Origin: Cenarchaeum symbiosum A | GTDB taxonomy: Archaea; Thermoproteota; Nitrososphaeria; Nitrososphaerales; Nitrosopumilaceae | Assembly (NCBI GenBank): GCA_000200715.1 | Contig: DP000238.1 | Span: 804,154 to 868,153 of the forward strand | Direction: 5' to 3' | Length of the DNA: 64,000 nucleotides | Shown here: positions 1 to 64,000 of the stretch, one piece after another | Numbering within the stretch: position 1 is the first letter of the stretch | How the letters are laid out: each line of letters begins with the position of its first letter | Made by a program: the position numbers and the translations under genes | Notes under the pieces: model-generated | Told to the model about the DNA's origin: nothing | Databases searched by the model: none | What the model saw: the letters and a program-made list of their open reading frames with translations, nothing else

Positions 1-644
1 GCTTTACGGTGCGTGTAGAGCCGGACGCGCGGCTGGTCATAACCCCGGTGCTCCGCCCCTCGTCGCTTACCATCTTTGACATGGAGATAAGGCTGACCGA
101 CGTGGAGGGCACGGCTGCAGAGGTATACTATAACAGGCTGGGGACCTTCCTCGGCAGGGAGTGCGCGGGCGAGGTTTCAGCATCAGACGTGCTGTACACG
201 TGTGACATGTCGTCCGCCATATCCGGCGCGGCCAGCCACAGCGCCGTGGGAGGAACCCTCGACAGCATGACAATACCGCTGCAAGGCGAGTTCACAGGGC
301 AGATCACCATGAAGATCCGCGAGAGCCAGGGCATATTGCTCGAGGACCACGACAGGCAGTATGCCGTGGTCACCATGCCGTCCGGAGCGCCGGGGGCATT
401 CCCCGGCCTGCCGGAGTTCCCCCTCGGGGATCCGACAGGGGCGCCGCGGCCCGAAGAGTCAGGTCCAATGGATCCCGAGCCCGGCCGAGAATCCCCGCAG
501 GGCGGGGCTGATTCCAGAAGCCCGGTGGATGGACAGGTGCCCGCCGAAGACTCCCCGATGGACCCGGAGCCCGGCGACATCCGGGAACAAAGGGGAATAT
601 TCGACATCATAATAGACTTCTTTAGAGATCTCTTCGGCCTCTGA
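1..644 (+). CDS. C-terminal end of a giant surface protein (G0), 5' truncated by the window
   Basis: Open from base 3; the GTG at 9 is an internal codon, not a start, because the homology to the other giant proteins here begins before it. About the first 115 residues match the C-terminal domain shared by G1-G4, including the V-Y-Y-N-R-L-G stretch and a cysteine pair spaced C-x12-C (REC...LYTC). A Pro/Glu/Gly-rich spacer follows (about residues 125-190), then the terminal motif IFDIIIDFFRDLFGL and TGA. Signal peptide and propellers must lie upstream. It shows that the giant-protein locus continues to the left. Role inferred: secreted, surface-attached protein. Function unknown. Confidence 0.85.
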   Translation, partial: FTVRVEPDARLVITPVLRPSSLTIFDMEIRLTDVEGTAAEVYYNRLGTFLGRECAGEVSASDVLYTCDMSSAISGAASHSAVGGTLDSMTIPLQGEFTGQITMKIRESQGILLEDHDRQYAVVTMPSGAPGAFPGLPEFPLGDPTGAPRPEESGPMDPEPGRESPQGGADSRSPVDGQVPAEDSPMDPEPGDIREQRGIFDIIIDFFRDLFGL

Positions 645-708
645 GCACATCTGTACAATCCGTGCGCCTTTCAGACTATAATCCAGTCCGGGCGATTATG
701 CCCGCGCC

Positions 709-1866
709 CTACGCAGGGACTGTACCGGCGCCAAACCGCAGGTGGACCCGCTCGCCGCCGCCGTCTATCCCCTGGTGCGTCATGCGCGTTTCGTGCCCTG
801 CATCCCGCAGGTACTCATCCAGTATGGACGCCCAAGGCAGGGAGCTGCCGCTGTTCAGCCCCGATTCTATAGAGACGCTCCGCGCACCTGAATCAAGGCT
901 GGCATGCCCCCCGCAGGATATGCGCAGCGCCGCATCTATCGCGCGGATAACCTCCCCGAGATTCCTCCCCCGCAGAATGATCCCGCCGTCTTCGAGCAGC
1001 CCCAACAGTCCAAAGCCGCGGCCATCCGCGCAAGACAGCACTCTTCCTAGCGCACCTTCCCCCACCAGCCGCACCATGCCGCAGGCCTCCCGCACGCCCG
1101 CAGAACTCATGCCGTCCATCTCGCCCGTTATTGCAGCACCCTCCCAGGCCCTGAGAAAGGCGCCCTCCTGCCACGATCCCATCGTATCAGAGTTATCAAA
1201 TGCGGCGCCATTCCCCCCGGTTCCAAGCACCAGCAGGGATGCGCCATCAAATACAAAATACTCCTGCAATACATCTGCCGCGCGAACCTCCACTCCGGGC
1301 GGCAGGGAGCAGTGCTGCTCCGACCCTATCAGGTCAGGCGGCATCACAACCCTTACTCTCCCCCCGTTGCCCAGCAATGACTTTATTCCATCCGAACATC
1401 CCGCAAGCAGCTCCAGCCCTGCACCGGCGGCCATCACGTGGATGGTCTTGCGCGCCATACACGCCATCGATTCGAGCCTGGCGGCAGCGCCGATGCCATC
1501 AACATTGTGATATCTCCCCTCCGTACTGTCAGGCCCGCCGGCAGCCTCGCTCACCCTGGATAGCTCCTCGAGCAGCCCGCCCATCATGCTGGCACGCCCT
1601 GCCTGCCTCTCTACTGCCTCGCCTAGCGCCTCGCCCGGGGGGATGGCAGAACACGTTACGGGCTTTACCTCGGAGACAGAGACCAGGCCCCTCTTTTGCA
1701 GCCTGGCCAGGACCGGGTACACCTTGGTCCTTGGCAATCCTGAACGGTAGGAGAGCTCGCCTGCAGACGCTGTCCCCATGGATAGCAGGGCCACATAGGC
1801 ACGGGCCTCGTACTGGCTCAGCCCAAACTCGCCCAGGCCGGCCGAGAGGGCCCCGTCATCGGACAT
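709..1866 (-). CDS. TrmB-type transcriptional regulator
   Basis: 385 residues from the ATG at 1866; a TTG at 1929 would add 21 residues of low-complexity lead and is less likely. Residues ~10-75 form a winged helix-turn-helix typical of TrmB regulators (LGLSxYExRxYxALL-like start, then SGLPRTKVYPVLARLQKRGLV as recognition region). The rest (~90-385) resembles the effector-binding half of long TrmB proteins but with little recognisable sequence. TrmB proteins bind promoters and respond to sugars or other small molecules; thaumarchaea carry many. It is convergent with G0 (64-base gap) and divergent from the cdvC unit, so the AT-rich stretch 1930-2030 probably holds promoters for both sides. Target genes unknown. 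Confidence 0.82.
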   Translation of the reverse strand: MSDDGALSAGLGEFGLSQYEARAYVALLSMGTASAGELSYRSGLPRTKVYPVLARLQKRGLVSVSEVKPVTCSAIPPGEALGEAVERQAGRASMMGGLLEELSRVSEAAGGPDSTEGRYHNVDGIGAAARLESMACMARKTIHVMAAGAGLELLAGCSDGIKSLLGNGGRVRVVMPPDLIGSEQHCSLPPGVEVRAADVLQEYFVFDGASLLVLGTGGNGAAFDNSDTMGSWQEGAFLRAWEGAAITGEMDGMSSAGVREACGMVRLVGEGALGRVLSCADGRGFGLLGLLEDGGIILRGRNLGEVIRAIDAALRISCGGHASLDSGARSVSIESGLNSGSSLPWASILDEYLRDAGHETRMTHQGIDGGGERVHLRFGAGTVPA

Positions 1867-1929
1867 GCCATCCCCTGCCCTCCCGGTTAGGTAAGAAGCC
1901 GGGTAAAATCGCTTTGCCAAACTGCTCAA

Positions 1930-2096
1930 AATTCTATCCCCTGAACCCCCCGTTGCTCAATAAAGTTGATCGTGCGCTCTAAATTAAGCGAGCTCGGTGC
2001 TAAATTAGGCCTGCAAAGAGGTGCTGATGCTTGAATGTCCTAAACGGGGACGGAGGGCTCCGCGGCAAGATAACAAGGGCCGGGAGGCTGTCCGTC
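1930..2096. promoter_or_regulatory. Divergent promoter region, TrmB gene / cdvC unit
   Basis: Between the two divergent genes the sequence turns AT-rich around 1955-2010, with several TATA-like strings (for example TTAATTTA and CTTTATTG read on the minus strand, TAAATTAGG on the plus strand). A GGGAGG at 2082-2087 sits at good Shine-Dalgarno spacing before the ATG at 2097 and decides that start over the TTG at 2031. Confidence 0.45.
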
Positions 2097-2405
2097 ATGG
2101 TAGAACAGTCCGAAGAATCCCTGATAAGGTCCCTCTCGCCTGGCGAGCTGCGGGACCTCGGAGCCCTGGTAGAATCCGCGCGGCACATACTGTACAGGCA
2201 CGAGGAAAACCGCAAACTGCACACCCTCATGGGCGAGCTGGTCTCCATGATGGATGAATCCGCGGGATCAGTAGAGAGGCTGGAGGGGACAATGGACGAG
2301 ATGGCGCTCTCCGCGGCCGATTCAATCAGGAGGATAAGGGAGGCGCAGGCGCGACTCGGCGCAGTGCTCGACATACGCAAGGCATCCCCGGGGGCAAAGG
2401 CATGA
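2097..2405 (+). CDS. Small helical protein translationally coupled to cdvC
   Basis: 102 residues from the ATG at 2097, which has GGGAGG ten bases before it; a TTG at 2031 could extend it to 124 residues. Highly charged and predicted helical, with heptad-like hydrophobic spacing through about residues 30-95 (coiled-coil character). No family recognised. Its TGA stop overlaps the ATG of the next gene (ATGA at 2402-2405), so the two are almost certainly co-translated. The tight pairing with the Vps4-like ATPase suggests a role in Cdv/ESCRT-type division or membrane remodelling, perhaps as substrate or adaptor; this is inference from position only. It lacks the length and basic N-terminus expected of a complete CdvB/ESCRT-III protein. 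Confidence 0.75.
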   Translation: MVEQSEESLIRSLSPGELRDLGALVESARHILYRHEENRKLHTLMGELVSMMDESAGSVERLEGTMDEMALSAADSIRRIREAQARLGAVLDIRKASPGAKA

Positions 2406-3595
2406 GCATGGCGCCGCAGGAGCTAGAGAACAGCGCCAGCAGGTATGCAGGCGAGGCCATAAAATGCGATTCACAGGGCGCGCGCGGCATGGCCATAGCC
2501 AACTATCAAAAGGCCATAGATTCGCTCGTCCGGCTGATGCACCTGTATCCAAGAAGCAAGCTCAACCAGCTGTACAAGGAGCGGACCACGTCATACCAGA
2601 AAAGAATCAAGGCGCTCCGCGAATCAGGCTCTGTCGAGCCCGCAATAGACCCGCGCGCGAGCCCCTCCGAGGCAAAGGCAGGCATGGACACCCAGTCGGC
2701 CAAAAAAGACTTTGACGATCTCATAATGAAGGAAAAGCCCGACATAAGCTGGAACGAGGTCATAGGGCTGGACGCGGTAAAGACCGCTCTTCGTGAATCC
2801 ATAGTATACCCGTCAAAGAGGCCCGAGCTCTTCCCGCTGGGGTGGCCCCGCGGAATACTCCTGTACGGCCCCCCCGGGTGCGGCAAGACCATACTGGCTG
2901 CAGCTACCGCAAGCGAGATAGACGGGTACTTTATCAATGTCGATGCGGCATCGATGATGAGCAAGTGGCTGGGCGAGGCAGAAAAGAACGTCGCAAAATT
3001 GTTCACAATGGCAGGCGGATACGCAGAAAGGGAGGACAAGCCCGTGATACTGTTCATAGACGAGGTTGATTCGCTGCTAGGCTCGAGGAATACAGAGGTG
3101 GGGGGCGAGAGCAGGCTCAAGACGCAGTTTCTCATAGGGATGGACGGGATAAAGGACAAGGGCAAAAAGATAAAGCTGTATGTTATAGGGGCCACCAACA
3201 AGCCCTGGAGCCTCGACCAGCCTTTTCTGAGGAGGTTCCAGAAAAGAATCTATGTGGACCTGCCGACAGACGAGGCGCGAAAAAAGATATTCGAGCTGTA
3301 TACAGACCCGCTCAACAAGGATCCCAAGCTGCGCACCCCGATGCTTGCAAAGCTCTTCGAGGGGTACAGTGCAAGCGACATAAAGGACGCATGCCAGGCC
3401 GCACAGCTGATGGTGGTCCACGAGCTGTTCAACGCGCCAGGATACAGCGAGCCAGTAGAGGGAGAAGAGTCGCCCCGGCCGCGCGACATATCCATGGCCG
3501 ACTTTAGGGACATACTGGCCAGAAGAAAGCCGAGCGTATCGAACGAGATGCGCCTGGCATACCACAAGTGGAGCCAGGACTTTCAGGCATCCTGA
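2402..3595 (+). CDS. cdvC: CdvC, Vps4-like AAA ATPase of the Cdv cell-division machinery
   Basis: 397 residues. Residues ~5-75 form an N-terminal helical MIT-type domain (three amphipathic helices; ANYQKAIDSLVRL is the typical second helix). The AAA module covers ~110-390: Walker A GPPGCGKT at 156-163, Walker B VILFIDEVD at 215-223, sensor-1 GATNKP at 263-268, and arginine-finger region FLRRF at about 275-279. In Thermoproteota and Thaumarchaeota CdvC disassembles ESCRT-III-like CdvB filaments through MIT-MIM contacts at the division ring, using ATP hydrolysis. It overlaps the upstream small gene by four bases. No cdvA or cdvB is visible in the window, in line with a dispersed cdv system. Length is usual for the family. 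Confidence 0.92.
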   Translation: MSMAPQELENSASRYAGEAIKCDSQGARGMAIANYQKAIDSLVRLMHLYPRSKLNQLYKERTTSYQKRIKALRESGSVEPAIDPRASPSEAKAGMDTQSAKKDFDDLIMKEKPDISWNEVIGLDAVKTALRESIVYPSKRPELFPLGWPRGILLYGPPGCGKTILAAATASEIDGYFINVDAASMMSKWLGEAEKNVAKLFTMAGGYAEREDKPVILFIDEVDSLLGSRNTEVGGESRLKTQFLIGMDGIKDKGKKIKLYVIGATNKPWSLDQPFLRRFQKRIYVDLPTDEARKKIFELYTDPLNKDPKLRTPMLAKLFEGYSASDIKDACQAAQLMVVHELFNAPGYSEPVEGEESPRPRDISMADFRDILARRKPSVSNEMRLAYHKWSQDFQAS

Positions 3596-3599
3596 GCCT

Positions 3600-3615
3600 G
3601 CCGGATTCATCCGGC
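3600..3615 (+). terminator. Possible hairpin after cdvC
   Basis: A perfect six-base stem with a four-base loop (GCCGGA-TTCA-TCCGGC) starts five bases after the cdvC stop. No clear U-run follows, so use as a terminator is uncertain. Confidence 0.3.
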
Positions 3616-3687
3616 CAAAGCCCGCGTACCGGGAAGGGGCCGGCGCGGGTGTTTACTGGGCTATTCCGCCAAATACCGCCCTGGTTG

Positions 3688-3990
3688 TTATAACGGCTCT
3701 AGATTGTCGCGGTCATCATCTGTATTGTACTGTGTCTTGTCAGGGTCGGTCCTGCCGTGTGAGACCCGGTATCTGGGCGTCCTTGAGACAAATTTGTACG
3801 TGCCGGGCCCTGTGTGTTTTACCCGCCCGTCCTTGCGGAGGGCGTATATCGTCTTGCCAATCGTCTTGCCCATTCTCCCTTCAGGCACCCCTTTGAAGAA
3901 CGGGCTGCCTGTCAGCCTTTCCTTCATCTGCATCACGCTGGATTCCCCAAGCTCCTCCAATACATCGAGTATGGCATCTACCTTGCTCAT
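3688..3990 (-). CDS. Winged-helix DNA-binding protein, divergent from the restriction-modification genes
   Basis: 100 residues from the ATG at 3990, preceded by GGAGGGG at a suitable distance. The open frame runs on to 4545, but that part overlaps the methyltransferase and is not expected to be coding. Residues ~1-70 look like a small winged helix: MSKVDAILDVLEELGESSVM, then a basic helix rich in G-K-T, then a wing-like YALRKDGRVKHTGPGTYKF. The last ~30 residues are polar and probably disordered. The gene faces the methyltransferase/TdeIII pair across a ~180-base intergenic region, the position of a regulator for that pair; this role is inference. No specific family recognised. Confidence 0.68.
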   Translation of the reverse strand: MSKVDAILDVLEELGESSVMQMKERLTGSPFFKGVPEGRMGKTIGKTIYALRKDGRVKHTGPGTYKFVSRTPRYRVSHGRTDPDKTQYNTDDDRDNLEPL

Positions 3991-4130
3991 CCGCACCCCT
4001 CCGGCATCATAGCAGGCCGGCCGCCTGTCTGGCTTTTTCCAATCGCAGACCCCCCGCCGGGCATGTCTTATGAATATTGCCATCGAATCCACAGATGCCG
4101 GGGCCCCTCCGTCAGCTCGCAATGTTTCAA

Positions 4131-4150
4131 ATGTTTTAAAACTTTTAAAG
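4131..4150 (+). promoter_or_regulatory. TATA box of the methyltransferase-TdeIII unit
   Basis: AT-rich string with two overlapping TTTTAAA-like boxes. The second, at about 4143-4149, lies ~27 bases before the ATG at 4175, the spacing expected for a leaderless archaeal transcript. This supports the 4175 start. Confidence 0.6.
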
Positions 4151-4174
4151 AGACGGCGGTGCAAGGCGGGTTGC

Positions 4175-5338
4175 ATGTCGCTTACCAAGAAATATGACGA
4201 GGAGCTTTGCTGGAAGGAGGACAGCCTCCCGCAGAAGGAGCGCATGAAGTATACGCACACCATACACCCGTACTTTGGCAAGTTTGTCCCCCACCTGGTC
4301 AGGTATTTCCTTGAGCGGCATCTAAAGAACGCCAAGCTGATATGCGATCCATTCATGGGCTCGGGAACCACGCTTATAGAATCCAACCTGGCCGGAATAC
4401 CGTCCGTAGGAATGGACATCAGCAGGTTCAACGTGATGATGTGCCGTGTAAAGACCAGAAAATACGACATGGCCAAGCTCCACAGGGAGGTGCGCAGGAT
4501 ATTCGATGCGACGTGTGCGTTCTCGCAAAAGACGTCCATTGACAACTATGTTTCCGACAGGCAGAGGCGCAGGCTAAACCCCAAAAGCAGTTCCAAATTC
4601 CTTAATGAGTGGTTCCACCCCGATGCCCTGCATACGTTGCTTGTATTCAGGGAGCTCATACCGGGGTATGCATACGGGGATGTGATGAAGCTGATACTCT
4701 CCAGGACGGCCAGGTCGTCCAGGATGATAGCCCACTATGAGGTGGACTATCCCAAGAAGCCGCATCCGGAGGATTATTTCTGCGTAAAACACGACCGCAT
4801 ATGCCACCCAACCACTGATGCGTTTGGCTTTTTGAAGAGGTACTGTTCCAACACGGTGGAGAAGATAGGCGAGTTTCAGAAGGTAAGAAATAACGTGTAC
4901 ACCAGCGCCATACACGGGGATTCCAGGACATACGGCTTTGCGGGCACGGGCATAACGGACGTGTTCACATCCCCCCCCTACCTTGGCCTGATTGACTATC
5001 ACGAACAGCACCGCTATGCGTATGAGTTGCTGGGCATAAAGGACAACAGCGAGAATGAGATAGGCGCAAAGAAGAGGGGCGCCGGCAAATCGGCCGCACA
5101 AGAGTACAAGGACGGTATGACAAGGACGATACGGAACATAACGGAGGCCTCGTTTGACAGGAAAAATGGCAGGTTCATACTGGTTGTACATGACAAAATG
5201 AACCTGTACGAGGAGATAGTGGCAAATTCGGGCCTGGAGCTTGTCTCCAACTATTACCGGAAAGTGGACAGGCGTTCCGGGCGCAGAAAGGGCGAGTTCG
5301 GGGAAAACATACTCGTGTGCAAGACGGCAAAGCCATGA
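4175..5338 (+). CDS. DNA (amino-N4/N6) methyltransferase of a type II restriction-modification pair
   Basis: 387 residues from the ATG at 4175, chosen because of the TATA box ~27 bases upstream; the open frame starts at 4070. The AdoMet-binding motif I DPFMGSGTT is at 58-66, followed by motif II acid D81. The catalytic motif IV TSPPY is at 265-269 and reads as the N4-cytosine type. Motif I precedes motif IV by ~200 residues, so the target-recognition part probably lies between them (alpha-like order). The stop overlaps the start of the next gene (ATGA, 5335-5338), which encodes a TdeIII-like nuclease. It should protect host DNA against that nuclease. An eight-C run (4971-4978) falls exactly in the codons of the catalytic S-P-P. 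Confidence 0.85.
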   Translation: MSLTKKYDEELCWKEDSLPQKERMKYTHTIHPYFGKFVPHLVRYFLERHLKNAKLICDPFMGSGTTLIESNLAGIPSVGMDISRFNVMMCRVKTRKYDMAKLHREVRRIFDATCAFSQKTSIDNYVSDRQRRRLNPKSSSKFLNEWFHPDALHTLLVFRELIPGYAYGDVMKLILSRTARSSRMIAHYEVDYPKKPHPEDYFCVKHDRICHPTTDAFGFLKRYCSNTVEKIGEFQKVRNNVYTSAIHGDSRTYGFAGTGITDVFTSPPYLGLIDYHEQHRYAYELLGIKDNSENEIGAKKRGAGKSAAQEYKDGMTRTIRNITEASFDRKNGRFILVVHDKMNLYEEIVANSGLELVSNYYRKVDRRSGRRKGEFGENILVCKTAKP

Positions 5339-6120
5339 CCATAAGCGATGCAACAAGAAATACTCTGCGCAGCGAGGTAAATGCATGGATTGAAGATTTT
5401 TTGAGGCAAAAGCTGCCGGCTGTTTTGCGTAAAAACAACGCAAACAGAGGCCGCATGCCGTTCCATGAAGCCCTGCTTCCAAATGCCGTAATGTCCGGAT
5501 TCAAGACGGAGCGATCGTTTTCCACATCACTGGGAAAATTGTTTGAAAGATGCTCGGTGATAATAGCACGCGAGTGCTTCAGCCATGTTCAGAATCAACA
5601 TGTGGTACACGGCATGATACCAGGCAATACAAAGAATGCCATGGACACGCTCATAGACAGGCTTGACCAGTCGCAGGGGTATGCAAATTATCAGACCGTT
5701 GTCAATGAGACGATAGAGAGAATGCAGCGTGATAACAGTGCAGGGAGCCCCGTGACTGTCACATCTGATTTGTATTTGCAAAATAATGACAGAGACATTT
5801 ATTTTGAGCTAAAATCCCCAAAACCAAACAAAGGCCAGTGTCATACAATGCTTAGAAATTCCCTCTATATACACGCCATGACACGCAGATTATGGCCGCG
5901 TACCAGGACAATGATAGGCATGGCGTATAATCCATTTGGCGACGGTGCCGAGTATAATCATTCGTTTGTGACCGGAATATTTGACATGAAACGACAGGTC
6001 AGGATTGGGAGGGAATACTGGGATTTGCTGGGCGGAGACGACACATACCGGCAACTTTTGGACATATTTGCAGATGTGGGTGATGAATCCAGGGCCATGA
6101 TACGGGACATGTTAGACTGA
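5335..6120 (+). CDS. TdeIII-family type II restriction endonuclease
   Basis: 261 residues from the ATG at 5335, which overlaps the methyltransferase stop by four bases; a TTG-type start at 5317 is less likely. The core holds a PD-(D/E)xK-type site: acidic residue in TSDLYLQ (D145), then E158 and K160 in YFELKSPKPNKGQ, the signature I associate with TdeIII/MjaII-like enzymes. Characterised members of that family cut GGNCC; specificity here is inference. Local GC falls to ~30-40 % (for example 5761-5880), well below its neighbours, which suggests horizontal acquisition. With the preceding gene it forms a complete type II system. Confidence 0.72.
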   Translation: MTISDATRNTLRSEVNAWIEDFLRQKLPAVLRKNNANRGRMPFHEALLPNAVMSGFKTERSFSTSLGKLFERCSVIIARECFSHVQNQHVVHGMIPGNTKNAMDTLIDRLDQSQGYANYQTVVNETIERMQRDNSAGSPVTVTSDLYLQNNDRDIYFELKSPKPNKGQCHTMLRNSLYIHAMTRRLWPRTRTMIGMAYNPFGDGAEYNHSFVTGIFDMKRQVRIGREYWDLLGGDDTYRQLLDIFADVGDESRAMIRDMLD

Positions 6121-6792
6121 TGATTCATCATCGATCTAGATTGTTCTGATCCAGTCGATTGTTTTTGCCCAGAGCTTGTTGCTTGACCCTGCCTGATTAG
6201 GCGGTCATCTTTGCGCCGAAAAACATTCAGATCAGCAGATTCCGGCCCCCGCAATGGAGAAGCCTGCCGGGTGCAGCTGCAGCCTGGCCGGCAGAATTGC
6301 CTGCCTGTTTCAAGACGCCTGCATGCCGAACCGGGGCAAGGAACCGGCAGGGGCGAGCCGGGGCAAGGCAGGCCGTACCTCTACCGACGGGCTCATCCTG
6401 CCGCTGATCAAGGTGAAGGTAGTGCTGAAAATGGCGTGCCGCGCCACCGTGCACTTTCCAGAGTGCCCGTTGCCTGGGAGTGCAGGCGGTACACAAGCGG
6501 GCCGGCCCCGATTTTTCAGGCGCCCTGAAGTCCTAGCCATGCCTGTTTGCATTCCTGCGGTACAATGGTGCCGATCCCACAAGCAGTGCTGGCAAGATGA
6601 TCAGAGGCGGCCGCAAGACAGAGCAGGGATCAGCCCAAGCCGGCCTGAGGCATGAAGATGTTCGGCACGCACATGACATGCCCGGAGGCGAGCAGGGGCA
6701 TATCGATCGAGGGCATGGCATCAGTGAGAGGGCAGACACCCGCCAGCCGGGCCTTTCAAACCCATATATTTAGCGCACAGGGGCCGTGCACC
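6121..6792. other. Long intergenic region without a recognisable gene
   Basis: About 670 bases. A short inverted repeat (GATGA-TTCA-TCATC, 6119-6132) follows the nuclease stop and may be a terminator. The rest has several overlapping open frames on both strands with Pro/Arg/Ala-rich translations, typical of chance frames in GC-rich DNA. I see no RNA gene. The last 30 bases hold the aIF2-beta promoter. Confidence 0.5.
6764..6772 (+). promoter_or_regulatory. TATA box of the aIF2-beta unit
   Basis: ATATATTTA with its start ~29 bases before the ATG at 6793, matching an archaeal promoter with a leaderless or nearly leaderless transcript. It fixes the gene start against upstream in-frame ATGs (6652 onward). 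Confidence 0.7.
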
Positions 6793-7215
6793 ATGACAAA
6801 GACGGAATACGAGGCGCTCCTCAAGAGGATAAAAGACGGGCTCTCCGACGAGAACAGGCAGACAGTCGAGAGGTTCGAGCTGCCCCCCGTCGACGTCATG
6901 TGGGAGGGCCAAAAGACGTTTTTGCGCAACTTTTCCGAGTTTCCAAAGATACTGCGGAGGGACCCCGACAAGGTGCTGCAATACCTGGCAAAGGAGTTTG
7001 CAGTGCCGGCAGAGAGGATGGGCGACAAGGCCATGTTCATAGGCAAGAGGGACCCCGACGACTTTACAAGGCTGCTTAGAATATACGTAAAGGACTATCT
7101 CGAGTGCCCCACGTGCGGCAGCCCCGACACCAAGGCGAGCAAGGAGAACAGGATCTCGTTTCTGCTCTGCGAGGCATGCGGCGCAAAGTCTACACTGAAG
7201 GGAAAGTATGCGTGA
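6793..7215 (+). CDS. Translation initiation factor aIF2, beta subunit
   Basis: 140 residues, the usual length. Part of the heterotrimeric aIF2 that carries initiator Met-tRNA to the small ribosomal subunit. The N-terminal helix (1-25) that contacts the gamma subunit is followed by the alpha/beta core (~30-100, with VDVMWEGQKTFLRNFSE and the FIGKRDPDDFTRLL stretch) and a C-terminal zinc ribbon with Cys at 105, 108, 126 and 129 (CPTC...CEAC). The start is set by the TATA box 29 bases upstream. The next gene (DUF424) begins at or just inside the stop codon, an archaeal gene pairing seen elsewhere. Confidence 0.93.
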   Translation: MTKTEYEALLKRIKDGLSDENRQTVERFELPPVDVMWEGQKTFLRNFSEFPKILRRDPDKVLQYLAKEFAVPAERMGDKAMFIGKRDPDDFTRLLRIYVKDYLECPTCGSPDTKASKENRISFLLCEACGAKSTLKGKYA

Positions 7216-7511
7216 TGCGCTTTTCCGTGAGGACGACGGACTATCAGCGAAACAGGATGCTCAACATATGCGACGAGGATCTCGTGGGCAGAAAGCTCAA
7301 AGACGGTGAGATAAAGGTGAGCATAGACCGGGGCTGTTACGGCGGCAGGATAGTCGGTGCAGACGAGGCGCGCGAGCTGCTCCAGAACGCCTCGATAATC
7401 AACATGGCAGGAGAGGAGACCATCTCGCTCTCGCTTGGCCTCGGGATAGGGGCCGAGAACGGCGTCAAGAAGATAGACGGCGTGCCGTTTCTGATCGTCT
7501 TCAAGATGTAG
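7215..7511 (+). CDS. DUF424 family protein
   Basis: 98 residues from the ATG at 7215, which shares one base with the aIF2-beta stop; a GTG at 7212 would add one residue. The sequence RNRMLNICDEDLVGRKLKDG, a central SIDRGCYGG region and a C-terminal VPFLIVFK strand match the small archaeal DUF424 family. Its biochemical role is not established. Frequent linkage to aIF2-beta in archaea and overlapping stop/start here suggest a role close to translation (inference). The frame is open upstream to 7104, but that part lies inside aIF2-beta. Confidence 0.85.
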   Translation: MRFSVRTTDYQRNRMLNICDEDLVGRKLKDGEIKVSIDRGCYGGRIVGADEARELLQNASIINMAGEETISLSLGLGIGAENGVKKIDGVPFLIVFKM

Positions 7512-7732
7512 GCAAGATACACGGCCCGCAGGTTGTCGAACAACCCGGCCGAGGCAGGCATTGCATCATCTTGCATGCAATGCGCGCGCGGCCGCAGGCC
7601 GGCACCTTGATCAGGATCCCCCGCATGTTCTACGCCTTTCTGGCACGCCCCTATACGGGGGGCAGAATCTACCGATCCGGATATTTGGCGGAGATGACTG
7701 CCGATCAGGCGGGATTATTCAACAGGCCCCGT

Positions 7733-7744
7733 AAATTCTTAAAC
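7733..7744 (+). promoter_or_regulatory. TATA-like element of the solitary methyltransferase gene
   Basis: AAATTCTTAAAC lies 23-34 bases before the ATG at 7767, consistent with an archaeal leaderless promoter. Confidence 0.45.
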
Positions 7745-7766
7745 CAACCGCGCCGGTAGATACACA

Positions 7767-9116
7767 ATGCAGGAATTCGCAATGCCACAAAGTCCCACAA
7801 AGAGCCCTGGAAAGAAAATAGTTGTGGATCCACACCTGACACGCAGGGCCGTATCATACCAGGGGAACAAAACATCCCCAGGATTCCGCTGGTTAAAGTT
7901 CAAAGAGGGCTTTTCCGCCTCGCTTGTGGAGAGTCTTTTGTCCATATCCGGCGGCAAGTCAGTGCTGGACCCGTTCTCTGGCGCGGGCACGACAATTCTC
8001 ACTGCATGCAAAATGGGCAAGAGGTCGGTAGGAATGGATGTAATGCCCATATCGGAAAAGATGGTGGGCGTCATGGATTCTGCGGCCCATGTTTCCATAA
8101 ATGATGTGAGGGATGCCGCAGATGGCATAATGCTGTCCATGAAGGGGTCCGGAGACGGCATCCCGTTTGAGCACCTGCGCATAACACGGGGCGCGTTTCC
8201 CCCCAGGACAGAGAGGGAGCTCTCCCGCGCAAGGCATGCAATCAAATCAATCGGGGATGAGAGTATAAAAAATATCATCAATTTCGCAGTAATGTCCGTG
8301 TTGGAGGAGGTAAGTTATACGCGCAAAGACGGGCAGTTTCTGCGGTGGGACCCGCGGTCGGGCCGCGATGTTGCAGCCGTCCTTGACAAGGGGCGGCTCC
8401 CTTTGCTAAACAAGGCATTTGAGATGAAAATCAAACAGATTATCGAGGATATGCCCCATGTAAAGTCCGCATATGCGGGGCCCCGGCCGGTGGCCAGGAC
8501 GGAATCCTCGCTCAAGGCGCTGCGTAAGATGAAACCCCGCTCCATTGATGCAGTCGTAACGTCGCCCCCATATGCAAACAGGTATGACTATACCCGCACA
8601 TACGCGCTGGAACTCGCTTGGATGGGCTACAGCGAGACAGGCATATCGGCATTGAGGCAGGCAATGCTCACCGCGACCGTGGAAAACCGGCCCAAGGGCG
8701 AATGGCTTGCCAAGGTCTACGGGCGTTCAAGTTTGCCCGGGGAGGCGGCAGATGTATGTGCAAAGAACCGCAGGCTCCAGTCCGCATTAAAATACCTCAA
8801 AAGGCACGCTGCCGAGCTGAACAATCCGCACATAATACGGCTTGTGGAGAACTATTTCGCCGAAATGGCGGTCATAATAGCCGAGCTTGGCAGGATTGTG
8901 AGAAAAAACGGCAATGTATTCATGGTAAATGACAATGTCCGCTATCACGGCATGGACATACCGGTGGACATCATACTGTCGGAGTTTGCAGAAAAGTCCG
9001 GGTTTACTTGCGAGTCGATACGCGCCCTTCCGCGCGGCAAGGGAAATTCAAGCCAGCAGATGGGAAAATTCGGCAGGTCGGAGCTTCGCAAGTGCATCTA
9101 CCGGTGGAAGCGGTGA
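7767..9116 (+). CDS. Solitary DNA (amino-N4/N6) methyltransferase
   Basis: 449 residues from the ATG at 7767; an ATG at 7782 is possible. Motif I DPFSGAGTT is at 68-76, acid D91 ends the following strand, and motif IV TSPPYANRYDY starts at 265. This is the same motif order and almost the same spacing as the methyltransferase at 4175, but the rest of the two sequences differs. AdoMet-dependent modification of cytosine N4 (SPPY type) or adenine N6 is expected. No nuclease gene adjoins it; ~570 bases of apparently non-coding DNA follow. It may be an orphan regulator or epigenetic methyltransferase, or the remnant of a second restriction system. Confidence 0.82.
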   Translation: MQEFAMPQSPTKSPGKKIVVDPHLTRRAVSYQGNKTSPGFRWLKFKEGFSASLVESLLSISGGKSVLDPFSGAGTTILTACKMGKRSVGMDVMPISEKMVGVMDSAAHVSINDVRDAADGIMLSMKGSGDGIPFEHLRITRGAFPPRTERELSRARHAIKSIGDESIKNIINFAVMSVLEEVSYTRKDGQFLRWDPRSGRDVAAVLDKGRLPLLNKAFEMKIKQIIEDMPHVKSAYAGPRPVARTESSLKALRKMKPRSIDAVVTSPPYANRYDYTRTYALELAWMGYSETGISALRQAMLTATVENRPKGEWLAKVYGRSSLPGEAADVCAKNRRLQSALKYLKRHAAELNNPHIIRLVENYFAEMAVIIAELGRIVRKNGNVFMVNDNVRYHGMDIPVDIILSEFAEKSGFTCESIRALPRGKGNSSQQMGKFGRSELRKCIYRWKR

Positions 9117-9690
9117 ATTAGAATATTATCGGGTGCATTGTCCCAAAATCATCTTTGGGAGTCATTGATTGGCTCATTCATACAGCAGGGATGGGCCTCC
9201 CGGTACTACGGGGCCCTTGTTCCCAAAGGCATCCGGGCTTTTCGTATCGGCCGATGCCCGGCAAGGTGTGAAGCCTCCGCCCGTTGCAATATCCCATGAA
9301 CTAATTCACGCCCTCAAAGCAGGGCGCCTCAAAGGCCTGGAAGCATCCCTCCGGCTTGCCGCTGGTCCGAGGGCGGTTTCGGCCGGGAGTTGATCAGGTG
9401 TGCCTTGTTCCAAAGCTCTGCCTCGAAGGTACCCTGCCCGGAGTCGGCGGATCTGCCGGAGAGTGATGAGTATCGCCTCTGATAGCTCCGATGCAGACAG
9501 GCCCTTTGGAGCCGGTGCACGGAATGCCTGATCCCGGCATCGGCAAGGTGCCTGCCCTTTATCGCAGGAGGCTCGCAGATGCGGCACAGATCCGCTTCGC
9601 CACGCTTCAGCAGGGGGGCATGATTTCCGCACTATAGAAACCAGAGTCCCGCGGCGAAATGTTTATCCGTTATGCACGCGTACTGTTATT
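9117..9690. other. Long intergenic region without a recognisable gene
   Basis: About 570 bases between the solitary methyltransferase and the sensor-domain genes. Short open frames on both strands have no recognisable translation. It could hold remains of a lost partner gene, but I see no similarity to a nuclease. The TATA-like TGTTTATCC near 9659-9667 lies about 25 bases before the GTG at 9691. Confidence 0.45.
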
Positions 9691-9930
9691 GTGCGCTCGC
9701 TGTGCCTGATTACCGTGATGCCAGATACTGTCGACAATGTAGTCGGCATCCTCAAAAAGAAGAGAAGGGCCGTAAACGAGGTGATGGTGGTCACGGGAAG
9801 GGCGGACATCTGCGTGATCATGCAGGGGACGATGGACGAGATAAACGGGGCGGTCATCGACTTTAAGAAGATAAAGGACATCGTATCGACAGAGACCATG
9901 ATGGAAGTGGAGGTGGACATGGGTTGGTAA
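9691..9930 (+). CDS. Stand-alone Lrp/AsnC ligand-sensing domain protein
   Basis: 79 residues from the GTG at 9691, chosen from the TATA-like element ~25 bases upstream. The translation matches the C-terminal RAM domain of Lrp/AsnC regulators (beta-alpha-beta-beta-alpha-beta), with CLITVMPDTVDNVV, then VNEVMVVTGRADICVIM and the second helix IDFKKIKDI. It has no DNA-binding helix-turn-helix. Such single-domain proteins form oligomers, bind amino acids and may modulate full-length Lrp proteins. It overlaps the next gene by seven bases, so the two form an operon of related proteins. Confidence 0.78.
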   Translation: MRSLCLITVMPDTVDNVVGILKKKRRAVNEVMVVTGRADICVIMQGTMDEINGAVIDFKKIKDIVSTETMMEVEVDMGW

Positions 9931-10142
9931 GGGCAGTCATACTAGTCAAGTCGCCCAAAAAGCTCATAGCCGCCAGGCTGCGCAAGGTGGGCCCCGTGTA
10001 TGATTCATTTCCAGTCAGCGGCCAGTTCGACGCGGTGGCGACCGTAGAGGTAGACGAGCTCGCAGGCATAAAGGACGTGGCGGCCGAGATCCAGAGGATA
10101 GACGGGGTCGAGAGGACCGAGACGCTAGTCGAGGTCCGGTGA
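9924..10142 (+). CDS. Second stand-alone Lrp/AsnC ligand-sensing domain protein
   Basis: 72 residues from a TTG at 9924, overlapping the preceding gene by seven bases. VRAVILVKSPKKLIAARL, then FPVSGQFDAVATVEV and a helix leading to GVERTETLVEV, is a complete RAM-type fold without a DNA-binding domain. The two neighbours share the fold but little sequence, so they may form hetero-oligomers or be an old duplication. The ligand cannot be told from sequence. Confidence 0.75.
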   Translation: MVRAVILVKSPKKLIAARLRKVGPVYDSFPVSGQFDAVATVEVDELAGIKDVAAEIQRIDGVERTETLVEVR

Positions 10143-10164
10143 CCTGGAGTATACCAATGGCAAG

Positions 10165-10173
10165 GATTTTAAC
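10165..10173 (+). promoter_or_regulatory. TATA box of the VOC gene
   Basis: GATTTTAAC, centred ~26 bases before the ATG at 10195, indicates a leaderless transcript separate from the upstream sensor-domain operon. Confidence 0.55.
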
Positions 10174-10194
10174 TTCGTTGGTGGCAGGCAGGAT

Positions 10195-10608
10195 ATGCAG
10201 GTAAGAAGGGTCGGAAACATCATACTCGCGGTCAAGGATATAGACCAGTCCCTCGAGTTCTACCACGAGGTGATAGGTCTCCCCATAAAGAGGCAGAGAA
10301 GGGCCTGGGTGGACCTTGGCACAACGGGGGCGCTGCTCAGCCTGCACCCGGCATCACTTACCGCAGAGCATGTCGGGGGGTCGCTCGACAACGGGATAAC
10401 CATAGGCTTTCTGGTCGGCGACATAAAATCGGCGCTCGACGAGATGCGCGCCAAGGGCGTCACAGTCCACAGGGAGATAGTCGAGCGCGTGCCCGGAAAA
10501 AACGCCATAGTATTGGATCCAGACGGCTATCTTGTATCATTGTTCGAGCCAAACCCGGCAGACAAATCAGAGCAGACAGGCGGGTACCACGGGTTCACGC
10601 CGGCCTAG
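10195..10608 (+). CDS. VOC (glyoxalase/dioxygenase) superfamily protein
   Basis: 137 residues with two beta-alpha-beta-beta-beta halves typical of the vicinal oxygen chelate fold. The first has VGNIILAVKDIDQSLEFYHEVIGL and GALLSLHP; the second has GITIGFLVGDIKSALDEM and AIVLDPDGYLVSLFEPN, the usual second-half signature with the metal-binding Glu of LFEPN. Candidate metal ligands also include His in LSLHP. Members act as glyoxalases, dioxygenases or resistance proteins; the substrate is not predictable here. The stop codon overlaps that of the convergent gene downstream in a CTAG. Confidence 0.85.
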   Translation: MQVRRVGNIILAVKDIDQSLEFYHEVIGLPIKRQRRAWVDLGTTGALLSLHPASLTAEHVGGSLDNGITIGFLVGDIKSALDEMRAKGVTVHREIVERVPGKNAIVLDPDGYLVSLFEPNPADKSEQTGGYHGFTPA

Positions 10609-10991
10609 GCCAGGCGCCGTATCCCGGATATGATCTTCATGATGTTCTTTTGTTTTGCGTTGATTGATATGTAATAGGTCGCATCGCCCCTCTGGCATGC
10701 GACTATCGTGGCCTTTTTGTGCCGGAGCACCACATAGTCGAGAGCCCCCACTGCCGCAGACGGGCCCTTGCGGAGAGTAATCAGGGTCGACATGATAAAG
10801 AACTCGTCTTTTACCTGCTCGGGGCTGAGCAGCGGCTTTACACCGGGCCGGACCACTCCCGCAAGCGTCCGCCCCAGCCCGTTGATCACGCCGGCATACC
10901 GTATAGACGGGGACAATTCCAGCATCTTTTTGCACGTTGCACGGTATCCTGCAATCTTGGCATCCCATCTCTGGGCGGGGGTGATTGTCAT
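10605..10991 (-). CDS. Conserved-looking hypothetical protein, possible sensor-fold
   Basis: 128 residues. The start ATG at 10991 has a TATA-like TTTAATA ~26 bases upstream on the minus strand (about 11011-11018). The sequence has an N-terminal helix (RWDAKIAGYRATCKKMLEL), then alternating strands around RYAGVINGLGRTLAGVVRPG and a helix EQVKDEFFIMSTLITLR, then strands DYVVLRHKKATIVAC and ATYYISIN. This order resembles small profilin/roadblock-like or PAS-like sensor folds. I think related short proteins occur in other thaumarchaea (DUF6659-like), but I am not sure. Function unknown. Confidence 0.72.
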   Translation of the reverse strand: MTITPAQRWDAKIAGYRATCKKMLELSPSIRYAGVINGLGRTLAGVVRPGVKPLLSPEQVKDEFFIMSTLITLRKGPSAAVGALDYVVLRHKKATIVACQRGDATYYISINAKQKNIMKIISGIRRLA

Positions 10992-11014
10992 GGCAGGACT
11001 AGCACTGTGGGATA

Positions 11015-11383
11015 TTAAACGGTTTGCCGCCCGGGCTGAACAGTGCGGTCATTCCCCTTGAGCTCTGCATTCTCCTTTCGGAGCCGGGCGTTTTCCGCCC
11101 TGAGTGAATCAGGAGTCTCGCGGCCTGCATACAGGGGGTGGCCCGGAGGCACAAGCCTGGGGGACTGCCGGGCAAGGCCTGCGGCCATTCCAAGGTATGC
11201 CTCGCGGTAATCATCGAGGCCGGGCACGGGCCTGTTCATGCGCCCAAAGTATCCACTGATTGTGCCCCGTATTCCGGGCGCATTGGGCAGCCCCGGCGGA
11301 ACGCGGGGAAACTGCATGGCAAGCGGGAGCATGTCCGGGTCTATCCCGTAGAGGCGCCGCAGGTGGTCGATGGGCTGTTCCAT
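11015..11383 (-). CDS. Hypothetical protein with C-terminal coiled coil
   Basis: 122 residues from the ATG at 11383, chosen because a TATA-like AAAAATACA lies ~27 bases upstream on the minus strand; the frame is open to 11449. The N-terminus (EQPIDHLRRLYGIDPDMLPL) is followed by a Pro/Gly-rich middle. The last ~30 residues (SLRAENARLRKENAELKG) are a clear short leucine-zipper-like coiled coil, so the protein probably oligomerises. It lies 23 bases upstream of the 10605-10991 gene, which has its own TATA box. Family and function not recognised. Confidence 0.6.
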   Translation of the reverse strand: MEQPIDHLRRLYGIDPDMLPLAMQFPRVPPGLPNAPGIRGTISGYFGRMNRPVPGLDDYREAYLGMAAGLARQSPRLVPPGHPLYAGRETPDSLRAENARLRKENAELKGNDRTVQPGRQTV

Positions 11384-11579
11384 GGTAAGTACGGCCCGGG
11401 AGGTGTATTTTTGCCTTGCCCTCTGCGGGTTTGCCCCCCGGCCACGCAAGACAGGATTTCAGGCACGAACCCCGCCCTGGATTTTTCCCCACGCACGGGC
11501 TCAAATCTTTGCCATCTCTCTTTGTGCCTGCGGCGGCTAATTTTGATCGATCCCGGCTCAATTTGAGCTGATCGCAGAT

Positions 11580-11588
11580 CCTTATAGA
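11580..11588 (+). promoter_or_regulatory. TATA box of the 45-residue protein gene
   Basis: CTTATAGAA lies ~26 bases before the ATG at 11611, supporting expression of this very short gene. Confidence 0.5.
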
Positions 11589-11610
11589 ACAGCCCTTGAT
11601 CGCAGATACC

Positions 11611-11748
11611 ATGACACGGCACTGTACGCGCTGCAAGCAGGAGATGGCGGGCTCGGAATTATACAAGATAGTCATGTACGTGGTAAACGGCAAGTTTACC
11701 GAGCACCATTACGAGCATGTCGAGTGCCCCGGAAGGTTCTCTGTATAG
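11611..11748 (+). CDS. Very small Cys/His-rich protein (45 residues)
   Basis: ATG at 11611 to TAG at 11746-11748. The translation begins MTRHCTRCKQEM and ends EHVECPGRFSV. Residues H4, C5, C8 and the distal H31, H32, H35 and C39 could bind one zinc ion (CxxC knuckle plus His/Cys). A TATA box stands at leaderless spacing, and the stop is one base from the stop of the convergent cyclase gene, so the gene fits its slot exactly. No family recognised. Small zinc-knuckle proteins are common in archaea and often bind nucleic acids; this is inference. Confidence 0.65.
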   Translation: MTRHCTRCKQEMAGSELYKIVMYVVNGKFTEHHYEHVECPGRFSV

Positions 11749-11749
11749 A

Positions 11750-12568
11750 CTAGCCCTTGTACCCGTATACCCCGTAGATCTCCCCTGTTCTCCTCGAGCG
11801 GTACTTCCAGTCTGTTCCTTTCCATTCTATCTTTTCAAACGAGCCCTGCCTTGCGGGGTGCAGCCGGTCGTAGACGTCTATTCCTATGAGCACCTGGCCG
11901 GGCTTTGCGTGCGACTGGATCTTTGCGGCTATGTTCAGGACGGGGCCTATCAGGTCGACGGGGGCGCGGGCCTCGTCTGCGCCATACCTGACTACAAGCG
12001 CCCTGCCGTGGTCTATGCCCACCTTGATCCGAAGATCCGGGTAGTCGTACTGGTTGAGTATCGGGTTTATCCCGTCTTTGACTGCAGTTATCATGGATTT
12101 TGCGCACTCTACTACCGTATCGGCTATCCTAAGCGAGTCGCCCCCGGCAAAAAACGCGATCACAGCATCGCCTACAAATTTCAGCACAAAGCCCCCGTAG
12201 CGCCGGACCACATAGGCCATCTCCTGCGCAAACGAGCTGATTATAGTGGCTATCTTCTCCTCTGGCAGCTCCAGCGTCATGTCGGTAGAGCCCACAAGGT
12301 CCACGTACATTACGCCCATTTCTATCTTGGAGAAGACGTGCGATCTCAGATAGTTCTCGGATTCATCAAACGGCCCCGAGTATTCATAGCCCTTCCGGAG
12401 GGCACCCCAGACCCTCTTTTGTATCTCGGTGATCAGGGTCTCGGAATCTACCACGGGCGTGCCGCTCCGGCTGAGCAGCATGTCCACTATTGGAACGGCA
12501 TGATCCTCCCCGGCGGCCATCATCGGCCCCCCGGCGCGGCAGGCCTGTGTGTTTTCATGCGTTGTCAT
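11750..12568 (-). CDS. Class III adenylate/guanylate cyclase-type protein
   Basis: 272 residues from the ATG at 12568 (frame open to 12646; a TATA-like TTATTTTT lies ~20-25 bases upstream of 12568). The catalytic domain covers ~80-260. The two metal-binding aspartates are in VMYVDLVGSTD (D90) and FVGDAVIAFF (D134), with a Lys just before (K130). The transition-state region reads VLNIAAKI: the Asn is kept, but the usual Arg of NxAAR is Lys. No membrane segment or recognisable sensor domain; the first ~80 residues are unassigned. It probably makes cAMP or cGMP in the cytoplasm, or binds nucleotide with altered activity. Convergent with the 45-residue gene. Confidence 0.82.
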   Translation of the reverse strand: MTTHENTQACRAGGPMMAAGEDHAVPIVDMLLSRSGTPVVDSETLITEIQKRVWGALRKGYEYSGPFDESENYLRSHVFSKIEMGVMYVDLVGSTDMTLELPEEKIATIISSFAQEMAYVVRRYGGFVLKFVGDAVIAFFAGGDSLRIADTVVECAKSMITAVKDGINPILNQYDYPDLRIKVGIDHGRALVVRYGADEARAPVDLIGPVLNIAAKIQSHAKPGQVLIGIDVYDRLHPARQGSFEKIEWKGTDWKYRSRRTGEIYGVYGYKG

Positions 12569-13381
12569 GCACGGCGGCCAAAAATAACGGTTCCCATTTG
12601 GGAGCCGCCGGCCCGGGGCGTATCGCACGGGGCCTGTGCATGCCATCTTGCAGGCCGTGTTCCGGGGATCCCGGGCGCGAATTCTCCCGGGGGCCCGCAG
12701 GGGAGCCGGGATGTATGGCGCCGCGGCTTATTTCCCGGACCGTATCCATTGGGCAGAATTACAGCGCTTGCGCAGTCTCCGAGATGCTGTTCTAGAATGC
12801 CCGGCTGGTAAACTTGGGGCAAAAGTCAGACAGGGGCACGGGCAGTGTGCGGTCAGTGTCAGGAGGCAATCTATGGGATGTGCGCATTCCTGCAGGCCTA
12901 TCGGAGGCTCCGGGGAGCCCCCGCGGGCATAACCGGCAGGATTGCAGGCGCATGGAGGAAGGGCTGGTTGGAAGGCTGGAGAATAGATGCGCGGGCCTAA
13001 GCGTCGGGGGCCCCGCACCATCCAAGCTGCCCCCATGGAGCAGGGGGCCCCGCAATACGGCCCATCTTGTACCTGTTCCAGGCGGCGTCCACGGATGATC
13101 TCCGACGCTCCGCATATAGCCGGGGAAGATGATGCCATCCAATCTGCCGGCCCGTCACCAAGGGGCCGCCCGCATCCTGCCGGGAGACTGCCAAATATCA
13201 CCGCATTGAGCTTGCGGTTTCTAGCCACCAGTTGAGCTCTCCGCCGCCGAGACTTTGCCCTGCAGGGCCGCATCTCCTAGATCTCCATGGCGGTGTGCGT
13301 TTCATGCTGCATGGGTTTTTCGGCCAGATGCCGTCAAAGTCGTGCATGGCGTAAACACACACGCTCGTTTAGATTAAAATA
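12569..13381. other. Gene-poor region containing intergenic repeat A copy 1
   Basis: About 810 bases. Several minus-strand frames (for example 12728-13273) are open but give Pro/Arg/Gly/Ala-rich translations without recognisable domains, and I treat them as chance. The stretch 12746-12948 is a diverged copy of a segment at 14149-14375 and is listed separately. I see nothing else except AT-rich bases near 13366-13381 just before the next gene. Confidence 0.5.
12746..12948 (+). repeat. Intergenic repeat A, copy 1
   Basis: About 200 bases alignable by eye with 14149-14375. Best-matching blocks are the start (CCATTG...ACAGC...CTCC.AGA.GCTG), the centre (GGGCAGTG..CGGTC) and the end, where CGGAGGCTCCGGGG is followed by CCCCCGCGGGCA in both. 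Divergence and several indels suggest an old duplication. A coding origin is possible but no intact frame is shared. Confidence 0.6.
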
Positions 13382-13645
13382 ATGGATCAGTGCAAGATTG
13401 TCGTGAGGCCCATTCCCAAAGGCGAAGAGGAGAGAATCCGCATGATGCAGGATATTGTGCACTCGGGCATAAAAAAGATGCACAGGGTCCGGTTCCGCTT
13501 TTATGAGGAAGAGTTTACGGACCACCTGAAGGATATCATGTTCGACTTGAAGGATTTGTACACCATGGAGCGGGAGCTAAAAAAAATGCGCAAGATGCTC
13601 AATATCATGGAATTTGAAAGACAGGAGAGATTGCGCATAAAATAG
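13382..13645 (+). CDS. Small highly charged hypothetical protein
   Basis: 87 residues from the ATG at 13382 to TAG. The N-terminus MDQCKIVVRPIPKGEEERIR could be a beta strand and turn; the rest is helical and rich in Lys, Arg, Glu and Met, with heptad-like spacing near DLYTMERELKKMRKML (probable coiled coil). Codon use and composition look coding, unlike the flanking non-coding DNA. The upstream AT-rich string (13366-13381) is closer than a normal TATA box. No family recognised. Confidence 0.6.
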   Translation: MDQCKIVVRPIPKGEEERIRMMQDIVHSGIKKMHRVRFRFYEEEFTDHLKDIMFDLKDLYTMERELKKMRKMLNIMEFERQERLRIK

Positions 13646-13918
13646 GAGCCCAAAAGAATGCGTAAAGTGTGCGATATATCGCAGAGATCACACCAGGCAG
13701 ACGACATTTGGAAGAGGCACCCGGGCGCCGGTTTGATCAGAATGTATACGCCCATATCCGCGCAGCATCCGTGTTTCTGTACAAATGCCGGAAGGGGATA
13801 ACGGACCGGTTTTGAGCACGGTGCCGATTGTAGAGATTTTGCAGGGGACGATGATAGAGAGCATGCCAAATCATACATTGCTCTTGAACTAGCAGGGATA
13901 ATTGCCGGGTATGCACGG

Positions 13919-14096
13919 CAGGGTCATAAAGCACGCGAGTTGTAATGACAGGCCGAACTGCGCAATGGAATGGGTGATTTTGTTGGAAAATGACAGTGGC
14001 CCCCGGCCACCATAACCCGGCGAAGATCGTCGTGTTACGGGGCGTAAGCCACTAATTGAACAGGAATGCTTTTTGTTTAATAATCTTTGTTTCCAA
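13919..14096 (+). repeat. Intergenic repeat B, copy 1
   Basis: About 178 bases repeated directly at 14379-14562. Its 59-base core (13995-14053) matches the second copy at 58 of 59 positions by eye and is bounded by the inverted ends AGTGGC and GCCACT. Inside is a perfect hairpin GTGGCC-CCC-GGCCAC. The flanks are less conserved but include identical GATTTTGTTGGAAAAT before and TTGTTTAATAA after the core. Confidence 0.8.
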
Positions 14097-14148
14097 GCCG
14101 GTCGTAAGGGTTTAGGCTAGGCACGGAATAATCGACACCAAGCAGGAG

Positions 14149-14375
14149 CCATTGAGAATGGGATCACAGCACCGGCACGGACTCCTAGACGCTGCTCCAG
14201 AATACCCGCAGGTATGGAATGCCCGGCGGGAGGGCCTGTAGAATGGCCAAAAGACAAGGCATTACGGGCAGTGTCCGGTCGCAGCATCAAGAGGCAGTAA
14301 TCCAACACACGCATCGCGGCAGACCTGCCGGAGGCTCCGGGGAACCCCCGCGGGCACAACCGGCGGGATTGCGGG
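14149..14375 (+). repeat. Intergenic repeat A, copy 2
   Basis: Second copy of the segment at 12746-12948, here lying between the two copies of repeat B. It carries the same terminal block with CGGAGGCTCCGGGG and CCCCCGCGGGCA. Length differs by ~25 bases through indels. Confidence 0.6.
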
Positions 14376-14378
14376 TTC

Positions 14379-14562
14379 CAGGGTCATAATGCACGTGAGT
14401 CATCAAGACAGTCCAGTTGAACTGCGCAATCCAATGGACGATTTTGTTGGAAAATTATAGTGGCCCCCGGCCACCATAACCCGGCGACGATCGTCGTGTT
14501 ACGGGGCGTAAGCCACTGTATGCACAAGGGCAGTTCTTGTTTAATAACATTTGTTTCCGGCA
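14379..14562 (+). repeat. Intergenic repeat B, copy 2
   Basis: Direct repeat of 13919-14096. The core is at 14459-14517. In this copy the core contains a perfect 12-base palindrome CGACGATCGTCG (14485-14496); the single core difference from copy 1 lies inside this palindrome. Confidence 0.8.
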
Positions 14563-14820
14563 TCTCTGGCAGGATGCAAAGGGTTTCCAAGGCAAGATCC
14601 GTGCCAGAAATCGGATTGAACGGGGGGCAAATTATCACAGATGATGCATGCAGCGGCGTTAAGGCAATCCGTGGATGCCAGGCTCCACATGGCGGAGCCG
14701 GTGTGCCGGGCACGGACGCCGGGCGGCATGACGTCCGGGGCTTGCATGTATCGAGGTGCGGAGTGTGCCAGTCCGGGGAATTTGCCGGCGATGGAGGCAC
14801 AGGCCGCGTCAGGCATGCAA

Positions 14821-14830
14821 GGTTTAAGGA
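14821..14830 (+). promoter_or_regulatory. TATA box of the 285-residue protein gene
   Basis: GGTTTAAGGA about 25-30 bases before the ATG at 14853. It supports this start over the open frame that extends back to 14460. Confidence 0.55.
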
Positions 14831-14852
14831 TAGCAACGGATCACACCCGCGC

Positions 14853-15710
14853 ATGCGGCTGGGCGGCTCAACCACTGACGAGTTCATAAAAAGCCTCAAT
14901 GTCCCAGACGGCGAGGTGCGCAGCCTGTACAAGTCGGTAATGGAGGGGCTCACAAAGATGTCAAAAGAGCGCGTGATGTTAGGCGACAGCACGATAACAG
15001 AACAGCTCAGCTTTGATCCGGGCCGCGTAAAGGCGTACTATGAAAAGGTGGCTGCAGGACTCGAAGGGTGGGCCGTCCGGGGCGTCACCACCACCGGAGA
15101 CAAGGACCTGCGCAGGATGTTTGCAAAGTTCGAGGTCCAAGAGGGCAGCTACATACTGGCGGGGCACGTCTCCATACAGTATCATGTTCTTTTGTACTAC
15201 CGGCCGGAATACCACGTAGTCGAATGCCAAAAGGAGCTGGCAGACCTTGTCGACCGCACAAAGGACGCAGAAAAGGAAGCCGCCGAGGCATCAGAGGATT
15301 TAGTGGGGCGGCGCCTGGCAGAAGCTGGCCACGAGGGCGCGGAAGGCCAGAAGCTGTTCGAGGCGTTCTATCAGAACGACGGGTTGATCGAGGGCATAAC
15401 GCAGGAGCTCGAAGAAGGCGGGGACAGGGGGCTAAAAAAGATGGAGGAGAGAAAGCTCGAACTCTTCAAGGAGCTCGACAGTCTGCTTACAGAGACGTAC
15501 CAGACCACGGGCGTGCTCATAGATGATGCAAGGCTGGTCTCTGGAGAAGAGGGCGTGCTGTATTCCACCGACATAGAGTTTCTGCGGGGGTCTGCGCGCG
15601 AAGGATTGTTCGATCCCCGAAAGGTGCCGGCTGCCGTCCAGGAGAAGCTGATCGGCCGCCTCGGGGATCTGCTGGCGGCAGTAAAAGCCGCCGGCGCATC
15701 CGTGGGATAG
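14853..15710 (+). CDS. Helical coiled-coil protein of unknown function
   Basis: 285 residues from the ATG at 14853 (TATA box ~27 bases upstream). The N-terminal third (TTDEFIKSLNVPDGEVRSLY onward) is helical; a central part with DLRRMFAKFEVQEGSYILAG and VLLYYRPEYHVVE looks like beta strands. Residues ~130-215 are strongly acidic/basic with heptads (coiled coil). No signal peptide or membrane segment, so cytoplasmic. Codon use is clearly coding. I do not recognise the family; its neighbour downstream is the first complete giant surface protein, but nothing in the sequence links them functionally. Confidence 0.78.
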   Translation: MRLGGSTTDEFIKSLNVPDGEVRSLYKSVMEGLTKMSKERVMLGDSTITEQLSFDPGRVKAYYEKVAAGLEGWAVRGVTTTGDKDLRRMFAKFEVQEGSYILAGHVSIQYHVLLYYRPEYHVVECQKELADLVDRTKDAEKEAAEASEDLVGRRLAEAGHEGAEGQKLFEAFYQNDGLIEGITQELEEGGDRGLKKMEERKLELFKELDSLLTETYQTTGVLIDDARLVSGEEGVLYSTDIEFLRGSAREGLFDPRKVPAAVQEKLIGRLGDLLAAVKAAGASVG

Positions 15711-15813
15711 GCCGCACGCCATAAACCAGCAGCCCCTGCTCACAATAGTTATCAATGACTGTCGGCCGGCTGCAACATAGATGGGCATTAGAGCGGGGCT
15801 TTAGTTGGCAGGC

Positions 15814-18800
15814 ATGATCCTCTCCGATCAGGCCAAGGGGCGCCTGCGGGCAGGCCTGCGCGCGGCTGGTCCCCTGTTCCTACTTGTGCTGTCCCTGGCC
15901 GCGGCCCCGCATGCAGAGGCCCTGCCGGGTATTCTCTCGGCCACGCTGGATTCAGACGGCGTGCTGCTCACCATTGTATTTGACGATACAGTGGATGCAT
16001 CAGATATAGATCCGTCAAAGATACACGTAAGGGACGGAGGGGCCCTCTCCGGGGGCGCCACATTTGCAGGAGGGCTGCTATCTAGCGCAGAGCCCGACAC
16101 TGTCAGGCTTGCCGTGCCGCATAATGCAAGGGCCATTGTGGCAGGGTACGCATCCCCTACGTTGCACTTTGACGCAGGCGCGCTCGAAAAGGGAGGCGAG
16201 GCATTTCCCCCTGTGTTTGCATTCCCCCGGGATGATGCGGCGCCCTTCTTTGCCCTTGCAGAAGCCACCCCGCAGGGGCTGGCATTCTCGCCTGATGGAA
16301 CACTGATGTTTGCCGTCGGGTCCACCCAGGATACCGTCTTCCGGTATGCATTGGACCCGCCGCACGATGTGGCATCTGCGGTGCTCTCAGGATCATACAG
16401 CGTGCGGTCCGAAGAGAACAACCCGCGCGGGCTTGCCTTCTCGCCGGATGGTACAAGGATGTTCGTCGCCGGGGGCACGGACTTTGTGTACCAGTATTCA
16501 TTGGGGGAGCCTTTTGGTTTTGATCCCGCCCCTGCATTTGACGGCAGCATAGACGTCAGCGCGTCGGATACAGAGGTCTCGGGTTTGGACTTTGGGGACG
16601 GGGGCCTGCGGATGTACATATCGGGCTACCAGAGGGGCAGCATATACCAGTACGACCTGGCAGAACCGTACGAGATAGCCGGGGCTGTTAGCGCCGGAAG
16701 CTATGACGTCGGGGCCGAGGACGGGAGGCCCCGCGGGGTGGTAGTCTCGGAGGACGGCCGCACAATGCTGATTCTCGGGCAGAGCACCACCAGCGTGTAC
16801 CGGTACTATCTCGGGGAAGCATTTGACGTGGAAGCTGCCATGCTAGTAGAGTCCATGCCGGTCGCAGAATCAGAGAACAGCCCGCGCGGGCTTGCGGCAT
16901 CTGGCGACGGCAGGACAGTCTTTGTCACTGGGGCCATCGACGACAGGGTGTACGCGCATGAGCTCGGCGACCCGTACGACCTGTCGGGATCCCTGCATAT
17001 ACCCGGGGGCAACACAGGGGTGCCCGGGGAGTCGTCGCCAAACGGCGTGGTCTTTGCGCCCGACGGGACAGTCATGCTGGTAGTCGGGAGCGGCAGGGAC
17101 CTTGTATACAGGTACGAGCTGCCACACCCGTACGATACGGGCGGCGCCGCGCTCGATAGCGTCTCGAGGACGAGGCCGGCTGCGCGCAGCCCCGAGGGAA
17201 TCGCCTTCTCGAACAACGGCAGCGTCATGCTGATTCTGGACAGGGGCACATCCAGCATATACGGGTACAACCTGGCAGAACCGTATTCACCTGCAAACGA
17301 GACTCACACTTCCGCATTCTCTGTGGCCGCACACGAGGCCACCCCCACGGGGATCGGCCTTGCGTCTGACGGCAGTTCAGTCTTTGTCACGGGCTCTGAT
17401 TCGGACAGCGTGCACAGGTTCGGACTCGGGGGCAACCTAGACCTCGAATCGGCCGTGCATCTATCCTCCTTTGACGCTAGCCCGTACGTGACTGGCCCCA
17501 CGGGAGTCGCAATTTCTGCAGACGGGCACAAATTGTTCATCAGCGAGCGCGTTACAGATAGGGTGCACAGGTTTGAGATGGCCGACCCATACGAGATAGC
17601 CGCCGCCGTATACGTCGATTCACTGGATGCATCCGCACAGGACGACGTACTGCTGGATATTACATTTGCAGCAGACGGCTCGGCTCTCTTTGCGGTAGGC
17701 GGCAGAAACGATATGGTGTACGCCTATGCGCTCGGCTCTGCCTACGACATCACGCCGTCGGCAAAAGTCATATCTGTCGCCTCGTCTGTCACTTCGGGGC
17801 TCGCGCTCTCAGAGAACGGCGCCATCATGGCCCAGGCCGGCGGCAGCACGATAGGCGGCTCTGCGCTCGGAACGCCGTATGCGATACATACCGCCATTCC
17901 CTCAAATATTGTAGCGCCGCCGGGCGAGGACAACCTGAGCGGGGTTGCATTTTCTGACGACGGGAGGTTCATGTATGTGGTGGGAAGGGACCTGCTTACC
18001 GTATACAGGTATACCATGAACCCGCCATTTGACATATCCACGGCCACGTTGAACAGCCAGTCGCTGCCCCTGCCCGGCGGCGTCAACCCGGCAGCTGACG
18101 CGCCTACCGGCCTCGACATATCGGATGACGGCAGATACCTGTACGTCTCAGACGACAACGGCAACATATACCGGTTTGACCTTGGAGGCCCGTACAGGCT
18201 CAACTCCGGCACGTTTAGCTCCGCGTTATACGTGGGGGGAAACATTACTGCACCCCACGGCGTATACGTGGCGCCCGGAGGAAACATCATGATAGTTGCC
18301 GACCGTGATGACGGCAGCATCCACAGGTATGAAATGGCGACCCCGTACGTGCCAGGGGGCGCAACAGACAGGGGCTCGTTTGACATATCGGGAACAGACG
18401 GCGCGCCTGTCGGGGTGGGATTTGCTGGCGGCCAGCACATGTATGTAGCTGGAAATGACACAGGAAAAGTCTACCAGTATCTCGCAGATACGCACCCGAT
18501 ACAGGCGGCAGGTACTGGGCCGCGCCTTCTCTCGGCGGTCCTGGATAACGGAACCCTGAGGGCCACCTTTGATGGAATGATAGACGCGGGGTCGATACAG
18601 GCGGGGATGATCACGATAAGGGACGGCCATGGCTCCAATACGGGGATACCGCTGCTGCTCCCCGAGGGGGCGGCAGATTCCGAGGTCGTCACGTTTGTGG
18701 TCCCCGAGGAATACAGGGCAGAGGCCGCCTCCTACGGGGATCCGTCGCTGCACGTGCCCGCAACTGCGCTGTCAGGGATTGGCGGCGGATCGTTTGTGCC

Positions 18801-21800
18801 TGATTTTACGGGCGGCTCATTGCTGTCCCCGCTGTACCGGCACGAGCGGGAATTCCAGAGCGAGGGAATAACTAGCACGGAGAGATCCGACAGGTATTCC
18901 CTGACCGTTATTCCAGACGGGAGCCAGATGTATGTCGGAGGGGCCGACGGGAACATCACGTGGTACGACCTTGGAACACCCTATGACATAACGACCGGGG
19001 TCCGCGCGGGATCCGACATATTGCCGCCGTACCGGTCCGCGGGCAGAAACGTGGTCCCCTCTATAACCGGGATTGCCTTTTCTGATGACGGCACGCAGCT
19101 GTTTGCCGCAAACAGGGGGGCCCGCATTGCAATGTACCAGATGGATAGCCCGTACGAGATAGAGAGCGCCAGCATAACAGGAACCCTGCTCACAGGGTTC
19201 CAGTCGGGGATTGCATTCTCGGATGACGGCATGCGCATATTTGCCGCGCTGTTCACTGAGAATGCCGTAAGGCAGTACGACCTGGACAGCCCCTACGAGA
19301 TAAGCAGCGGAGTCGATGCGGGCCAGTACGATCTGGACATTCCGCCGTATCCGGGCATATTGTTCCTGCCTACATCGGGCGTGCACTTTTCGCCCGACGG
19401 GGCCATGATGTTCGTCGGCGAGTGGATATCAGATACTGAAGATGCCAACGCGAACAGGGATGTTCATGTAAACAAGTGGCACAGGTATGCGCTATCCACG
19501 CCGTTTGATGTGCTAACTGCAGAGCGCGTCGACACGTATGAATACAACACCGGGCCGGCGGGGGATCTCGAGGACTTTTCCCTGTCCCAGGACGGCCGCA
19601 GGGCGTACACCCTGACCGGCGAGAGGGTGAGCTCAAGCGAGCATATAATCACCCTTGCCCAGTACAGGCTGCCAGAGCCGTTCGATGTGACCCCGCCGTA
19701 CCTTGTGCCGTCATTCAACGTAAGCCAGGGGGGCAACCTGGCTGACCCCTACGGCATGGCGTTTTCGCCCGACGGGACCAGGCTGCTAGTATCAGGGCAC
19801 GGGGAAACAAACACAAAGCTCTTCCACCTGGATCCCCCCTTTGATATAACCTCGGGGATATTCCAGGGCCACAGCCGGTTCTACCCGGAAGGGCTGGCAA
19901 GCGAGACCATACCATCCGGGGTGGCCCTGTCTGCAGACGGCTCGAGAATATTTCTCTCCGACAGGGACCGCGGGGCGGTAAGCCAGTACACGCTTGATGC
20001 GCCATTCGATGTAGAGTTTAACTCAGAGATAAGAATAGACGTGCAGCTTGACGTGAGCGCACAGGATGCGCTTCCCGGAGGGCTTGCATTTACGCCAGAC
20101 GGGACTGGCCTCTTCATGGTGGGTGGCCAGGGCGGCTCTGTGCACATGTACTCCCTGAATACCCCGTTTGATCTTGGCGGGGCGGCACATGAGATATCGT
20201 TTGCCGTGCAGGACAGGGCGTCTGACCCCCTGGGCATCGCATTTGACAGAGACGGGACAGAAATGCTGATAGCCGATACAGGCGGCTTTGTGCACAGGTA
20301 TATCCTTGATGCACCATACGATATATCGGCCCCTGCATACAACGGGTTGTTCGACGCGGGGGGCGGCATCCGGGATGTGGCCGTCGGCGGCGGATCCATG
20401 TTCATACTAGGGGAGACGGACAGGATATACCGGCACAGCCCCGGCACATACCCGGTGGTATCCGCGCTTGACGGCCCGGTGCTGGCCTCTGCCGCTATAG
20501 ATGCACGGGTGGCTGCAGCCGAGGCATTATTTGATAGAGCAGTCGACCTTGGCGGAATAGACCCCGGGGGAATCCGCATAACAGACGGAGCGGCCGCGGG
20601 GGGAGTGGAGATATCCGGCTCTGCAATTTCCGGCGGCAGGGATCCCGGCGTGGTAAGATTTGAGTTATCAGATGTGGATAATGCCACAGTATCCGGATAC
20701 GCCGAGCCCCGGATGATATTTGAGAGATACGCAGTGCCGGGCCTCTCCGGCGGGTCATTTCCGTCGCAGACAGGCAACAGTACAGAGCTGGAAGCTGTGA
20801 TACCGCTCCCGGGATCCGAGACGTCCCTGACTGGTGCGGCATTCTCGGCAGACGGCATGATGGCGTTTGCGGCGGGAAGCTCGACAGGTAGGGTGTTTGC
20901 ATACTCCCTTGGCGGCGCCTTTGATGTGTCGTCGGCGGTGCGCGCCGGCAGCGCGCCCCTGGGCGCGGCCCCCGGAATATCGGGCCTTGCATTCTCTTCT
21001 GACGGGCGGAGCATGCTAGTTGCCGACGAAACCGGCGGGATACGCAGGTATCTTGCAGGCAGCCCGTACGGTATAGGCGATGTGGAGCTGGTAGAATCTG
21101 TCTCGCTGTCCCCCCGTTCAGAAGACCTTGCAGGAATTGCCTTTTCTCACGACGGCATGACCATGCTGGCGGCCGACGGCTCGGGGTCGGTACACAGGTA
21201 TTTGCTGCAATCCCCGTATTCCATATCAGAAGCAGAGTATAGTGAGTCTGCGATAGTAGGCGGGAGCCCCTCGGGAATAGAGTTCTCGTCGGACGGCCTG
21301 CGGATGGTTGTGCCCGATTCAGGCTCGGAGACGGCGCAGGTATATTCCCTTGCTGCGCCGTATACTATAGACGGGGCAGAGCAGATACTGCCGCTGATGC
21401 TCGGGCCCGGGGCCGAAGGAGCCGCGCTATCCGCTGACGGCACGCGGATGCTCGTGCCCGGATCCGGCGTGAGCCAGTATTCGCTCTCCTCTAGAAACCT
21501 GCAGGTCTGCACGGACGTCCTAGAGCTCGATGAAGGCGAGTGTGACGAGGGCATACGGGTCTCAGAGGGAGCGGGCACAGGCGAGGCGGCATCCCTTGCC
21601 ATATCGATAAGCGTGCTCGAGGGGCCCCTCCTGTCGGAGTCGGCGCCATATACAAGGGACGTCTCCGTATCCGGGCGCGACGCCCCACTGCTGGACAGGA
21701 CCCTTGCACTCGGGTTTGGCCTGATGACAACCGACGCGCCTGTCATTCTAGGGCTCGGCAGGGCGGCAGGGTCGATACCCGGGGTAATAGAGGCGCCAGG

Positions 21801-24800
21801 ATATGCAGAGACTGTCATGCGCGCGGTATCCATAACGGCAACAGACGCGCCCCGGGTAGACGAGCCCGAGTTTGTGCCCCTGCCGGATATGTCCAACGGC
21901 ACGGATGCGGCGGGCTTTGGAGAGCCCGTCTTTCTTGCGGTATCTCTTGGCGTGACGGATTCCCCGGGGCTGCGCGAGCTGGACATGCAGGATTCCGGCT
22001 CCGGGACGCCGCGTATGCGCTCTGCAGAGTTCAGGGCGGGGGCGCTCACAATGGAGTTTGACGGCAGGATAAACGCATCGTCTATACAGCCTGATAGGAT
22101 ACACGTCCGGAACGGCCACTCGGCCTCTGGCGGCATACCGTTCTCTTCTGTAAGGGAGGCGGGCCCCCGCACGGCCGTCCTGACAATGGATGCGGCCCCT
22201 GCTCTCGAGGCCCACGGGTATGCGGAACCCATACTCTACCTTGATGCGGGCGCGCTGCAAGGAGAGAACGGCTCGCCCATTCCGCGGCCGTTTGAGCTGC
22301 CGCTGCCAAAGCACATAGAATCATACCCGCTCGTCTCCATAGAGGACAACGTCCGGGGGATGGCATTTGCGCCCGACGGGACCAGGGCGTTTACGTCGGG
22401 CGGCTCGGGCAGGCTTGTCCAGTTCGAGCTGGATCCGCCGTTCTCGCTGGATGCAATACCCGGTTCTGCAAGGTCGTCTGTCATGCCGCCGCCTGCGGCA
22501 GGGCCCGGCGGCGAGACCACCGGCCTGTACGCCCGGGAGAATGACCTTGTCGGGCTGTCGTTTGATACAGGCGGCACAATGCTCTATCTGATGGGCGGCG
22601 ACACGGATACGGTCCGGCAGTACTCGCTGGACAGCCCGTACGATATACGGGGCGGCATTTCATTTGAGGGCCTGTTCTATATCGGCGGCGAGGCGCCAGT
22701 CCCCGGGGGGCTCGAGATGGGCCCCGGCGGGGCAAACATGTACGTTGCCGCTGAAACTGACGCGTCGGTATACAGGTATGCGCTAGCCGAGGCGTTCAAC
22801 GTATCCACCGCGGTCTACACGGGCGATTCGCTGTCTGTTCTGTCCAATGAGACAAGGCCTACCGGCGTGAGGATATCCCACGACGGCCGCAGCCTGTTTG
22901 TAGCCGGGGAGATAGCCCAGAGGGGGCCCGATTCTGTGTTCCGGTATGATCTGTTCCCCCCATTTGATATAACATCGGCTGCATACGCGGGCCGCCTGCC
23001 CAGCGTGGCCGAGGCCACCATGCAGGATCTTGCATTTGCGGACGGCGGCATGCGCCTGTACATTGCAGGGCACCTGACGCGCTCGATACACCACTATGAG
23101 CTTGCCGCCCCGTACGAGCTGGGGCAGCCCGTATCTGCCGTCTTGGATGTAAGATCCGACCAGGGCGTCCCCGAGGGGTCGGCCTTCTCCGGCGACGGGC
23201 GGCATGTATTCGTAATAGGGAGGGCGGGGCCCGACGGGATGATCCACAGGTATCCTCTGGATATTCCATACGACCTGGCATCTGCTGGCGCCTCCGACCG
23301 GCTATTCGAGGCGGCCCCGCGCGAGACCAAGCCGCGGGATATCGAGTTCTCGTCCGACGGCATGATAATGTTTACGATAGGGCACAGCGACAATATAGTA
23401 CGGTTCAACCTCGGCGCCCCATACGACATAGGGCCCGGCACCCCGCCGGTCTTTGGGGGAAGCAGCCCGGTCACATTCGGGGGGAATGCTATAGACATAT
23501 CCGCCCAGATTGCGACGGGGCTGGAGTTTTCCCCGGACGGCACTAGCATGTACGTGACGGCAGACAACCTGATCCTGCAGTATGCGCTGGACACCCCGTA
23601 TGATCCGTCGTCTGCATCCTCCGAAGAATCGTTTGATTTGAGGCTGCGGCCGCTCCCCGACGGGGAATACACGGAACAGCAGCCTGCGGATGTGGCCTTT
23701 TCGCCCGACGGGACCAGGATGTTCGTCTCGGGGAACCGCATAAACGCCGTGCACACATACGCATTGGGGGAGCCGTTTGACGCCACGACCGCCGTCCACG
23801 ACGGGCTGTTCAACCTGGTGGACTTTGATGACGACCCGCGCGGAATAGAGTTCTCTGCCGACGGGCTGTACATGGTAATCACCAATGACAACGCGGGCGG
23901 TGGCAGCGCCAACAATGCACTCGTCCAGTATGCAGTGGGCTCGCGCCCCCTGGAGGCGTCGCAGTGGATTCCGGATTCAGACGCGCCGGGGGCGGCAGAA
24001 ACCGCCGCCCTGCGCTCGTCAGCCCGTGCGGCGGGAGCCCCTGCGCTCGGCGAGGCTGTATCCCTGGGCGTCTCGATTAGCACAGGGGACGCGCCCGCGG
24101 TTGTCGGCATCCCCGGCGTATCTGGCATGCTGATACCTGCCGATGCCCCAGTGCATGCAGATTCTGTCCGCCTGGGCGTCTCGGTCATGCCGGCAGACCG
24201 GCCGGAGGCAGCCGATGCGACAAACATGATACATCTTATGATCTCGTCGGGTGCAGCCGATGTGCCGGGGCATGCGGATGGCGTATCCCTGGGCCTCTCA
24301 TTATCCACAGGGGATGCGCCGGGAATAGCAGAAGATCCGGGAATGCTGATCCGCGGAACGGCAGGTGATGCAATTGATCTGCCGGGGCATTCTGATAGCG
24401 CATCACTGGGCATTTCATTAAACACAGATGATGCGCCGGGAATAGCAGAAGATCCGGGAATGCTGATCCGCGGAACGGCAGGTGATGCAATAGATGCGCC
24501 GGGGCATGCAGACGGGGCATCCCTGGGGCTTGCCCGTGATGTAATAGACGCGCCCGCGGTAAACGACACGTATGCGGTGGGCGGCGGCCCGGCGCAGGGC
24601 CGCGCAATACCTGTAGATGGAACAGACGCGCCGACCGTCGGTGATGTGCCCATGATCATCGTACCGGCGCAGGTCCGCGTGATACCCGTGGATGCGTCGG
24701 ATACGCCGCTGACATCTGATGGGGTCCGCCGGGGGATCTCCATTGCGACAATGGATGTACCGGCAGTAAGCGACGTCCACGAGATACCCGCAGATATAAT

Positions 24801-26496
24801 CCCGCGTGTCGGGGAAGACGGCCCGGCACTCTCAGACGGGGCATCCCTGGGGCTTGCCCGCAGCATAACCGACGCGCCGGCAGTAAACGATACGTATGTT
24901 CTAGGCGGCGGCCCGGCGCAGGGCAGAGCAATACCCGTGGATGGAACAGACGCGCCAACAGTCAATGATATGCCCATGATCATAGGCCCGGCGCAGGGCA
25001 GAGCAATACCCGTGGATGGAACAGACGAGCCAGCTGTCGATGATATGCCCGTGATCGTCGTCCCGGCGCAGGGCAGAGTAATACCCGTGGATGCGTCGGA
25101 TACTCCGATGGCATCTGACGAGGCCATCAGGGGGATCTCCGTTATAGTAATGGATGTACCGGCAGTAAGCGACGTCTACGTGCCCGCAGGCACAATCTCC
25201 CGGGACGGGAAAGACAGCCTGGCGCTTTCAGACGGGGCAGTACTGGGACTCGCACGTACTGCAACCGACGCTCCTGTGATCAATGATACGTATGCAGTGG
25301 GCGGCGGCCCGGTACAGGGCCGCATAATACCCGTGGATATAACAGACGCGCCAACTGTAAATGATATTCCCACGACCGGCGGCATAGTGCAGGGCCGCAT
25401 AATACCCGTGGATGCGTCGGACATGCCGCTGCCATCTGATGGCGCCCCCCTGGGGCTCTCCAGAACAGCAGGCGACGCGCCCATAATATCCGAGAGGGTA
25501 GATGGCATAGACTCTGCGCGCAGGGCCCACGATATGGTGTATCCAGGTGACAAAGTCACACTGGGCTACTCTATCCACGGGACAGACGAGCCCAGAATCG
25601 CGGACCGCGAAGGGGATGTCATCAGGGCGGTCTCAGGGCCGGATGTAGGCGATACGGCACAAGCAGACCATACGCGCGCCCAGGCCCCCGTCGCGCCCCC
25701 GCCACCGAGGCCTAGATCCGGCGGAGGGGGCGGCGGCTCGTCGGGCACGGGCGGCACGTCCAATGCCGGCAGCTTTGGATATGACGCATCGTTTGGCTTT
25801 AGCTCAAACGGGGTTAGCGCCAGCTTGGGCACATCCTCGCTGAGCCTCTCGCCTGGTGCGCCGCTGGTAATAACGCCGGTGCTGACCCCCGGCGGCACCC
25901 TTAGCGTCTACGACATGGAGCTGCTCTTTACCGGCGCGGCAGGCAAGGTCTCGGAAGTGTACTATAACAGGGTGGGCGCCTTCTTTGACAGGGAGTGCTC
26001 CGGCGAGGCCGAGCAGTCCGACATGGTATACTCGTGCGATGAATCGTCTGTATTCACGGGGCCCGTCTCACTGGGATTAGCGGGCGGCCTGTTAGAAAGC
26101 ATCACCGTTCCGATAGATCACGAGTTTACGGGAACGCTCAGCATGAGGCTCCGCGACAGCCAGGGGATAACGCTTGCGACACACGACCTTGACAGGTACC
26201 GCATAGTGCAGGTAGATACACCGTCCGAGATGCCGGTGCAGCCGGCCGCAGAGCCTGCAGGGCCCGCAGAGCCCGCGGTGCCCGAGCCCCCGGAGGCGCG
26301 CGCGCCAGAGCCGGCATCTCCCGCGGAGGATCCCGGCCCGGAGCCGCCAGCCCCGCAAGGCGTTGCCCCCGGTGAAGATACACAGGATGCAAATGCACAA
26401 GACGCTGTCCCCGGCGGGGATATCCGGGATGCCGCCCCAGAACAGGGCATCATCGATGTGATAATCGGCTTCTTTAGGTCGATTCTCGGGCTCTAG
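15814..26496 (+). CDS. Giant secreted surface protein G1: 15-10-5-10 propeller blades, DxP stalk, anchor
   Basis: 3560 residues from the ATG at 15814 (a TTG at 15805 would add three). Signal peptide 1-36 (two Arg, hydrophobic FLLVLSLAAA, cleavage near AEA). Four modules follow, each a ~100-residue beta-sandwich-like domain (starting ~15922, 18511, 20467 and 22000; pattern h-S-A-x-L-D...F-D...h-R-D-G, SWM/cadherin-like) plus a run of ~47-residue blades with G-h-A-F-S-x-D-G-x-x-M-F-V and Y-x-L-x-x-P-Y-D-I. I count 15, 10, 5 and 10 blades. The third run ends in a C-x8-G-x-C knuckle (21508-21543). From ~23980 to 25650 lies a stalk of D-x-P repeats, then a Gly-rich linker, the shared C-x12-C domain, a Pro/Ala/Glu-rich spacer and the tail IIDVIIGFFRSILGL. 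Likely a cell-surface adhesin; ligand unknown. Confidence 0.88.
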   Translation: MILSDQAKGRLRAGLRAAGPLFLLVLSLAAAPHAEALPGILSATLDSDGVLLTIVFDDTVDASDIDPSKIHVRDGGALSGGATFAGGLLSSAEPDTVRLAVPHNARAIVAGYASPTLHFDAGALEKGGEAFPPVFAFPRDDAAPFFALAEATPQGLAFSPDGTLMFAVGSTQDTVFRYALDPPHDVASAVLSGSYSVRSEENNPRGLAFSPDGTRMFVAGGTDFVYQYSLGEPFGFDPAPAFDGSIDVSASDTEVSGLDFGDGGLRMYISGYQRGSIYQYDLAEPYEIAGAVSAGSYDVGAEDGRPRGVVVSEDGRTMLILGQSTTSVYRYYLGEAFDVEAAMLVESMPVAESENSPRGLAASGDGRTVFVTGAIDDRVYAHELGDPYDLSGSLHIPGGNTGVPGESSPNGVVFAPDGTVMLVVGSGRDLVYRYELPHPYDTGGAALDSVSRTRPAARSPEGIAFSNNGSVMLILDRGTSSIYGYNLAEPYSPANETHTSAFSVAAHEATPTGIGLASDGSSVFVTGSDSDSVHRFGLGGNLDLESAVHLSSFDASPYVTGPTGVAISADGHKLFISERVTDRVHRFEMADPYEIAAAVYVDSLDASAQDDVLLDITFAADGSALFAVGGRNDMVYAYALGSAYDITPSAKVISVASSVTSGLALSENGAIMAQAGGSTIGGSALGTPYAIHTAIPSNIVAPPGEDNLSGVAFSDDGRFMYVVGRDLLTVYRYTMNPPFDISTATLNSQSLPLPGGVNPAADAPTGLDISDDGRYLYVSDDNGNIYRFDLGGPYRLNSGTFSSALYVGGNITAPHGVYVAPGGNIMIVADRDDGSIHRYEMATPYVPGGATDRGSFDISGTDGAPVGVGFAGGQHMYVAGNDTGKVYQYLADTHPIQAAGTGPRLLSAVLDNGTLRATFDGMIDAGSIQAGMITIRDGHGSNTGIPLLLPEGAADSEVVTFVVPEEYRAEAASYGDPSLHVPATALSGIGGGSFVPDFTGGSLLSPLYRHEREFQSEGITSTERSDRYSLTVIPDGSQMYVGGADGNITWYDLGTPYDITTGVRAGSDILPPYRSAGRNVVPSITGIAFSDDGTQLFAANRGARIAMYQMDSPYEIESASITGTLLTGFQSGIAFSDDGMRIFAALFTENAVRQYDLDSPYEISSGVDAGQYDLDIPPYPGILFLPTSGVHFSPDGAMMFVGEWISDTEDANANRDVHVNKWHRYALSTPFDVLTAERVDTYEYNTGPAGDLEDFSLSQDGRRAYTLTGERVSSSEHIITLAQYRLPEPFDVTPPYLVPSFNVSQGGNLADPYGMAFSPDGTRLLVSGHGETNTKLFHLDPPFDITSGIFQGHSRFYPEGLASETIPSGVALSADGSRIFLSDRDRGAVSQYTLDAPFDVEFNSEIRIDVQLDVSAQDALPGGLAFTPDGTGLFMVGGQGGSVHMYSLNTPFDLGGAAHEISFAVQDRASDPLGIAFDRDGTEMLIADTGGFVHRYILDAPYDISAPAYNGLFDAGGGIRDVAVGGGSMFILGETDRIYRHSPGTYPVVSALDGPVLASAAIDARVAAAEALFDRAVDLGGIDPGGIRITDGAAAGGVEISGSAISGGRDPGVVRFELSDVDNATVSGYAEPRMIFERYAVPGLSGGSFPSQTGNSTELEAVIPLPGSETSLTGAAFSADGMMAFAAGSSTGRVFAYSLGGAFDVSSAVRAGSAPLGAAPGISGLAFSSDGRSMLVADETGGIRRYLAGSPYGIGDVELVESVSLSPRSEDLAGIAFSHDGMTMLAADGSGSVHRYLLQSPYSISEAEYSESAIVGGSPSGIEFSSDGLRMVVPDSGSETAQVYSLAAPYTIDGAEQILPLMLGPGAEGAALSADGTRMLVPGSGVSQYSLSSRNLQVCTDVLELDEGECDEGIRVSEGAGTGEAASLAISISVLEGPLLSESAPYTRDVSVSGRDAPLLDRTLALGFGLMTTDAPVILGLGRAAGSIPGVIEAPGYAETVMRAVSITATDAPRVDEPEFVPLPDMSNGTDAAGFGEPVFLAVSLGVTDSPGLRELDMQDSGSGTPRMRSAEFRAGALTMEFDGRINASSIQPDRIHVRNGHSASGGIPFSSVREAGPRTAVLTMDAAPALEAHGYAEPILYLDAGALQGENGSPIPRPFELPLPKHIESYPLVSIEDNVRGMAFAPDGTRAFTSGGSGRLVQFELDPPFSLDAIPGSARSSVMPPPAAGPGGETTGLYARENDLVGLSFDTGGTMLYLMGGDTDTVRQYSLDSPYDIRGGISFEGLFYIGGEAPVPGGLEMGPGGANMYVAAETDASVYRYALAEAFNVSTAVYTGDSLSVLSNETRPTGVRISHDGRSLFVAGEIAQRGPDSVFRYDLFPPFDITSAAYAGRLPSVAEATMQDLAFADGGMRLYIAGHLTRSIHHYELAAPYELGQPVSAVLDVRSDQGVPEGSAFSGDGRHVFVIGRAGPDGMIHRYPLDIPYDLASAGASDRLFEAAPRETKPRDIEFSSDGMIMFTIGHSDNIVRFNLGAPYDIGPGTPPVFGGSSPVTFGGNAIDISAQIATGLEFSPDGTSMYVTADNLILQYALDTPYDPSSASSEESFDLRLRPLPDGEYTEQQPADVAFSPDGTRMFVSGNRINAVHTYALGEPFDATTAVHDGLFNLVDFDDDPRGIEFSADGLYMVITNDNAGGGSANNALVQYAVGSRPLEASQWIPDSDAPGAAETAALRSSARAAGAPALGEAVSLGVSISTGDAPAVVGIPGVSGMLIPADAPVHADSVRLGVSVMPADRPEAADATNMIHLMISSGAADVPGHADGVSLGLSLSTGDAPGIAEDPGMLIRGTAGDAIDLPGHSDSASLGISLNTDDAPGIAEDPGMLIRGTAGDAIDAPGHADGASLGLARDVIDAPAVNDTYAVGGGPAQGRAIPVDGTDAPTVGDVPMIIVPAQVRVIPVDASDTPLTSDGVRRGISIATMDVPAVSDVHEIPADIIPRVGEDGPALSDGASLGLARSITDAPAVNDTYVLGGGPAQGRAIPVDGTDAPTVNDMPMIIGPAQGRAIPVDGTDEPAVDDMPVIVVPAQGRVIPVDASDTPMASDEAIRGISVIVMDVPAVSDVYVPAGTISRDGKDSLALSDGAVLGLARTATDAPVINDTYAVGGGPVQGRIIPVDITDAPTVNDIPTTGGIVQGRIIPVDASDMPLPSDGAPLGLSRTAGDAPIISERVDGIDSARRAHDMVYPGDKVTLGYSIHGTDEPRIADREGDVIRAVSGPDVGDTAQADHTRAQAPVAPPPPRPRSGGGGGGSSGTGGTSNAGSFGYDASFGFSSNGVSASLGTSSLSLSPGAPLVITPVLTPGGTLSVYDMELLFTGAAGKVSEVYYNRVGAFFDRECSGEAEQSDMVYSCDESSVFTGPVSLGLAGGLLESITVPIDHEFTGTLSMRLRDSQGITLATHDLDRYRIVQVDTPSEMPVQPAAEPAGPAEPAVPEPPEARAPEPASPAEDPGPEPPAPQGVAPGEDTQDANAQDAVPGGDIRDAAPEQGIIDVIIGFFRSILGL
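24313..24545 (+). repeat. 117-bp tandem repeat in the G1 stalk
   Basis: A 39-codon unit beginning GATGCGCCGGGAATAGCAGA recurs at 24313 and 24430 with near identity at the DNA level, including silent positions. Each unit holds two D-x-P half-units. It is the first part of a longer repetitive stalk. Confidence 0.75.
24529..25480 (+). repeat. Higher-order repeats in the G1 stalk, with a 75-bp subunit
   Basis: Three large units begin with L-A-R codons at 24529, 24853 and 25249. They contain a 25-residue subunit R-x-I-P-V-D-x-x-D-x-P...; copies of it start at 24925, 25000 and 25075, exactly 75 bases apart. The second large unit has gained extra subunits, so it is longer than the first (396 against 324 bases), a sign of recombination between repeats. 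Confidence 0.75.
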
Positions 26497-26521
26497 GGAA
26501 CTGGCTCTGCAAAACAAGCCC

Positions 26522-26528
26522 AAATATA
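26522..26528 (+). promoter_or_regulatory. TATA box of the threonine dehydratase gene
   Basis: AAATATA about 25-29 bases before the ATG at 26551, so the gene has its own promoter only ~25 bases after the G1 stop. Confidence 0.6.
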
Positions 26529-26550
26529 CGGCTGCCTGCGGCGGTATATA

Positions 26551-27756
26551 ATGGAGCCATCGTATGAAGAGGTTGAAAGGGCCGCCTCCATGCGCGGGGC
26601 CGAAGTGCGCAAGACTCCCCTTGTGTACTCCCCTACATTTAGCAGGATGACCGGCTCCGAGGTGTACCTAAAATTAGAGCACCGCCAAAAGACCGGCTCC
26701 TTCAAGATAAGGGGGGCGCACTACAAGATAATGACGCTGCCAGATAACGAAAAGAAGAAAGGCGTGGTGGCGGCATCCGCGGGAAACCACGCGCAGGGGG
26801 TCGCATTTGCAGCCTCTGCCGAGGGGATACCCTGTACTATAGTCATGCCAAAGACCGCCTCGCCAGCAAAGGTGGCGGCAACCCGGGGGTACGGCGCTAA
26901 TGTGATACTGGAGGGCTCAAGTTATGAGGAATCATGGAACAAGGCAAGGGAGATTGCCGCCGAGACTGGCGCGTGCATAATACATGCATTTGATGACCCG
27001 CAGGTGATAGCGGCCCAGGGCGTGATAGGCCTGGAGATTCTAGAGGAGCTGCCCGATGTGGACGAGGTTTACATTCCGGTGGGTGGCGGGGGCCTTGCCG
27101 CCGGCGTACTAGTGGCCATAAAGGAAAAGCACCCGGGTGTAAGGGTGGTAGGCGTGCAGTCGAGCAGGTTTCCCGCCATGAAGGAATCGCTGGATAGGGG
27201 CAGCACGGCCCCGTCCGGAGGGGGGACGACCATAGCGGATGGCATATCGGTGAGGAGTCCAGGCGAGCTGACATTTGCTATAATCCGGGAGCTCATAGAC
27301 GAGATAGTCCTCGTCGATGATTCCGAGATAATAGGGGCGATGTTCCTGCTAATGGAGAGGTCAAAGTCGGTGGTGGAGCCTTCCGGGGCGGCCACCCTTG
27401 CGCACATACTGTCAAATCCGCGCCCCGGAAAAAAGGTGGTGGCGGTCCTGGCGGGCGGCAATGTCGATATGTACCTGCTAGGGCAGATAGTGGATAAGGG
27501 CTTGGCCCAGACGGGCAGGCTGCTCAAGGTGTTCATACTGTTGCCGGACAAGCCGGGGGCCCTCAAGGAGGTGGTAGACGAGATAACCTCGGCCAATGCC
27601 AACATAGTCGAGGTGGTCCACGACAGGTTTAGCTCCGAGATAAACGCGGGATCCGCGGGTGTCACCCTCAGCCTTGAGACGCAGGGCGCGGGGGCGGCAG
27701 ACGGCCTTGTGCGCCATCTCCGGGACAGGGGCATAATCTTCAGGCTGGTCACATAG
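26551..27756 (+). CDS. ilvA: Threonine dehydratase, biosynthetic type with ACT domain
   Basis: 401 residues. A PLP-dependent fold-type II enzyme that deaminates L-threonine to 2-oxobutanoate, the first step of isoleucine synthesis. PLP lysine is in KTGSFKIRGA (Lys52); the phosphate-binding glycine loop is VGGGGLAAG (~175-185); SAGNHAQG holds the Asn that contacts the cofactor. The last ~75 residues (LLKVFILLPDKPGALKEV onward) are an ACT domain, usually the site of feedback control by isoleucine or valine. Length fits the one-ACT-domain form. It sits between giant genes G1 and G2 without functional relation to them. A serine/threonine ammonia-lyase of catabolic type is the main alternative. 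Confidence 0.9.
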   Translation: MEPSYEEVERAASMRGAEVRKTPLVYSPTFSRMTGSEVYLKLEHRQKTGSFKIRGAHYKIMTLPDNEKKKGVVAASAGNHAQGVAFAASAEGIPCTIVMPKTASPAKVAATRGYGANVILEGSSYEESWNKAREIAAETGACIIHAFDDPQVIAAQGVIGLEILEELPDVDEVYIPVGGGGLAAGVLVAIKEKHPGVRVVGVQSSRFPAMKESLDRGSTAPSGGGTTIADGISVRSPGELTFAIIRELIDEIVLVDDSEIIGAMFLLMERSKSVVEPSGAATLAHILSNPRPGKKVVAVLAGGNVDMYLLGQIVDKGLAQTGRLLKVFILLPDKPGALKEVVDEITSANANIVEVVHDRFSSEINAGSAGVTLSLETQGAGAADGLVRHLRDRGIIFRLVT

Positions 27757-27949
27757 GGGCCGGGATAAGATAGTGGATCGCCCGGTCGGAATGCCGGATA
27801 TTTCAAGTCTAAATGTTTAAAATGGCCCCAAATGGCCGGATTACGATGATGTGGCTGCATTATAGCATGGCCTGTATCCATAGGATCGCCTGTCTGGCCG
27901 ATCGGCTGCCGGGGGAGACGGCAGGGCTGACGATAGAGGCGGATGTGTT
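27757..27949. promoter_or_regulatory. Upstream region of giant gene G2
   Basis: About 190 bases. TATA-like strings are TTTAAAATGG near 27811 and ATTATAGC near 27860; both are farther from the ATG at 27950 than in other genes here, so G2 may have a 5' leader of 60 bases or more. A weak GAGGCGGATG precedes the start. Confidence 0.35.
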
Positions 27950-30900
27950 ATGATAGGCCCGGCGCTAAAGGGCGCAGCCATGCTTGCGGTATTTGCCGCG
28001 GTGCTGGTGGCGTTTGCACCGCAGGCCCACGCACAGCAGCTGCTCTCCGCCACGTTTGATGATAACGGGATACTGGAGCTTACATTTGACGAGGTGGTGG
28101 AGATGGCAACCTTTGACCCAAGGGGCTTTACCCTGAGCGATGGCAGCGGCATATTTACGATACAGCTCAACCCGGGCAAGCTTATCACTGATGCAGATTC
28201 TGACGTGATACAGTTCCGGCCAAACGACGGCGACAGGAGGCTGGCGCCCACATACACAGAACTGCGGCTCCACATAGCTCCCGATGCCATATCCCCGGGA
28301 AATCCCCCGACCGCAGCATTCACACTGCCGGACTCACAGTATCCGCATACACTTGTCACGTCAACCTTTGAGACCGTAAACGAGGAATCCCCGCAGGGGC
28401 TGGCATTCTCGCCTGACGGTTTGGTCATGCTGGTGGCCGGAAACGAAGGCGATTCAATCCGCAGGTACAACCTGAGCTCGCCCTATGATGTGGCCTCGGC
28501 TGTAGAGACCGAAGAGTTCGACATAAGCGCCCAGGAGGGTGCTGTGACCGGGGTGGACTTTGCCCCCGATGGCGGTAGGATATATGTCGTGGGGAGTAGA
28601 AATGACATAGCCCAGTATACGCTGGATGTGCCGTACAGCTTCGACCCGGCACCACAGTTTGAAACGAGAAGCAACACTCTGGTTCTAAGGAGTGTTCTGG
28701 ATTCGGGTGCCGAAGAGACCCAGTACACAGGAATTCATTACGCACCCGCAATATCGCGGCTCTACCTGGCAGGTGACTCACGCAATGCAATATTCCAATA
28801 TGCTGTGGCCAACATATTCGACGTCAGGAGTATAACCCACTCGGGAACCCTTGAGGTAGTCGACAGCTCGCCCCGCGGCGTGCACGTCTCGACCGACGGG
28901 CGGACCATGCTGGTGCTCGGACAGGGGAACGACATGATATACAAGTACAGGCTCTCCGAGCCCTATGAGGTGACTAGCGCGTCGCTTGTGGCCCAGCTGG
29001 ATGTCAGCGATCAGGATACCAACCCCCGCGGCTTTGCCGCATCAGAGGACGGCAGGTTTGTCTTCATGGCGGGAACAAACAGTGACACCGTACACAGGTA
29101 CGACCTTGGCAACCCGTACGACTTTGGGTTCGGGCCGACCGGCGAGGCCGCTGAGATAGGATCGGGCGGCGAGCCAGTCGTACCGGGGTACAACCTGACA
29201 GAAGATGCTGCCCCCACGGGGATTACATTCTCGTACGACGGCACACAGATGTTTGTAACCGGGGAGGAGAACGATGCAGTGTACAGGTATGCACTGGATA
29301 CGCCGTTTAATGTCAGCGGGGCTGTGTACACCGACAACTTTACCGTGTCGGCGGACCCGCAGGATGTGCATTTCTCCCATCTCGGCACAACGATGATCAT
29401 AGTAAACTCGGCAGGCACAGTCAGCGAGTACGCGCTAAACCAAGCGTATGCCATAACAACGGCCACGCTTACCACCGCCGAATCCCTTGACCAGAGCAGC
29501 AGCCCCACGGGCGTTGCATTCAGCCACGGAGGATACACCATATTTGCAGTCGGGAATGCAAGCGACAGCGTCCACGCGTACGAGCTGTTTGGTGATGCGT
29601 ATGACCTGACTGGCTTCATAACCCAATCTGTGGGCAACATAGACGTGAGCGGGCAAGAGACCGACCCCACGGGAATGGCGTTCTCGGATGACGGGCTCAG
29701 GGTGTTCGTAACCGGCCGGGACTCTGATTCCATCCACAGGTACGACCTGAAGAGTCCGTTTGTCCTGTCTGGCGACAGGTATGTGGACTCTGTATACGTG
29801 GGCGAACAGGACAGTTCCCCGGGAGATATTGAGATTCTTCCAGGGGGATCAGGAATGGTGATGGTGGGCACCAACAGCGGCATGATATACAACTACATCC
29901 TGGCAACGCCGTTTGATGTAACATCATCGTCGTACGCCCAGTCCCTATTCGTGAGGAGTGACACCGACGAGCCGGGAGATATCGCCATATCGCCTGATGG
30001 CAGAAACATGTTCCTGCCGGATAACTCTGATGATACGATCCAACAATACTATCTTGGCATACCGAATGACCCGACAAGCGCCGTGCCCGTGGACTCTGTC
30101 AACGTGAGTGCCGATGTGAGCACACCTGCAGGGCTGGCGTTCTCACCCAACGGCACGCTCATGTATGTGGTAGATGAGACCGATGATACAGTCTACGAGT
30201 ATTTGATGGATCCTGCATGGGACGTATCCACTGCGGCGCGCACGGCAAATAGTGCCACGCTCGTGGGAGCTTTCGCTGCCAACGGCTTGGCCATCTCCTC
30301 TGACGGCCTGCACATGCTAGTTACCCAGTCAGGAGGCACTGTGGATCATTATGCCATGGACGGCCCGTATGTGCTGCCAGGCACCCCCGCGATAGCCAAC
30401 ACGCTTGATGTCACAGGCGAGAGCTCCGCCCCGACAGGGATCGCCGTGAATACGGACGGAACGGCCATCGTCATAACAGGAAGCACAGGAGACAGGCTGG
30501 ACCGTTATGTGCTGGGCACGGCATACGACCTGTCCACTGCCGTGCACAACGATACATTGAGCCTGGCAGGACTCGACAACATCCCCGATGGGGTGGCATA
30601 CTCGGCAGACGGCATGAAGCTCTTTTACGTGGGATCAGCCAGCGACACGGTATTCGCTTTCAACTTGGATAGATCACATTCCGTGGTAGCCGCGCCCCCG
30701 GCCCCTGGGATCCTCTCGGCTGTTCTCGACGGGGCGGATCTCACACTAGAGTTTGATAAGGAGATAAGCCCCTCGACTGTAATGCCCGAGAACATACACG
30801 TGCGGGACGGCTCGCGGGCAGAAGGAGGCGGCATAACTCTGTCTAGTGCTAGCGTCTCAGGCTCGACCATCACGGCCACACTGCCAAATGCCGGTGACGT

Positions 30901-33900
30901 CGTCCGGTATACGGACCCCGTCGCATACTTTGACGCACCGGCACTATCCGGTGTGGGAGGCGGCTCGTTTCCGGACCTAGAGGACACATCCGGCTCGGCG
31001 GCCCTTGCGCAACGCCTGCTCGATGGACGCGGTGCACTCAGTGTTGGGTTTGCCGGCAGCTACTCCGTCAGCAACGAGACCACCCTGCCAAGTGGAGTCT
31101 ACTTCAGGGAGAGCGGGCTGCAGATGTTTGCGATTGATCAGCCAAATGACAACTTGGTGGCCTACAACCTCTCTGTTCCGTACGACGTGACGAGTGCGAC
31201 ATTTAATGCGAACGTATCAGTCCGGGGCACCAGTCCCGATCCGAGGTACACCGGGGTGGAGTTTAACCCCGATGGCTCCAGCTTTTACCTCGTTGACATG
31301 ACAGGCGGCAGCGGCAGCAGCGGGGCAGTCAGGCAGTTTGTGATGTCAGAGCCGTTTGATATAACCACAGCCACCGAGGCGTCATTCAGGCTGGTCCTCT
31401 CAATACCCAGCCCGAGGAATACAGGACAGCCCGAAGGACTGGAGTTCTCCCCGAATGGAGCATCCCTGTTCATAGTGGAAGGGTTTAGGGACCAGGTCGT
31501 CCGGTACGACTTGGGCACCCCGTACGACCTAAGTACGGCCGTGCTCAATTCCACCGTCAGGATATCCAGCTACACGCCCACGCCCTTTGATGTGACATTC
31601 TCGCCGGACGGCCTGTCCATGTTTACAATCGATCTGGGAGGCAGCATAGTGCGCAAGTTTGCCCTCCCCACACCATACGAGATAACCGGGGCCGAGCAGG
31701 TCGATTCCACATTTGTCGGCTCGCAGGCCTCCAACCCCCACGACGTGTCATTCTCGGCAGACGGCTTTAGGATGTTTATCGCCGATAACTTGGGAGACAA
31801 GATAGTCCAGTACGACCTTTTGAGGCCGTACGATCTGACATGGCCGGGGCAGCCGGGCAGGCTGGGAGTCAACACGCCGTTCCATGTAGAGAACAACCCC
31901 ACGGGGGCCGACTTCTCGTCAGATGGGAGTGCGGTATTCGTCGTAGGAAAGGGGCTGGACCAGATTCTGCTGTGCGCCCTGTCAGTGCCATACGACGTGA
32001 CGACCGGCGCGTGTAGGATAGAGCATGCAAATGTAGACGGCGACCCCACCGGGATATCATTCTCACCTGATGGCAGGCGTGTCTTTGTATCAAATGCGAC
32101 TAACATATACCAGTATACGATGGATAATGCCTTTGCCATGACGGATAGCGGATTGGATCTTGATATCAGCCAAAAGGTGACACTTGACATCACACAGGTA
32201 CCCAACTCCGAAGGTATCCCGTTTACAATCGGCACCGCCGAAGGGCTCGCCCTATCATCTGACGGCAGGACCCTGTTTGTACTGGGCACCATCCCCATCA
32301 CTGCGATACAACAGTACATACTCCCCTCGCCCTTTGATCTGCGGGGCGCCGTATTCAGAGGTTATTCCGTGCAACACTCGCTCTCAGAGGCCGATCCCTC
32401 GGGCATTGCATTCTCACCTGACGGCATGCGGCTTTACATAGCCGACAGGCTGACAGGGCAGATAATCACATACACCCTGGCCTCCCCGTACCATCTATCC
32501 CCCTTTGCCGAACGCACGGGGATAACGGACTTTTCCGCCGCCGACAATTCCATAGAGGATGTAGCTGTGGGCGCGACCGGCGCGGTATACGCGGTTGGAT
32601 CCGGCAGGGACGGCTTGTACAGCTATGATGCGCAAGATGGGCGCGCATATCCGCTGGCCATAACGGGGACGCCCGGCAGGCTGGATGTCCTGTCAGGCAC
32701 CATCAACATGACCAATGGTGTCATAAATGTGACATTCGCGGATATGGTGGACGGCAATGCGCTGAATCCGACAGGATACTCGATAGTGAATGCCAGTGGG
32801 ACGGAGGCATCCATCACCCGCGCCGACAGCATAGAAGTGAATGGCAGCAGCTTGATCTTTGATCTAAGCGAGGAGGCCCGGAATGCAGTCGTCAACTTTT
32901 CGGATCCAAGGCTGCAGTTTGACGAGTTTGCAATATACAGCTCAGACGACAGGGTGTTCCCGGAGCCGTTTGCCCTCCCGTCGGAGCCGGCATTCGACGG
33001 CACGGGCACCAACCAGAGCTCCGGAGATCTTGTCTTCTCGTCTGACGGCTCCGTAATGTACACCCTGGCAGAGAATAACCTGTACTCGTACCAGCTTGGC
33101 ACCCCGTTTGACGTCACGTCGGCCTTTGATGAAGACGAGATCCGGCGCGCCGTGGCGACGGGCATGGCCTTTCCACCCGACGGCGATTCACTGTTCATGT
33201 CCAACGCCTCTGACGGCAAGGTAAGCCAGTTCTTCGTAAACGATCCCTTTGACCTGTCCGGGAACGGCCTGCGGATCGGCAGCGCCAATCCTATAGGCTC
33301 CATCGGGCTCGGCGCGGACGCTGTACCTACCGGTGTTACACTCTCTGCCGACGGGAGAAAGATATTCGTTAGTGAGAGCAGGGATGATAGGATATACGGG
33401 TACGGCCTCAACGAGCCCTACACACTGCTCGATGGCACCGGGGACAGGGAGAGCTTCAATCTGACAGATATCAACCCGTCGGGGGTTGCATTCTCGGATG
33501 ACGGCCTGAGGATGTTTGTTTCCGGGAATGATACAGGCGTTGTGCAGAGGTACGACCTCACGACGCCATACAAGCTGGAGGGTGCATCACTCTCCGATTC
33601 AGAACCGGTCACACCCGGGGCGTCAGAGATTGCATTCCTGCCAGGCGGCCTGCGGGCATACGTCGCGGGGCCCGGCGGCATAAATCAGTATTCTCTGGAT
33701 ACAGTCAAACTGAATCCGCCGCCCATGATGCGCTACATCAGCTCCACCGACAGCCCCATGATCAGGACAGGGCTCGATTCGATGATACCACAGGTGATAT
33801 TTAGGATAAACGAGACAGACAGGTTGGAGATAGTCACCACCACCGTCCCCTCCTCGGACCTGTCAATGGACCTCCCCATAGTGCGCATTCTGGCCACGGG

Positions 33901-35533
33901 TGTCAACACCTTGGAGGCCACCATAGACGAGTCGTTTGACTGGCCACTCAACAGGACAGACTACACTGACAATGTCAAGTTGGAAATCGATGGGAATCCA
34001 GCCGATACCACCTCGGCCGATCGGGTGGCGGTAAACAACGTAATCATAGACACCAGCAGAGTCCTCACACAAAATAGCGAGATCATAGTCCGGTTTGTAG
34101 ATGTGGAAGATTCCGAGGATGTTTTGTACAGCGGAGAATACACGCTTGATGATTCCGACAAGGCCCTGCTTGCCGGGCGGTCGATAAACATAACGGATGC
34201 GGACAACCTGCTTGTAATACACCGGGATACGCCGCGCAACCTTGTGATCAACGACACTACGGCTGTGAACGTGCCGCTCATACTGCACCTTGTAAACGAG
34301 ACGAGTGACGGGACAGCAGAGTTGTTCTCTAATACCACCATCAGGGGCGACGGCATCACCGTAACACTGCCACAAAACCTCATCCTGTCGGGTTTTGATA
34401 ATCTGACACAGATAATCATACAAAAGGATAACAGTACGGCGATACCCAGCCTGCAGATCGCCTCCATTGAAAGCTCTTTCGAGGTGGGCCGGCCGGACGC
34501 AGACCTCGGCCTGAGCAGCCCCGCACGGATTGCCCTGCATGATCAGGCTGGAAAGACAGGATACCGCATAGGCTTGTCCAGCGGGCCCATGACAATAAGT
34601 GATACCTGTGAAGACGACGTCATGCCGGTGGTGTCCGACGTCTGCTCGCTGGATGTCAGGGATGACCTTGTAATATGGACGAATGACCTCTCCATATTCG
34701 GCGCGGGAAATAGCCCCGGGCCAGGCACCGGTCCCGGGCCTATTACGTCGACCCAGCCGTCGCGCGGCGGCGGTGGCGGCGGAGGAGGCGGTGGCGGAGG
34801 CTCCCTCCTCAGCGGCACGGGCCTCGGGTATGACGCCTCGTTTGGCTTTGCCTCGGAAGGGGCAGACGCGCTGCGCGGCTCATCCATACGCCTCCAGCCT
34901 GGCGGCACGCTGGTCATACAGCCCCAGCTCACACCCGCTGGACTCTTGACCGTATTTGACATGGAAATATACCTGACAGGGGCGGGCGGCGAGAGTGCCA
35001 GCGTATACTATAACAGGCTGGGCGCCTTCTTTGGAAAACAGTGCTTTGGCGAGACAGCAGAATCCGAGATGACAAAGACCTGCGATGAATCATCGATAAT
35101 ATCAGGGGCGGCAACACCCGTGCTAGTCGGGGGATCCCTCGAGAGCATCTCCATACCCCTGGAGGGCGAGTTTGCAGGGACAGTAAGCATGATGCTACGC
35201 GACAACCAGGGGATAACGCTTGCGACACACGACCGCGACAGGTTCAGCCTGAATACAGGAGGGGCCGCCGCGCCGGATGCGGGTGTTCCGGATGCCGTGG
35301 AGCCGGGTGTGACACCCCCGGCGGCAGGTTCTATTGATGAGCCCCGCGCAGAGCCCGCCGAGGACAGGGAGCCGCGGGACGAGCCGGCGGCAGGGACAGC
35401 AGACGAGCCCAGCCAGGACAGGGAAGCCCCGGAGGAGCAGGATTCAGAGCCTGCGGCAGAGATAGCAGAGGATTCCGAGAGGAGCTTCTTTGACGCGATA
35501 GGCGACTTTTTCAGGTCGCTCTTTGGCCTCTGA
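27950..35533 (+). CDS. Giant secreted surface protein G2: 15-10-5 propeller blades, anchor
   Basis: 2527 residues. Signal peptide 1-28 (cleavage AHA-QQ). Three modules: SWM/cadherin-like domains start near 28034, 30697 and 32665, followed by runs in which I count 15, 10 and 5 blades of the same pattern as G1. The order of blade variants matches G1 and G3 (for example blade 4 of the first run has PRGVHVSTDGRTML). Instead of a D-x-P stalk, ~1000 bases (33720-34720) encode an extra region rich in Asn/Asp and beta strands, with the string RILATGVNTLEAT shared with G3. Then come an eleven-Gly linker (near 34770-34803), the C-x12-C domain, a Pro/Glu/Ala spacer and the tail FFDAIGDFFRSLFGL. Surface adhesin or ligand-binding role inferred. 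Confidence 0.88.
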   Translation: MIGPALKGAAMLAVFAAVLVAFAPQAHAQQLLSATFDDNGILELTFDEVVEMATFDPRGFTLSDGSGIFTIQLNPGKLITDADSDVIQFRPNDGDRRLAPTYTELRLHIAPDAISPGNPPTAAFTLPDSQYPHTLVTSTFETVNEESPQGLAFSPDGLVMLVAGNEGDSIRRYNLSSPYDVASAVETEEFDISAQEGAVTGVDFAPDGGRIYVVGSRNDIAQYTLDVPYSFDPAPQFETRSNTLVLRSVLDSGAEETQYTGIHYAPAISRLYLAGDSRNAIFQYAVANIFDVRSITHSGTLEVVDSSPRGVHVSTDGRTMLVLGQGNDMIYKYRLSEPYEVTSASLVAQLDVSDQDTNPRGFAASEDGRFVFMAGTNSDTVHRYDLGNPYDFGFGPTGEAAEIGSGGEPVVPGYNLTEDAAPTGITFSYDGTQMFVTGEENDAVYRYALDTPFNVSGAVYTDNFTVSADPQDVHFSHLGTTMIIVNSAGTVSEYALNQAYAITTATLTTAESLDQSSSPTGVAFSHGGYTIFAVGNASDSVHAYELFGDAYDLTGFITQSVGNIDVSGQETDPTGMAFSDDGLRVFVTGRDSDSIHRYDLKSPFVLSGDRYVDSVYVGEQDSSPGDIEILPGGSGMVMVGTNSGMIYNYILATPFDVTSSSYAQSLFVRSDTDEPGDIAISPDGRNMFLPDNSDDTIQQYYLGIPNDPTSAVPVDSVNVSADVSTPAGLAFSPNGTLMYVVDETDDTVYEYLMDPAWDVSTAARTANSATLVGAFAANGLAISSDGLHMLVTQSGGTVDHYAMDGPYVLPGTPAIANTLDVTGESSAPTGIAVNTDGTAIVITGSTGDRLDRYVLGTAYDLSTAVHNDTLSLAGLDNIPDGVAYSADGMKLFYVGSASDTVFAFNLDRSHSVVAAPPAPGILSAVLDGADLTLEFDKEISPSTVMPENIHVRDGSRAEGGGITLSSASVSGSTITATLPNAGDVVRYTDPVAYFDAPALSGVGGGSFPDLEDTSGSAALAQRLLDGRGALSVGFAGSYSVSNETTLPSGVYFRESGLQMFAIDQPNDNLVAYNLSVPYDVTSATFNANVSVRGTSPDPRYTGVEFNPDGSSFYLVDMTGGSGSSGAVRQFVMSEPFDITTATEASFRLVLSIPSPRNTGQPEGLEFSPNGASLFIVEGFRDQVVRYDLGTPYDLSTAVLNSTVRISSYTPTPFDVTFSPDGLSMFTIDLGGSIVRKFALPTPYEITGAEQVDSTFVGSQASNPHDVSFSADGFRMFIADNLGDKIVQYDLLRPYDLTWPGQPGRLGVNTPFHVENNPTGADFSSDGSAVFVVGKGLDQILLCALSVPYDVTTGACRIEHANVDGDPTGISFSPDGRRVFVSNATNIYQYTMDNAFAMTDSGLDLDISQKVTLDITQVPNSEGIPFTIGTAEGLALSSDGRTLFVLGTIPITAIQQYILPSPFDLRGAVFRGYSVQHSLSEADPSGIAFSPDGMRLYIADRLTGQIITYTLASPYHLSPFAERTGITDFSAADNSIEDVAVGATGAVYAVGSGRDGLYSYDAQDGRAYPLAITGTPGRLDVLSGTINMTNGVINVTFADMVDGNALNPTGYSIVNASGTEASITRADSIEVNGSSLIFDLSEEARNAVVNFSDPRLQFDEFAIYSSDDRVFPEPFALPSEPAFDGTGTNQSSGDLVFSSDGSVMYTLAENNLYSYQLGTPFDVTSAFDEDEIRRAVATGMAFPPDGDSLFMSNASDGKVSQFFVNDPFDLSGNGLRIGSANPIGSIGLGADAVPTGVTLSADGRKIFVSESRDDRIYGYGLNEPYTLLDGTGDRESFNLTDINPSGVAFSDDGLRMFVSGNDTGVVQRYDLTTPYKLEGASLSDSEPVTPGASEIAFLPGGLRAYVAGPGGINQYSLDTVKLNPPPMMRYISSTDSPMIRTGLDSMIPQVIFRINETDRLEIVTTTVPSSDLSMDLPIVRILATGVNTLEATIDESFDWPLNRTDYTDNVKLEIDGNPADTTSADRVAVNNVIIDTSRVLTQNSEIIVRFVDVEDSEDVLYSGEYTLDDSDKALLAGRSINITDADNLLVIHRDTPRNLVINDTTAVNVPLILHLVNETSDGTAELFSNTTIRGDGITVTLPQNLILSGFDNLTQIIIQKDNSTAIPSLQIASIESSFEVGRPDADLGLSSPARIALHDQAGKTGYRIGLSSGPMTISDTCEDDVMPVVSDVCSLDVRDDLVIWTNDLSIFGAGNSPGPGTGPGPITSTQPSRGGGGGGGGGGGGSLLSGTGLGYDASFGFASEGADALRGSSIRLQPGGTLVIQPQLTPAGLLTVFDMEIYLTGAGGESASVYYNRLGAFFGKQCFGETAESEMTKTCDESSIISGAATPVLVGGSLESISIPLEGEFAGTVSMMLRDNQGITLATHDRDRFSLNTGGAAAPDAGVPDAVEPGVTPPAAGSIDEPRAEPAEDREPRDEPAAGTADEPSQDREAPEEQDSEPAAEIAEDSERSFFDAIGDFFRSLFGL

Positions 35534-35820
35534 TCCCGTGACGGGCTGCCACGGCCTATGTTTTAGAATATGATGCTGCAGGTCCGGAGATTTGCTTATG
35601 TTCTTGAACCTGCACGGACAGGATGCAAAGTTTCGCAGGCATTCCACCTACCCGGCGCCCCCCAGGGCACGACACCTTGGAGGGCCTTGCTTCCGGGCCG
35701 CGGCAGTGTACACCCCGCCCCGGGGCACGGGCCTGCGCGACCCCCTAGTCCTAACTCTTGTCGATCTGGCGCAGAAAAAATAGTATTTAATATACCCCCC
35801 CCCCCCCGCTGTCTAGATAG
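35534..35820. other. Intergenic region G2-G3
   Basis: 287 bases. Nothing gene-like except the G3 promoter at its right end (TATA box and poly-C tract, listed separately). Confidence 0.5.
35783..35807 (+). promoter_or_regulatory. G3 promoter: TATA box followed by a 13-C tract
   Basis: TATTTAATATA (35783-35793) is followed at once by thirteen C residues (35795-35807), and the G3 ATG is at 35821. Transcription should begin ~25 bases after the TATA box, so the tract lies between TATA and the start site. Slippage in the tract would change the spacing between them. Confidence 0.7.
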
Positions 35821-38800
35821 ATGGACTGGATAATGCGTAGATCGTCAGCAGATCGTGCAAGGATCATGCGTGGAACCGCGCTGATCGCCGCGCTATTCAT
35901 GGCCGTTACATTTGCCATGGCGCCCGCCCACGCCCAGCAGCTAGTCTCGGCCACCCTCAGTGATGACGGCATACTGGAGATTATCTTTGACGCGCCGGTA
36001 AACGCATCCTCCCTGACCCACAACCGGATCACCGTCACCGACGGGATGACAATACAGAGCGGCACGCGCATGTCCGGGGGGGATCTTGACACGGATGTCA
36101 CCGGGGACAGGCTGCGCTATATCCTGAATGATAACAGACTCAATACCATATCCGGGTACTCTAATCCCATATTGCGTATTGATCCCAGCGGGCTAGGCCC
36201 GGGCGTGCCGGAAGCATACGGCCTGCCATCCCAGGACTACGCATACCCATACATACTTGACCGGGGCTCGTTTACACCCACCGAGGGATCCCCTCAGGGG
36301 CTTGCAATATCGCCCGATGGAACGCTCTTGTTTGTAGTTGGGTCCCAAAGGGATGAGGTTCTCCGGTACGAGCTGGACCCGCCCTATGACACAACCTCGG
36401 CCAGTCTGAACGGCTCGTACGATATAAGCTCCGAGGAGGGCGGTTCGCGCGGTATTGCATTCTCTGCAGACGGCACCCGGATGTTCATTATCGGCGACAA
36501 TAATCGTGTATACCAGTATTCCTTGAGTACGCCGTTTTCATTTGATGGAACGGTATCGTTTGAGCTCAACTATAACGTCGTCAGCCAGGACAACCAGATG
36601 TCGGGCATTGATTTTGCACTCGAGGGTCGCCGGATGTACCTGGCTGGGGATGGCAGCAACAACATATACCAGTACAACGTGTTCAATCCGTATAATCTCG
36701 ATATTACTGAGCAGTCTTTTTTCGTTAGACATACAGGAACTTTCAGTGTAGGGGACGAGGACGCGGGGCCCCGGGGGGTGTCAGTCGCGGCAGACGGCCG
36801 CAGCATGCTGGTATTGGGGCAGACAAACGACAAAGTATACAGGTACGACATGCACGTCCCGAACGATATAACCACCTCCACGTACGCAGGCTCCTTGGAC
36901 ATATCTGATCAGGGAAACAATGTGCGGGGACTAGCAACCTCAACAGACGGAAGGAACATCTTTGTCTCCAATACGGACGGCTCCGGCTCCGTCCACAGGT
37001 ACGACCTTGGTTCCCCGTATGATATGCCGGAGGGTGTGGGGGCATCCATTCTGAACATTACCGGTGAGAATAACTCCCCCACAGGGGTCGCATTCTCCAA
37101 TGACGGCCTGCGCATGTTCACAGTCGAGGCACAGACAGATATGATACACGAATACACCATGACAAGCCCCTACAATACAGCGTCGGCCACGCTTACTAAA
37201 AGTGCGCCAGCCTTTGTGCTTGCAGACGGGACTCCGGGCTTTACAGGCACCGATGCCTCCCCGTCAGACGTAAGGCCGGTGACTGGAGACGCCCCACAAG
37301 ACATAGAATTCAACTCGCATGGTAGAAAGATGTACATCCTCGGCGCCCAGACCGCGCGCGTATACCAGTATACGCTGACCCCCGACTATAACATAGCAGG
37401 GGCTACACTGGATGACACGTACAACGTATCCCAAGAAAATGGTGGGCCTAGCGCCCAGTTTGGCAGGGAGAGGACGCCTACAGGAATGGAGTTCAACCCC
37501 GGCGGGGACATAATGCTGATCACCGGGCGCGGTTCAAACGACATACACCAGTACAATCTGGACAACCCGTATGATCTAAGCCGGAGGACCACGGCGGACT
37601 CTAATCGCATAAACAACATAGGTACATTCCCGACCGGCCTAGCATACTCGGAGGACGGGCACAGGCTGTTTGTCTCGGAGAGGGACTCTGGAACAGTTCA
37701 GAGGTACGACCTTCCAACACCCTACATGCTCAATGGCGCCCGGTACGTGGACTCGCGGGCCATATTGGACGATGATCCCCAGATACACGATGTGGCATTC
37801 TCCTTCGACGGCAGGAGGATGTTCGCCGTCGGCGCCCAGAACGACAACGTATACACATACAATCTGACGGCCCCGTTTGACATAACCACAACCGGGGAGG
37901 GCCAGCGGCTGCGCTTTTCTGGCGACAACCTTGTCGCCGATGTTTCCTTTGGCGACAGTGGCAGGGAGCTCTTCGTGCTAGAGGCCGAGAGTGAAACCGT
38001 CCTAAGGTACAGTCTGGAAATACCGTACGAGCTGGCCACGGCGATACCGCAGAGCAGCTCCCCCGCCCTGGGCGATGCCTCTCTGCGCGCTCTGGAGTTT
38101 TCACCCAACGGGACACTGATGTTTGTATCCGGATGGGTCAACCTCCGTGTGGACGCATACAGCATGAGCACGCCGTTTGACGTATCCACGGCACAGCTTA
38201 CCGGGGACAGCTTTGATCCAGATGATGCGGCAAACAAGCCCGCTGATGATGTAAACCGGCCCACCGCGCTGAGGTTCTCGTCAGACGGGACGATGCTATT
38301 TGTATTGGACCAGACGGTCAGAAAGCTGTTCCAGTATGAGCTTGATAGTCCGTACTATATAGGGGGCACACCGCGGTTTGAAAGATCACTCAATGTAGTC
38401 AGTCAGCTGAGCGCCCCCCAGGGGTTTGCATTCTCTGCAGACGGCACATCACTGCATATCACAGGTGCCGGCAACGACCGTATATCCCGGTATGCATTGG
38501 GCACCGCGTATGAGCTTTCAACGGCAAGCCCTGTCGGATCGCAAAGCATAGCGGATTTGGAAGATTCCGCATCCGGGCTTGCATTCAACAGAGACGGCTC
38601 GAGGGTATTTGTTTCCGGCAGCGACAGTGAGCTTGCCGACAGCGAGGACAGCGTATACTCGTTTGACCTGACGGATTCTGTGCCCTTGAATACAGCCCCC
38701 GCCGCACCGCGCCTATTGTCGGCAGTCCTGGACGGAAGAGAACTGACCATGATATTTGATGACGACATAGATGTTTCGAGCATACTGCCGAATAGGATAG

Positions 38801-41800
38801 AGATCAGGGAGGGCCAGGACGCAGGCGTCACACTGGCAAGCTTCTCGGTTTCCGGGGGGACGGTCACGTCCGTGCTGTCCCCGGATAATGCAACCATGGT
38901 ATCCGGATATGCAGACCCCGTGGTGCGGTTTGAAGTTGGCGCCCTGGCCGGTGTCTCCGGGGGCATATTCCCCTCTTTTGACGTGGAGAGCCTCTCCCCT
39001 GTTCTGAACAGGTTTGCCATATCAGACGACCCCGACTTGACGTTTGCGGAAAGGCCCGGGCAGCCCATCACCGGGAGCGTGCGCAGTGGGAGCTTTATTA
39101 CAGCCACTGTAGCACCCAGCGGCGCCACATTCTCGGCTGACGGAACAACGATGCTCTTTGTCGGGGACAGTACAGACGGGAGTAAACAGGTGGACGAGTT
39201 GCACGTCTGCACCATGACGTCCCCGTATGACATCACGTCCCTTGACTGCGGAAGAGATGTCGTTGATAACTTGGACATGTCGGAGACGGCGACGACAGGC
39301 GTGACGTTCTCACCAGACGGGCTGAACGTGTTCGTATCCGGCAGGGATGGCAGGACCGCCACAGATCCCGATGGGGCCATATACTCGTACAGGTCGGTCC
39401 ATCCGTTTACCATACAGGAACCCTCCAGCACACCCGAGATCAATCTGGCCGGGAGGTTCACGCTCAACGTCTCCGGCAATGTAAACAATACTGAGGATGT
39501 GGAGTTCTCCACTGACGGCATGAGGATGTTCGTGCTGGGGAACATCGGGGTAAGCTTTGGAGGATTTGAGCTCGCACACGGCATAGTAGAGTACGACCTC
39601 GTCTCACCATACACACTGAACGGGGCCACCACCGCACTCGGACAGTCGATCTCACTCGGATTAATTGACCCGACGGGGATGGCAATTACAAGCGACGGAC
39701 TGCGGATGTACGTTATCGACAGGGGGACGGGCCTGCTGTGGTGGTACGACATGCCGGCGAACAGTATAACCGGCTTTACGACCAGGGGATTCCTTGATGT
39801 CGGGTCGTTAGACACCTCCCTGGAGGATGTCATGTTGCACGGCAACGATGAGGCAATATTCCTGCTTGGCGCCGGCAGGGATACGGTATACGGGTATGGC
39901 TACGGAATCGACGGCCATGCAGACTACGCCCTCGGCATCCGGGACAAGCCGGACCTAGGGGTAGAGTCCGCAACGTTCTTCAACGAGACGGGGACCCTCA
40001 ATGTGCTGTTTACAGATACGGTAGCTGGCGGGTCGGTGGACCCGGCGAGGATCAACGTGGTGAATGTGACGGGCGAGGTGGTGGCCCTGTCGAATGCGGA
40101 GATGCCCACTCTGGCCGGCCGCACGCTCAGCTTTGAGCTTGGAACCTCCAGGAACTTCACCGATCCGGTTCTGGAGTTTGGCGCGTCTGCTGTGCGCGGC
40201 GCCGACGGCGGGACATTCCCGTCAAAGTTCGCATTCCCGGGGGATCCGCTGGTGTACGAGGGGGCGCTAAACGTATCCGCTCAGGTCAGGAAGGCATCGG
40301 GCGTGTCATTCACCCCCGACGGGACAAAGATGTACGTGACGGATACAGGTCCTGGGAGATCCAGGCTAAACCAGTATCTTCTGTCCGACCCTTTCAACGT
40401 ATCGTCCGCCATGTTTGACCATCAACGCAACATGGGCACGGGCTCGGGATCATCTTTCGAGCAGAGCGAGGCGGGGATCCCCTCGGGCTTTGTATTTGCA
40501 CCCGGCGGCACCAGGATGTTTGTCGCCAGCGCCGACAGGGGATGGATCGGCGAGTATTTCTCGTTCAACCCGTATGATGCACGCAGGCTGTCGTACTCTC
40601 GAGGCCTCGATACCAGCCCGCAGGATGCAAATCCGACAGGCGTGACACTCTCCCCCGACGCCAGCATCATGTTTGTCACCGGGAATGAGACCGACTCGGT
40701 ATACAGCTATGGAGTAACCGCACTTAATGCTGAAACTGCCGTCCACATGGAGTCACTGGATGTATCCGCCCAGACTGCCGATCCCACGGGTGTGTCAATC
40801 CCCGGTGACGGCCTTGAGCTGTTTGTTACAGCTGGGGGTACAGGGGATATACACAGGTACTCGCTGGTTAAACCGTACACGCTGGACGGGGCTGCATATG
40901 ACGGCAAGTTTGGGACAGACGAGGATGACCCACAGGGCATGTTCTTTCCCAGAAATGGCGAAGATCTGTACGTTGCGGGGCCCGGCGGGATACACACGTA
41001 CCTTCTTGATACGGTCGGGGTCAGGTTCGTTCCGGCATCCATGTTGGGAACGATGCACGAGATTACCATCTCTGAAGGCATACCGATCGTAGATGGTGCC
41101 ATGAGGGTGCCAGATAGTCCGATGGGGGTGATTCACGATATTACCATCTCTGAAGGGGTATCGATCATGGATATGGGTATGAGTGTGATACAAAATCAGT
41201 CGACATTTACGATAACACGCACCGACAGCCCCATGGTCAGCGACGACAGGATGACATCCATTAACACACCACCCGTTGGCCCAGGCACCCCAATCGGTGC
41301 CTCCGACATGCCCGTCGTATCCGAGACTGCCAGCAGCATATGTTCGCCGGTATGCCCGATTATACTTACAGGAAGTGACGCCCTTGATTGGATAGAGGAT
41401 ACAATTCCAGGGCCGGATACAGAGGTCCTTCCCATAGTGCGCATCCTGGCCACGAGTAACAACACCCTGGAGGCCACCCTGGTGCACAACGCAAGCACCA
41501 CCATGAACTCGTCGTTTAGCTGGAGAGTCGCCGATCACAATGTCGAGTTGGAAATAAACGGGACTTTGGTCAATAGTATGGCTAGGCCGGTGGCGAGAAA
41601 CAACATAGTCATAACCAGCCCCGACGTCAATTTCACGTCGGATAATGAGATCGTGGTCCGGTTTATAGGCGTGACAGATTCCAACGGTATTGTGTATGGT
41701 CTCGAGTACAATCTTACTGGACCCGACAAGGCCCTGATTGGTGATCAACCAGAGGTAATCTTGATACCCAGGGACAACCTGCTTGTAATTCACGAGCATA

Positions 41801-43110
41801 CGCGGAATCCCCTTGTGATCGACGACGCTACGGGAGTTGAACAGCTCATACTGCACTTCAATGAGAGCATCCCCGTTGACGGGACTCCCACAATGGCCCC
41901 GGAGATCGAGATCCGGGGCGACGGCATTACGGTGCTGCTAAGAGAAGGCCTCGGCATATCCGGCTTTGCTGACTTGTCGCAGATAATCGTAGAAGAGACT
42001 AACACAAAAGGCGACATCCCGGACGTCCGCTATGGAAGATCCTTCGAGGTGGGCGATCCGGATGCAGACCTAGAGGTGGAACCTCCCGCAGAGATTACCC
42101 TGATTGGTCAGGGCGGAAGCACTGGATACCGCATAGACTTGGCAGGCATGACCAATGTAATAGTGGCCTGTGAAGGAAACGTGGATGGCGCGTTTCCCTC
42201 AGGAGTCAATGCCTGCTCGCTGGATCGCGGCAACGACCTTGTAATATGGACGCGCGACCTCTCCATACATGGCGGGTACACTGACATCCCCGGGCAGGGC
42301 CCCGGACCGATTGTGACACCCCAGCCACGCGGCGGTGGCGGAGGAGGCGGTGGCGGCGGCTCCGTCCTCAGCGGAACAGGCCTCGGGTACGACGCGAGGT
42401 TTGAGTTTACCGCAGGGGGCGAGGGCGTGCTGAGCGGCTCCTCCATACGCATCCAGCCAGGAAACACGCTGGTAATACAGCCCCTGCTCACACCGGCAGG
42501 ACTCTTGACAGTATTTGACATGGAGGTATACCTGACAGGGGCAGGCGGCGAGAGCGCCAGCGTATACTATAACAGGCTGGGCGCCTTCTTTGGAAAAGAG
42601 TGCCTTGTAGAATCAACACAGTCCGAGATGACAAAGACCTGCGATGAATCATCCATAATATCAGGCGCGGCAACACCCGTGCTAGACGGAGGATCCCTCG
42701 AGAGCATCTCCATACCCCTGGAGGGCGAGTTTGCAGGAACAGTAAGCATAATGCTCCGCGACAACCAGGGGATAACGCTTGCCACGCACGACCGCGACAG
42801 GTTCAGCTTGAATACAGGAGGGGCCGCCGCGCCTGATGCAGGTGTGCCAAGTATAGATGCCGCGGAGCCGGGTGTGATACCCCCGGCGGCAGGGCCCGTT
42901 GATGAGCCCCGCGCAGAGCCCAGGCAGAACAGGGAGGAGCCGCGGGACGAGCCGGCTGCATCAGATACAATGGACGAGGCCGGTCAGGCCAGGGAAATCC
43001 CGGAGGATCAGCAGGGTTCAGAGTCCGCGGCAGAGACAGCAGGGGATTCCGGCGGGAGCTTCCTTGATGCGATAGCCGACTTTTTCAGGTCGCTCTTCGG
43101 TATGAGCTGA
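35821..43110 (+). CDS. Giant secreted surface protein G3: 15-5-5 propeller blades, anchor
   Basis: 2429 residues. Signal peptide 1-38 (Arg-rich start, ALIAALFMAVTFAMAPAHA, cleavage before QQ). Three SWM/cadherin-like domains (starting near 35940, 38705 and 39960) are followed by runs in which I count 15, 5 and 5 blades. It is the closest relative of G2: same signal region, same blade order in the first run, same non-stalk region (41410-42270) with RILATSNNTLEAT, same Gly-rich linker, and a C-terminal domain nearly identical to G2 in DNA. Before that region are two copies of an ITISEG-containing segment (near 41060 and 41138). Tail FLDAIADFFRSLFG plus MS. The promoter carries a poly-C tract. 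Surface role inferred. Confidence 0.88.
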   Translation: MDWIMRRSSADRARIMRGTALIAALFMAVTFAMAPAHAQQLVSATLSDDGILEIIFDAPVNASSLTHNRITVTDGMTIQSGTRMSGGDLDTDVTGDRLRYILNDNRLNTISGYSNPILRIDPSGLGPGVPEAYGLPSQDYAYPYILDRGSFTPTEGSPQGLAISPDGTLLFVVGSQRDEVLRYELDPPYDTTSASLNGSYDISSEEGGSRGIAFSADGTRMFIIGDNNRVYQYSLSTPFSFDGTVSFELNYNVVSQDNQMSGIDFALEGRRMYLAGDGSNNIYQYNVFNPYNLDITEQSFFVRHTGTFSVGDEDAGPRGVSVAADGRSMLVLGQTNDKVYRYDMHVPNDITTSTYAGSLDISDQGNNVRGLATSTDGRNIFVSNTDGSGSVHRYDLGSPYDMPEGVGASILNITGENNSPTGVAFSNDGLRMFTVEAQTDMIHEYTMTSPYNTASATLTKSAPAFVLADGTPGFTGTDASPSDVRPVTGDAPQDIEFNSHGRKMYILGAQTARVYQYTLTPDYNIAGATLDDTYNVSQENGGPSAQFGRERTPTGMEFNPGGDIMLITGRGSNDIHQYNLDNPYDLSRRTTADSNRINNIGTFPTGLAYSEDGHRLFVSERDSGTVQRYDLPTPYMLNGARYVDSRAILDDDPQIHDVAFSFDGRRMFAVGAQNDNVYTYNLTAPFDITTTGEGQRLRFSGDNLVADVSFGDSGRELFVLEAESETVLRYSLEIPYELATAIPQSSSPALGDASLRALEFSPNGTLMFVSGWVNLRVDAYSMSTPFDVSTAQLTGDSFDPDDAANKPADDVNRPTALRFSSDGTMLFVLDQTVRKLFQYELDSPYYIGGTPRFERSLNVVSQLSAPQGFAFSADGTSLHITGAGNDRISRYALGTAYELSTASPVGSQSIADLEDSASGLAFNRDGSRVFVSGSDSELADSEDSVYSFDLTDSVPLNTAPAAPRLLSAVLDGRELTMIFDDDIDVSSILPNRIEIREGQDAGVTLASFSVSGGTVTSVLSPDNATMVSGYADPVVRFEVGALAGVSGGIFPSFDVESLSPVLNRFAISDDPDLTFAERPGQPITGSVRSGSFITATVAPSGATFSADGTTMLFVGDSTDGSKQVDELHVCTMTSPYDITSLDCGRDVVDNLDMSETATTGVTFSPDGLNVFVSGRDGRTATDPDGAIYSYRSVHPFTIQEPSSTPEINLAGRFTLNVSGNVNNTEDVEFSTDGMRMFVLGNIGVSFGGFELAHGIVEYDLVSPYTLNGATTALGQSISLGLIDPTGMAITSDGLRMYVIDRGTGLLWWYDMPANSITGFTTRGFLDVGSLDTSLEDVMLHGNDEAIFLLGAGRDTVYGYGYGIDGHADYALGIRDKPDLGVESATFFNETGTLNVLFTDTVAGGSVDPARINVVNVTGEVVALSNAEMPTLAGRTLSFELGTSRNFTDPVLEFGASAVRGADGGTFPSKFAFPGDPLVYEGALNVSAQVRKASGVSFTPDGTKMYVTDTGPGRSRLNQYLLSDPFNVSSAMFDHQRNMGTGSGSSFEQSEAGIPSGFVFAPGGTRMFVASADRGWIGEYFSFNPYDARRLSYSRGLDTSPQDANPTGVTLSPDASIMFVTGNETDSVYSYGVTALNAETAVHMESLDVSAQTADPTGVSIPGDGLELFVTAGGTGDIHRYSLVKPYTLDGAAYDGKFGTDEDDPQGMFFPRNGEDLYVAGPGGIHTYLLDTVGVRFVPASMLGTMHEITISEGIPIVDGAMRVPDSPMGVIHDITISEGVSIMDMGMSVIQNQSTFTITRTDSPMVSDDRMTSINTPPVGPGTPIGASDMPVVSETASSICSPVCPIILTGSDALDWIEDTIPGPDTEVLPIVRILATSNNTLEATLVHNASTTMNSSFSWRVADHNVELEINGTLVNSMARPVARNNIVITSPDVNFTSDNEIVVRFIGVTDSNGIVYGLEYNLTGPDKALIGDQPEVILIPRDNLLVIHEHTRNPLVIDDATGVEQLILHFNESIPVDGTPTMAPEIEIRGDGITVLLREGLGISGFADLSQIIVEETNTKGDIPDVRYGRSFEVGDPDADLEVEPPAEITLIGQGGSTGYRIDLAGMTNVIVACEGNVDGAFPSGVNACSLDRGNDLVIWTRDLSIHGGYTDIPGQGPGPIVTPQPRGGGGGGGGGGSVLSGTGLGYDARFEFTAGGEGVLSGSSIRIQPGNTLVIQPLLTPAGLLTVFDMEVYLTGAGGESASVYYNRLGAFFGKECLVESTQSEMTKTCDESSIISGAATPVLDGGSLESISIPLEGEFAGTVSIMLRDNQGITLATHDRDRFSLNTGGAAAPDAGVPSIDAAEPGVIPPAAGPVDEPRAEPRQNREEPRDEPAASDTMDEAGQAREIPEDQQGSESAAETAGDSGGSFLDAIADFFRSLFGMS

Positions 43111-43168
43111 CAAAGGTACCCATAGCGCGGCCAATAGACTAATTACTTGAAACGCGCGCCGCACCCTC

Positions 43169-44305
43169 ATGGCCTCCACCCTCGGGATAATAGGCGGCGG
43201 GCAGCTCGGCATGATGCTTACAGAGGCCGCCCGCGGCATGCCAGAGCACATATCGGAAGTCATAGTGCTGGACCCGTCCCCCGGCTGCCCCGCGTCGCAG
43301 GCGGGCGCAAAACAGATAGCGGCAGGTTACGCGGACGGCTCCGCCATAAGGGAGCTTGCATCAAGGGCCGATGTCATAACATACGAGATAGAATCAGGCG
43401 ATGCCGACGCGCTGGAATCAGTCTTGGATATAACAGAGGTCCGCCCCCCGCCGGAGACTCTTCGTATGATACAAGACAAGTATGTACAAAAGTCGTTTCT
43501 CAAGGAGAATAAAATACCCGTGGGCGACTTTGCGCCGGCTGGCACCATAGATGAGCTCAAAGAGGGCCTGGAACGGTTCGGCCGCCCTGCGCTGCTCAAG
43601 GCAAGAAGGGGCGCCTACGACGGCAGGGGCAACCGGGTTATACAAAAGGGCGATGATGCGGCAGCAGCCCTGGAACAGATGGGCGCGCCAGCATATCTTG
43701 AAAAGATGATCAACTATACAATGGAGGTATCGGTCATGGCGGCCAGAAGCACATCGGGCGAGATCAGGACGTACCATCCAGTAGAGAACAAACACAAAGA
43801 TGGCATACTGCATATGAGCATAGCGCCCGCGCGGATAGACGAGAATACGGCCAGGGCAGCAGGGCAGGCGGCCCGCGACGTGCTCGATAGAATAGGCGGT
43901 GCAGGCGTATTCGGAATAGAGATGTTCGTCGAAAAAAGAGGCGGCATACTGGTCAACGAGGTGGCTCCGCGCGTGCACAATTCAGGGCACCACACTCTAC
44001 AGTCGTGTATAACGTCCCAGTTCGAGCAGCACCTAAGGGCGGTACTAGGCCTAGAGCTTGGCGATACCAAGCTGCTCCGCCCTGCTGTAATGTGCAACAT
44101 ACTGGGGCCGCCGGGCTTTGAGGGCAGGTACAAGCCGGTTGCAGCCCCGGAGGGGATACACCTCAAGATGTACGGCAAGGAATCTTCCAGGCCGGGGCGA
44201 AAGATGGGGCATTATACGGTCACGGGCTCCTGGGATCAAGATGTGGAAAGACTAGTAGACGAGGCAAGACTGGCAGGCGAGACGATCCGCCTCGCCCCCA
44301 CCTGA
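43169..44305 (+). CDS. purK: 5-(carboxyamino)imidazole ribonucleotide synthase
   Basis: 378 residues, an ATP-grasp enzyme that carboxylates aminoimidazole ribonucleotide with ATP and bicarbonate in purine synthesis. N-terminal LGIIGGGQLGMMLTEAA is the PurK nucleotide-binding start; the middle has the RRGAYDGRGN loop (~150-160) and VMAARSTSGEIRTYHPVEN; EVAPRVHNSGHHT near 270-285 is the PurK signature with metal and substrate contacts. Length is normal. No purE lies beside it, which is usual in many genomes but not here; it is flanked by giant genes G3 and G4. It starts 58 bases after the G3 stop. Confidence 0.92.
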   Translation: MASTLGIIGGGQLGMMLTEAARGMPEHISEVIVLDPSPGCPASQAGAKQIAAGYADGSAIRELASRADVITYEIESGDADALESVLDITEVRPPPETLRMIQDKYVQKSFLKENKIPVGDFAPAGTIDELKEGLERFGRPALLKARRGAYDGRGNRVIQKGDDAAAALEQMGAPAYLEKMINYTMEVSVMAARSTSGEIRTYHPVENKHKDGILHMSIAPARIDENTARAAGQAARDVLDRIGGAGVFGIEMFVEKRGGILVNEVAPRVHNSGHHTLQSCITSQFEQHLRAVLGLELGDTKLLRPAVMCNILGPPGFEGRYKPVAAPEGIHLKMYGKESSRPGRKMGHYTVTGSWDQDVERLVDEARLAGETIRLAPT

Positions 44306-44355
44306 CCGCGGCCCCGCAGGCCGCACCCGGGAGATCCTGCCGCCGGGGATTCACA

Positions 44356-44364
44356 ATATAAAAG
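44356..44364 (+). promoter_or_regulatory. TATA box of giant gene G4
   Basis: ATATAAAAG, 24-32 bases before the ATG at 44388. The best TATA match in the window, suggesting strong leaderless expression. Confidence 0.7.
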
Positions 44365-44387
44365 ACAAAACACTTTCCCACGGCATA

Positions 44388-47300
44388 ATGAACGGGAAAT
44401 TCCGCGGATCGTGCGTAGCGGCAGGCGTGCTGGCAGCAGTCCTTGTCCTTGCCATACAGCCGGCATACGCGCAGGCCCCCGCCGTCTCTGCCGCGCTAGA
44501 CAGCATAGACAGGGAGATCGAGATCCGCTTTGGCTTTGTCGTGGATGTATCCTCGGCGGACCCTGCCAGGATTCATGTCCGGGACGGCAACACTCTGCCG
44601 GGCCAGGTCACTTTGCACGCAGACAGCCTAATCACTATGGAGGATTCCCAGACGGTGCGGTTCCGCCTCGATGCAGAACAGTTCAGGGACGTGCTGGCCC
44701 ACGAATCGCCGCGGCTGCACTTTGACCCCGGCGCGATAACCGGCCCGGAAGGCGCGTTTCCCCCGGGGTTTACGCTGCCACTGCCCGCTCTCACAGAGAC
44801 CCTCCATGTGGGCAGGCAGGAGAACATCCTGGAGGACCTGGCGTTTGGGCCCGGCGGAAACAGCCTGTTTGTAATAGGCGACGGCAGCAGGGGCGTCAGC
44901 CAGTACTCGCTGCCTACGCCCTATGGGATAGAGGATGCAGTGTACCAGGGCACAGCAGATCTCTCCAGAAGGTTCATCTTCCCCCACGGCCTTGCCTTTT
45001 CGCCCGACGGCATGCGCATGCACGTCGCCGATACAACTGACGGCGAGATAGTCCAGTATCTGCTGGGCGCGCCGTTTGACACGGTATCAACCGCCCCTGA
45101 ATTGGAGACAAGATTCCAGCTGGAATCGCCTGGAATGATCGGCACCATCGGGTTTATCACACCCAGGCCGGAGTCGGTCGTATTTGATCCCACCGGCGAC
45201 TTTATGTACGTGATAGAGAGGTTTACAGATACCATCTACCAGTACAAGCTGGCCGTCCCGTACGACCTGCGGTTCTCTATAAACCTGGTTGAAGAATTGT
45301 CGATATTAAACGTCGACGGCCTCGACGCCACGGGCATGGCCCTGGGCCCGGAAGGCCGGAGGCTATTCCTGGTCGACGGCAACCTCGACACGGTCAGGGT
45401 ATACGAGATGACAGAGCCGTACGACATAAGCACAGCCTCGCCGATAGATGAACAGATTGACATAAGCGGCCTCGGGGGATCCCCCTCGGGCCTTGCCTTT
45501 GGGCCGGGCGGAAACACGCTGTACATATCCGACAGTGTAACCGATATAATATACAGGCTGGATCTCGCCGTGCCGTATTCCACGGCAGGCCAGCCGTCAG
45601 AGACAATACCGGCCGGGGGGGCAGGCAGCGCAGCCGTCTCGCCCGACGGCTCTGCAATGTACACTGCAGGCCAGGGCGTGATCAACATATACAACATGTC
45701 ATCGCCGTTTGCGCTCCCGTCTGCTGTAATAGTGGGGAACCTCTCAGTCAATGCAGCAGCCGGAAGGCCCGACATGGGGGTATCTGACGACGGGGAGCTT
45801 GTCTTTTTGCTAAGGGAGGCAGGCATAAACCCCGCCCTTCTCATCAGGTACAGGTCAGGAGGAAACGGCCTCTCATCATCGGGGGCAGACGGCTTTGGCA
45901 GCCTCTCAGAGAACAGCCCTACCGGCTTTGACTTTGGAGACGGCGGCAGGTCGTTTTATGTGACGGGTACACAGGCATCAAACATCCAGCGGTATTCGCT
46001 GGATAATGCATACAGGATATTCGGGGCCGCAGACCCGGAAGTGCTAGATATATCAGGCCAGGTGGACTCCCCTACCGATGTGGAGGTATCCCCTGACGGG
46101 CGGAGCCTGCTTGTATCTGGCGATGGCTCCGACATGGTGCACTTTTACTCGCTGGAGCAGCCGCACAGCCTGTCTAGCGCGTCCTATTCCGGGTCATTCC
46201 GGGCGGGCACAGGTTCGGCAATAATCGACGTCGACCTGCCGGGAGGAGGGGCCCTCCTTACCGTCTCGGGGAACAGGATCAGTGCAACATCTGCTGCGTC
46301 CCGGTTTCTAGACGTATGCCCGGTGGGGCAGCATTCGGTAGAGGGGAGCTGCAGCGCAGACAGGGGGGCAGAACCGCCCGTGGTTGTGGATGCACGGACA
46401 GGGATGGCAGGAAGGGAGCTCGAGATTACATTTGATCGCGCCATGGATATACAGACTGCCAGGCCCGGCCAGATTAGGATAGCCGACGGCATATCCTCGA
46501 CAGGCGGAATAAGCCTGTCCAGGGGGATAATAGAGGATCATGTGGATTCTTCTGTGCTAAGGTTTGTGCTGCCCCCAGATGTATCATCGGAGATACGCGG
46601 GTATGCAGATCCCGTGCTGTTGTTCGACGAGGGCGCCATCCGGGATACGGAAGGGGCGGCATTTCCCGGCGGCTTTGTAATACCTGTAACCGCGGTGCGC
46701 GAATCCGTACACATAGGCGACAGGGAATCTGACATCAACGGCGTGGCCCTCTCGGCTGACGGGACCCGGATGTTCGTAGCCGGGACGGGCACTCCCCGGG
46801 TGCAGCAGTACAACCTGGATGTTCCCTTTGACGTATCTACCGCGGTGTACCACGGGAGGCTGGACGTGAGGGCGCAGTTTGGCGGCGTGCCCCGGGTCTC
46901 GGATATATCGTTCTCTGCCGACGGGACCCGGATGTACATGTCAGGGCTGATAATAAACAGGGTAAACCAGTACCTGCTGCCAGAACCGTATACGCTGTTC
47001 GGGCCCGCGGATGGCGACAATCCGAATATAGAGGCCGCAGACTGTGCAGTCTCGCAGGCATCGGCCTGCCACGAGGGGTTCATGAACGTGGCCGACGTCT
47101 CCAACCCCTCTGCGGTGGTTGTAGGCGACGGCGGGCTCAGCGTCTTTCTGACGGGGTCTGGCGGCGTGGACATGGTGCACAGGTATGTGCTATCAGAGCC
47201 GTATGACCTGACCACGGCAGGGCCCACCCCGCAGGATTCCCTCCAGATAGACGAGGAGGGCTTTACCACGGGCCTTGCGTTCTCGGCTGACGGGTCGACC

Positions 47301-50300
47301 ATGTTTCTTGCCGGGAGAAACGGGGATATAGTATACGAGTACGAGCTCGCCGGACCCTTTGACATATCGTCCGAGGCCCGGCTGATCTTTACATTTAGCA
47401 TTGCAGGGCAGGACGGGGAGGTCGGCGGCATCTCGTTTTCGCCTGACGGGACCAGCATGTTTATTGCCGGCAGCTCGACAGATACAATATACTCGTATAC
47501 GCTCGGCGATCCGTTCAACCTGTCGCCCCGCGGCTACGAGGGGAGCCTGCAGACTATACAGGACGGGGTCGCCCCCGGGGGGATCTCGTCTGCGCTCGGC
47601 GGGAGGCAGGTCTTTGTGGCCGACGAATCGTCTGTCTCTTGGTACTTTGCAGAGCCGGCGGGCAACGTGCTTGGGGCTGTGCGGGACAGCACCGACAGGT
47701 CCGGCGGGCAGGGGCCGTTTGGCGGGGTGGCCGCTTCAGAGTCCGGCCACCGCGTATACGCGGCTTCTGGCAGCACCATCACACAGTTCAACGGCGTGCA
47801 GGGCCCTGAAGGGATGCTTGTTGTCGAGCTGGTGTCAGACTCGTCGATAGATACCGGGGAGAATATATCATCTGTGCAGGGCCTGGCAGCCTCTGCCGAC
47901 GGCCGCAGGATCTTTGTGGCAGGGGATGATGCAGGGATAATCCACCAGTACGACCTGCCCGTCCCGTTTGAGATATCGGGCGGCGCAGTCTATTCGGGAT
48001 CGTACGATGCAAGCGACATGGTCTCATCCCCCGAGGGGCTGTACATCTCGCCTGACGGCTATTCCATGTTTGTGCTCGACGGGAATACGGGCCTTGTGGA
48101 AAATTACGGCCTGGAGATACCGTACGACGTGCAGAGCGCGTCATACCAGAGCACATTCTCTACTGCATCCCAGGAAGGGGATCCGTCAGGGGTCGCGTTT
48201 TCTGGCGACGGGCTCGTCATGTATGTATCAGGGAATGAGGCGATACACCAGTACCGGCTGAGCTCAAGCCAGGTCATAGCCTGCCCCGCCCCGCAGGTCA
48301 TACTCAACGGGACGTGCTCTGGGGATATACCTGTGACGCTAGAGTTATCCCTGCCGGGGCTTGACGGGGAGACTGGGCTGCTGCAGATGCCATTTGGCGA
48401 GGAGATAGACACGGAATCCTCGGACCTTGGTTTAATCAGAATAGCAAACGGCACTACAGACGAGGGCATGGTTTTGCCGGAACCGCTCAATGGGACGGGG
48501 CCCGTGCTGCAGTTTGTGCTAGAAGGCAGGGGCCTTGCGGAGGTATTGGGGTATGCGGAGCCCCGCCTGCATTTTGGCGCGGGCGCGCTGTTTAATTCAG
48601 CGCTAGAGCCGTTTCCTGCGCCATATGACATATCGGGCGCCGCTCCACAGGGCTTTGTTTCCGCGGGCTCCGAGCCATCCGGTGTAGAGTTCTCGGCAGA
48701 CGGTGAGATCATGTTTACAACCGACGATAATAGCGTATTCCGGTATGAGCTGGGCCTGCCGTTTGACGTGCGGGGAGCGGCGCTCAACGGCTCGTTGGAT
48801 ACAATACCGGGTGCAGGTGGGCCCGCCTTTTCTATAGACGGCAGGATAATGCTGGTTTCAGGGGGCGGCAGCATCGCCAGGTATGATCTTGCCGCGCCGT
48901 ATTCCCTTGATGGGGCTGCAAATGCATCCCTTGATGTATCGGCAGAAGAGCCAGCACCCCGGGACGTGGCCGCATCTGTAGACGGAATGAGAATATTTGT
49001 GGCCGGGGGTGAAGGGGTTCAACAGTATGATTTGACGGAACCATACAATCTGGGCACTGCCGCCTTTGCGGGCTCGCTGGAACTGCAGGGCGCTACAGGG
49101 CTATATCTTGCGCCCGGCGGCCGCACCCTTCTTGTAACAATAGGGGACAGGGTTATAGAGTATGTGTTAACTGTTCCATATGAGATATCCTCGGCAGAGC
49201 ATGTGCGGGAATCCCCGTGGCTTGGCGGCCTCCGCGGGCTGGCCGCATCTGCAGACGGGCTCCGGCTGTTCTCGGCAAGAATAGACCCGCCGGGGGTTGC
49301 CCAGTACGCGCTGAATACAAGGATGCTGCTAGTGGAGCACAACGGCCCCGCGCTAGAAAACGCGCTGCTAAATGCAGCAACCGGGGAGATCATGATCTCC
49401 TTTGACAGGACAATCAACGTATCCAGCATAGACCCGAGCAAGGCGTACATTGCAGGCGGGGGCTCCGAGAGGTCGCTCTCTGATGCGGAATTGCTGGCTG
49501 GCGCGGACTCTGATGTCATAAAGTTCAACCTTTCAGATGCAGGAAGGGCCGCCATGCCATCAAGCCCTGCCGTCCGCTTTGATGCCGGCGCGTTATACGA
49601 CCTCGACGGCAGGCAGTACCCCGTGCCGTTTGATCCCGGCATGCCAGATATGTCGGGCCTTGCGGCGGGCCCCGGCGTGGCCTCGCCTGCAGGCGCGGCC
49701 TTTGCGGCAGGCGGGTCGAGGCTGCTCGCAGTCAACGGCAGCTCGTCTGTATACCAGTATTCACTGGACAGCCCGTACAATGTGACCGGTGCCTCATTTG
49801 ACGGCCTGCTCGGCCTGGGCGCGGGGACCGAGGCGTCGGGGATAACGCTGGGCCCCGGCGGCCGGGAGGCCTTTGTATCATCAAAGGGCGGGACAGTACA
49901 CAGGTATTCGCTGGATGTCCCAGGGAGTGTAATCGCAGGCGCAGGGGTCGAAGAATCAGCTGACCTCGGGGTGTCGGATCTTGGCGGGGTGGCAGTATCG
50001 CCCGACGGCAGGCGGCTCTTTGCGGCAGATACTGGAGGGTCGCGCATTATACAGTATAACATGACAGGGCCGTTTGAGCTGTCTACGGCGGTGCTCGCGG
50101 CAGAGCATGATACGACGGACGCGCCGCACGGCGTCGCATTCTCGTCTGGCGGCACAGGGATGTTCGTGGCGTTTGGCGGCAGCCCCGCACAGGGGCTGGC
50201 CAGGTTCGGCCTCTCCCTGCCGTACGAGCTCGGCGGCGCAGGGCCCGCGGGCGCGACTGTTCTTGATGGGGGGCGCGAAGACGTGGCGTTCTCGCCAGAC

Positions 50301-53300
50301 GGCTTTGCCATGCTGGCGCCCGGGGGCGGGACCATAAACAGGTACGAGCTCGGTACAAGATCCCTTGCGATGTGCCCGGGCGACCCGCTCTGCGGGGATC
50401 TTGCGGCGCGGCACCTGCTGTTTCCGCTAGACGCCCCGGTGCAGTCTGATGCATCCAGTGCGAGGCGCGTGCTGTACGCGGCAGATGCGCCGGCCGCATC
50501 AGAGCAGCTCAAGTCGATCCCCAGCCCGCTCAGGTCGGCCAGCTTACCGCTCTTCTCGGATTCTGCAACGGCAGAGTTCCCGCCGGATCCGCGCATACTT
50601 GCAGTTACACTCGACGGGGACATTCTTGAGGCGACCTTCGACCGGCCGTTTGACACGCAGGGGGAGATAGCCGGCGGCATACACGTAAGAAACGGGATAT
50701 CTTTCTCGGGAGTGGAGATATCCCCGGCAAAGCGGGAGGCATCAATGCCGCATGTGCTGCGCCTCAACATAACCGCCCAGCGCGGCGAGATATCCGGGTA
50801 TTCGAGCCCGCGGTTATACATAGAACCAGGGGTGCTTGCCGTCGGAAGCTCGGTGTTTCCCGACGGGGCAGAGCTGCCCCTGCCGTCTTACAGGGGAGGG
50901 TTTGCCGTTCCAGGGACAGGCCCACCGAATCCATCCTTGCTGGGCGCGTCGATCACGGGGGCCGCGTTCTCGCCTGACGGGCTCCGCATGGCCATAGTTG
51001 ATCACGGCAGGGATGTATTGCAGATGTACCTGCTTGATGCGCCATACGACATATCGAGGGCTATCTCGGCAGGGGAGCTTTTACTCCGGGAGGAGTCGGC
51101 GCAGGCTGCAGCATTCTCGGGCAGCGGGCGGAGCATATTTGTCGCAGGGCATGCAAATATTATCCACCGGTACGACCTTGTTGACCCGGGGAACATATCA
51201 TCGGCCGTGCGCACAGGCGGGTACGCGCTGCAAGGCGAGCTGACAACGGGCCTTTCATTCTCAAGGGGCGGCCTCGAGATGTACTCGGTTGACGCAGGGC
51301 CCGACATTGTATACAGGCATACGCTCGGCATTCCCTATGACATATCGTCGGCCGTTCCGTCGGGCAGCTTTTTCGTGGGGGAAGATGAGACCCAGGACTA
51401 TCCCACCGGCGTGGCAGTATCGCCAGACGGGCTGATCATGCTAGTCTCAGAGTCCCGCACGGGCGGCGTGCGCCAGTACGAACTATCCGTCCCGTACGAC
51501 CCGTCTAGCGCGGGGCCGCCTGAGCTATTCTTGACGGGGCCCGCCCCCGTCCACGGGACAGGCCCCGACGACCAGAGCCCCACCGATGTCACATTTTCTG
51601 TGCACGGCATGCAGATGTATGTGACAGGGCAGCTGACGGGGGCCGTGCACAGGTACGACCTGGCAGAGCCGTTTGATCCCATTGCGTCCACGCATGTAAG
51701 CTCGACTGTCCGGCCCGAGTGGGACGGGATACGCTCCGTCACATTGACGCCCGACGGGACTGTGATGATTACCGCCGACGACCTGGATCCCCCGCTAATG
51801 TACAACCTGGTAGAGCCGTTTGATCCGGACACGGCCGTGCTCTCGGGCAATGCAAGCGGGGCCATACCGGGGCGCACTACGGCAGTGCACCTGGCGCCCG
51901 GGGGAATACTCCTTGCCGGCGGCAGGGACACCCTGTCAAGGTACGATGTGGGCGAGCCGCCGGAGATAGATGCTGCAGTGGAAAACGGCACGCAGGGAAT
52001 AATCACATTCGAGCCGTTCCCAGGGGCTCTCAACCCCACATCTGACGGGGGGAGCATATTCGTATCAGGCGAGTTTAACAACGATGTCAGGGAGATTGTG
52101 CTCGGGGCCCCGTACGATATCACGCAGCCGTTTGGGCACGGCCGGGTCTTTATGCCGGAAGACGACGGCCTGGAGGGCCCGGTAGTGGAGGCCTTTGCGC
52201 CAGGCGGGCGGCACATGTTTGCAAGCGCGGCAGAAGGCATAATCCTGTACTCGCTTCCGGGGCCGTACAGCGTGGGCCTGGCAGAGCTTGAGGGGTCCTT
52301 CAGGGGGGCGGGCCACTGGATGCTAAAGCCGGGCGTGACGTTTGCATCCAACGGCTCGGTAATGCTGGCATCGGATTCGCTCAACTCTACAATACACCGG
52401 TTTGCGGCGGGAACACACCATGTGCAGGTGTGCGAAGGCGGCACGAGCGGGGTCCGCGGCATGTGCATTCCATTCCACGGGATAACCGCGCGCGACGGGC
52501 CGGTACTGGGCGACAACTCCACCGCCCCCATTGTAGAGAGGACCCGGTTCCTGTATCCAAATGACACGCTCGGAGTATTCGATGAGGGTGAAAGATTCAC
52601 GGGCATGATGCTCAACGCGTCGGGAAAAGACGCGCCGGCAGTGGCCGACGGGGGCCTCCGGGCCCTGACTGCATCCATATCCGAAGGAGATTCCCCGTCG
52701 TTTGAGGATACATCGGGTGCGGATACCACGGGGAAGATAGGCGAGGCGGATGCGCCGGCAGTGGGCGAGGATTACACCCTGGCCCGGACGGCATCCATAT
52801 CCGAAGGAGATTCCCCGTCATTTGAGGATGTATCGGGCACGGATACCACGGGGAAGATAGGCGAGACGGATGCGCCGGCAGTGGACGAGGATTACACCCT
52901 GGCCCGGACGGCATCCATATCCGAAGGAGATTCCCCGTCGTTTGAGGATGTATCGGGCACGGATACCACGGGGAAGATAGACGAGACGGATGCGCCGGCG
53001 GTGGACGAGGATCACATGCTGGTCCGGATTATTTCCATATCCAAAAACGATATCCTGACGTTTGAGGAGAGGGACGGCGTGGATGGCATGGCGAGCCGCA
53101 ATCCAGTGGACAGGCCGGCCGTGTCTGATCCGGTCAGGCTGGAGGTACTGTACTTCCTGTCGGGAGACGACTCACCGGCGGTTCTAGACGTGCCCCGCGT
53201 GAACAGCAGCATCGGGGACGTGTCCGGCGGGGGCCGTGAAGGCAATGATACGCTGGCCGCGTCTGATCATGCCAGCCTCGGCGTCTCCCGGATGGCATCC

Positions 53301-55388
53301 GACAGGCCGGTCATTGATGATACAATGGATACAACCGCCAAGAATGGGTCCCGCCTCACACCGACAGATGCTCCGGATCTGTTTGATCCGGCCAGGCTGG
53401 CTGTACGGTTCTTCCTGTCGGGAGACGATTCACCGGCGGTTCTAGATGTGCCCGGCGTGGGCGAGATCCCCGTCCTGCCCATCCCCCTGCCCGGCGGCGA
53501 CAGCCCGACATTTGCAGAGCTGCCCGGCGTGGACGTTTCGGCGGTCGGAAATGCGACAGACACGCCGGCCGTGGCCGATCGCATAACACTCAAGACGTCA
53601 CTCCAGACATCCGATGCGCCCGTCGTGGAGGATATGATGAATACTACAGTTGAGGGAATGTACAAGTTTGACGAGACAGACGGGCCCGGCATTGCAGATG
53701 GCGCCGGCATCAAGGCCTCGCTGCAGGCATCCGATGCGCCCGTCGTGGAGGATATGATGGATACTACAGTTGAGGGAATGTACAGGTTTGACGAGAGGGA
53801 CGGGCCAGGCATTACGGATGGCGCCGGCCTCGGGGTCTTGCTGCAGGCATCCGATGCGCCCGTCGTGGAGGATATGATGAATACTATCGTTGAGGGAATG
53901 TACAAGTTTGACGAGAGGGACGGGCCCGGCATTGCAGATGGCGCCAGCCTCGGGGTCTTGCTGCAGGCATCCGATGCGCCCGTCGTGGAGGATATGATGA
54001 ATACTATCGTTGAGGGAATGTACAAGTTTGACGAGACAGACGGGCCCGGAATTACGGATAGCGCCGGCATCAAGGCCTCGCTGCAGGCATACGACGCCCC
54101 CGTCATTGATGATATTATGAATACTGCAAGCGATGGAATGTACAAGGTGGTAGAAGGCGAGACGCCCGGAGTTGCAGACGGCGCCGGCATCAAGGTCTCG
54201 CTGAAGGCATCCGACTCTCCCGTCATTGATGATATTATGAATACTGCAAGCGATGGAATGTACAAGATATTCAAGGACGACACGCCCGGCGTGAGGGATG
54301 CGGGCGATGCCGTGAGAGATGGCATGTACGCGCGCAGCGCGAGCGATATGCCCGTCGTCAAAGACAGGGCCGGCCGGTCGGCAGTACTGAGCACAGGCGA
54401 CTCTATAACGGTAAGCGATGCAGGCAGCGCCAAGAGCGGGATATCTGTCTCGGACGGGCCCACGGTGGGCGACGGCATATCCCGGGGCGTCTACATTACA
54501 GTCTTTGAGGCGCCGACCGTGGCAGACTATACGCCGAGAACCGAAGCGGCTGACGTGCCGGAAGTATCGGATTCTGCGGCAGCAGAGCATGCAAGGATCA
54601 TAGCGCCCGGTGTCGAGCCCCGCCCCGTTCCAAGGTCCTCCGGCGGGGGCGGAGGCGGCGGCAGCAGCGGCTTGTCCCCCACCGGAAGCTCGCTGGGCTA
54701 TTCCGCATCGTTTGACTTTACAACGGGCGGCGCAAACGTGCTCGCCGGCGCATCTGTGCGCCCGGGGCCCGGCCTGCCGCTGGTCATAACCCCGCTTCTT
54801 GACCCCGCAACGCTTACCGTATACGACATGGAGATAAGGCTGAGCGACATGGAGGGGACTGCTGCAGAAGTATACTACAACAGGCTTGGCGCCTTTTACG
54901 GAAAAGAGTGCGGCGGGGAGATGTCCGTGTCATCTGAATTGTACACGTGCGACGTCTCGTCTGCAATCTCCGGGGCGGCCACCCATGTAAAGAGCGGCGG
55001 CGCCCTGGATAGCATCTCGATACCCCTCCAGGAGGGCTTCTTTGGGACCATGACGCTGATGCTCCGCGACAACCAGGGCCTGACGCTTGCAGACCACGAG
55101 AGGACCTACACGGTGGGCGTGCGGCCGATAGCGCAGCCCGTATCTCAGACAGGCGTGCCGCCTGCGCCGGAGCCTGCAACGCCCCCGGCCCCCGTGCAGG
55201 AGCCCCCGGAAGATGCGCATGTTCCGGCACCTCCCGAGCCCGGGGCGCGCGCAGCCGACCCCGCGGCCCCCCCAAGGACTGATCCCGGGGCCATTCCCGG
55301 CACGGATCCCGAGCCCGCAGGATCCCCTGATGAAAGGGGCATACTAGACGGGATAATCGACTTTGTTAGATCGCTGCTGGGCCTCTGA
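44388..55388 (+). CDS. Giant secreted surface protein G4: 10-10-5-5-10 propeller blades, DxP stalk, anchor
   Basis: 3666 residues, the longest complete protein here. Signal peptide 1-28 (VLAAVLVLAIQPAYA, cleavage before QA). Five modules: SWM/cadherin-like domains start near 44472, 46370, 48320, 49340 and 50580, with blade runs that I count as 10, 10, 5, 5 and 10. Runs 1, 2 and 5 end in the C-x8-G-x-C knuckle (Cys codons at 46317, 48282 and 52431). Run 4 ends in a different C-x5-C. A long D-x-P stalk (52480-54600) includes two arrays of exact 120-bp repeats. A Gly/Ser linker, the C-x12-C domain (54700-55130), a Pro/Ala/Glu-rich spacer and the tail ILDGIIDFVRSLLGL complete it. Likely a long adhesin-like fibre with propeller heads on a stalk (inference). 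Confidence 0.88.
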   Translation: MNGKFRGSCVAAGVLAAVLVLAIQPAYAQAPAVSAALDSIDREIEIRFGFVVDVSSADPARIHVRDGNTLPGQVTLHADSLITMEDSQTVRFRLDAEQFRDVLAHESPRLHFDPGAITGPEGAFPPGFTLPLPALTETLHVGRQENILEDLAFGPGGNSLFVIGDGSRGVSQYSLPTPYGIEDAVYQGTADLSRRFIFPHGLAFSPDGMRMHVADTTDGEIVQYLLGAPFDTVSTAPELETRFQLESPGMIGTIGFITPRPESVVFDPTGDFMYVIERFTDTIYQYKLAVPYDLRFSINLVEELSILNVDGLDATGMALGPEGRRLFLVDGNLDTVRVYEMTEPYDISTASPIDEQIDISGLGGSPSGLAFGPGGNTLYISDSVTDIIYRLDLAVPYSTAGQPSETIPAGGAGSAAVSPDGSAMYTAGQGVINIYNMSSPFALPSAVIVGNLSVNAAAGRPDMGVSDDGELVFLLREAGINPALLIRYRSGGNGLSSSGADGFGSLSENSPTGFDFGDGGRSFYVTGTQASNIQRYSLDNAYRIFGAADPEVLDISGQVDSPTDVEVSPDGRSLLVSGDGSDMVHFYSLEQPHSLSSASYSGSFRAGTGSAIIDVDLPGGGALLTVSGNRISATSAASRFLDVCPVGQHSVEGSCSADRGAEPPVVVDARTGMAGRELEITFDRAMDIQTARPGQIRIADGISSTGGISLSRGIIEDHVDSSVLRFVLPPDVSSEIRGYADPVLLFDEGAIRDTEGAAFPGGFVIPVTAVRESVHIGDRESDINGVALSADGTRMFVAGTGTPRVQQYNLDVPFDVSTAVYHGRLDVRAQFGGVPRVSDISFSADGTRMYMSGLIINRVNQYLLPEPYTLFGPADGDNPNIEAADCAVSQASACHEGFMNVADVSNPSAVVVGDGGLSVFLTGSGGVDMVHRYVLSEPYDLTTAGPTPQDSLQIDEEGFTTGLAFSADGSTMFLAGRNGDIVYEYELAGPFDISSEARLIFTFSIAGQDGEVGGISFSPDGTSMFIAGSSTDTIYSYTLGDPFNLSPRGYEGSLQTIQDGVAPGGISSALGGRQVFVADESSVSWYFAEPAGNVLGAVRDSTDRSGGQGPFGGVAASESGHRVYAASGSTITQFNGVQGPEGMLVVELVSDSSIDTGENISSVQGLAASADGRRIFVAGDDAGIIHQYDLPVPFEISGGAVYSGSYDASDMVSSPEGLYISPDGYSMFVLDGNTGLVENYGLEIPYDVQSASYQSTFSTASQEGDPSGVAFSGDGLVMYVSGNEAIHQYRLSSSQVIACPAPQVILNGTCSGDIPVTLELSLPGLDGETGLLQMPFGEEIDTESSDLGLIRIANGTTDEGMVLPEPLNGTGPVLQFVLEGRGLAEVLGYAEPRLHFGAGALFNSALEPFPAPYDISGAAPQGFVSAGSEPSGVEFSADGEIMFTTDDNSVFRYELGLPFDVRGAALNGSLDTIPGAGGPAFSIDGRIMLVSGGGSIARYDLAAPYSLDGAANASLDVSAEEPAPRDVAASVDGMRIFVAGGEGVQQYDLTEPYNLGTAAFAGSLELQGATGLYLAPGGRTLLVTIGDRVIEYVLTVPYEISSAEHVRESPWLGGLRGLAASADGLRLFSARIDPPGVAQYALNTRMLLVEHNGPALENALLNAATGEIMISFDRTINVSSIDPSKAYIAGGGSERSLSDAELLAGADSDVIKFNLSDAGRAAMPSSPAVRFDAGALYDLDGRQYPVPFDPGMPDMSGLAAGPGVASPAGAAFAAGGSRLLAVNGSSSVYQYSLDSPYNVTGASFDGLLGLGAGTEASGITLGPGGREAFVSSKGGTVHRYSLDVPGSVIAGAGVEESADLGVSDLGGVAVSPDGRRLFAADTGGSRIIQYNMTGPFELSTAVLAAEHDTTDAPHGVAFSSGGTGMFVAFGGSPAQGLARFGLSLPYELGGAGPAGATVLDGGREDVAFSPDGFAMLAPGGGTINRYELGTRSLAMCPGDPLCGDLAARHLLFPLDAPVQSDASSARRVLYAADAPAASEQLKSIPSPLRSASLPLFSDSATAEFPPDPRILAVTLDGDILEATFDRPFDTQGEIAGGIHVRNGISFSGVEISPAKREASMPHVLRLNITAQRGEISGYSSPRLYIEPGVLAVGSSVFPDGAELPLPSYRGGFAVPGTGPPNPSLLGASITGAAFSPDGLRMAIVDHGRDVLQMYLLDAPYDISRAISAGELLLREESAQAAAFSGSGRSIFVAGHANIIHRYDLVDPGNISSAVRTGGYALQGELTTGLSFSRGGLEMYSVDAGPDIVYRHTLGIPYDISSAVPSGSFFVGEDETQDYPTGVAVSPDGLIMLVSESRTGGVRQYELSVPYDPSSAGPPELFLTGPAPVHGTGPDDQSPTDVTFSVHGMQMYVTGQLTGAVHRYDLAEPFDPIASTHVSSTVRPEWDGIRSVTLTPDGTVMITADDLDPPLMYNLVEPFDPDTAVLSGNASGAIPGRTTAVHLAPGGILLAGGRDTLSRYDVGEPPEIDAAVENGTQGIITFEPFPGALNPTSDGGSIFVSGEFNNDVREIVLGAPYDITQPFGHGRVFMPEDDGLEGPVVEAFAPGGRHMFASAAEGIILYSLPGPYSVGLAELEGSFRGAGHWMLKPGVTFASNGSVMLASDSLNSTIHRFAAGTHHVQVCEGGTSGVRGMCIPFHGITARDGPVLGDNSTAPIVERTRFLYPNDTLGVFDEGERFTGMMLNASGKDAPAVADGGLRALTASISEGDSPSFEDTSGADTTGKIGEADAPAVGEDYTLARTASISEGDSPSFEDVSGTDTTGKIGETDAPAVDEDYTLARTASISEGDSPSFEDVSGTDTTGKIDETDAPAVDEDHMLVRIISISKNDILTFEERDGVDGMASRNPVDRPAVSDPVRLEVLYFLSGDDSPAVLDVPRVNSSIGDVSGGGREGNDTLAASDHASLGVSRMASDRPVIDDTMDTTAKNGSRLTPTDAPDLFDPARLAVRFFLSGDDSPAVLDVPGVGEIPVLPIPLPGGDSPTFAELPGVDVSAVGNATDTPAVADRITLKTSLQTSDAPVVEDMMNTTVEGMYKFDETDGPGIADGAGIKASLQASDAPVVEDMMDTTVEGMYRFDERDGPGITDGAGLGVLLQASDAPVVEDMMNTIVEGMYKFDERDGPGIADGASLGVLLQASDAPVVEDMMNTIVEGMYKFDETDGPGITDSAGIKASLQAYDAPVIDDIMNTASDGMYKVVEGETPGVADGAGIKVSLKASDSPVIDDIMNTASDGMYKIFKDDTPGVRDAGDAVRDGMYARSASDMPVVKDRAGRSAVLSTGDSITVSDAGSAKSGISVSDGPTVGDGISRGVYITVFEAPTVADYTPRTEAADVPEVSDSAAAEHARIIAPGVEPRPVPRSSGGGGGGGSSGLSPTGSSLGYSASFDFTTGGANVLAGASVRPGPGLPLVITPLLDPATLTVYDMEIRLSDMEGTAAEVYYNRLGAFYGKECGGEMSVSSELYTCDVSSAISGAATHVKSGGALDSISIPLQEGFFGTMTLMLRDNQGLTLADHERTYTVGVRPIAQPVSQTGVPPAPEPATPPAPVQEPPEDAHVPAPPEPGARAADPAAPPRTDPGAIPGTDPEPAGSPDERGILDGIIDFVRSLLGL
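52671..53030 (+). repeat. 120-bp tandem repeat array 1 in G4 (three copies)
   Basis: Copies start at 52671, 52791 and 52911, exactly 120 bases (40 codons) apart and nearly identical. A degraded fourth follows from 53031. Each unit has two D-x-P half-units (SISEGDSPSFED and DAPAV-type). The reading frame is kept. Confidence 0.9.
53600..54290 (+). repeat. 120-bp tandem repeat array 2 in G4 (about six copies)
   Basis: An ATGTAC landmark recurs at 53658, 53778, 53898, 54018, 54138 and 54258, always 120 bases apart. Adjacent copies differ by a few bases; the last two are a distinct subtype (GCAAGCGATGGA instead of the ACAGTTGAGGGA type). The 40-residue unit has D-G-P-G-I and D-A-P-V-V half-units. 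Confidence 0.9.
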
Positions 55389-55420
55389 GGGGCGGAGACC
55401 CGGGGATACAAATCCCAAAG

Positions 55421-55429
55421 CTAAAAAGG
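55421..55429 (+). promoter_or_regulatory. TATA-like box of giant gene G5
   Basis: CTAAAAAGG, 23-31 bases before the ATG at 55452 and ~33 bases after the G4 stop. G5 therefore probably has its own promoter rather than sharing the G4 transcript. Confidence 0.5.
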
Positions 55430-55451
55430 CCTGCAGAGGGGGCAATCACAA

Positions 55452-58400
55452 ATGCGAAACATGCCTGCAGGGGCGCTGCTGGCTGCCGCGCCGGCCATTG
55501 CGCTGCTGATCCTGCTTCCGGCGGCCCATGCGGCATCCGTCACATCTGCGGTCCTGGACCTGCGGGGCGGCGCGCTCGAGATCGCCTTTGACACGGATAT
55601 AGATATCTCAGAGGTGGTTCCGGACAGGTTCCACCTGAGGGACGGCCTCTCATCTAGGGGAATAACGCTCTCTGCATCCGAGTTCTCGACGTTCTCCGAT
55701 ACCGACGTGATCCGCTTCAACCTCAGCCCGCTGAACAGGGTGGCGCTGACGGGGCAGCTTGCGCCCCACCTGCACTTTGACTCCGGCGCGCTATCCGATG
55801 TAGACGGGGTGGAGTTTCCCGTCCCGTTTGCGCTCCCCCCGGCGCTCTCTTTTGACCGGTACAATGTCAACCTGCCGGTCGGGCAGGTCTACACCCGGGA
55901 TGTGGACTTTTCCCCCGATGGAACCATAATGCTGGTGCTAGTTGTTCCGGCCACCAGCACCGAATCTGTGCGGATGTACGCGCTATCCGAGCCGTTCGAC
56001 GTGACGACTGCCGTCCTATCCGACACGCTTGAGATGACGAATGTGGTCAGCGGGGCGACGGAGCTCCTCATGACGCCCGACGGCCTGAACATGTACCTGA
56101 GCACATCCCCAAGCTCCAATGTGCACCACTATACACTGGAGGAGCCCTTCAATGTTACCGGCGCGGCCCGCGCGGGCCAGTTCAGGATAAACGAGCCCAT
56201 AATCACCGGCATGGCATTCTCAGGGAACGGCTCGTATGCATTCGTATTAAGCAGGCTCACAGACGAGGTGACCCGGTGGGCGCTATCCACACCCTTTGAC
56301 CTGTCGAGCCGCGCGGCAGACGGGGAGATACTTGATGTGGACGGCCCCGGCGAGCACGGCTGGGGCCTGTACGTGACGTCCGACGGCCGCAAGGTCTTTG
56401 TCGGCGGCGAGGACGCAGACAGGGTGCACAGCTACGAGCTGGGCAGCCCGCACGATTTGGGGACCGGGGTATACACGGGATCCATCGCAATACCCGGGAT
56501 GAACGATATCACCGGGATAGAGTTTACGCCCGGCGGCGGCAGGGTCATAGTCGTGGGGGAGACAGGCCGAAGAGTCGTCTCGCAGGAGCTGCACGTCCCG
56601 TACGGCGCCTCGCTGCGCACAAACTTCCTGGACACGCTCTCCGTCGAGGAGAACCCCGAGGACTTTGAGTTTGTCCTGGACGGCAGGAGGATGTTCCTCG
56701 TCGGCTTTGATCTGGACAGGGTGCGCAGGTACAACCTCGGCACCGCGTATGATATCGGCTCGGCCCAGCCAACCAATGCATTCAACGCAAGGAACGAAGA
56801 GGACAACCCGCGCGGGCTGGCAATCTCCGACGACGGGCAGAGCTTCTTTGTGATAGGCAACGAGAGGAGGACGGTGCAGGAGTACACGGTCGGAAGCCCC
56901 TTTGTGCTGGTCAACACCCTGGTCGGCAGCAGCTATCCCACGGGCCTTAGCACGGCAGAAGACGTCGAGTTCTCGCCCGACGGCACCTCCATGTTCGTCG
57001 CCTCAGAAGACATCATACATTCATTCAGCCTCGGCACGGCATTTGACGAGACCACGGCCAGCGCGGGCGCGCAGGCGAACCTTTCTGCGCAGGAGACGGG
57101 CCTGACCGGGGTCACATTCTCGGCCGACGGCACAAAGATGGCCGTTACCGGGTCCTCGTCGAGATCCATCCATTCGTACGATCTGGGCTCGCCGTTTGCC
57201 GCAAGTACGGCGGCCCACACGGGATCCATGTCGGTCCGCACCGACGGCATCCCGACGGGGCTGGGCTTTGCGCCCGGCGGCCTTGTTGCATATGTTACAA
57301 TCAGGGACCCGGGGGCCATGATCGAGTACACGCTAAACACGCAGTTCGTTGCAATCTGCGCAGACGACATGACTGTATCTGGCGGAGAATGCGTGGAGAT
57401 AGAGAGGACCGAGTACGCCCGGCTCGGGTCGGCGGTGCTCAACGGGACGGAGCTCCGCCTGTACTTTGACGCCCCGGTGGCCTTTGCAGGGATGGGGATC
57501 CGCGTAACGGACGGCCCCCTGCCGGAAGGAGGGGTGGAGCTTGCTGCATCCGAGCTGGCAACAGGCAGCGCCAGTATCTTGAGTTTTGAGCTTTCAGGGC
57601 CCCGGGCATCAGAGATAGCAGGATATGCAGATCCCAGGATTCACACAGACCCGGGCGCCATCTCGGGAACCGGGGGCGAGGTGTTCCCCGAGCCATACGG
57701 GCTGGGCACTACAGGGTATAGGGGGATGTCCGGATACCTGGGGGCGCTAGATACGTCCGCCCAGAGCGCCGCTCCGATGGGTGCCGCCATGGCAGAAGAC
57801 GGCTCAGGCGTGCTGGTCCTTGGCGGCACCACCCTGTTCAGGTACAGGCTGGATGCGGCCTTTGATGTTGATAGCGCGGTCCACATATCGACCCGCCAGA
57901 TAGGCGGCAGGGAGGGATCCCCGACGGGCCTGGCAGTCTCCCCGGACGGCGCCATCATCATGGTGTCGGGCGCCGGCGGGATACACACGTATTCTGCCGA
58001 CAACGCCTTTGGCGCCGGCGGCATCTCGTATCTTCGGACATTTGACGTGGGGGACAACGTGCAAGAGCCCCTCGGCGTTGCGCTCTCCGCCGCGGGCGAC
58101 AGGCTTTTCGTCTCGGACGGGGCGGCAGGGGCGGTAAATGCATACGACCTGCTAGCCCCGTACAATACCAACGGGGCCCAGTATGCGGGCTCGTTTAGCA
58201 CTGCAGTCCAGGACGGCGACCCGTCTGGGATATCCATATCCCCCGACGGGCTGCGCGTGCTAGTCGCCGGCGGCGAGAGCGGCCGCATACACGAGTACGA
58301 ACTGCTGGCGCCGCTCCTGGCGCCGGGGGCGGCGCATACCGGGTCATTTGCCGTCGAGGGGCCACCGTCGGATATATCGCTTGATTCTGTCGGCCTGCGC

Positions 58401-61400
58401 ATGCTGTCGACAGGCGGCGGCACAGTCCACCATTATTCGCTGAATGTGCACCCTGTACATGTGGTCCAAGAGTCCCCCCGGGTCGTATCTGCATCGCTGG
58501 ACCTGCCGTCAGACACGCTCGAGATTGCCTTTGACCGCGGGATAGCAGGGATAGATCCGTCGGGGATATACCTGGCTGATGCCCCGGGGCACACCGGCGG
58601 CACCAGCCTCGGGGCCGCCTCCGTCGTGATAAATGGCACCGTGGCAAGGCTGGAACTGGCCGAGGGCACGGCGGCGCTGTACCAGGATCCCGTGCTGCGC
58701 TTTGAACAGGGCGCCCTGCCAGGCCCGGGCGGCGTATTCCCCGAGCCGGCAGGCGAGATCCCCCCCGTGTACAGGGAACTGCACGGCCTGGCAGATAACA
58801 CACCCACGGGCCTTGCCTTTTCAGGCAACGGCATGAGGATGTTTGTTTCGGGCAGCAGCACAGATACCATCAGGCAGTACGACCTGCTCTCGCCCTACCT
58901 GCCTGCAGGGGCAGAAGAATCCGGGACATTTTCCGTGGCGGCGCAAGAGTCCGGCCCCACGGGAGTTGCATTCTCTGAGAGCGGCCGGAGGATGTTCGTT
59001 CCGGGGAGCGGCGCGGACGTGCATGAATACTATCTGGCATCACAGTTCAACATCACAGGGGCCCGGCACCTGGGCAGCTATCCGACTGGCGCGGCAGAGC
59101 CGGTACGAAACATGCTGTTCTCTGATGGCGGCACAAAGATGTTCATCGTCGGGAGCCCCGGCATGATAACAGGGTATAACCTTGACGGGCCCTACCGCGC
59201 ATCATCCGCGGTACAGGCGGATATCCTCGATGTGAGTGCACAAGACGCGGCAGTTACGGGTGCGGCATTCTCGCCTGACGGCATGCTGCTGTTTGTATCC
59301 GGGAGGGACGAAGATTCCATACACAGGTACTCGCTTGTGGCGCCGTTTGCACTGGCAGGGGCCTCCCACGACGAGACGCTATACCTGGGGGCAGAAGAGG
59401 GGACTCCCACGGGAGTAGTGCTCGCGCCCGGCGGGCTGGGACTGCTGGTTACTGGAAACGATGCGAACGCCGTGCACAGGTACGAGCTTGCAGAGCCCTA
59501 CAGCCTCTCCCCTGCCGGCGGAACCTCGGACTTTGACGTGAGCGCCGACGAGGGCACGCCCACGGGGGCAGAGTTCTCGCCCGACGGCACGACAATGCTA
59601 ATAGTGGGAAGCGACGCAGATGCAGTAGTCGCATATTCCCTGGCAGAGCCGTTTGACGTATCGTCTGCCAGCAAGGACCGCTCGTTCATAATAGGGGGCT
59701 CCCCGTCGGGACTCGCGCTATCGCCAGACGGAACAGGGATGGTTGTCTCCGGGGGGTCCGGCGACATACGCAGGTACAGCCTTGGCGCGCCGTTTGAGCT
59801 CGGCGATGTCAGCGAAACAGGCTCGTTCTCGGTATCTGAGCAGGAATCCGCGCCTTCTGCGGTGGAGTTTGCGGCCGATGGAAGGGGGATACTTGTCGCC
59901 GGCGGGTCCGGCAACATACACAGGTACGACCTTGACTCGGTGTTTGAGCTTGTATCCCCGGCGTACGCAGGCTCGTTCTCGGTGGCTGCGCAAGAGTCGA
60001 GCCCCACGGGAATCGCCCTCTCGCCCGACGGCGCGACAATGCTGATCACGGGGACGGGCAGCGGCTTGGTGCATGCGTACTCGCTGGCATCCCCCAATGA
60101 TCCTGCGACTGCATCGTACAAATGGAGCAGGGGGGCGGGCACGGAGAGCAGGCCGCAGGACGTGGACCTCTCGTCTGACGGCCTGTCCATGTATCTGGTG
60201 GGCGACAGGGATGATACAGTCGTACAGTATGTCCCGTCGCTGTTCTACGCGGCATCCTGCACTGCAGAGCAGGAGCTCTCATCGGGGATATGCTATACAG
60301 AGGTGCTCTCATTTGAGCAGCACCCGGCAGACGCGCCCCGGGCCCCCGATAGCGCCACCTATTCTGTGTCATTGCACACAATGGACACGCCGCTGGCGTC
60401 TGATTTTGACATAACCAGTTACCCGTTTGTGCGCGGAGGCGATTCACCGGGACACTCCGAGGGCGCCGTGATCACGTCCGATGTGGCCACCCGGGTCGTC
60501 TCGGCCGTTCTAAACCGGGGCACAGGGGCGCTCGACGTAACCTTTGATGCAGGCGCCGCCCTGCAGCCGGCGGCCGGGGCGGCCGCCCATATAGTGGACG
60601 GCGCGGGGCCCGGCGGCATCCTGCTAGGCGATGCCAATGTGACCGGCGGGGTGTACCGGTTTATCATAGACTCGCCCGATGTGGGACTGATTGCAAGGTA
60701 TGCGGATCCCAGGCTGCACTTTGGGGCAGGCTACCTGCCGGCCCACGGCGGCGAGACGTTCCCGCCCGTCTTTGCACTGCCCTTGCAGGTGCCCTCTGAC
60801 AGCTGGATGGAATTAGATCAAAAACCATACGGGCTGCACTTTTCGCCGGACGGAATGATCATGTTCACGGCTGATTCGGCTGCCGACGCGATAAAGCGGT
60901 ACAACCTCGGTACTCCATACGACATAACATCGGCCGTTCTTAACGAGACCCTCGGAACGGTGCCGCAGACAGCCCCCCAGGGGGTCACACTCTCCGAAGA
61001 CGGCAGGGTCATGTTTGTATCGGGCGCAATCCCAAACGAGATCCGCCGGTATACGCTGGCAACACCGTTCGTGCTAAATTCATCCTCCCTGAACGGGTCG
61101 ATTGCGATAGAGGGCACGCGCCCCGTCGGGATAGATCTTTCTCCCGGCGGCACTCGCCTGTACATGGCGGGGAGCACCACCCACCAGATAAGGCAGTACG
61201 ACCTTGATCCCCCGTACAGCATAACTGCCACGCCAACAGGCGGGGAGATCTATGTTCCCGAGGGCACCATCAGCCCCTCGGCCATCAACCCGCAGGGCGT
61301 TACAGTCTCGCCCGACGGCCGCTTTATGATAATTGCCGCGCTAGATGACGTCCTGTACAGGTACTATCTGACAGAGCCCTTTGATGTTACATCCGCCGTA

Positions 61401-64000
61401 GCGGCAGGCACGCTGGACACGTCGCAGGTGCGGGATCGCGTGCGGGACGTGGGGGTATCAGAAGACGGCCGCATGATCTTTGTTGCAGATGAAGACGATG
61501 GGGTGGACAGGTACGACCTCGGTGCACCTTATGATATTGCGGCACATCCGTACGTGCCGGGGCTCGACTTGGACGTATCAACGGAGGACGGCCAGGCCCT
61601 GGCGCTTGCATTCTCGTCTGACGGGACAAGCCTGTTCGTCCTGGGGGACGGGGGCAACATGCTGCATGAATATATCCTGGGTTCCCCGTATGCCGTGCAC
61701 ACGGCCGTGATCGGCTCGTCGCACCCGATAACGGACGCCGTGGGGCGGCTCTCGGGGCTTGCGTTTTCGGATGACGGTTCAAGGTACTATCTGTCCGTGC
61801 AGGGCGGCGGCGCTGTTCACCAGTTTGACATGTCAGTCCCGTTTGATCCCGCGACGTCAACATATGCGGGGTTTGCAGACCTGTCCGGGCAGGGGGTCTC
61901 GCCGACCGAGGTCAACATAGAGAACGGCGGCAGGATGATGTTCGCGCTTGATCGCAGCCCGCAAACAGTCCGCGCATACACCCTCGGGACCCCGTATGAC
62001 GTGCAAGATATATCGCCCTCGGCGAGCCTGGACGTGTCAGCCTACTCTACGGCGTCCACTGGTATGGCCTTTTCAGAAGACGGGCGCAGGATATTCGTCA
62101 TAGACGGCGGAAACTCCACCGTGCACAGGTTTGACATGGCAGCCCCGTTTGATCTCTCAGGCGCGGCATATGTGGATTCACTCGACATTACATCGGCCGG
62201 CGGCAGGACCCACGATGTGGCGTTTTCTGCAGGCGGCCGCCTGATGTTCGTTCCCGGGATAGACGACGATGCAGTGTACACGTTTGCGCTCTCCGCGCCG
62301 TACGATATAACGCCGTCCCTTTACGTGTATAACGCGGACGTCGACGGCGGGGCGGCAGACGGGGCGCGGGGCCTGGCCGTCGGCGAAAACGGCAGCGCCG
62401 TGGCGGCGGCATATAACACGGGGGAAGTGTACTGGCGCGGGCTCGCAGAACCGCACAACCTTGCAACGGCGGGCCCCGCGGCACTTGCGCCCATAGGAGG
62501 CGGGTCGCCCGCGGGCCTGGCGCTCTCTGGCGGCGGGGAAAGGATGTTTCTTGCCGATAGCAACGGGACCGTGGTACAGTACGACCTGGACGGCTCATAC
62601 CCCCCCGGCGGCAGCGTCTCTGCGGTGCTGGAGGCAGGCCAGGGGGGGAGCATCTGCGGCATTGCCTTCCAGGCGGGCGGCACGCAGATGATGGTGGCCG
62701 GCGGCGGCAGCATATACCGATACCTGCTGGGGACGGCGTATGACATATCCACGGCAGGAGCCCCGTTCCGGCACCAGCTGGGCCCGGGCGTGGTCCCCTG
62801 CGGGATGGCGCCGTCTGCTGACGGCACAGGGATCGTCATATCCTTGCAGGACGGAAGCGTGCACAGGTATGCGCTTGGCGAGCCGTTTAACCCGGGCAGC
62901 AGGCAGGCGGGCCCCGAGGGATTCAACACAAGGGGGATAGAGGCAAGAGACGTGGAGTTTTCGGCCGACGGAACCATAATGTATCTGCTCGACGGCGGCG
63001 GATCCGCGCACAGGTATCCTGCAGTTTCATATTCGATAGAGATACCCAGGGGGGCAGCATTGCCGGTGGAGGCGCGCGACGGGCCGGGCATCGATGAGAT
63101 GCCCTCGTTGAGGCCGAATTTCACGCGGGCCGACGACAAGCCGGCGGTCTCTGACCGCGCCGTGGCAGCCGTCCCCATTGCCAGCAGGGTGGTCTCTGCA
63201 GTGTTTAACGAGGATACGGGAGTGCTTGACGTGGCGTTTGACGCGACAAGCTCCCTTATGCCCTCTGGGTCGGCCTACATCGGGGACGGCGCGGCATCCG
63301 GCGGCATCCCGCTGGAAGGCGGCAGGAACACGGGCCCCCGGGAGATCCAGTATGAAATAGGCGAGAAAGACAGGGAGATAGTCATACAGTACGCCGATCC
63401 CAGGCTGCACTTTGATGCAGGCTACCTGCTATCTGACGACGGCGGATCCTTCCCGCCCGTATTTTCACTCCCGCCGCCTGTGCCGGCGGCGTTCATGCCG
63501 CATAAAGGGATCCCGCAGGATGCATTTCTCACGCCCGGCGGCAGGATGCTCTTTGTCGCGGATTCGCAAAACAACACGATATACAGGTACATGCTGGATA
63601 GCCCGTTTGATGTAGCCTCCGGGGTGCAGGACCAGTCACTTGATGTATCTGGCAGGGATTCTGGGCTTAGCGGCATGGACTTTTCTGGCGACGGCACAAG
63701 GTTGTTCATTACGGGCACCCAGAACAGCCAGGTGCACCGGTTTGCGCTCGAGGCGCCGTACTCGCTGGAGGGGAGCCCGGCAGTCGACAGCACCTTCCAG
63801 TCGGGGCTGGGCGGCCCCGCCGACGTGCATTTCGGGGAGGGCGGCATGCGGATGTACATTACAATAGACGCGCTAGACCGCATATTCGGGTACCGGCTGG
63901 CTGCACCGTACGAGATAGGCGCGCCTCCGGAGATTGCGGGCGCAGTCGGCGTCGGCGCCCAGGACAACCGGCCCGGCGGCATTGCACTCTCGCAGGACGG
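55452..64000 (+). CDS. Giant secreted surface protein G5, 3' end outside the window: 10-5-10-15 blades and more
   Basis: Open for 2849 codons from the ATG at 55452 to the window edge without a stop; the last codons (IALSQDG) still read as a propeller blade, so the frame is intact. Signal peptide 1-27 (MRNMPAGALLAAAPAIALLI then LLPAAHA). SWM/cadherin-like domains start near 55530, 57418, 58480, 60490 and 63185. Blade runs after the first four count as 10, 5, 10 and 15; the fifth is cut in its fourth blade. C-x8-G-x-C knuckles follow runs 1 and 3 (Cys codons at 57357 and 60258). Two short D-x-P segments (60310-60470 and 63050-63170) lie inside, unlike the terminal stalks of G1 and G4. A C-terminal anchor is expected beyond the edge. 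Confidence 0.87.
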   Translation, partial: MRNMPAGALLAAAPAIALLILLPAAHAASVTSAVLDLRGGALEIAFDTDIDISEVVPDRFHLRDGLSSRGITLSASEFSTFSDTDVIRFNLSPLNRVALTGQLAPHLHFDSGALSDVDGVEFPVPFALPPALSFDRYNVNLPVGQVYTRDVDFSPDGTIMLVLVVPATSTESVRMYALSEPFDVTTAVLSDTLEMTNVVSGATELLMTPDGLNMYLSTSPSSNVHHYTLEEPFNVTGAARAGQFRINEPIITGMAFSGNGSYAFVLSRLTDEVTRWALSTPFDLSSRAADGEILDVDGPGEHGWGLYVTSDGRKVFVGGEDADRVHSYELGSPHDLGTGVYTGSIAIPGMNDITGIEFTPGGGRVIVVGETGRRVVSQELHVPYGASLRTNFLDTLSVEENPEDFEFVLDGRRMFLVGFDLDRVRRYNLGTAYDIGSAQPTNAFNARNEEDNPRGLAISDDGQSFFVIGNERRTVQEYTVGSPFVLVNTLVGSSYPTGLSTAEDVEFSPDGTSMFVASEDIIHSFSLGTAFDETTASAGAQANLSAQETGLTGVTFSADGTKMAVTGSSSRSIHSYDLGSPFAASTAAHTGSMSVRTDGIPTGLGFAPGGLVAYVTIRDPGAMIEYTLNTQFVAICADDMTVSGGECVEIERTEYARLGSAVLNGTELRLYFDAPVAFAGMGIRVTDGPLPEGGVELAASELATGSASILSFELSGPRASEIAGYADPRIHTDPGAISGTGGEVFPEPYGLGTTGYRGMSGYLGALDTSAQSAAPMGAAMAEDGSGVLVLGGTTLFRYRLDAAFDVDSAVHISTRQIGGREGSPTGLAVSPDGAIIMVSGAGGIHTYSADNAFGAGGISYLRTFDVGDNVQEPLGVALSAAGDRLFVSDGAAGAVNAYDLLAPYNTNGAQYAGSFSTAVQDGDPSGISISPDGLRVLVAGGESGRIHEYELLAPLLAPGAAHTGSFAVEGPPSDISLDSVGLRMLSTGGGTVHHYSLNVHPVHVVQESPRVVSASLDLPSDTLEIAFDRGIAGIDPSGIYLADAPGHTGGTSLGAASVVINGTVARLELAEGTAALYQDPVLRFEQGALPGPGGVFPEPAGEIPPVYRELHGLADNTPTGLAFSGNGMRMFVSGSSTDTIRQYDLLSPYLPAGAEESGTFSVAAQESGPTGVAFSESGRRMFVPGSGADVHEYYLASQFNITGARHLGSYPTGAAEPVRNMLFSDGGTKMFIVGSPGMITGYNLDGPYRASSAVQADILDVSAQDAAVTGAAFSPDGMLLFVSGRDEDSIHRYSLVAPFALAGASHDETLYLGAEEGTPTGVVLAPGGLGLLVTGNDANAVHRYELAEPYSLSPAGGTSDFDVSADEGTPTGAEFSPDGTTMLIVGSDADAVVAYSLAEPFDVSSASKDRSFIIGGSPSGLALSPDGTGMVVSGGSGDIRRYSLGAPFELGDVSETGSFSVSEQESAPSAVEFAADGRGILVAGGSGNIHRYDLDSVFELVSPAYAGSFSVAAQESSPTGIALSPDGATMLITGTGSGLVHAYSLASPNDPATASYKWSRGAGTESRPQDVDLSSDGLSMYLVGDRDDTVVQYVPSLFYAASCTAEQELSSGICYTEVLSFEQHPADAPRAPDSATYSVSLHTMDTPLASDFDITSYPFVRGGDSPGHSEGAVITSDVATRVVSAVLNRGTGALDVTFDAGAALQPAAGAAAHIVDGAGPGGILLGDANVTGGVYRFIIDSPDVGLIARYADPRLHFGAGYLPAHGGETFPPVFALPLQVPSDSWMELDQKPYGLHFSPDGMIMFTADSAADAIKRYNLGTPYDITSAVLNETLGTVPQTAPQGVTLSEDGRVMFVSGAIPNEIRRYTLATPFVLNSSSLNGSIAIEGTRPVGIDLSPGGTRLYMAGSTTHQIRQYDLDPPYSITATPTGGEIYVPEGTISPSAINPQGVTVSPDGRFMIIAALDDVLYRYYLTEPFDVTSAVAAGTLDTSQVRDRVRDVGVSEDGRMIFVADEDDGVDRYDLGAPYDIAAHPYVPGLDLDVSTEDGQALALAFSSDGTSLFVLGDGGNMLHEYILGSPYAVHTAVIGSSHPITDAVGRLSGLAFSDDGSRYYLSVQGGGAVHQFDMSVPFDPATSTYAGFADLSGQGVSPTEVNIENGGRMMFALDRSPQTVRAYTLGTPYDVQDISPSASLDVSAYSTASTGMAFSEDGRRIFVIDGGNSTVHRFDMAAPFDLSGAAYVDSLDITSAGGRTHDVAFSAGGRLMFVPGIDDDAVYTFALSAPYDITPSLYVYNADVDGGAADGARGLAVGENGSAVAAAYNTGEVYWRGLAEPHNLATAGPAALAPIGGGSPAGLALSGGGERMFLADSNGTVVQYDLDGSYPPGGSVSAVLEAGQGGSICGIAFQAGGTQMMVAGGGSIYRYLLGTAYDISTAGAPFRHQLGPGVVPCGMAPSADGTGIVISLQDGSVHRYALGEPFNPGSRQAGPEGFNTRGIEARDVEFSADGTIMYLLDGGGSAHRYPAVSYSIEIPRGAALPVEARDGPGIDEMPSLRPNFTRADDKPAVSDRAVAAVPIASRVVSAVFNEDTGVLDVAFDATSSLMPSGSAYIGDGAASGGIPLEGGRNTGPREIQYEIGEKDREIVIQYADPRLHFDAGYLLSDDGGSFPPVFSLPPPVPAAFMPHKGIPQDAFLTPGGRMLFVADSQNNTIYRYMLDSPFDVASGVQDQSLDVSGRDSGLSGMDFSGDGTRLFITGTQNSQVHRFALEAPYSLEGSPAVDSTFQSGLGGPADVHFGEGGMRMYITIDALDRIFGYRLAAPYEIGAPPEIAGAVGVGAQDNRPGGIALSQD

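Follow-up and report, generated by a model that had tools for sequence, protein, structure and literature searches.

Giant proteins of Cenarchaeum symbiosum A interpreted as tandem arrays of five-bladed beta-propellers

The giant proteins encoded in a 64,000-nucleotide stretch of the genome of the archaeon Cenarchaeum symbiosum A (the whole stretch is called the window below) are almost certainly made of five-bladed rings in tandem. This reading, which had been put forward in an earlier note on the same DNA, is strongly supported by blade counts in multiples of five across species and phages, by the strand pattern of velcro closure, by duplications of whole rings and by relatives with a single ring, while the evidence from structure prediction is indirect. 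Ring architecture together with growth of the genes ring by ring is very likely.

Results

The genome is one contig of 2,045,086 b, and the window covers its bases 804154-868153. The blade motif occurs in five giant ORFs of the window, all on the plus strand (Table 1). A blade HMM of 51 positions was built from the window proteins, and blades were counted in two ways, as HMMER domains and by wrap-around Viterbi segmentation. The earlier note had counted 19 complete runs with 175 blades in total, each run holding only 5, 10 or 15 blades, and the independent profile recount over all five proteins gave the same figures: every one of the 19 runs is divisible by five, and one further 15-blade run is cut by the window end. 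The automatic Viterbi count was the same in 16 of the 19 runs, and in each of the other three, one blade that is degenerate or carries an insertion was recovered by HMMER or by eye; these are a 10-run of P0001, read as 3+6 where an insertion interrupts one blade, and the final 10-run of P0001 and the first 10-run of P0006, each read as 9. The blade length did not hold, since the mean blade has about 51 residues and not about 47 as noted earlier. Outside the window, protein 5 continues with runs of 15-10-10-5. Among the other genes of the window, the ORF at 2402-3595 combines an MIT domain with an AAA ATPase that has Vps4 features, as in an archaeal CdvC-like cell-division protein, and the ORFs at 4070-5338 and 7767-9116 both have N6/N4 DNA methylase domain matches and are possibly modification genes.

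Table 1. The five giant ORFs checked, their blade runs by HMM recount (ring numbers as predicted), the enzyme genes between them and the frame breaks of giant propeller genes; coordinates are window positions unless marked as genome positions
Feature	Coordinates	Strand	Blade runs and remarks
Giant protein 1 (3563 aa, ORF 15805-26496)	15814..26496	+	15-10-5-10
Protein 1, 15-blade run (3 rings)	16276..18495	+	
Protein 1, 10-blade run (2 rings)	18898..20439	+	insertion in one blade; all 10 by HMMER, 3+6 by Viterbi
Protein 1, 5-blade run (1 ring)	20833..21495	+	
Protein 1, 10-blade run (2 rings)	22357..23940	+	final blade weak
PLP enzyme with ACT domain (threonine dehydratase-like)	26551..27756	+	housekeeping, outside the propeller system
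Giant protein 2 (2527 aa)	27950..35533	+	15-10-5
Protein 2, 15-blade run (3 rings)	28397..30679	+	AlphaFold2 query 28283-30709
Protein 2, 10-blade run	31094..32644	+	
Protein 2, 5-blade run	33026..33712	+	
Protein 2, C-terminal module	34781..35530	+	
Giant protein 3 (2429 aa)	35821..43110	+	15-5-5 at 36298-38667, 39121-39900, 40300-41025
PurK-like ATP-grasp enzyme	43169..44305	+	housekeeping, outside the propeller system
Giant protein 4 (3666 aa)	44388..55388	+	10-10-5-5-10
Protein 4, runs in order	44835-46322, 46740-48278, 48681-49325, 49692-50369, 50958-52421	+	
Giant protein 5 (5246 aa)	55452..64000, on to 71192 (past window end)	+	10-5-10-15 in the window
Protein 5, 5-run, spacer and 10-run	57654..60287	+	878-aa AlphaFold2 query
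Protein 5, 15-blade run (3 rings)	60831..63026	+	
Protein 5, start of next 15-blade run	63519..64000	+	cut by the window end
Frame break (L001)	~71030-71192		just past the window
Frame breaks, other genes	genome 768747-768945, 683563-683605, 533073-533127		

Genome-wide, 31 ORFs carry blades, and together they amount to 100,699 residues, which corresponds to about 302 kb or about 15% of the genome; the largest of them have 12,016, 10,048, 7,622 and 6,886 aa. The genome count was made on stretches with profile matches, and all listed profile matches lie inside these stretches. The raw segmentation yielded 124 runs, 110 of which are divisible by five (59 runs of 10, 25 of 5, 24 of 15, one of 20 and one of 25), and all 14 off-multiples were resolved on reading as miscounts or as a split ORF. 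Two counts of 3+6, two of 9 and one of 4+5, in which a diverged blade separates the parts, come from missed or insertion-split blades. The counts of 11 and 16 contain false first blades that lie inside the spacer domain, in one 10-run a frame break puts 3 blades on one ORF and 7 on another, and spurious singletons and pairs of low score make up the rest. The corrected total is 117 runs (66 of 10, 24 of 5, 25 of 15, one of 20 and one of 25), or about 1,200 blades and about 240 rings. These 117 runs share descent and are not 117 independent draws; because the runs of this genome are mutually related, independent support was taken from relatives in other genomes and in phages.

The ORF of 12,016 aa (genome 768747-804794, L031-L033), which ends just inside the window start, has 175 blades, or 35 rings, in the run order (15,15,10)x4,10,5, so that a super-repeat of 40 blades (8 rings) occurs four times. 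The complete 15-run of protein 5 in the window shares 56-63% identity with the four repeated segments of this ORF. The 12,016-aa ORF lacks a signal peptide of its own, while the ORF upstream of it (20 blades) has a signal and lacks the canonical C-terminus, and the intact protein may be larger than the 12,016-aa ORF. In four giant propeller genes, a frame break divides the coding sequence between two overlapping ORFs (Table 1). There are no long homopolymers at the four breaks (one CCCCC), and phase-variable repeats were rejected as their cause; the breaks may be assembly errors or real.

The runs have the form D-(ABCD)n-1-ABC, which is the sequence pattern of a ring closed by velcro topology. 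Scored over 110 runs, the D strand is missing from the last blade, with a mean score there of 1.4-1.6 as compared with about 15 in inner blades of the 10- and 15-runs. The first blade is preceded by a D-like strand (p 1.4e-11 in comparison with shuffled sequence), and the last blade is not followed by one (p 0.39). The duplicated unit has the same limits. In the ORF at 586362-591242, blades 1-4 equal blades 6-9 and blades 11-14 equal blades 16-19, and the copied block reaches from the D strand before blade 1 to strand C of blade 5. Both of these recent duplications comprise one D-(ABCD)4-ABC unit, the one with 690 nt identical and the second with 1 mismatch in about 753 nt, and a close paralogue of this ORF (83% aa identity) has 15 blades, not 20. 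The unit of recent duplication is one ring, not one blade. Moreover, an older ring duplication is visible within the 25-run, where the lag-5 identity is 42-57%, and in the 10-runs the similarity between blades is higher at lag 5 than at neighbouring lags (p 6e-4). Loop length and D-strand score were also considered as marks of the ring junctions; the D-strand score is lower at the junctions (p 5e-4), yet blade class 2 scores just as low, and these marks were dropped as proof.

For structure prediction, AlphaFold2 gave a pLDDT of 74.7 for the 15-run of protein 2 and 75.3 for the 5-run, spacer and 10-run of protein 5, with a pTM of only 0.42-0.47. In Foldseek, the latter model (5+10) matched the 403-aa protein of phage ICBM2 at 2.5 A in 254 aligned columns; this phage protein has a single 5-run. 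A 231-aa fragment from Cellulophaga phage Mariner was matched at a TM of 0.77. Tandem 7-bladed proteins of the PDB superposed badly in the best Foldseek lists (TM <=0.33, rmsd ~20 A or more), and apart from this poor fit the PDB matches were uninformative on the ring number. The lowest confidence within the 10-run of protein 5 falls on the junction of blades 5 and 6. Low pLDDT was found at the junctions 5/6 and 10/11, but also at one long internal loop (2/3), and the junction dips are a suggestive sign of ring borders in the models. The earlier note had named closed five-fold rings in predicted structures as support for its reading: the fit to the phage model with a single 5-run is consistent with such closure, which is predicted here from confidence values and superpositions.

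As to the blade family, the sequence profile of the blades places them in the YVTN/WD-like superfamily. When a profile of 16 five-blade units was searched against PDB sequences, the best match was the YVTN propeller of the archaeal S-layer protein 1l0q (E 7.5e-19), followed by lactonase and WD40-like proteins. Tachylectin-2, which the earlier note had taken as a model, is not among the best 60 PDB matches of this profile, and with 1l0q in first place homology to tachylectin-2 is not supported. A single-sequence search for solved relatives returned chance matches only. Pfam and NCBIfam gave scattered matches to 6- and 7-blade families and no family that fits the five-blade unit; the best Pfam matches of the giants are SGL (PF08450) and Lactonase (PF10282), spread over the repeats. 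Judged by the sequence matches, the unit belongs among the YVTN/WD-like propellers, as a member with five blades, and not among the tachylectins.

Relatives with a single five-blade unit were found in Cenarchaeum sp. SB0675, Robiginitomaculum, Cytophagales, Hydrogenedentota and several archaea of the same family, as well as in Lentibacter phage ICBM2 (gp51), an uncultured phage and Synechococcus phage S-SKS1, and an isolated five-blade protein is encoded by an ORF of 281 aa (L076). The unit occurs as 5, 5 in Pelagibacteraceae, as 5-5-5 and more in MEX2-MAG13, as 5, 5, 5 separated by linkers in Roseobacter phages CRP-2 and CRP-9, and as 5, 5, 5 with linkers between or as 15 in IMG/VR phages. 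Incomplete sets are three blades at a contig end (L055) and one MEX2 run in which 4 of 5 blades were detected. The exception is a MAG protein with a signal peptide (L084, G110 contig C101, 1387-2292) that has only four near-identical blades, which either departs from the rule of five or results from the collapse of a repeat in a draft genome. In addition, genome G013 has more distant propellers with shorter repeats, outside the rule of five, which probably belong to another family. In Cenarchaeum sp. SB0675 the single five-blade ring (L050) lies amid many WDVSSVTxMxxMF repeats (BspA-like). A ring of the window shares 24-32% identity with the phage units (tblastn E 2e-22 to 6e-11). The phage relatives are tail proteins, as indicated by PHROG 38058 'tail fiber' (E 4.6e-30) and by the adjoining tape-measure gene, and the ICBM2 relative sits among tail genes. 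Three IMG/VR phage contigs (L070 438-3959, L071 and L075) have a continuous 15-run whose blades align one by one with those of the archaeal 15-runs; an exchange of 15-blade runs between viruses and archaea is possible. The five-blade family is absent from the same-genus genome G001, so the expansion is lineage-specific.

Most giants have a hydrophobic signal-like N-terminus ending in AxA. Protein 1 combines a signal-like N-terminus, spacer domains, DxP repeats, poly-Gly and the C-terminal module. The spacer of about 100 aa (e.g. 30785-31099), earlier called 'SWM-like', has no Pfam match at E 0.1. The C-terminal module of the giants consists of poly-Gly, a domain of about 150 aa, a Pro/Glu-rich stretch and a tail like GILDxIxxFFRSLFGL (FFRSLFGL in protein 2). 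Within this genome it was matched 34 times, while 60 related genomes gave no match and Pfam no family, and it is also present on ORFs with few or no blades (e.g. 1532797-1534737 and 567260-573526). Its distribution is consistent with a possible lineage-specific surface anchor or sorting signal, and we infer that the giants would be exported and share anchoring or sorting by this module. The dN/dS of 0.31-0.33 in two paralogue pairs reflects purifying selection, a sign that these proteins are in use; diversifying selection between the close paralogues is not indicated by these values.

Discussion

We propose that the giants would be chains of closed five-bladed beta-propeller rings made of a YVTN/WD-like blade, each ring with the form D-(ABCD)x4-ABC, in which one N-terminal strand would complete the fifth blade. 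In runs of 10, 15, 20 and 25 blades, ring would follow ring without a linker beyond the normal C-D loop, so that compact rods would be formed, with the spacer domains of about 100 aa between the rods. The genes would grow and shrink by gain or loss of whole rings, since, as proposed, only multiples of five fold. The strand pattern alone could also be read in another way, namely that five-bladed rings are limited to the 5-runs and that each 10- or 15-run closes as a single ring of all its blades, because a long run begins with just one D strand and has a truncated blade only at its end, and the spacing at the ring junctions is that of internal blades. We consider this very improbable, however, as there are runs of 20 and 25 blades while the solved propellers have four to twelve (PMC6805158), the recent duplications insert one complete 5-ring, linkers separate the same units in the phage relatives, a 5-blade phage protein fits the 5+10 model at 2.5 A, and in the AlphaFold2 model the confidence within the 10-run falls at the junction of blades 5 and 6.

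Even less probable, in our judgement, is an open superhelix or solenoid in which the multiples of five are the memory of an ancestral five-blade block. The runs do have a common ancestry, and copying of blocks of five would by itself keep the multiples of five, but the velcro strand, which a solenoid does not need, is kept in every lineage including phages and bacteria, and isolated five-blade proteins exist, such as that of 281 aa. Moreover, the amplification of single blades, which is common in propellers (PMC9218822), would have broken the rule across so wide a divergence unless selected against. The chance that the counts are an artefact of assembly or counting is practically negligible: repeats are prone to assembly errors and four giant genes are frame-broken, but the genome is one complete contig, the same unit recurs in independent genomes and cultured phages, the two counting methods agree and the coding frame is under purifying selection.

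What the rings are for is less certain. The secreted and probably cell-surface-anchored giants would act as multivalent adhesins on surfaces of a host or matrix, and each ring would offer a face or groove to a glycan or protein ligand, like its phage tail-fibre relatives. On the analogy with these relatives, the giants are probably many-armed (multivalent) attachment molecules; for adhesion or recognition as such, which is suggested because of the tail-fibre relatives and the signal-like N-termini, we put the chances at about even. The archaeon is probably sponge-associated, and C. symbiosum A is a symbiont of the sponge Axinella mexicana (PMC7848895). Glycan binding on the host, the idea of the earlier note, would be a reasonable guess, made more plausible by the phage tail-fibre relatives and by the precedent of phage phi11 (PMC4901313). 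The main rival is that the same rings form a structural envelope or S-layer-like layer, or a matrix for the capture of ammonium or nutrients, which is possible but rather unlikely. For an envelope speak the closest solved sequence relative, which is the propeller of the archaeal S-layer protein 1l0q, and the share of about 15% of the genome with about 240 rings, which suggests a bulk structural product; in addition, the S-layer proteins, which are expanded in sponge archaea, have been proposed to serve in charge concentration and adhesion (PMC6790972). However, the strong divergence of the paralogues (~30% blade identity) and the tail-fibre relatives point to recognition and not to a uniform lattice, and the absence of the family from the same-genus genome speaks against a general envelope requirement.

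In sponge thaumarchaea, NHL, WD40-like and LVIVD repeats and expanded S-layer proteins have been noted (PMC7848895, PMC6790972), and in a search of the sponge-thaumarchaea literature apart from the original genome publication we found no description of five-bladed arrays. Taken as a whole, it is an even bet that this is an undescribed five-bladed family, present in thaumarchaea and some marine bacteria as well as in the tail fibres of marine phages, which in one symbiont has been expanded to about 240 rings by whole-ring growth, resulting in a variable multivalent host-recognition surface that was possibly exchanged with phages. Propellers are thought to arise by the amplification of single blades (PMC9218822, PMC6805158). 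The approximately 1,200 blades form a large natural data set in which the length of the runs changes by one closed ring at a time and some duplications are nearly identical in DNA, and thus a test bed for ring closure as a constraint on the evolution of repeat proteins. Furthermore, the five-blade unit has no fitting Pfam model and also occurs in phage attachment proteins, and it is a candidate means of host attachment for an uncultured thaumarchaeon.

Comparison with known systems

The protein 1l0q resembles the giants in being an archaeal surface protein with a YVTN-type blade. It has a seven-bladed propeller joined to PKD domains, whereas the giants have contiguous units of five, a different spacer and a C-terminal module, and do not show a seven-blade pattern. 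Tachylectin-2 is a five-bladed GlcNAc lectin and is like the giants in its five blades of similar length. Among enzyme families, Lactonase (PF10282) is seven-bladed and SGL (PF08450) six-bladed, as against the five-blade unit here. The tandem YWTD propellers of LRP/megalin, which are six-bladed and have EGF spacers, also place several propellers in one giant surface protein; they appear in the Foldseek lists, with a poor superposition on the models of the giants (rmsd ~24-28 A).

The receptor-binding protein Gp45 of phage phi11 has a five-bladed propeller with a putative GlcNAc cavity, and its blade 5 is composed of the N-terminal strand and three C-terminal strands (PMC4901313). It is like the giants in having five blades and a velcro pattern with an N-terminal strand, but it is trimeric with one propeller per chain and closest in structure to glutamine cyclotransferase (PMC4901313); a sequence link between it and the giants was not found. 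In Apilactobacillus kunkeei, the consecutive giant surface-protein genes Giant1-5 encode proteins of 3,000-8,000 aa and take up 6% of the genome (PMC12863079). That organism is likewise a symbiont; unlike C. symbiosum it is a bacterium, and the part of the source available to us describes no propeller arrays (PMC12863079). The marine phage tail proteins (ICBM2 gp51, CRP-2, CRP-9 and IMG/VR L066) differ from the giants in that their rings are mostly separated by linkers, with one or three units per protein, and lack the spacer domains and the archaeal C-terminal module, while in the unit itself and in its velcro pattern they are like the giants.

Follow-up and report, generated by a model that had tools for sequence, protein, structure and literature searches.

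A short amphipathic C-terminal tail of giant exported proteins in Cenarchaeum symbiosum A: a candidate outer-face membrane anchor

The giant propeller-repeat proteins encoded in the stretch of DNA analyzed here (the window; 64,000 nt, bp 804154–868153 of the single 2,045,086 bp contig of this genome, whose completeness is 99.91%) end in a short tail that, judged by its sequence, is an amphipathic α-helix at the extreme C-terminus. This tail probably anchors the exported giant proteins in the plane of the membrane at its outer face, working much as the C-terminal helix of Escherichia coli PBP5 does; about 34 proteins of this organism are most likely held on that face without the help of a sortase.

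The tail and the Cx12C module in the window and the genome

Giant propeller-repeat open frames occupy positions 3–644, 15805–26496, 27884–35533, 35821–43110, 44259–55388 and 55425–64000 of the window. All five tails (those of G0 through G4) lie at protein ends, and the arrangement of the original prediction is confirmed, in which each of these proteins ends in a Cx12C domain, a spacer and a 15-residue motif; in each, VYYNR-h-G lies upstream and D-x-S-S follows Cx12C immediately. Two details needed correction: G3 ends in FLDAIADFFRSLFGMS, two residues beyond the G, and the G0 domain begins 57 bases upstream of the window. These ends are very far from a chance pattern, given the genome-wide profile matches described below and the lack of any match to the tail-plus-stop DNA pattern in 100 shuffles of the window.

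All of the following features are on the + strand. G0 closes a 12,016-codon open frame whose start lies upstream of the window; the part of its Cx12C domain inside the window lies at 3–359 and its tail (IFDIIIDFFRDLFGL) at 597–641. In G1, a putative signal peptide region read from the sequence (15814–15930; a hydrophobic core of hydropathy 2.42, then A-x-A) stands at the N-terminus, and the C-terminal portion comprises a Pro/Gly-rich linker (25690–25770), the Cx12C domain (25771–26208), an 80-residue Pro/Ala/Glu-rich spacer (26209–26448) and the tail (IIDVIIGFFRSILGL, 26449–26493), with the stop codon next at 26494–26496. G2 likewise has an apparent signal peptide region (27950–28036), followed far downstream by its domain (34823–35248), spacer (35249–35485) and tail (FFDAIGDFFRSLFGL, 35486–35530). 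The corresponding domain, spacer and tail are at 42382–42807, 42808–43059 and 43060–43107 in G3 and at 54690–55100, 55101–55340 and 55341–55385 (ILDGIIDFVRSLLGL) in G4. Directly before the Gly-rich linker of G1 are repeats of the TDAPxVxDxxxxGxSL/PVDxTDAPTV type (about 23100–25560, + strand), whose DNA also gives long open frames on the opposite strand, and a threonine ammonia-lyase-like gene, so read from its sequence, is located between two giant surface-protein genes (26551–27756, + strand). The last giant frame (55425–64000 and onward, 5,255 codons) ends close to where the L023 frame begins, a frame of 822 codons with its own module and tail; the gene thus looks interrupted by a frameshift or stop.

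A profile search of the whole genome finds the Cx12C domain at 33 places (best E 1.4e-93), which correspond to 32 genes, one of them with two copies. Six domain positions are invariant: E50, C76, C89, D90, G121 and G132. The 31 open frames that carry the module, measured with the double-module gene left out, total 295 kb, or 14.4% of the genome. The double-module gene (L034, bp 405000–410500 of the contig) has its two domains in tandem and a tail, DYLGMLVEFLRSALGLDGTDATGNAEG, in another reading frame, which indicates a frameshift before the tail that is either real or from sequencing. The domain has no significant match in Pfam, NCBIfam or solved structures, and the few NCBIfam matches of the module proteins resemble low-complexity spacer matches. 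It was not found in 150 other genomes of the family, including one of the same genus; none was confirmed in a genome-contig collection with two peptide patterns, a search that reaches close relatives only, and a plasmid collection yielded nothing related to a module. Propeller-type matches are present at 229 places in this genome, whereas another genome of its genus has none.

The tail is a unit separate from the Cx12C domain. A 19-column profile built from 31 tails matches 34 places genome-wide at E ≤ 5e-4, and the next match comes only at E 1.15. These 34 places are the ends of 31 of the 32 module genes (the exception, L028, has a degenerate end), a 108-codon relic, and the ends of two propeller proteins of roughly 560 residues, ...SEEPGILDAIAEFFGSLLGL and ...PEEPGILDAIAEFFGSLLGL, that have no Cx12C domain; it is these last two, together with the relic, that make the tail separable. 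They also bear on the idea that the tail is an oligomerization helix that bundles C-termini into a multi-protein stalk. An amphipathic helix adjoining a shared domain would suit such a role, but these two proteins have the tail without the domain, and the Phe-rich face and terminal Gly resemble the membrane helices of PBP5 and MinD, so that a bundling function seems very improbable.

Amphipathicity, selection and the export route

That the tail is amphipathic and C-terminal, as had been proposed, is well supported by its hydrophobic moments. The moment exceeds that of the tail's own shuffles in 31 of 31 cases (p < 0.05 each; median p 0.0007), and the column-mean profile exceeds column shuffles with p 0.0001. 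The mean moment is 0.66 with its peak at 100 degrees; the values for PBP5 and MinD are 0.58 and 0.61. Conservation is not confined to the apolar face: among the 31 tails R10 is present in 26, S11 in 27 and G14 in 27, equal to the apolar positions. Of the 31 tails, 28 are neutral or negatively charged overall.

The coding sequences argue that this similarity is maintained. Tail codons have pN 0.295 and pS 0.716 with 4% indels, and domain codons pN 0.364 with 3.5% indels, while the spacer (23% P, 18% E and 15% A) has pN 0.489 and 34% indels; the low pN of the tail beside a drifting spacer points to selection on the tail, and the spacer mainly keeps its composition. The modules are paralogous, so one might suppose that the tails are alike merely through recent duplication of a gene end that has no function of its own. 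However, synonymous sites are near saturation (pS 0.72), the tail residues are conserved when the adjacent spacer is not, and the tail is separable and recurs in another phylum; the codon data contradict this explanation, and we consider it extremely improbable.

The giant proteins appear to be exported by way of Sec-type signal peptides. Such N-terminal sequences, made up of a hydrophobic core followed by an A-x-A-like site, are seen in 24 of the 31 open frames, as called from hydropathy and by eye rather than by a trained predictor. The remaining seven lack one at their start; some of them at least (L023, for example) look like 3′ portions of genes that a stop or frameshift has interrupted.

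The tails are too short, and too polar, for a membrane-spanning segment. Within the last 40 residues the highest 19-residue hydropathy is on average 0.60 and at most 1.26 among the 31 tails, never a transmembrane value, and no membrane-spanning stretch was found in them. Since no window exceeds 1.26, the tails are ruled out as PEFG-CTERM/archaeosortase substrates, in agreement with the original prediction; the genome's real PEFG-CTERM ends are quite different, with a long hydrophobic span and arginines. The genome does have that system: thaumarchaeosortase TIGR04297 matches at bp 336411–337313 (E 8.1e-147), and PEFG-CTERM TIGR04296 has eight matches separate from the tails, none of which, among the matches listed, coincides with a tail in position. 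Two PEFG-CTERM proteins inspected at their ends show VPEFG followed by a hydrophobic span and arginines. Weak PF09721 results had suggested that loss of the archaeosortase gave rise to a new tail, and the TIGR04297 and TIGR04296 matches refute this; this genome holds both systems, and the tail route appears to run parallel to the thaumarchaeosortase/PEFG-CTERM route rather than to substitute for it.

These observations also weigh on the possibility that the tail serves as a sorting or secretion signal, recognized during export and removed by an unknown enzyme of exosortase-like or type IX-like character. Its strictly C-terminal position and modular spread over about 34 proteins are what one would expect of such a signal. 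On the other hand, it has no long hydrophobic span or basic end, the thaumarchaeosortase of this genome has its own PEFG-CTERM substrates, the spacer with its 34% indels is too variable for an obvious cleavage motif, and export is already explained by the N-terminal signal peptides. The original prediction left the choice between such a signal and a membrane anchor open; the former is disfavored by the lack of hydrophobic span and basic end and seems improbable, and the anchor, for which we infer membrane binding, is the best reading.

Occurrence of the tail in other genomes

A search with the tail profile, of the kind called for by the original prediction, reveals no class-wide presence. At a threshold of E 0.003, 2 of 400 genomes of the class and 2 of 250 of the family are positive, in both cases this genome and one of another genus (G010), and the view that the tail is a widespread, general thaumarchaeal signal must therefore be rejected. 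The G010 copy, ...PIPEPEAEEFESIFDAIINWFRSLFGG, lies at the end of a Pro/Glu-rich spacer at a contig end, and that genome also encodes a propeller protein of at least 3,198 codons that matches the set found here; none of eight other genomes tested has propeller-protein matches to this set. Weaker profile matches in the family (E 0.004–0.1) mostly fall in short open frames and resemble chance matches. In three genomes belonging to one genus of this family, open frames of 17–34 codons (L087, L088 and L093) end in IVDFxTSLLG and may represent a small peptide gene or the terminal part of such a gene.

The tail-plus-stop DNA pattern matches 23 stretches in the genome-contig collection, mostly scattered open frames. 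One match is the end of an FtsA protein (TIGR01174, E 1.2e-49). The C-terminal end of FtsA is its membrane-targeting helix, and the match speaks for the anchor reading. Another is a propeller protein of Woesearchaeota, which belong to a distant archaeal phylum. Among the pattern matches there is also a Clostridia family ending in ESNWFD-x-[LI]-CNFFSSLFGG, with a membrane segment upstream, in four genomes (L101, L104, L105 and L107).

One order of Woesearchaeota (241 genomes) has tail-profile matches in 14 genomes at E ≤ 0.003, against a chance expectation of about 0.7, and 12 of these 14 matches end 0–4 residues before the stop codon. A signal peptide is present in ten of the 12 proteins (for one of them it lies in an upstream frame); of the other two, one has a membrane segment at its N-terminus and the second is a fragment. 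Once the tails are taken off, the 12 sort into eight families, so that by sequence the tail appears to end eight unrelated families of exported Woesearchaeota proteins. Because these proteins were picked by the profile, the likeness of their tails is partly a matter of selection; their C-terminal position and export are not. Whether Woesearchaeota and thaumarchaeal tails share descent or arose independently is a question for which 15 residues are too few. Neither this occurrence nor that of the tail without the Cx12C domain was foreseen in the original prediction.

The Woesearchaeota proteins are important in weighing the main rival to the anchor, namely that the tail is a docking peptide for a specific surface receptor such as an S-layer or SlaB-like protein. 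Proteins can be brought to shells or complexes by short amphipathic peptides, and in the tail the conservation of R10, S11 and G14 on the polar face is strong, the net charge is not cationic, and the Pro/Glu/Ala linker that leads to it looks disordered. But unrelated exported Woesearchaeota proteins with the same tail would need the same receptor, and a universal membrane target is simpler; we regard docking as rather unlikely.

A candidate outer-face membrane anchor and its closest parallels

The membrane-anchor reading can be set out as follows. The proteins would be exported by way of their N-terminal Sec-type signal peptides. After export the last ∼15 residues would fold as an α-helix in the outer leaflet, burying F1, F2, I5, F8, F9, L12 and F13 in lipid and placing D3, D/E7, R10 and S11 among the headgroups. 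The acidic Pro/Glu/Ala spacer would bridge the space under or within the S-layer as an extended tether, with the disulfide-capable Cx12C domain, the Gly-rich linker and the propeller repeats outside. Several observations count against this reading. The neutral or acidic charge of most tails is unfavorable for anionic lipids, and the conservation of R10, S11 and G14 exceeds the needs of lipid binding alone; these two leave room for a docking partner. In addition, membrane binding by such short helices can be weak, and the end of the module gene L028 is degenerate.

An exported protein is known to be tethered in this manner to the outer face of the inner membrane, by the 18-residue C-terminal amphipathic helix of PBP5 (PMC2909392). 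The PBP5 (DacA) helix, NFFGKIIDYIKLMFHHWFG, is similar to the thaumarchaeal tail in length and face. It is more positively charged, however, and belongs to a single ∼400-residue enzyme that has no such spacer or Cx12C domain, whereas in the archaeon one common tail serves dozens of giant repeat proteins. No penicillin-binding protein match was seen in Pfam or NCBIfam among the proteins scanned, and the comparison suggests a likeness in working, not membership in that family. A second parallel is pestivirus Erns, a secreted glycoprotein whose C-terminal amphipathic helix lies in the plane of the membrane as its anchor (PMC4536213), as is proposed for the tail; the Erns helix is much longer and belongs to an animal virus, and no relation is implied.

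MinD, which ends in KKGFLKRLFGG, and FtsA, which the tail pattern matches, resemble the tail at the same extreme C-terminal position, MinD with very similar letters. Their sequences act on the cytosolic face, whereas the tail proteins carry signal peptides and are exported, so the tail is not a membrane-targeting sequence of the MinD/FtsA type. Given the closely similar helices at the ends of E. coli PBP5 and MinD, the earlier description of the tail as a new kind of terminal motif is not supported. The short MinD helix binds weakly, only in two or more copies (PMC6803595), which suggests that here too binding may require several proteins or a dimeric Cx12C domain. Among archaea the PEFG-CTERM and PGF-CTERM elements are similar in being common to the C-termini of many surface proteins, but they join a short motif to a hydrophobic transmembrane span and a basic terminus, and the tail lacks all three.

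Attachment of archaeal surface proteins by means other than archaeosortase or a transmembrane helix is poorly charted. It is possible, and we put it forward tentatively, that at least two archaeal phyla share a sortase-independent anchor, [FIL][FIL]-x-x-I-x-x-F-[FL]-R-[SGN]-L-F-G, on a flexible spacer, which in Cenarchaeum-like symbionts anchors an array of giant surface proteins encoded by about one-seventh of the genome. The tail, a directly testable anchor candidate, is carried by dozens of giant proteins in what is probably a sponge symbiont and also by exported proteins of Woesearchaeota, and so offers a simple sequence handle for cell-surface prediction.

Follow-up and report, generated by a model that had tools for sequence, protein, structure and literature searches.

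A poly-C tract separating TATA box and start codon of a giant secreted-protein gene of Cenarchaeum symbiosum: a candidate slippage-prone promoter spacer within a wider archaeal tract set

The window analyzed in this study, a stretch of 64,000 nucleotides from the Cenarchaeum symbiosum A genome, encodes the giant secreted protein G3, whose gene is preceded by a pure run of cytosines (Table 1). Re-reading of the coordinates confirmed the sequence-only reading in its description of the site, namely 13 C located between a TATA box and the G3 ATG, with the ATG following 13 nt downstream. The encoded protein shows Pfam matches to Lactonase, SGL and NHL/WD40-like families representing beta-propeller repeats, and its signal peptide ends at ...MAPAHA-QQ. 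The tract, whose length of 13 C originates from one sequence, is a long pure homopolymer in a promoter, as is typical of simple-sequence contingency loci, and it separates a core promoter element from the start, corresponding to the promoter-spacer type represented by opc and porA. The distance from the TATA box to the ATG equals 22 plus the number of C, i.e., 35 at C13 and 29–30 at C7–C8. Three in-frame codons (35821, 35833 and 35866) are candidate starts of G3, and a function of the tract as a ruler between promoter and start codon would fit best with the first of them. Four paralogues of G3 were screened for a tract and lack it. Furthermore, a C-terminal motif resembling FxDxIxDFxRSLF, possibly an anchoring signal, is common to giant secreted proteins (positions 35533 and 43110 of the window; 12581 of L023).

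Table 1. Features of the G3 locus and of further loci with C/G tracts. Positions refer to the window unless a locus is named.
Feature	Location	Strand	Remarks
TATA-like element TTTAATATA	35786..35794	+	abuts the 5' side of C13; first T at -35 from the ATG
C13 homopolymer, candidate slippage site	35795..35807	+	run of 13 C
13-nt segment between tract and ATG	35808..35820	+	transcription start predicted within the segment or at the ATG, from TATA position statistics
G3, giant secreted beta-propeller protein	35821..43110	+	2,429 codons/aa; open frame, signal peptide, Pfam
In-frame alternative ATG, M5 of G3	35833..35835	+	
In-frame alternative ATG, M16 of G3	35866..35868	+	compact signal peptide directly after; favoured by coding score
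Giant secreted subtilase gene	L013		C17; 1,957 aa
Giant secreted propeller gene	L018		G12, 3 bases before ATG; at least 2,122 aa
Tandem propeller giants	L023: 6801-6811, 12816-12826		G11 each; 1,914 aa and at least 1,722 aa
Signal-peptide gene	L020		G11; 225 aa
In-frame tract	L021		G10, just after signal peptide
Signal-peptide gene	L011		723 aa; tract 125 nt away; weakest of the eight signal-peptide-gene cases
Propeller protein gene	L012		C12 upstream; no clear signal peptide
Glycosyltransferase frame end	L015		G12; 12 nt before UDP-GlcNAc 2-epimerase
Methyltransferase frame	L016		G12 within frame
Secreted family of G013	L151, L169, L177-L182, L184, L222, L226-L229		

In order to evaluate the tract against its genomic background, C/G runs were counted in the single contig of 2,045,086 bases (2.05 Mb). 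If bases are drawn independently with the base frequencies found in 400 kb of control stretches, approximately 93, 27, 7.7, 2.2, 0.63 and 0.18 runs of 8, 9, 10, 11, 12 and 13 bases, respectively, are expected per genome. Runs of exactly 8 and of 9 are depleted (10 and one observed), and those of 11–13 are in excess (14 versus approximately 3 expected). In total, 17 runs reach at least 10 bases, comprising two of 10, five of 11, six of 12, three of exactly 13 and, additionally, one of 17. Long tracts thus exceed chance expectation in this genome, and the length distribution is two-peaked, with a dip at 8–9 and a second mode at 11–13, unlike a single decaying distribution. The longest A/T runs are 10 bases long, and no other simple repeats were found at the set thresholds in 36 loci.

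Positions of the long tracts relative to genes were determined in 36 stretches applying simple scripts of our own for gene calling and signal-peptide scoring, not Prodigal or SignalP. Of the 17 long runs, 12 were located in the interval from -120 to +150 nt around a gene start, as opposed to 46 of 228 control C/G runs of at least 6 bases (Fisher 2.7e-5). Placement is biased towards surface genes: genes with a signal-like N-terminus accounted for 8/17 long runs and 14/228 controls (Fisher 1.7e-5), and a simpler second criterion for secreted genes yielded 7/17 versus 18/269. Five tracts lie 3–64 nt upstream of a plausible start of a giant secreted gene, corresponding to Poisson p values of 3.5e-9 to 1.3e-6 if 18 to 60 giants are assumed. 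The sequence-only reading had found no comparable tract at the other giants; this holds within the window, which contains one run of at least 10 C/G, but not for the genome, where four further giant secreted genes possess such a run. The G3 tract is therefore not unique, being one among 17, and belongs to a genome-wide set at surface-protein and glycan-type genes. In L015, a change in G count alters where the glycosyltransferase frame stops with respect to the start codon of the epimerase. The corresponding region (L015 1-12001 and L016 1-12000) is of glycan type, featuring glycosyltransferases, epimerases and a methyltransferase, with two tracts approximately 11.6 kb apart. Six of the 17 tracts are without an obvious surface gene (L009, L010, L014, L017, L022 and L019, the latter at a DUF373 gene).

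Tracts were also followed in related genomes, where length differences at homologous tracts were found in a secreted family of G013 and in insertion-sequence (IS) copies of the congener G001. In G013, a member of the same taxonomic family, 14 secreted repeat-protein genes whose 5' ends are covered in this one assembly feature C6–C14 between an upstream ATG/GTG and the signal peptide (C6, three C7, C9, three C10, three C11, C13 and two C14). Six members keep the reading frame, two of these only if GTG is taken as start. In the other eight, the frame of the upstream ATG does not continue into the signal peptide; five of these offer a GTG or another site downstream of the tract at which translation could begin. 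Two pairs differ by one C and in phase: L169 (C11) is out of frame and its paralogue L182 (C10) in frame, with 90% identity over approximately 318 bases, and likewise L184 (C11) is out of frame and L179 (C10) in frame, with 84% identity. Judged by these sequences, the family is by itself a strong candidate for frame switching. On a tract-bearing contig, the adjoining proteasome alpha gene is 73% identical to that of C. symbiosum, which supports the archaeal origin of the G013 contigs. Tracts were located at secreted genes in 7/13 cases versus 4/18 local controls in G013 (p 0.076, the controls including family members) and in 2/8 cases in G010 by the automatic criterion, which missed a further G16 upstream of a secreted frame (L110). 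Little secreted-gene bias was observed in G015 (0/8), G032 (0/4) and G160 (1/9). Scoring covered these five genomes besides C. symbiosum; in addition, tract contexts were read in G028 and G044, and 14 tracts were located in G048. For the congener G001, use as a replicate of the tract set was rejected since many of its tracts are IS ends, and it serves only as a record of slippage. Within G001:C1 1-200000 (L073-L082), an IS-like element of approximately 2.1 kb, which we take to be IS66-like, features poly-C of 8–13 at both ends (e.g., 23513-25644).

The alternative deserving most weight, albeit a rather unlikely one, is a neutral slippage equilibrium, in which C/G runs beyond approximately 9 bases grow to 11–13 without MutSL repair and persist where they are harmless, mostly in intergenic DNA. 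The G3 tract would then be a passenger without a selected role, possibly still variable. The two-peaked run lengths fit this explanation, as do the intergenic location of 14/17 tracts according to our own gene calls and the result for mismatch repair, since a MutS_V profile that was positive in 11/14 controls had no match in this genome. Moreover, G001 IS-like copies with 99–100% identical cores differ in their end tracts (C11/G10, C11/G9 and C13/G9), where homopolymer errors of the assembly are possible. Neutrality does not account for five of 17 tracts lying at giant secreted genes, which represent approximately 1% of genes, nor for the tandem giant paralogues, which kept G11 in homologous 5' flanks of 83% identity (155/187). 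It is also at odds with the homologous secreted genes L020 and L021, whose tracts are nevertheless differently positioned, and with the recurrence of surface-gene tracts in G010 and G013.

How a tract of this kind could act at G3 is suggested by the promoter architecture of the genome. In 159 control upstream regions, the first base of TATA-like hexamers peaks 29–30 nt before the ATG, with a tail to -35. Based on this peak at -30/-29, promoters of this genome are predicted to be mostly leaderless, and the spacing set by the tract should consequently matter. At C13, the G3 TATA box lies in the tail of the distribution, 5–6 nt past the mode, which would be reached at C7–C8. The layout recurs at three other secreted-protein genes, namely L020 (TATA at -29, G11, ATG), a giant homologue of Cenarchaeum sp. 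MEX2-MAG13 (TATA at -33, G11, then 12 nt to the ATG) and a secreted-protein gene of G193 (C13, TATA at -29). Together with the TATA peak, these cases support the earlier proposal that C13 is a slippage-prone promoter spacer. In the other giants of this genome the tract is placed differently; for the tandem giants, the nearest TATA-like element is more than 100 nt upstream, so their tracts would sit in a leader. A family-wide excess of the TATA-tract-ATG pattern was rejected: across 250 family genomes, counts were no higher than in the reversed control (5 versus 9 for C and 12 versus 13 for G). Nine of the 12 G-tract matches represent one orthologous non-promoter locus, 'TTTAATAAAATGAAAAGAGGGGGGGGGG'; these were discarded as promoters, as only 4-codon frames follow where the locus was read, and it lies 5' of an opposite-strand gene that is presumably SufC-like. 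No Rfam match was obtained for this locus (L128-L134, L136 and L137), and the length of its G9–G12 block varies among species.

Archaeal RNA polymerase initiates at a nearly constant distance from the TATA box. The number of C at G3 should therefore determine the length of the leader ahead of the ATG, or even whether the transcript includes this codon. In this proposal, C13 would be a slippage-prone contingency locus of the promoter-ruler type, at which gain or loss of C shifts the 5' end of the RNA relative to the ATG. At approximately C7–C8 the G3 RNA would be exactly leaderless, at the sequenced C13 it would have a leader of roughly 5–6 nt, and shorter tracts than C7–C8 would yield RNA devoid of the ATG. 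Translation of this giant surface protein could thereby vary between cells.

This proposal would lose most of its effect if translation started at M16, since the RNA would then possess a leader of approximately 50 nt and tract changes would move only its 5' end. Such a start appears unlikely. It is favoured by the compact signal peptide counted from M16, by our coding score and by the TATA box 80 nt upstream of this codon; the TATA box, however, is also 35 nt before M1 and thus within the leaderless range, and in the MEX2-MAG13 giant homologue the only clear start follows the tract by 12 nt. A fixed regulatory element is very improbable, i.e., a C/G block acting as binding site or as quadruplex/i-motif that tunes promoter opening and involves no switch. 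The position of the block between TATA box and start would suit this function, and nine genomes from two genera have kept an orthologous G9–G12 block 5' of the SufC-like gene. Against this, the coding-strand base differs between G3 (C13) and L020 or the MEX2-MAG13 giant (G11), the position relative to TATA and ATG varies among loci, and paralogous promoters of G3 are without the block. A cloning or assembly artefact in tract length can practically be dismissed: homopolymers are prone to cloning and sequencing errors, but these could shift a count by one or two and not generate 17 tracts sharing a mode and a biased placement, on which the independent assemblies MEX2-MAG13 and G013 agree.

Based on tract statistics, placement and recurrence, on the missing MutS match and on the differences in tract length and phase among paralogues of G013, the tract set of this genome probably represents archaeal contingency loci, and the odds that the ruler mechanism operates at G3 itself are considered even. 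Combining both assessments, a probability of roughly 0.6 is assigned to the reading that C13 of G3 is a promoter-ruler slippage contingency locus within a wider archaeal set. Weighing against this reading are the single tract length on record for G3, the TATA distance beyond the mode, the possible start at M16, the tract-free paralogues of G3, the counts in the reversed control, the small secreted-gene bias in G015, G032 and G160 and the six tracts away from recognizable surface genes. Related archaea may share a wider habit that includes classical frame-switching tracts. A more far-reaching reading is offered tentatively, at slightly less than even chance: Cenarchaeum-related ammonia-oxidizing archaea would exhibit true phase variation of surface proteins by three kinds of poly-C/G tracts, namely rulers between TATA box and ATG that shift the RNA 5' end past a leaderless start codon, leader tracts, and tracts that switch the frame where signal peptides begin. 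Bacteria would lack an equivalent of the ruler, as it relies on leaderless promoters of the archaeal type. The results suggest that archaea may switch surface proteins on and off by slippage, as some bacteria do. If the tracts switch, a sponge symbiont would have evolved a means of varying giant surface proteins in its host, which could be of benefit there, and leaderless transcription would permit a distinct switch design.

Phase variation by slippage is a textbook case of bacterial genetics. In the opc promoter of Neisseria meningitidis, a poly-C of about a dozen reportedly sets expression by its length, as Sarkari is said to have described in 1994. G3 resembles it in having a poly-C of approximately this length in its promoter and in encoding a surface protein; opc, however, has a bacterial sigma-70 promoter, whereas at G3 the run lies between a TATA box and a start codon that is probably leaderless. 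The porA promoter of N. meningitidis, by accounts attributed to van der Ende in 1995, features a spacer between -10 and -35. Here too a homopolymer serves as promoter spacer, yet it separates two polymerase contacts, whereas the G3 tract would set the distance between the starts of transcription and translation. Neisseria, Haemophilus and Campylobacter are known for frame-switching contingency loci (see PMC5084427). Such loci are matched by the G013 family, L016 and L021; the hosts differ in being archaeal, and 6/14 members of the G013 family, in one assembly, are in frame. A survey of coding genes from 99 prokaryotes, including 18 archaea, showed a bias of homopolymeric tracts to 5' ends (PMC2831843), but it concerned short poly-A/T, and its accessible text neither names Cenarchaeum nor presents an intergenic analysis. 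In Helicobacter pylori, a G-repeat of variable length in the tlpB leader is read by a small RNA (PMC8295292). It resembles L018 and L023 as a variable G-run 5' of a surface-related gene, and differs in this RNA, none such being known here. A 2025 review (PMC11868660) names archaea once, as a future extension only, and a literature search outside subscription papers brought up no account of phase variation by slippage for either Cenarchaeum or Nitrosopumilus. Slippage phase variation as such is known from bacteria; new here would be its archaeal setting and the proposed leaderless ruler.
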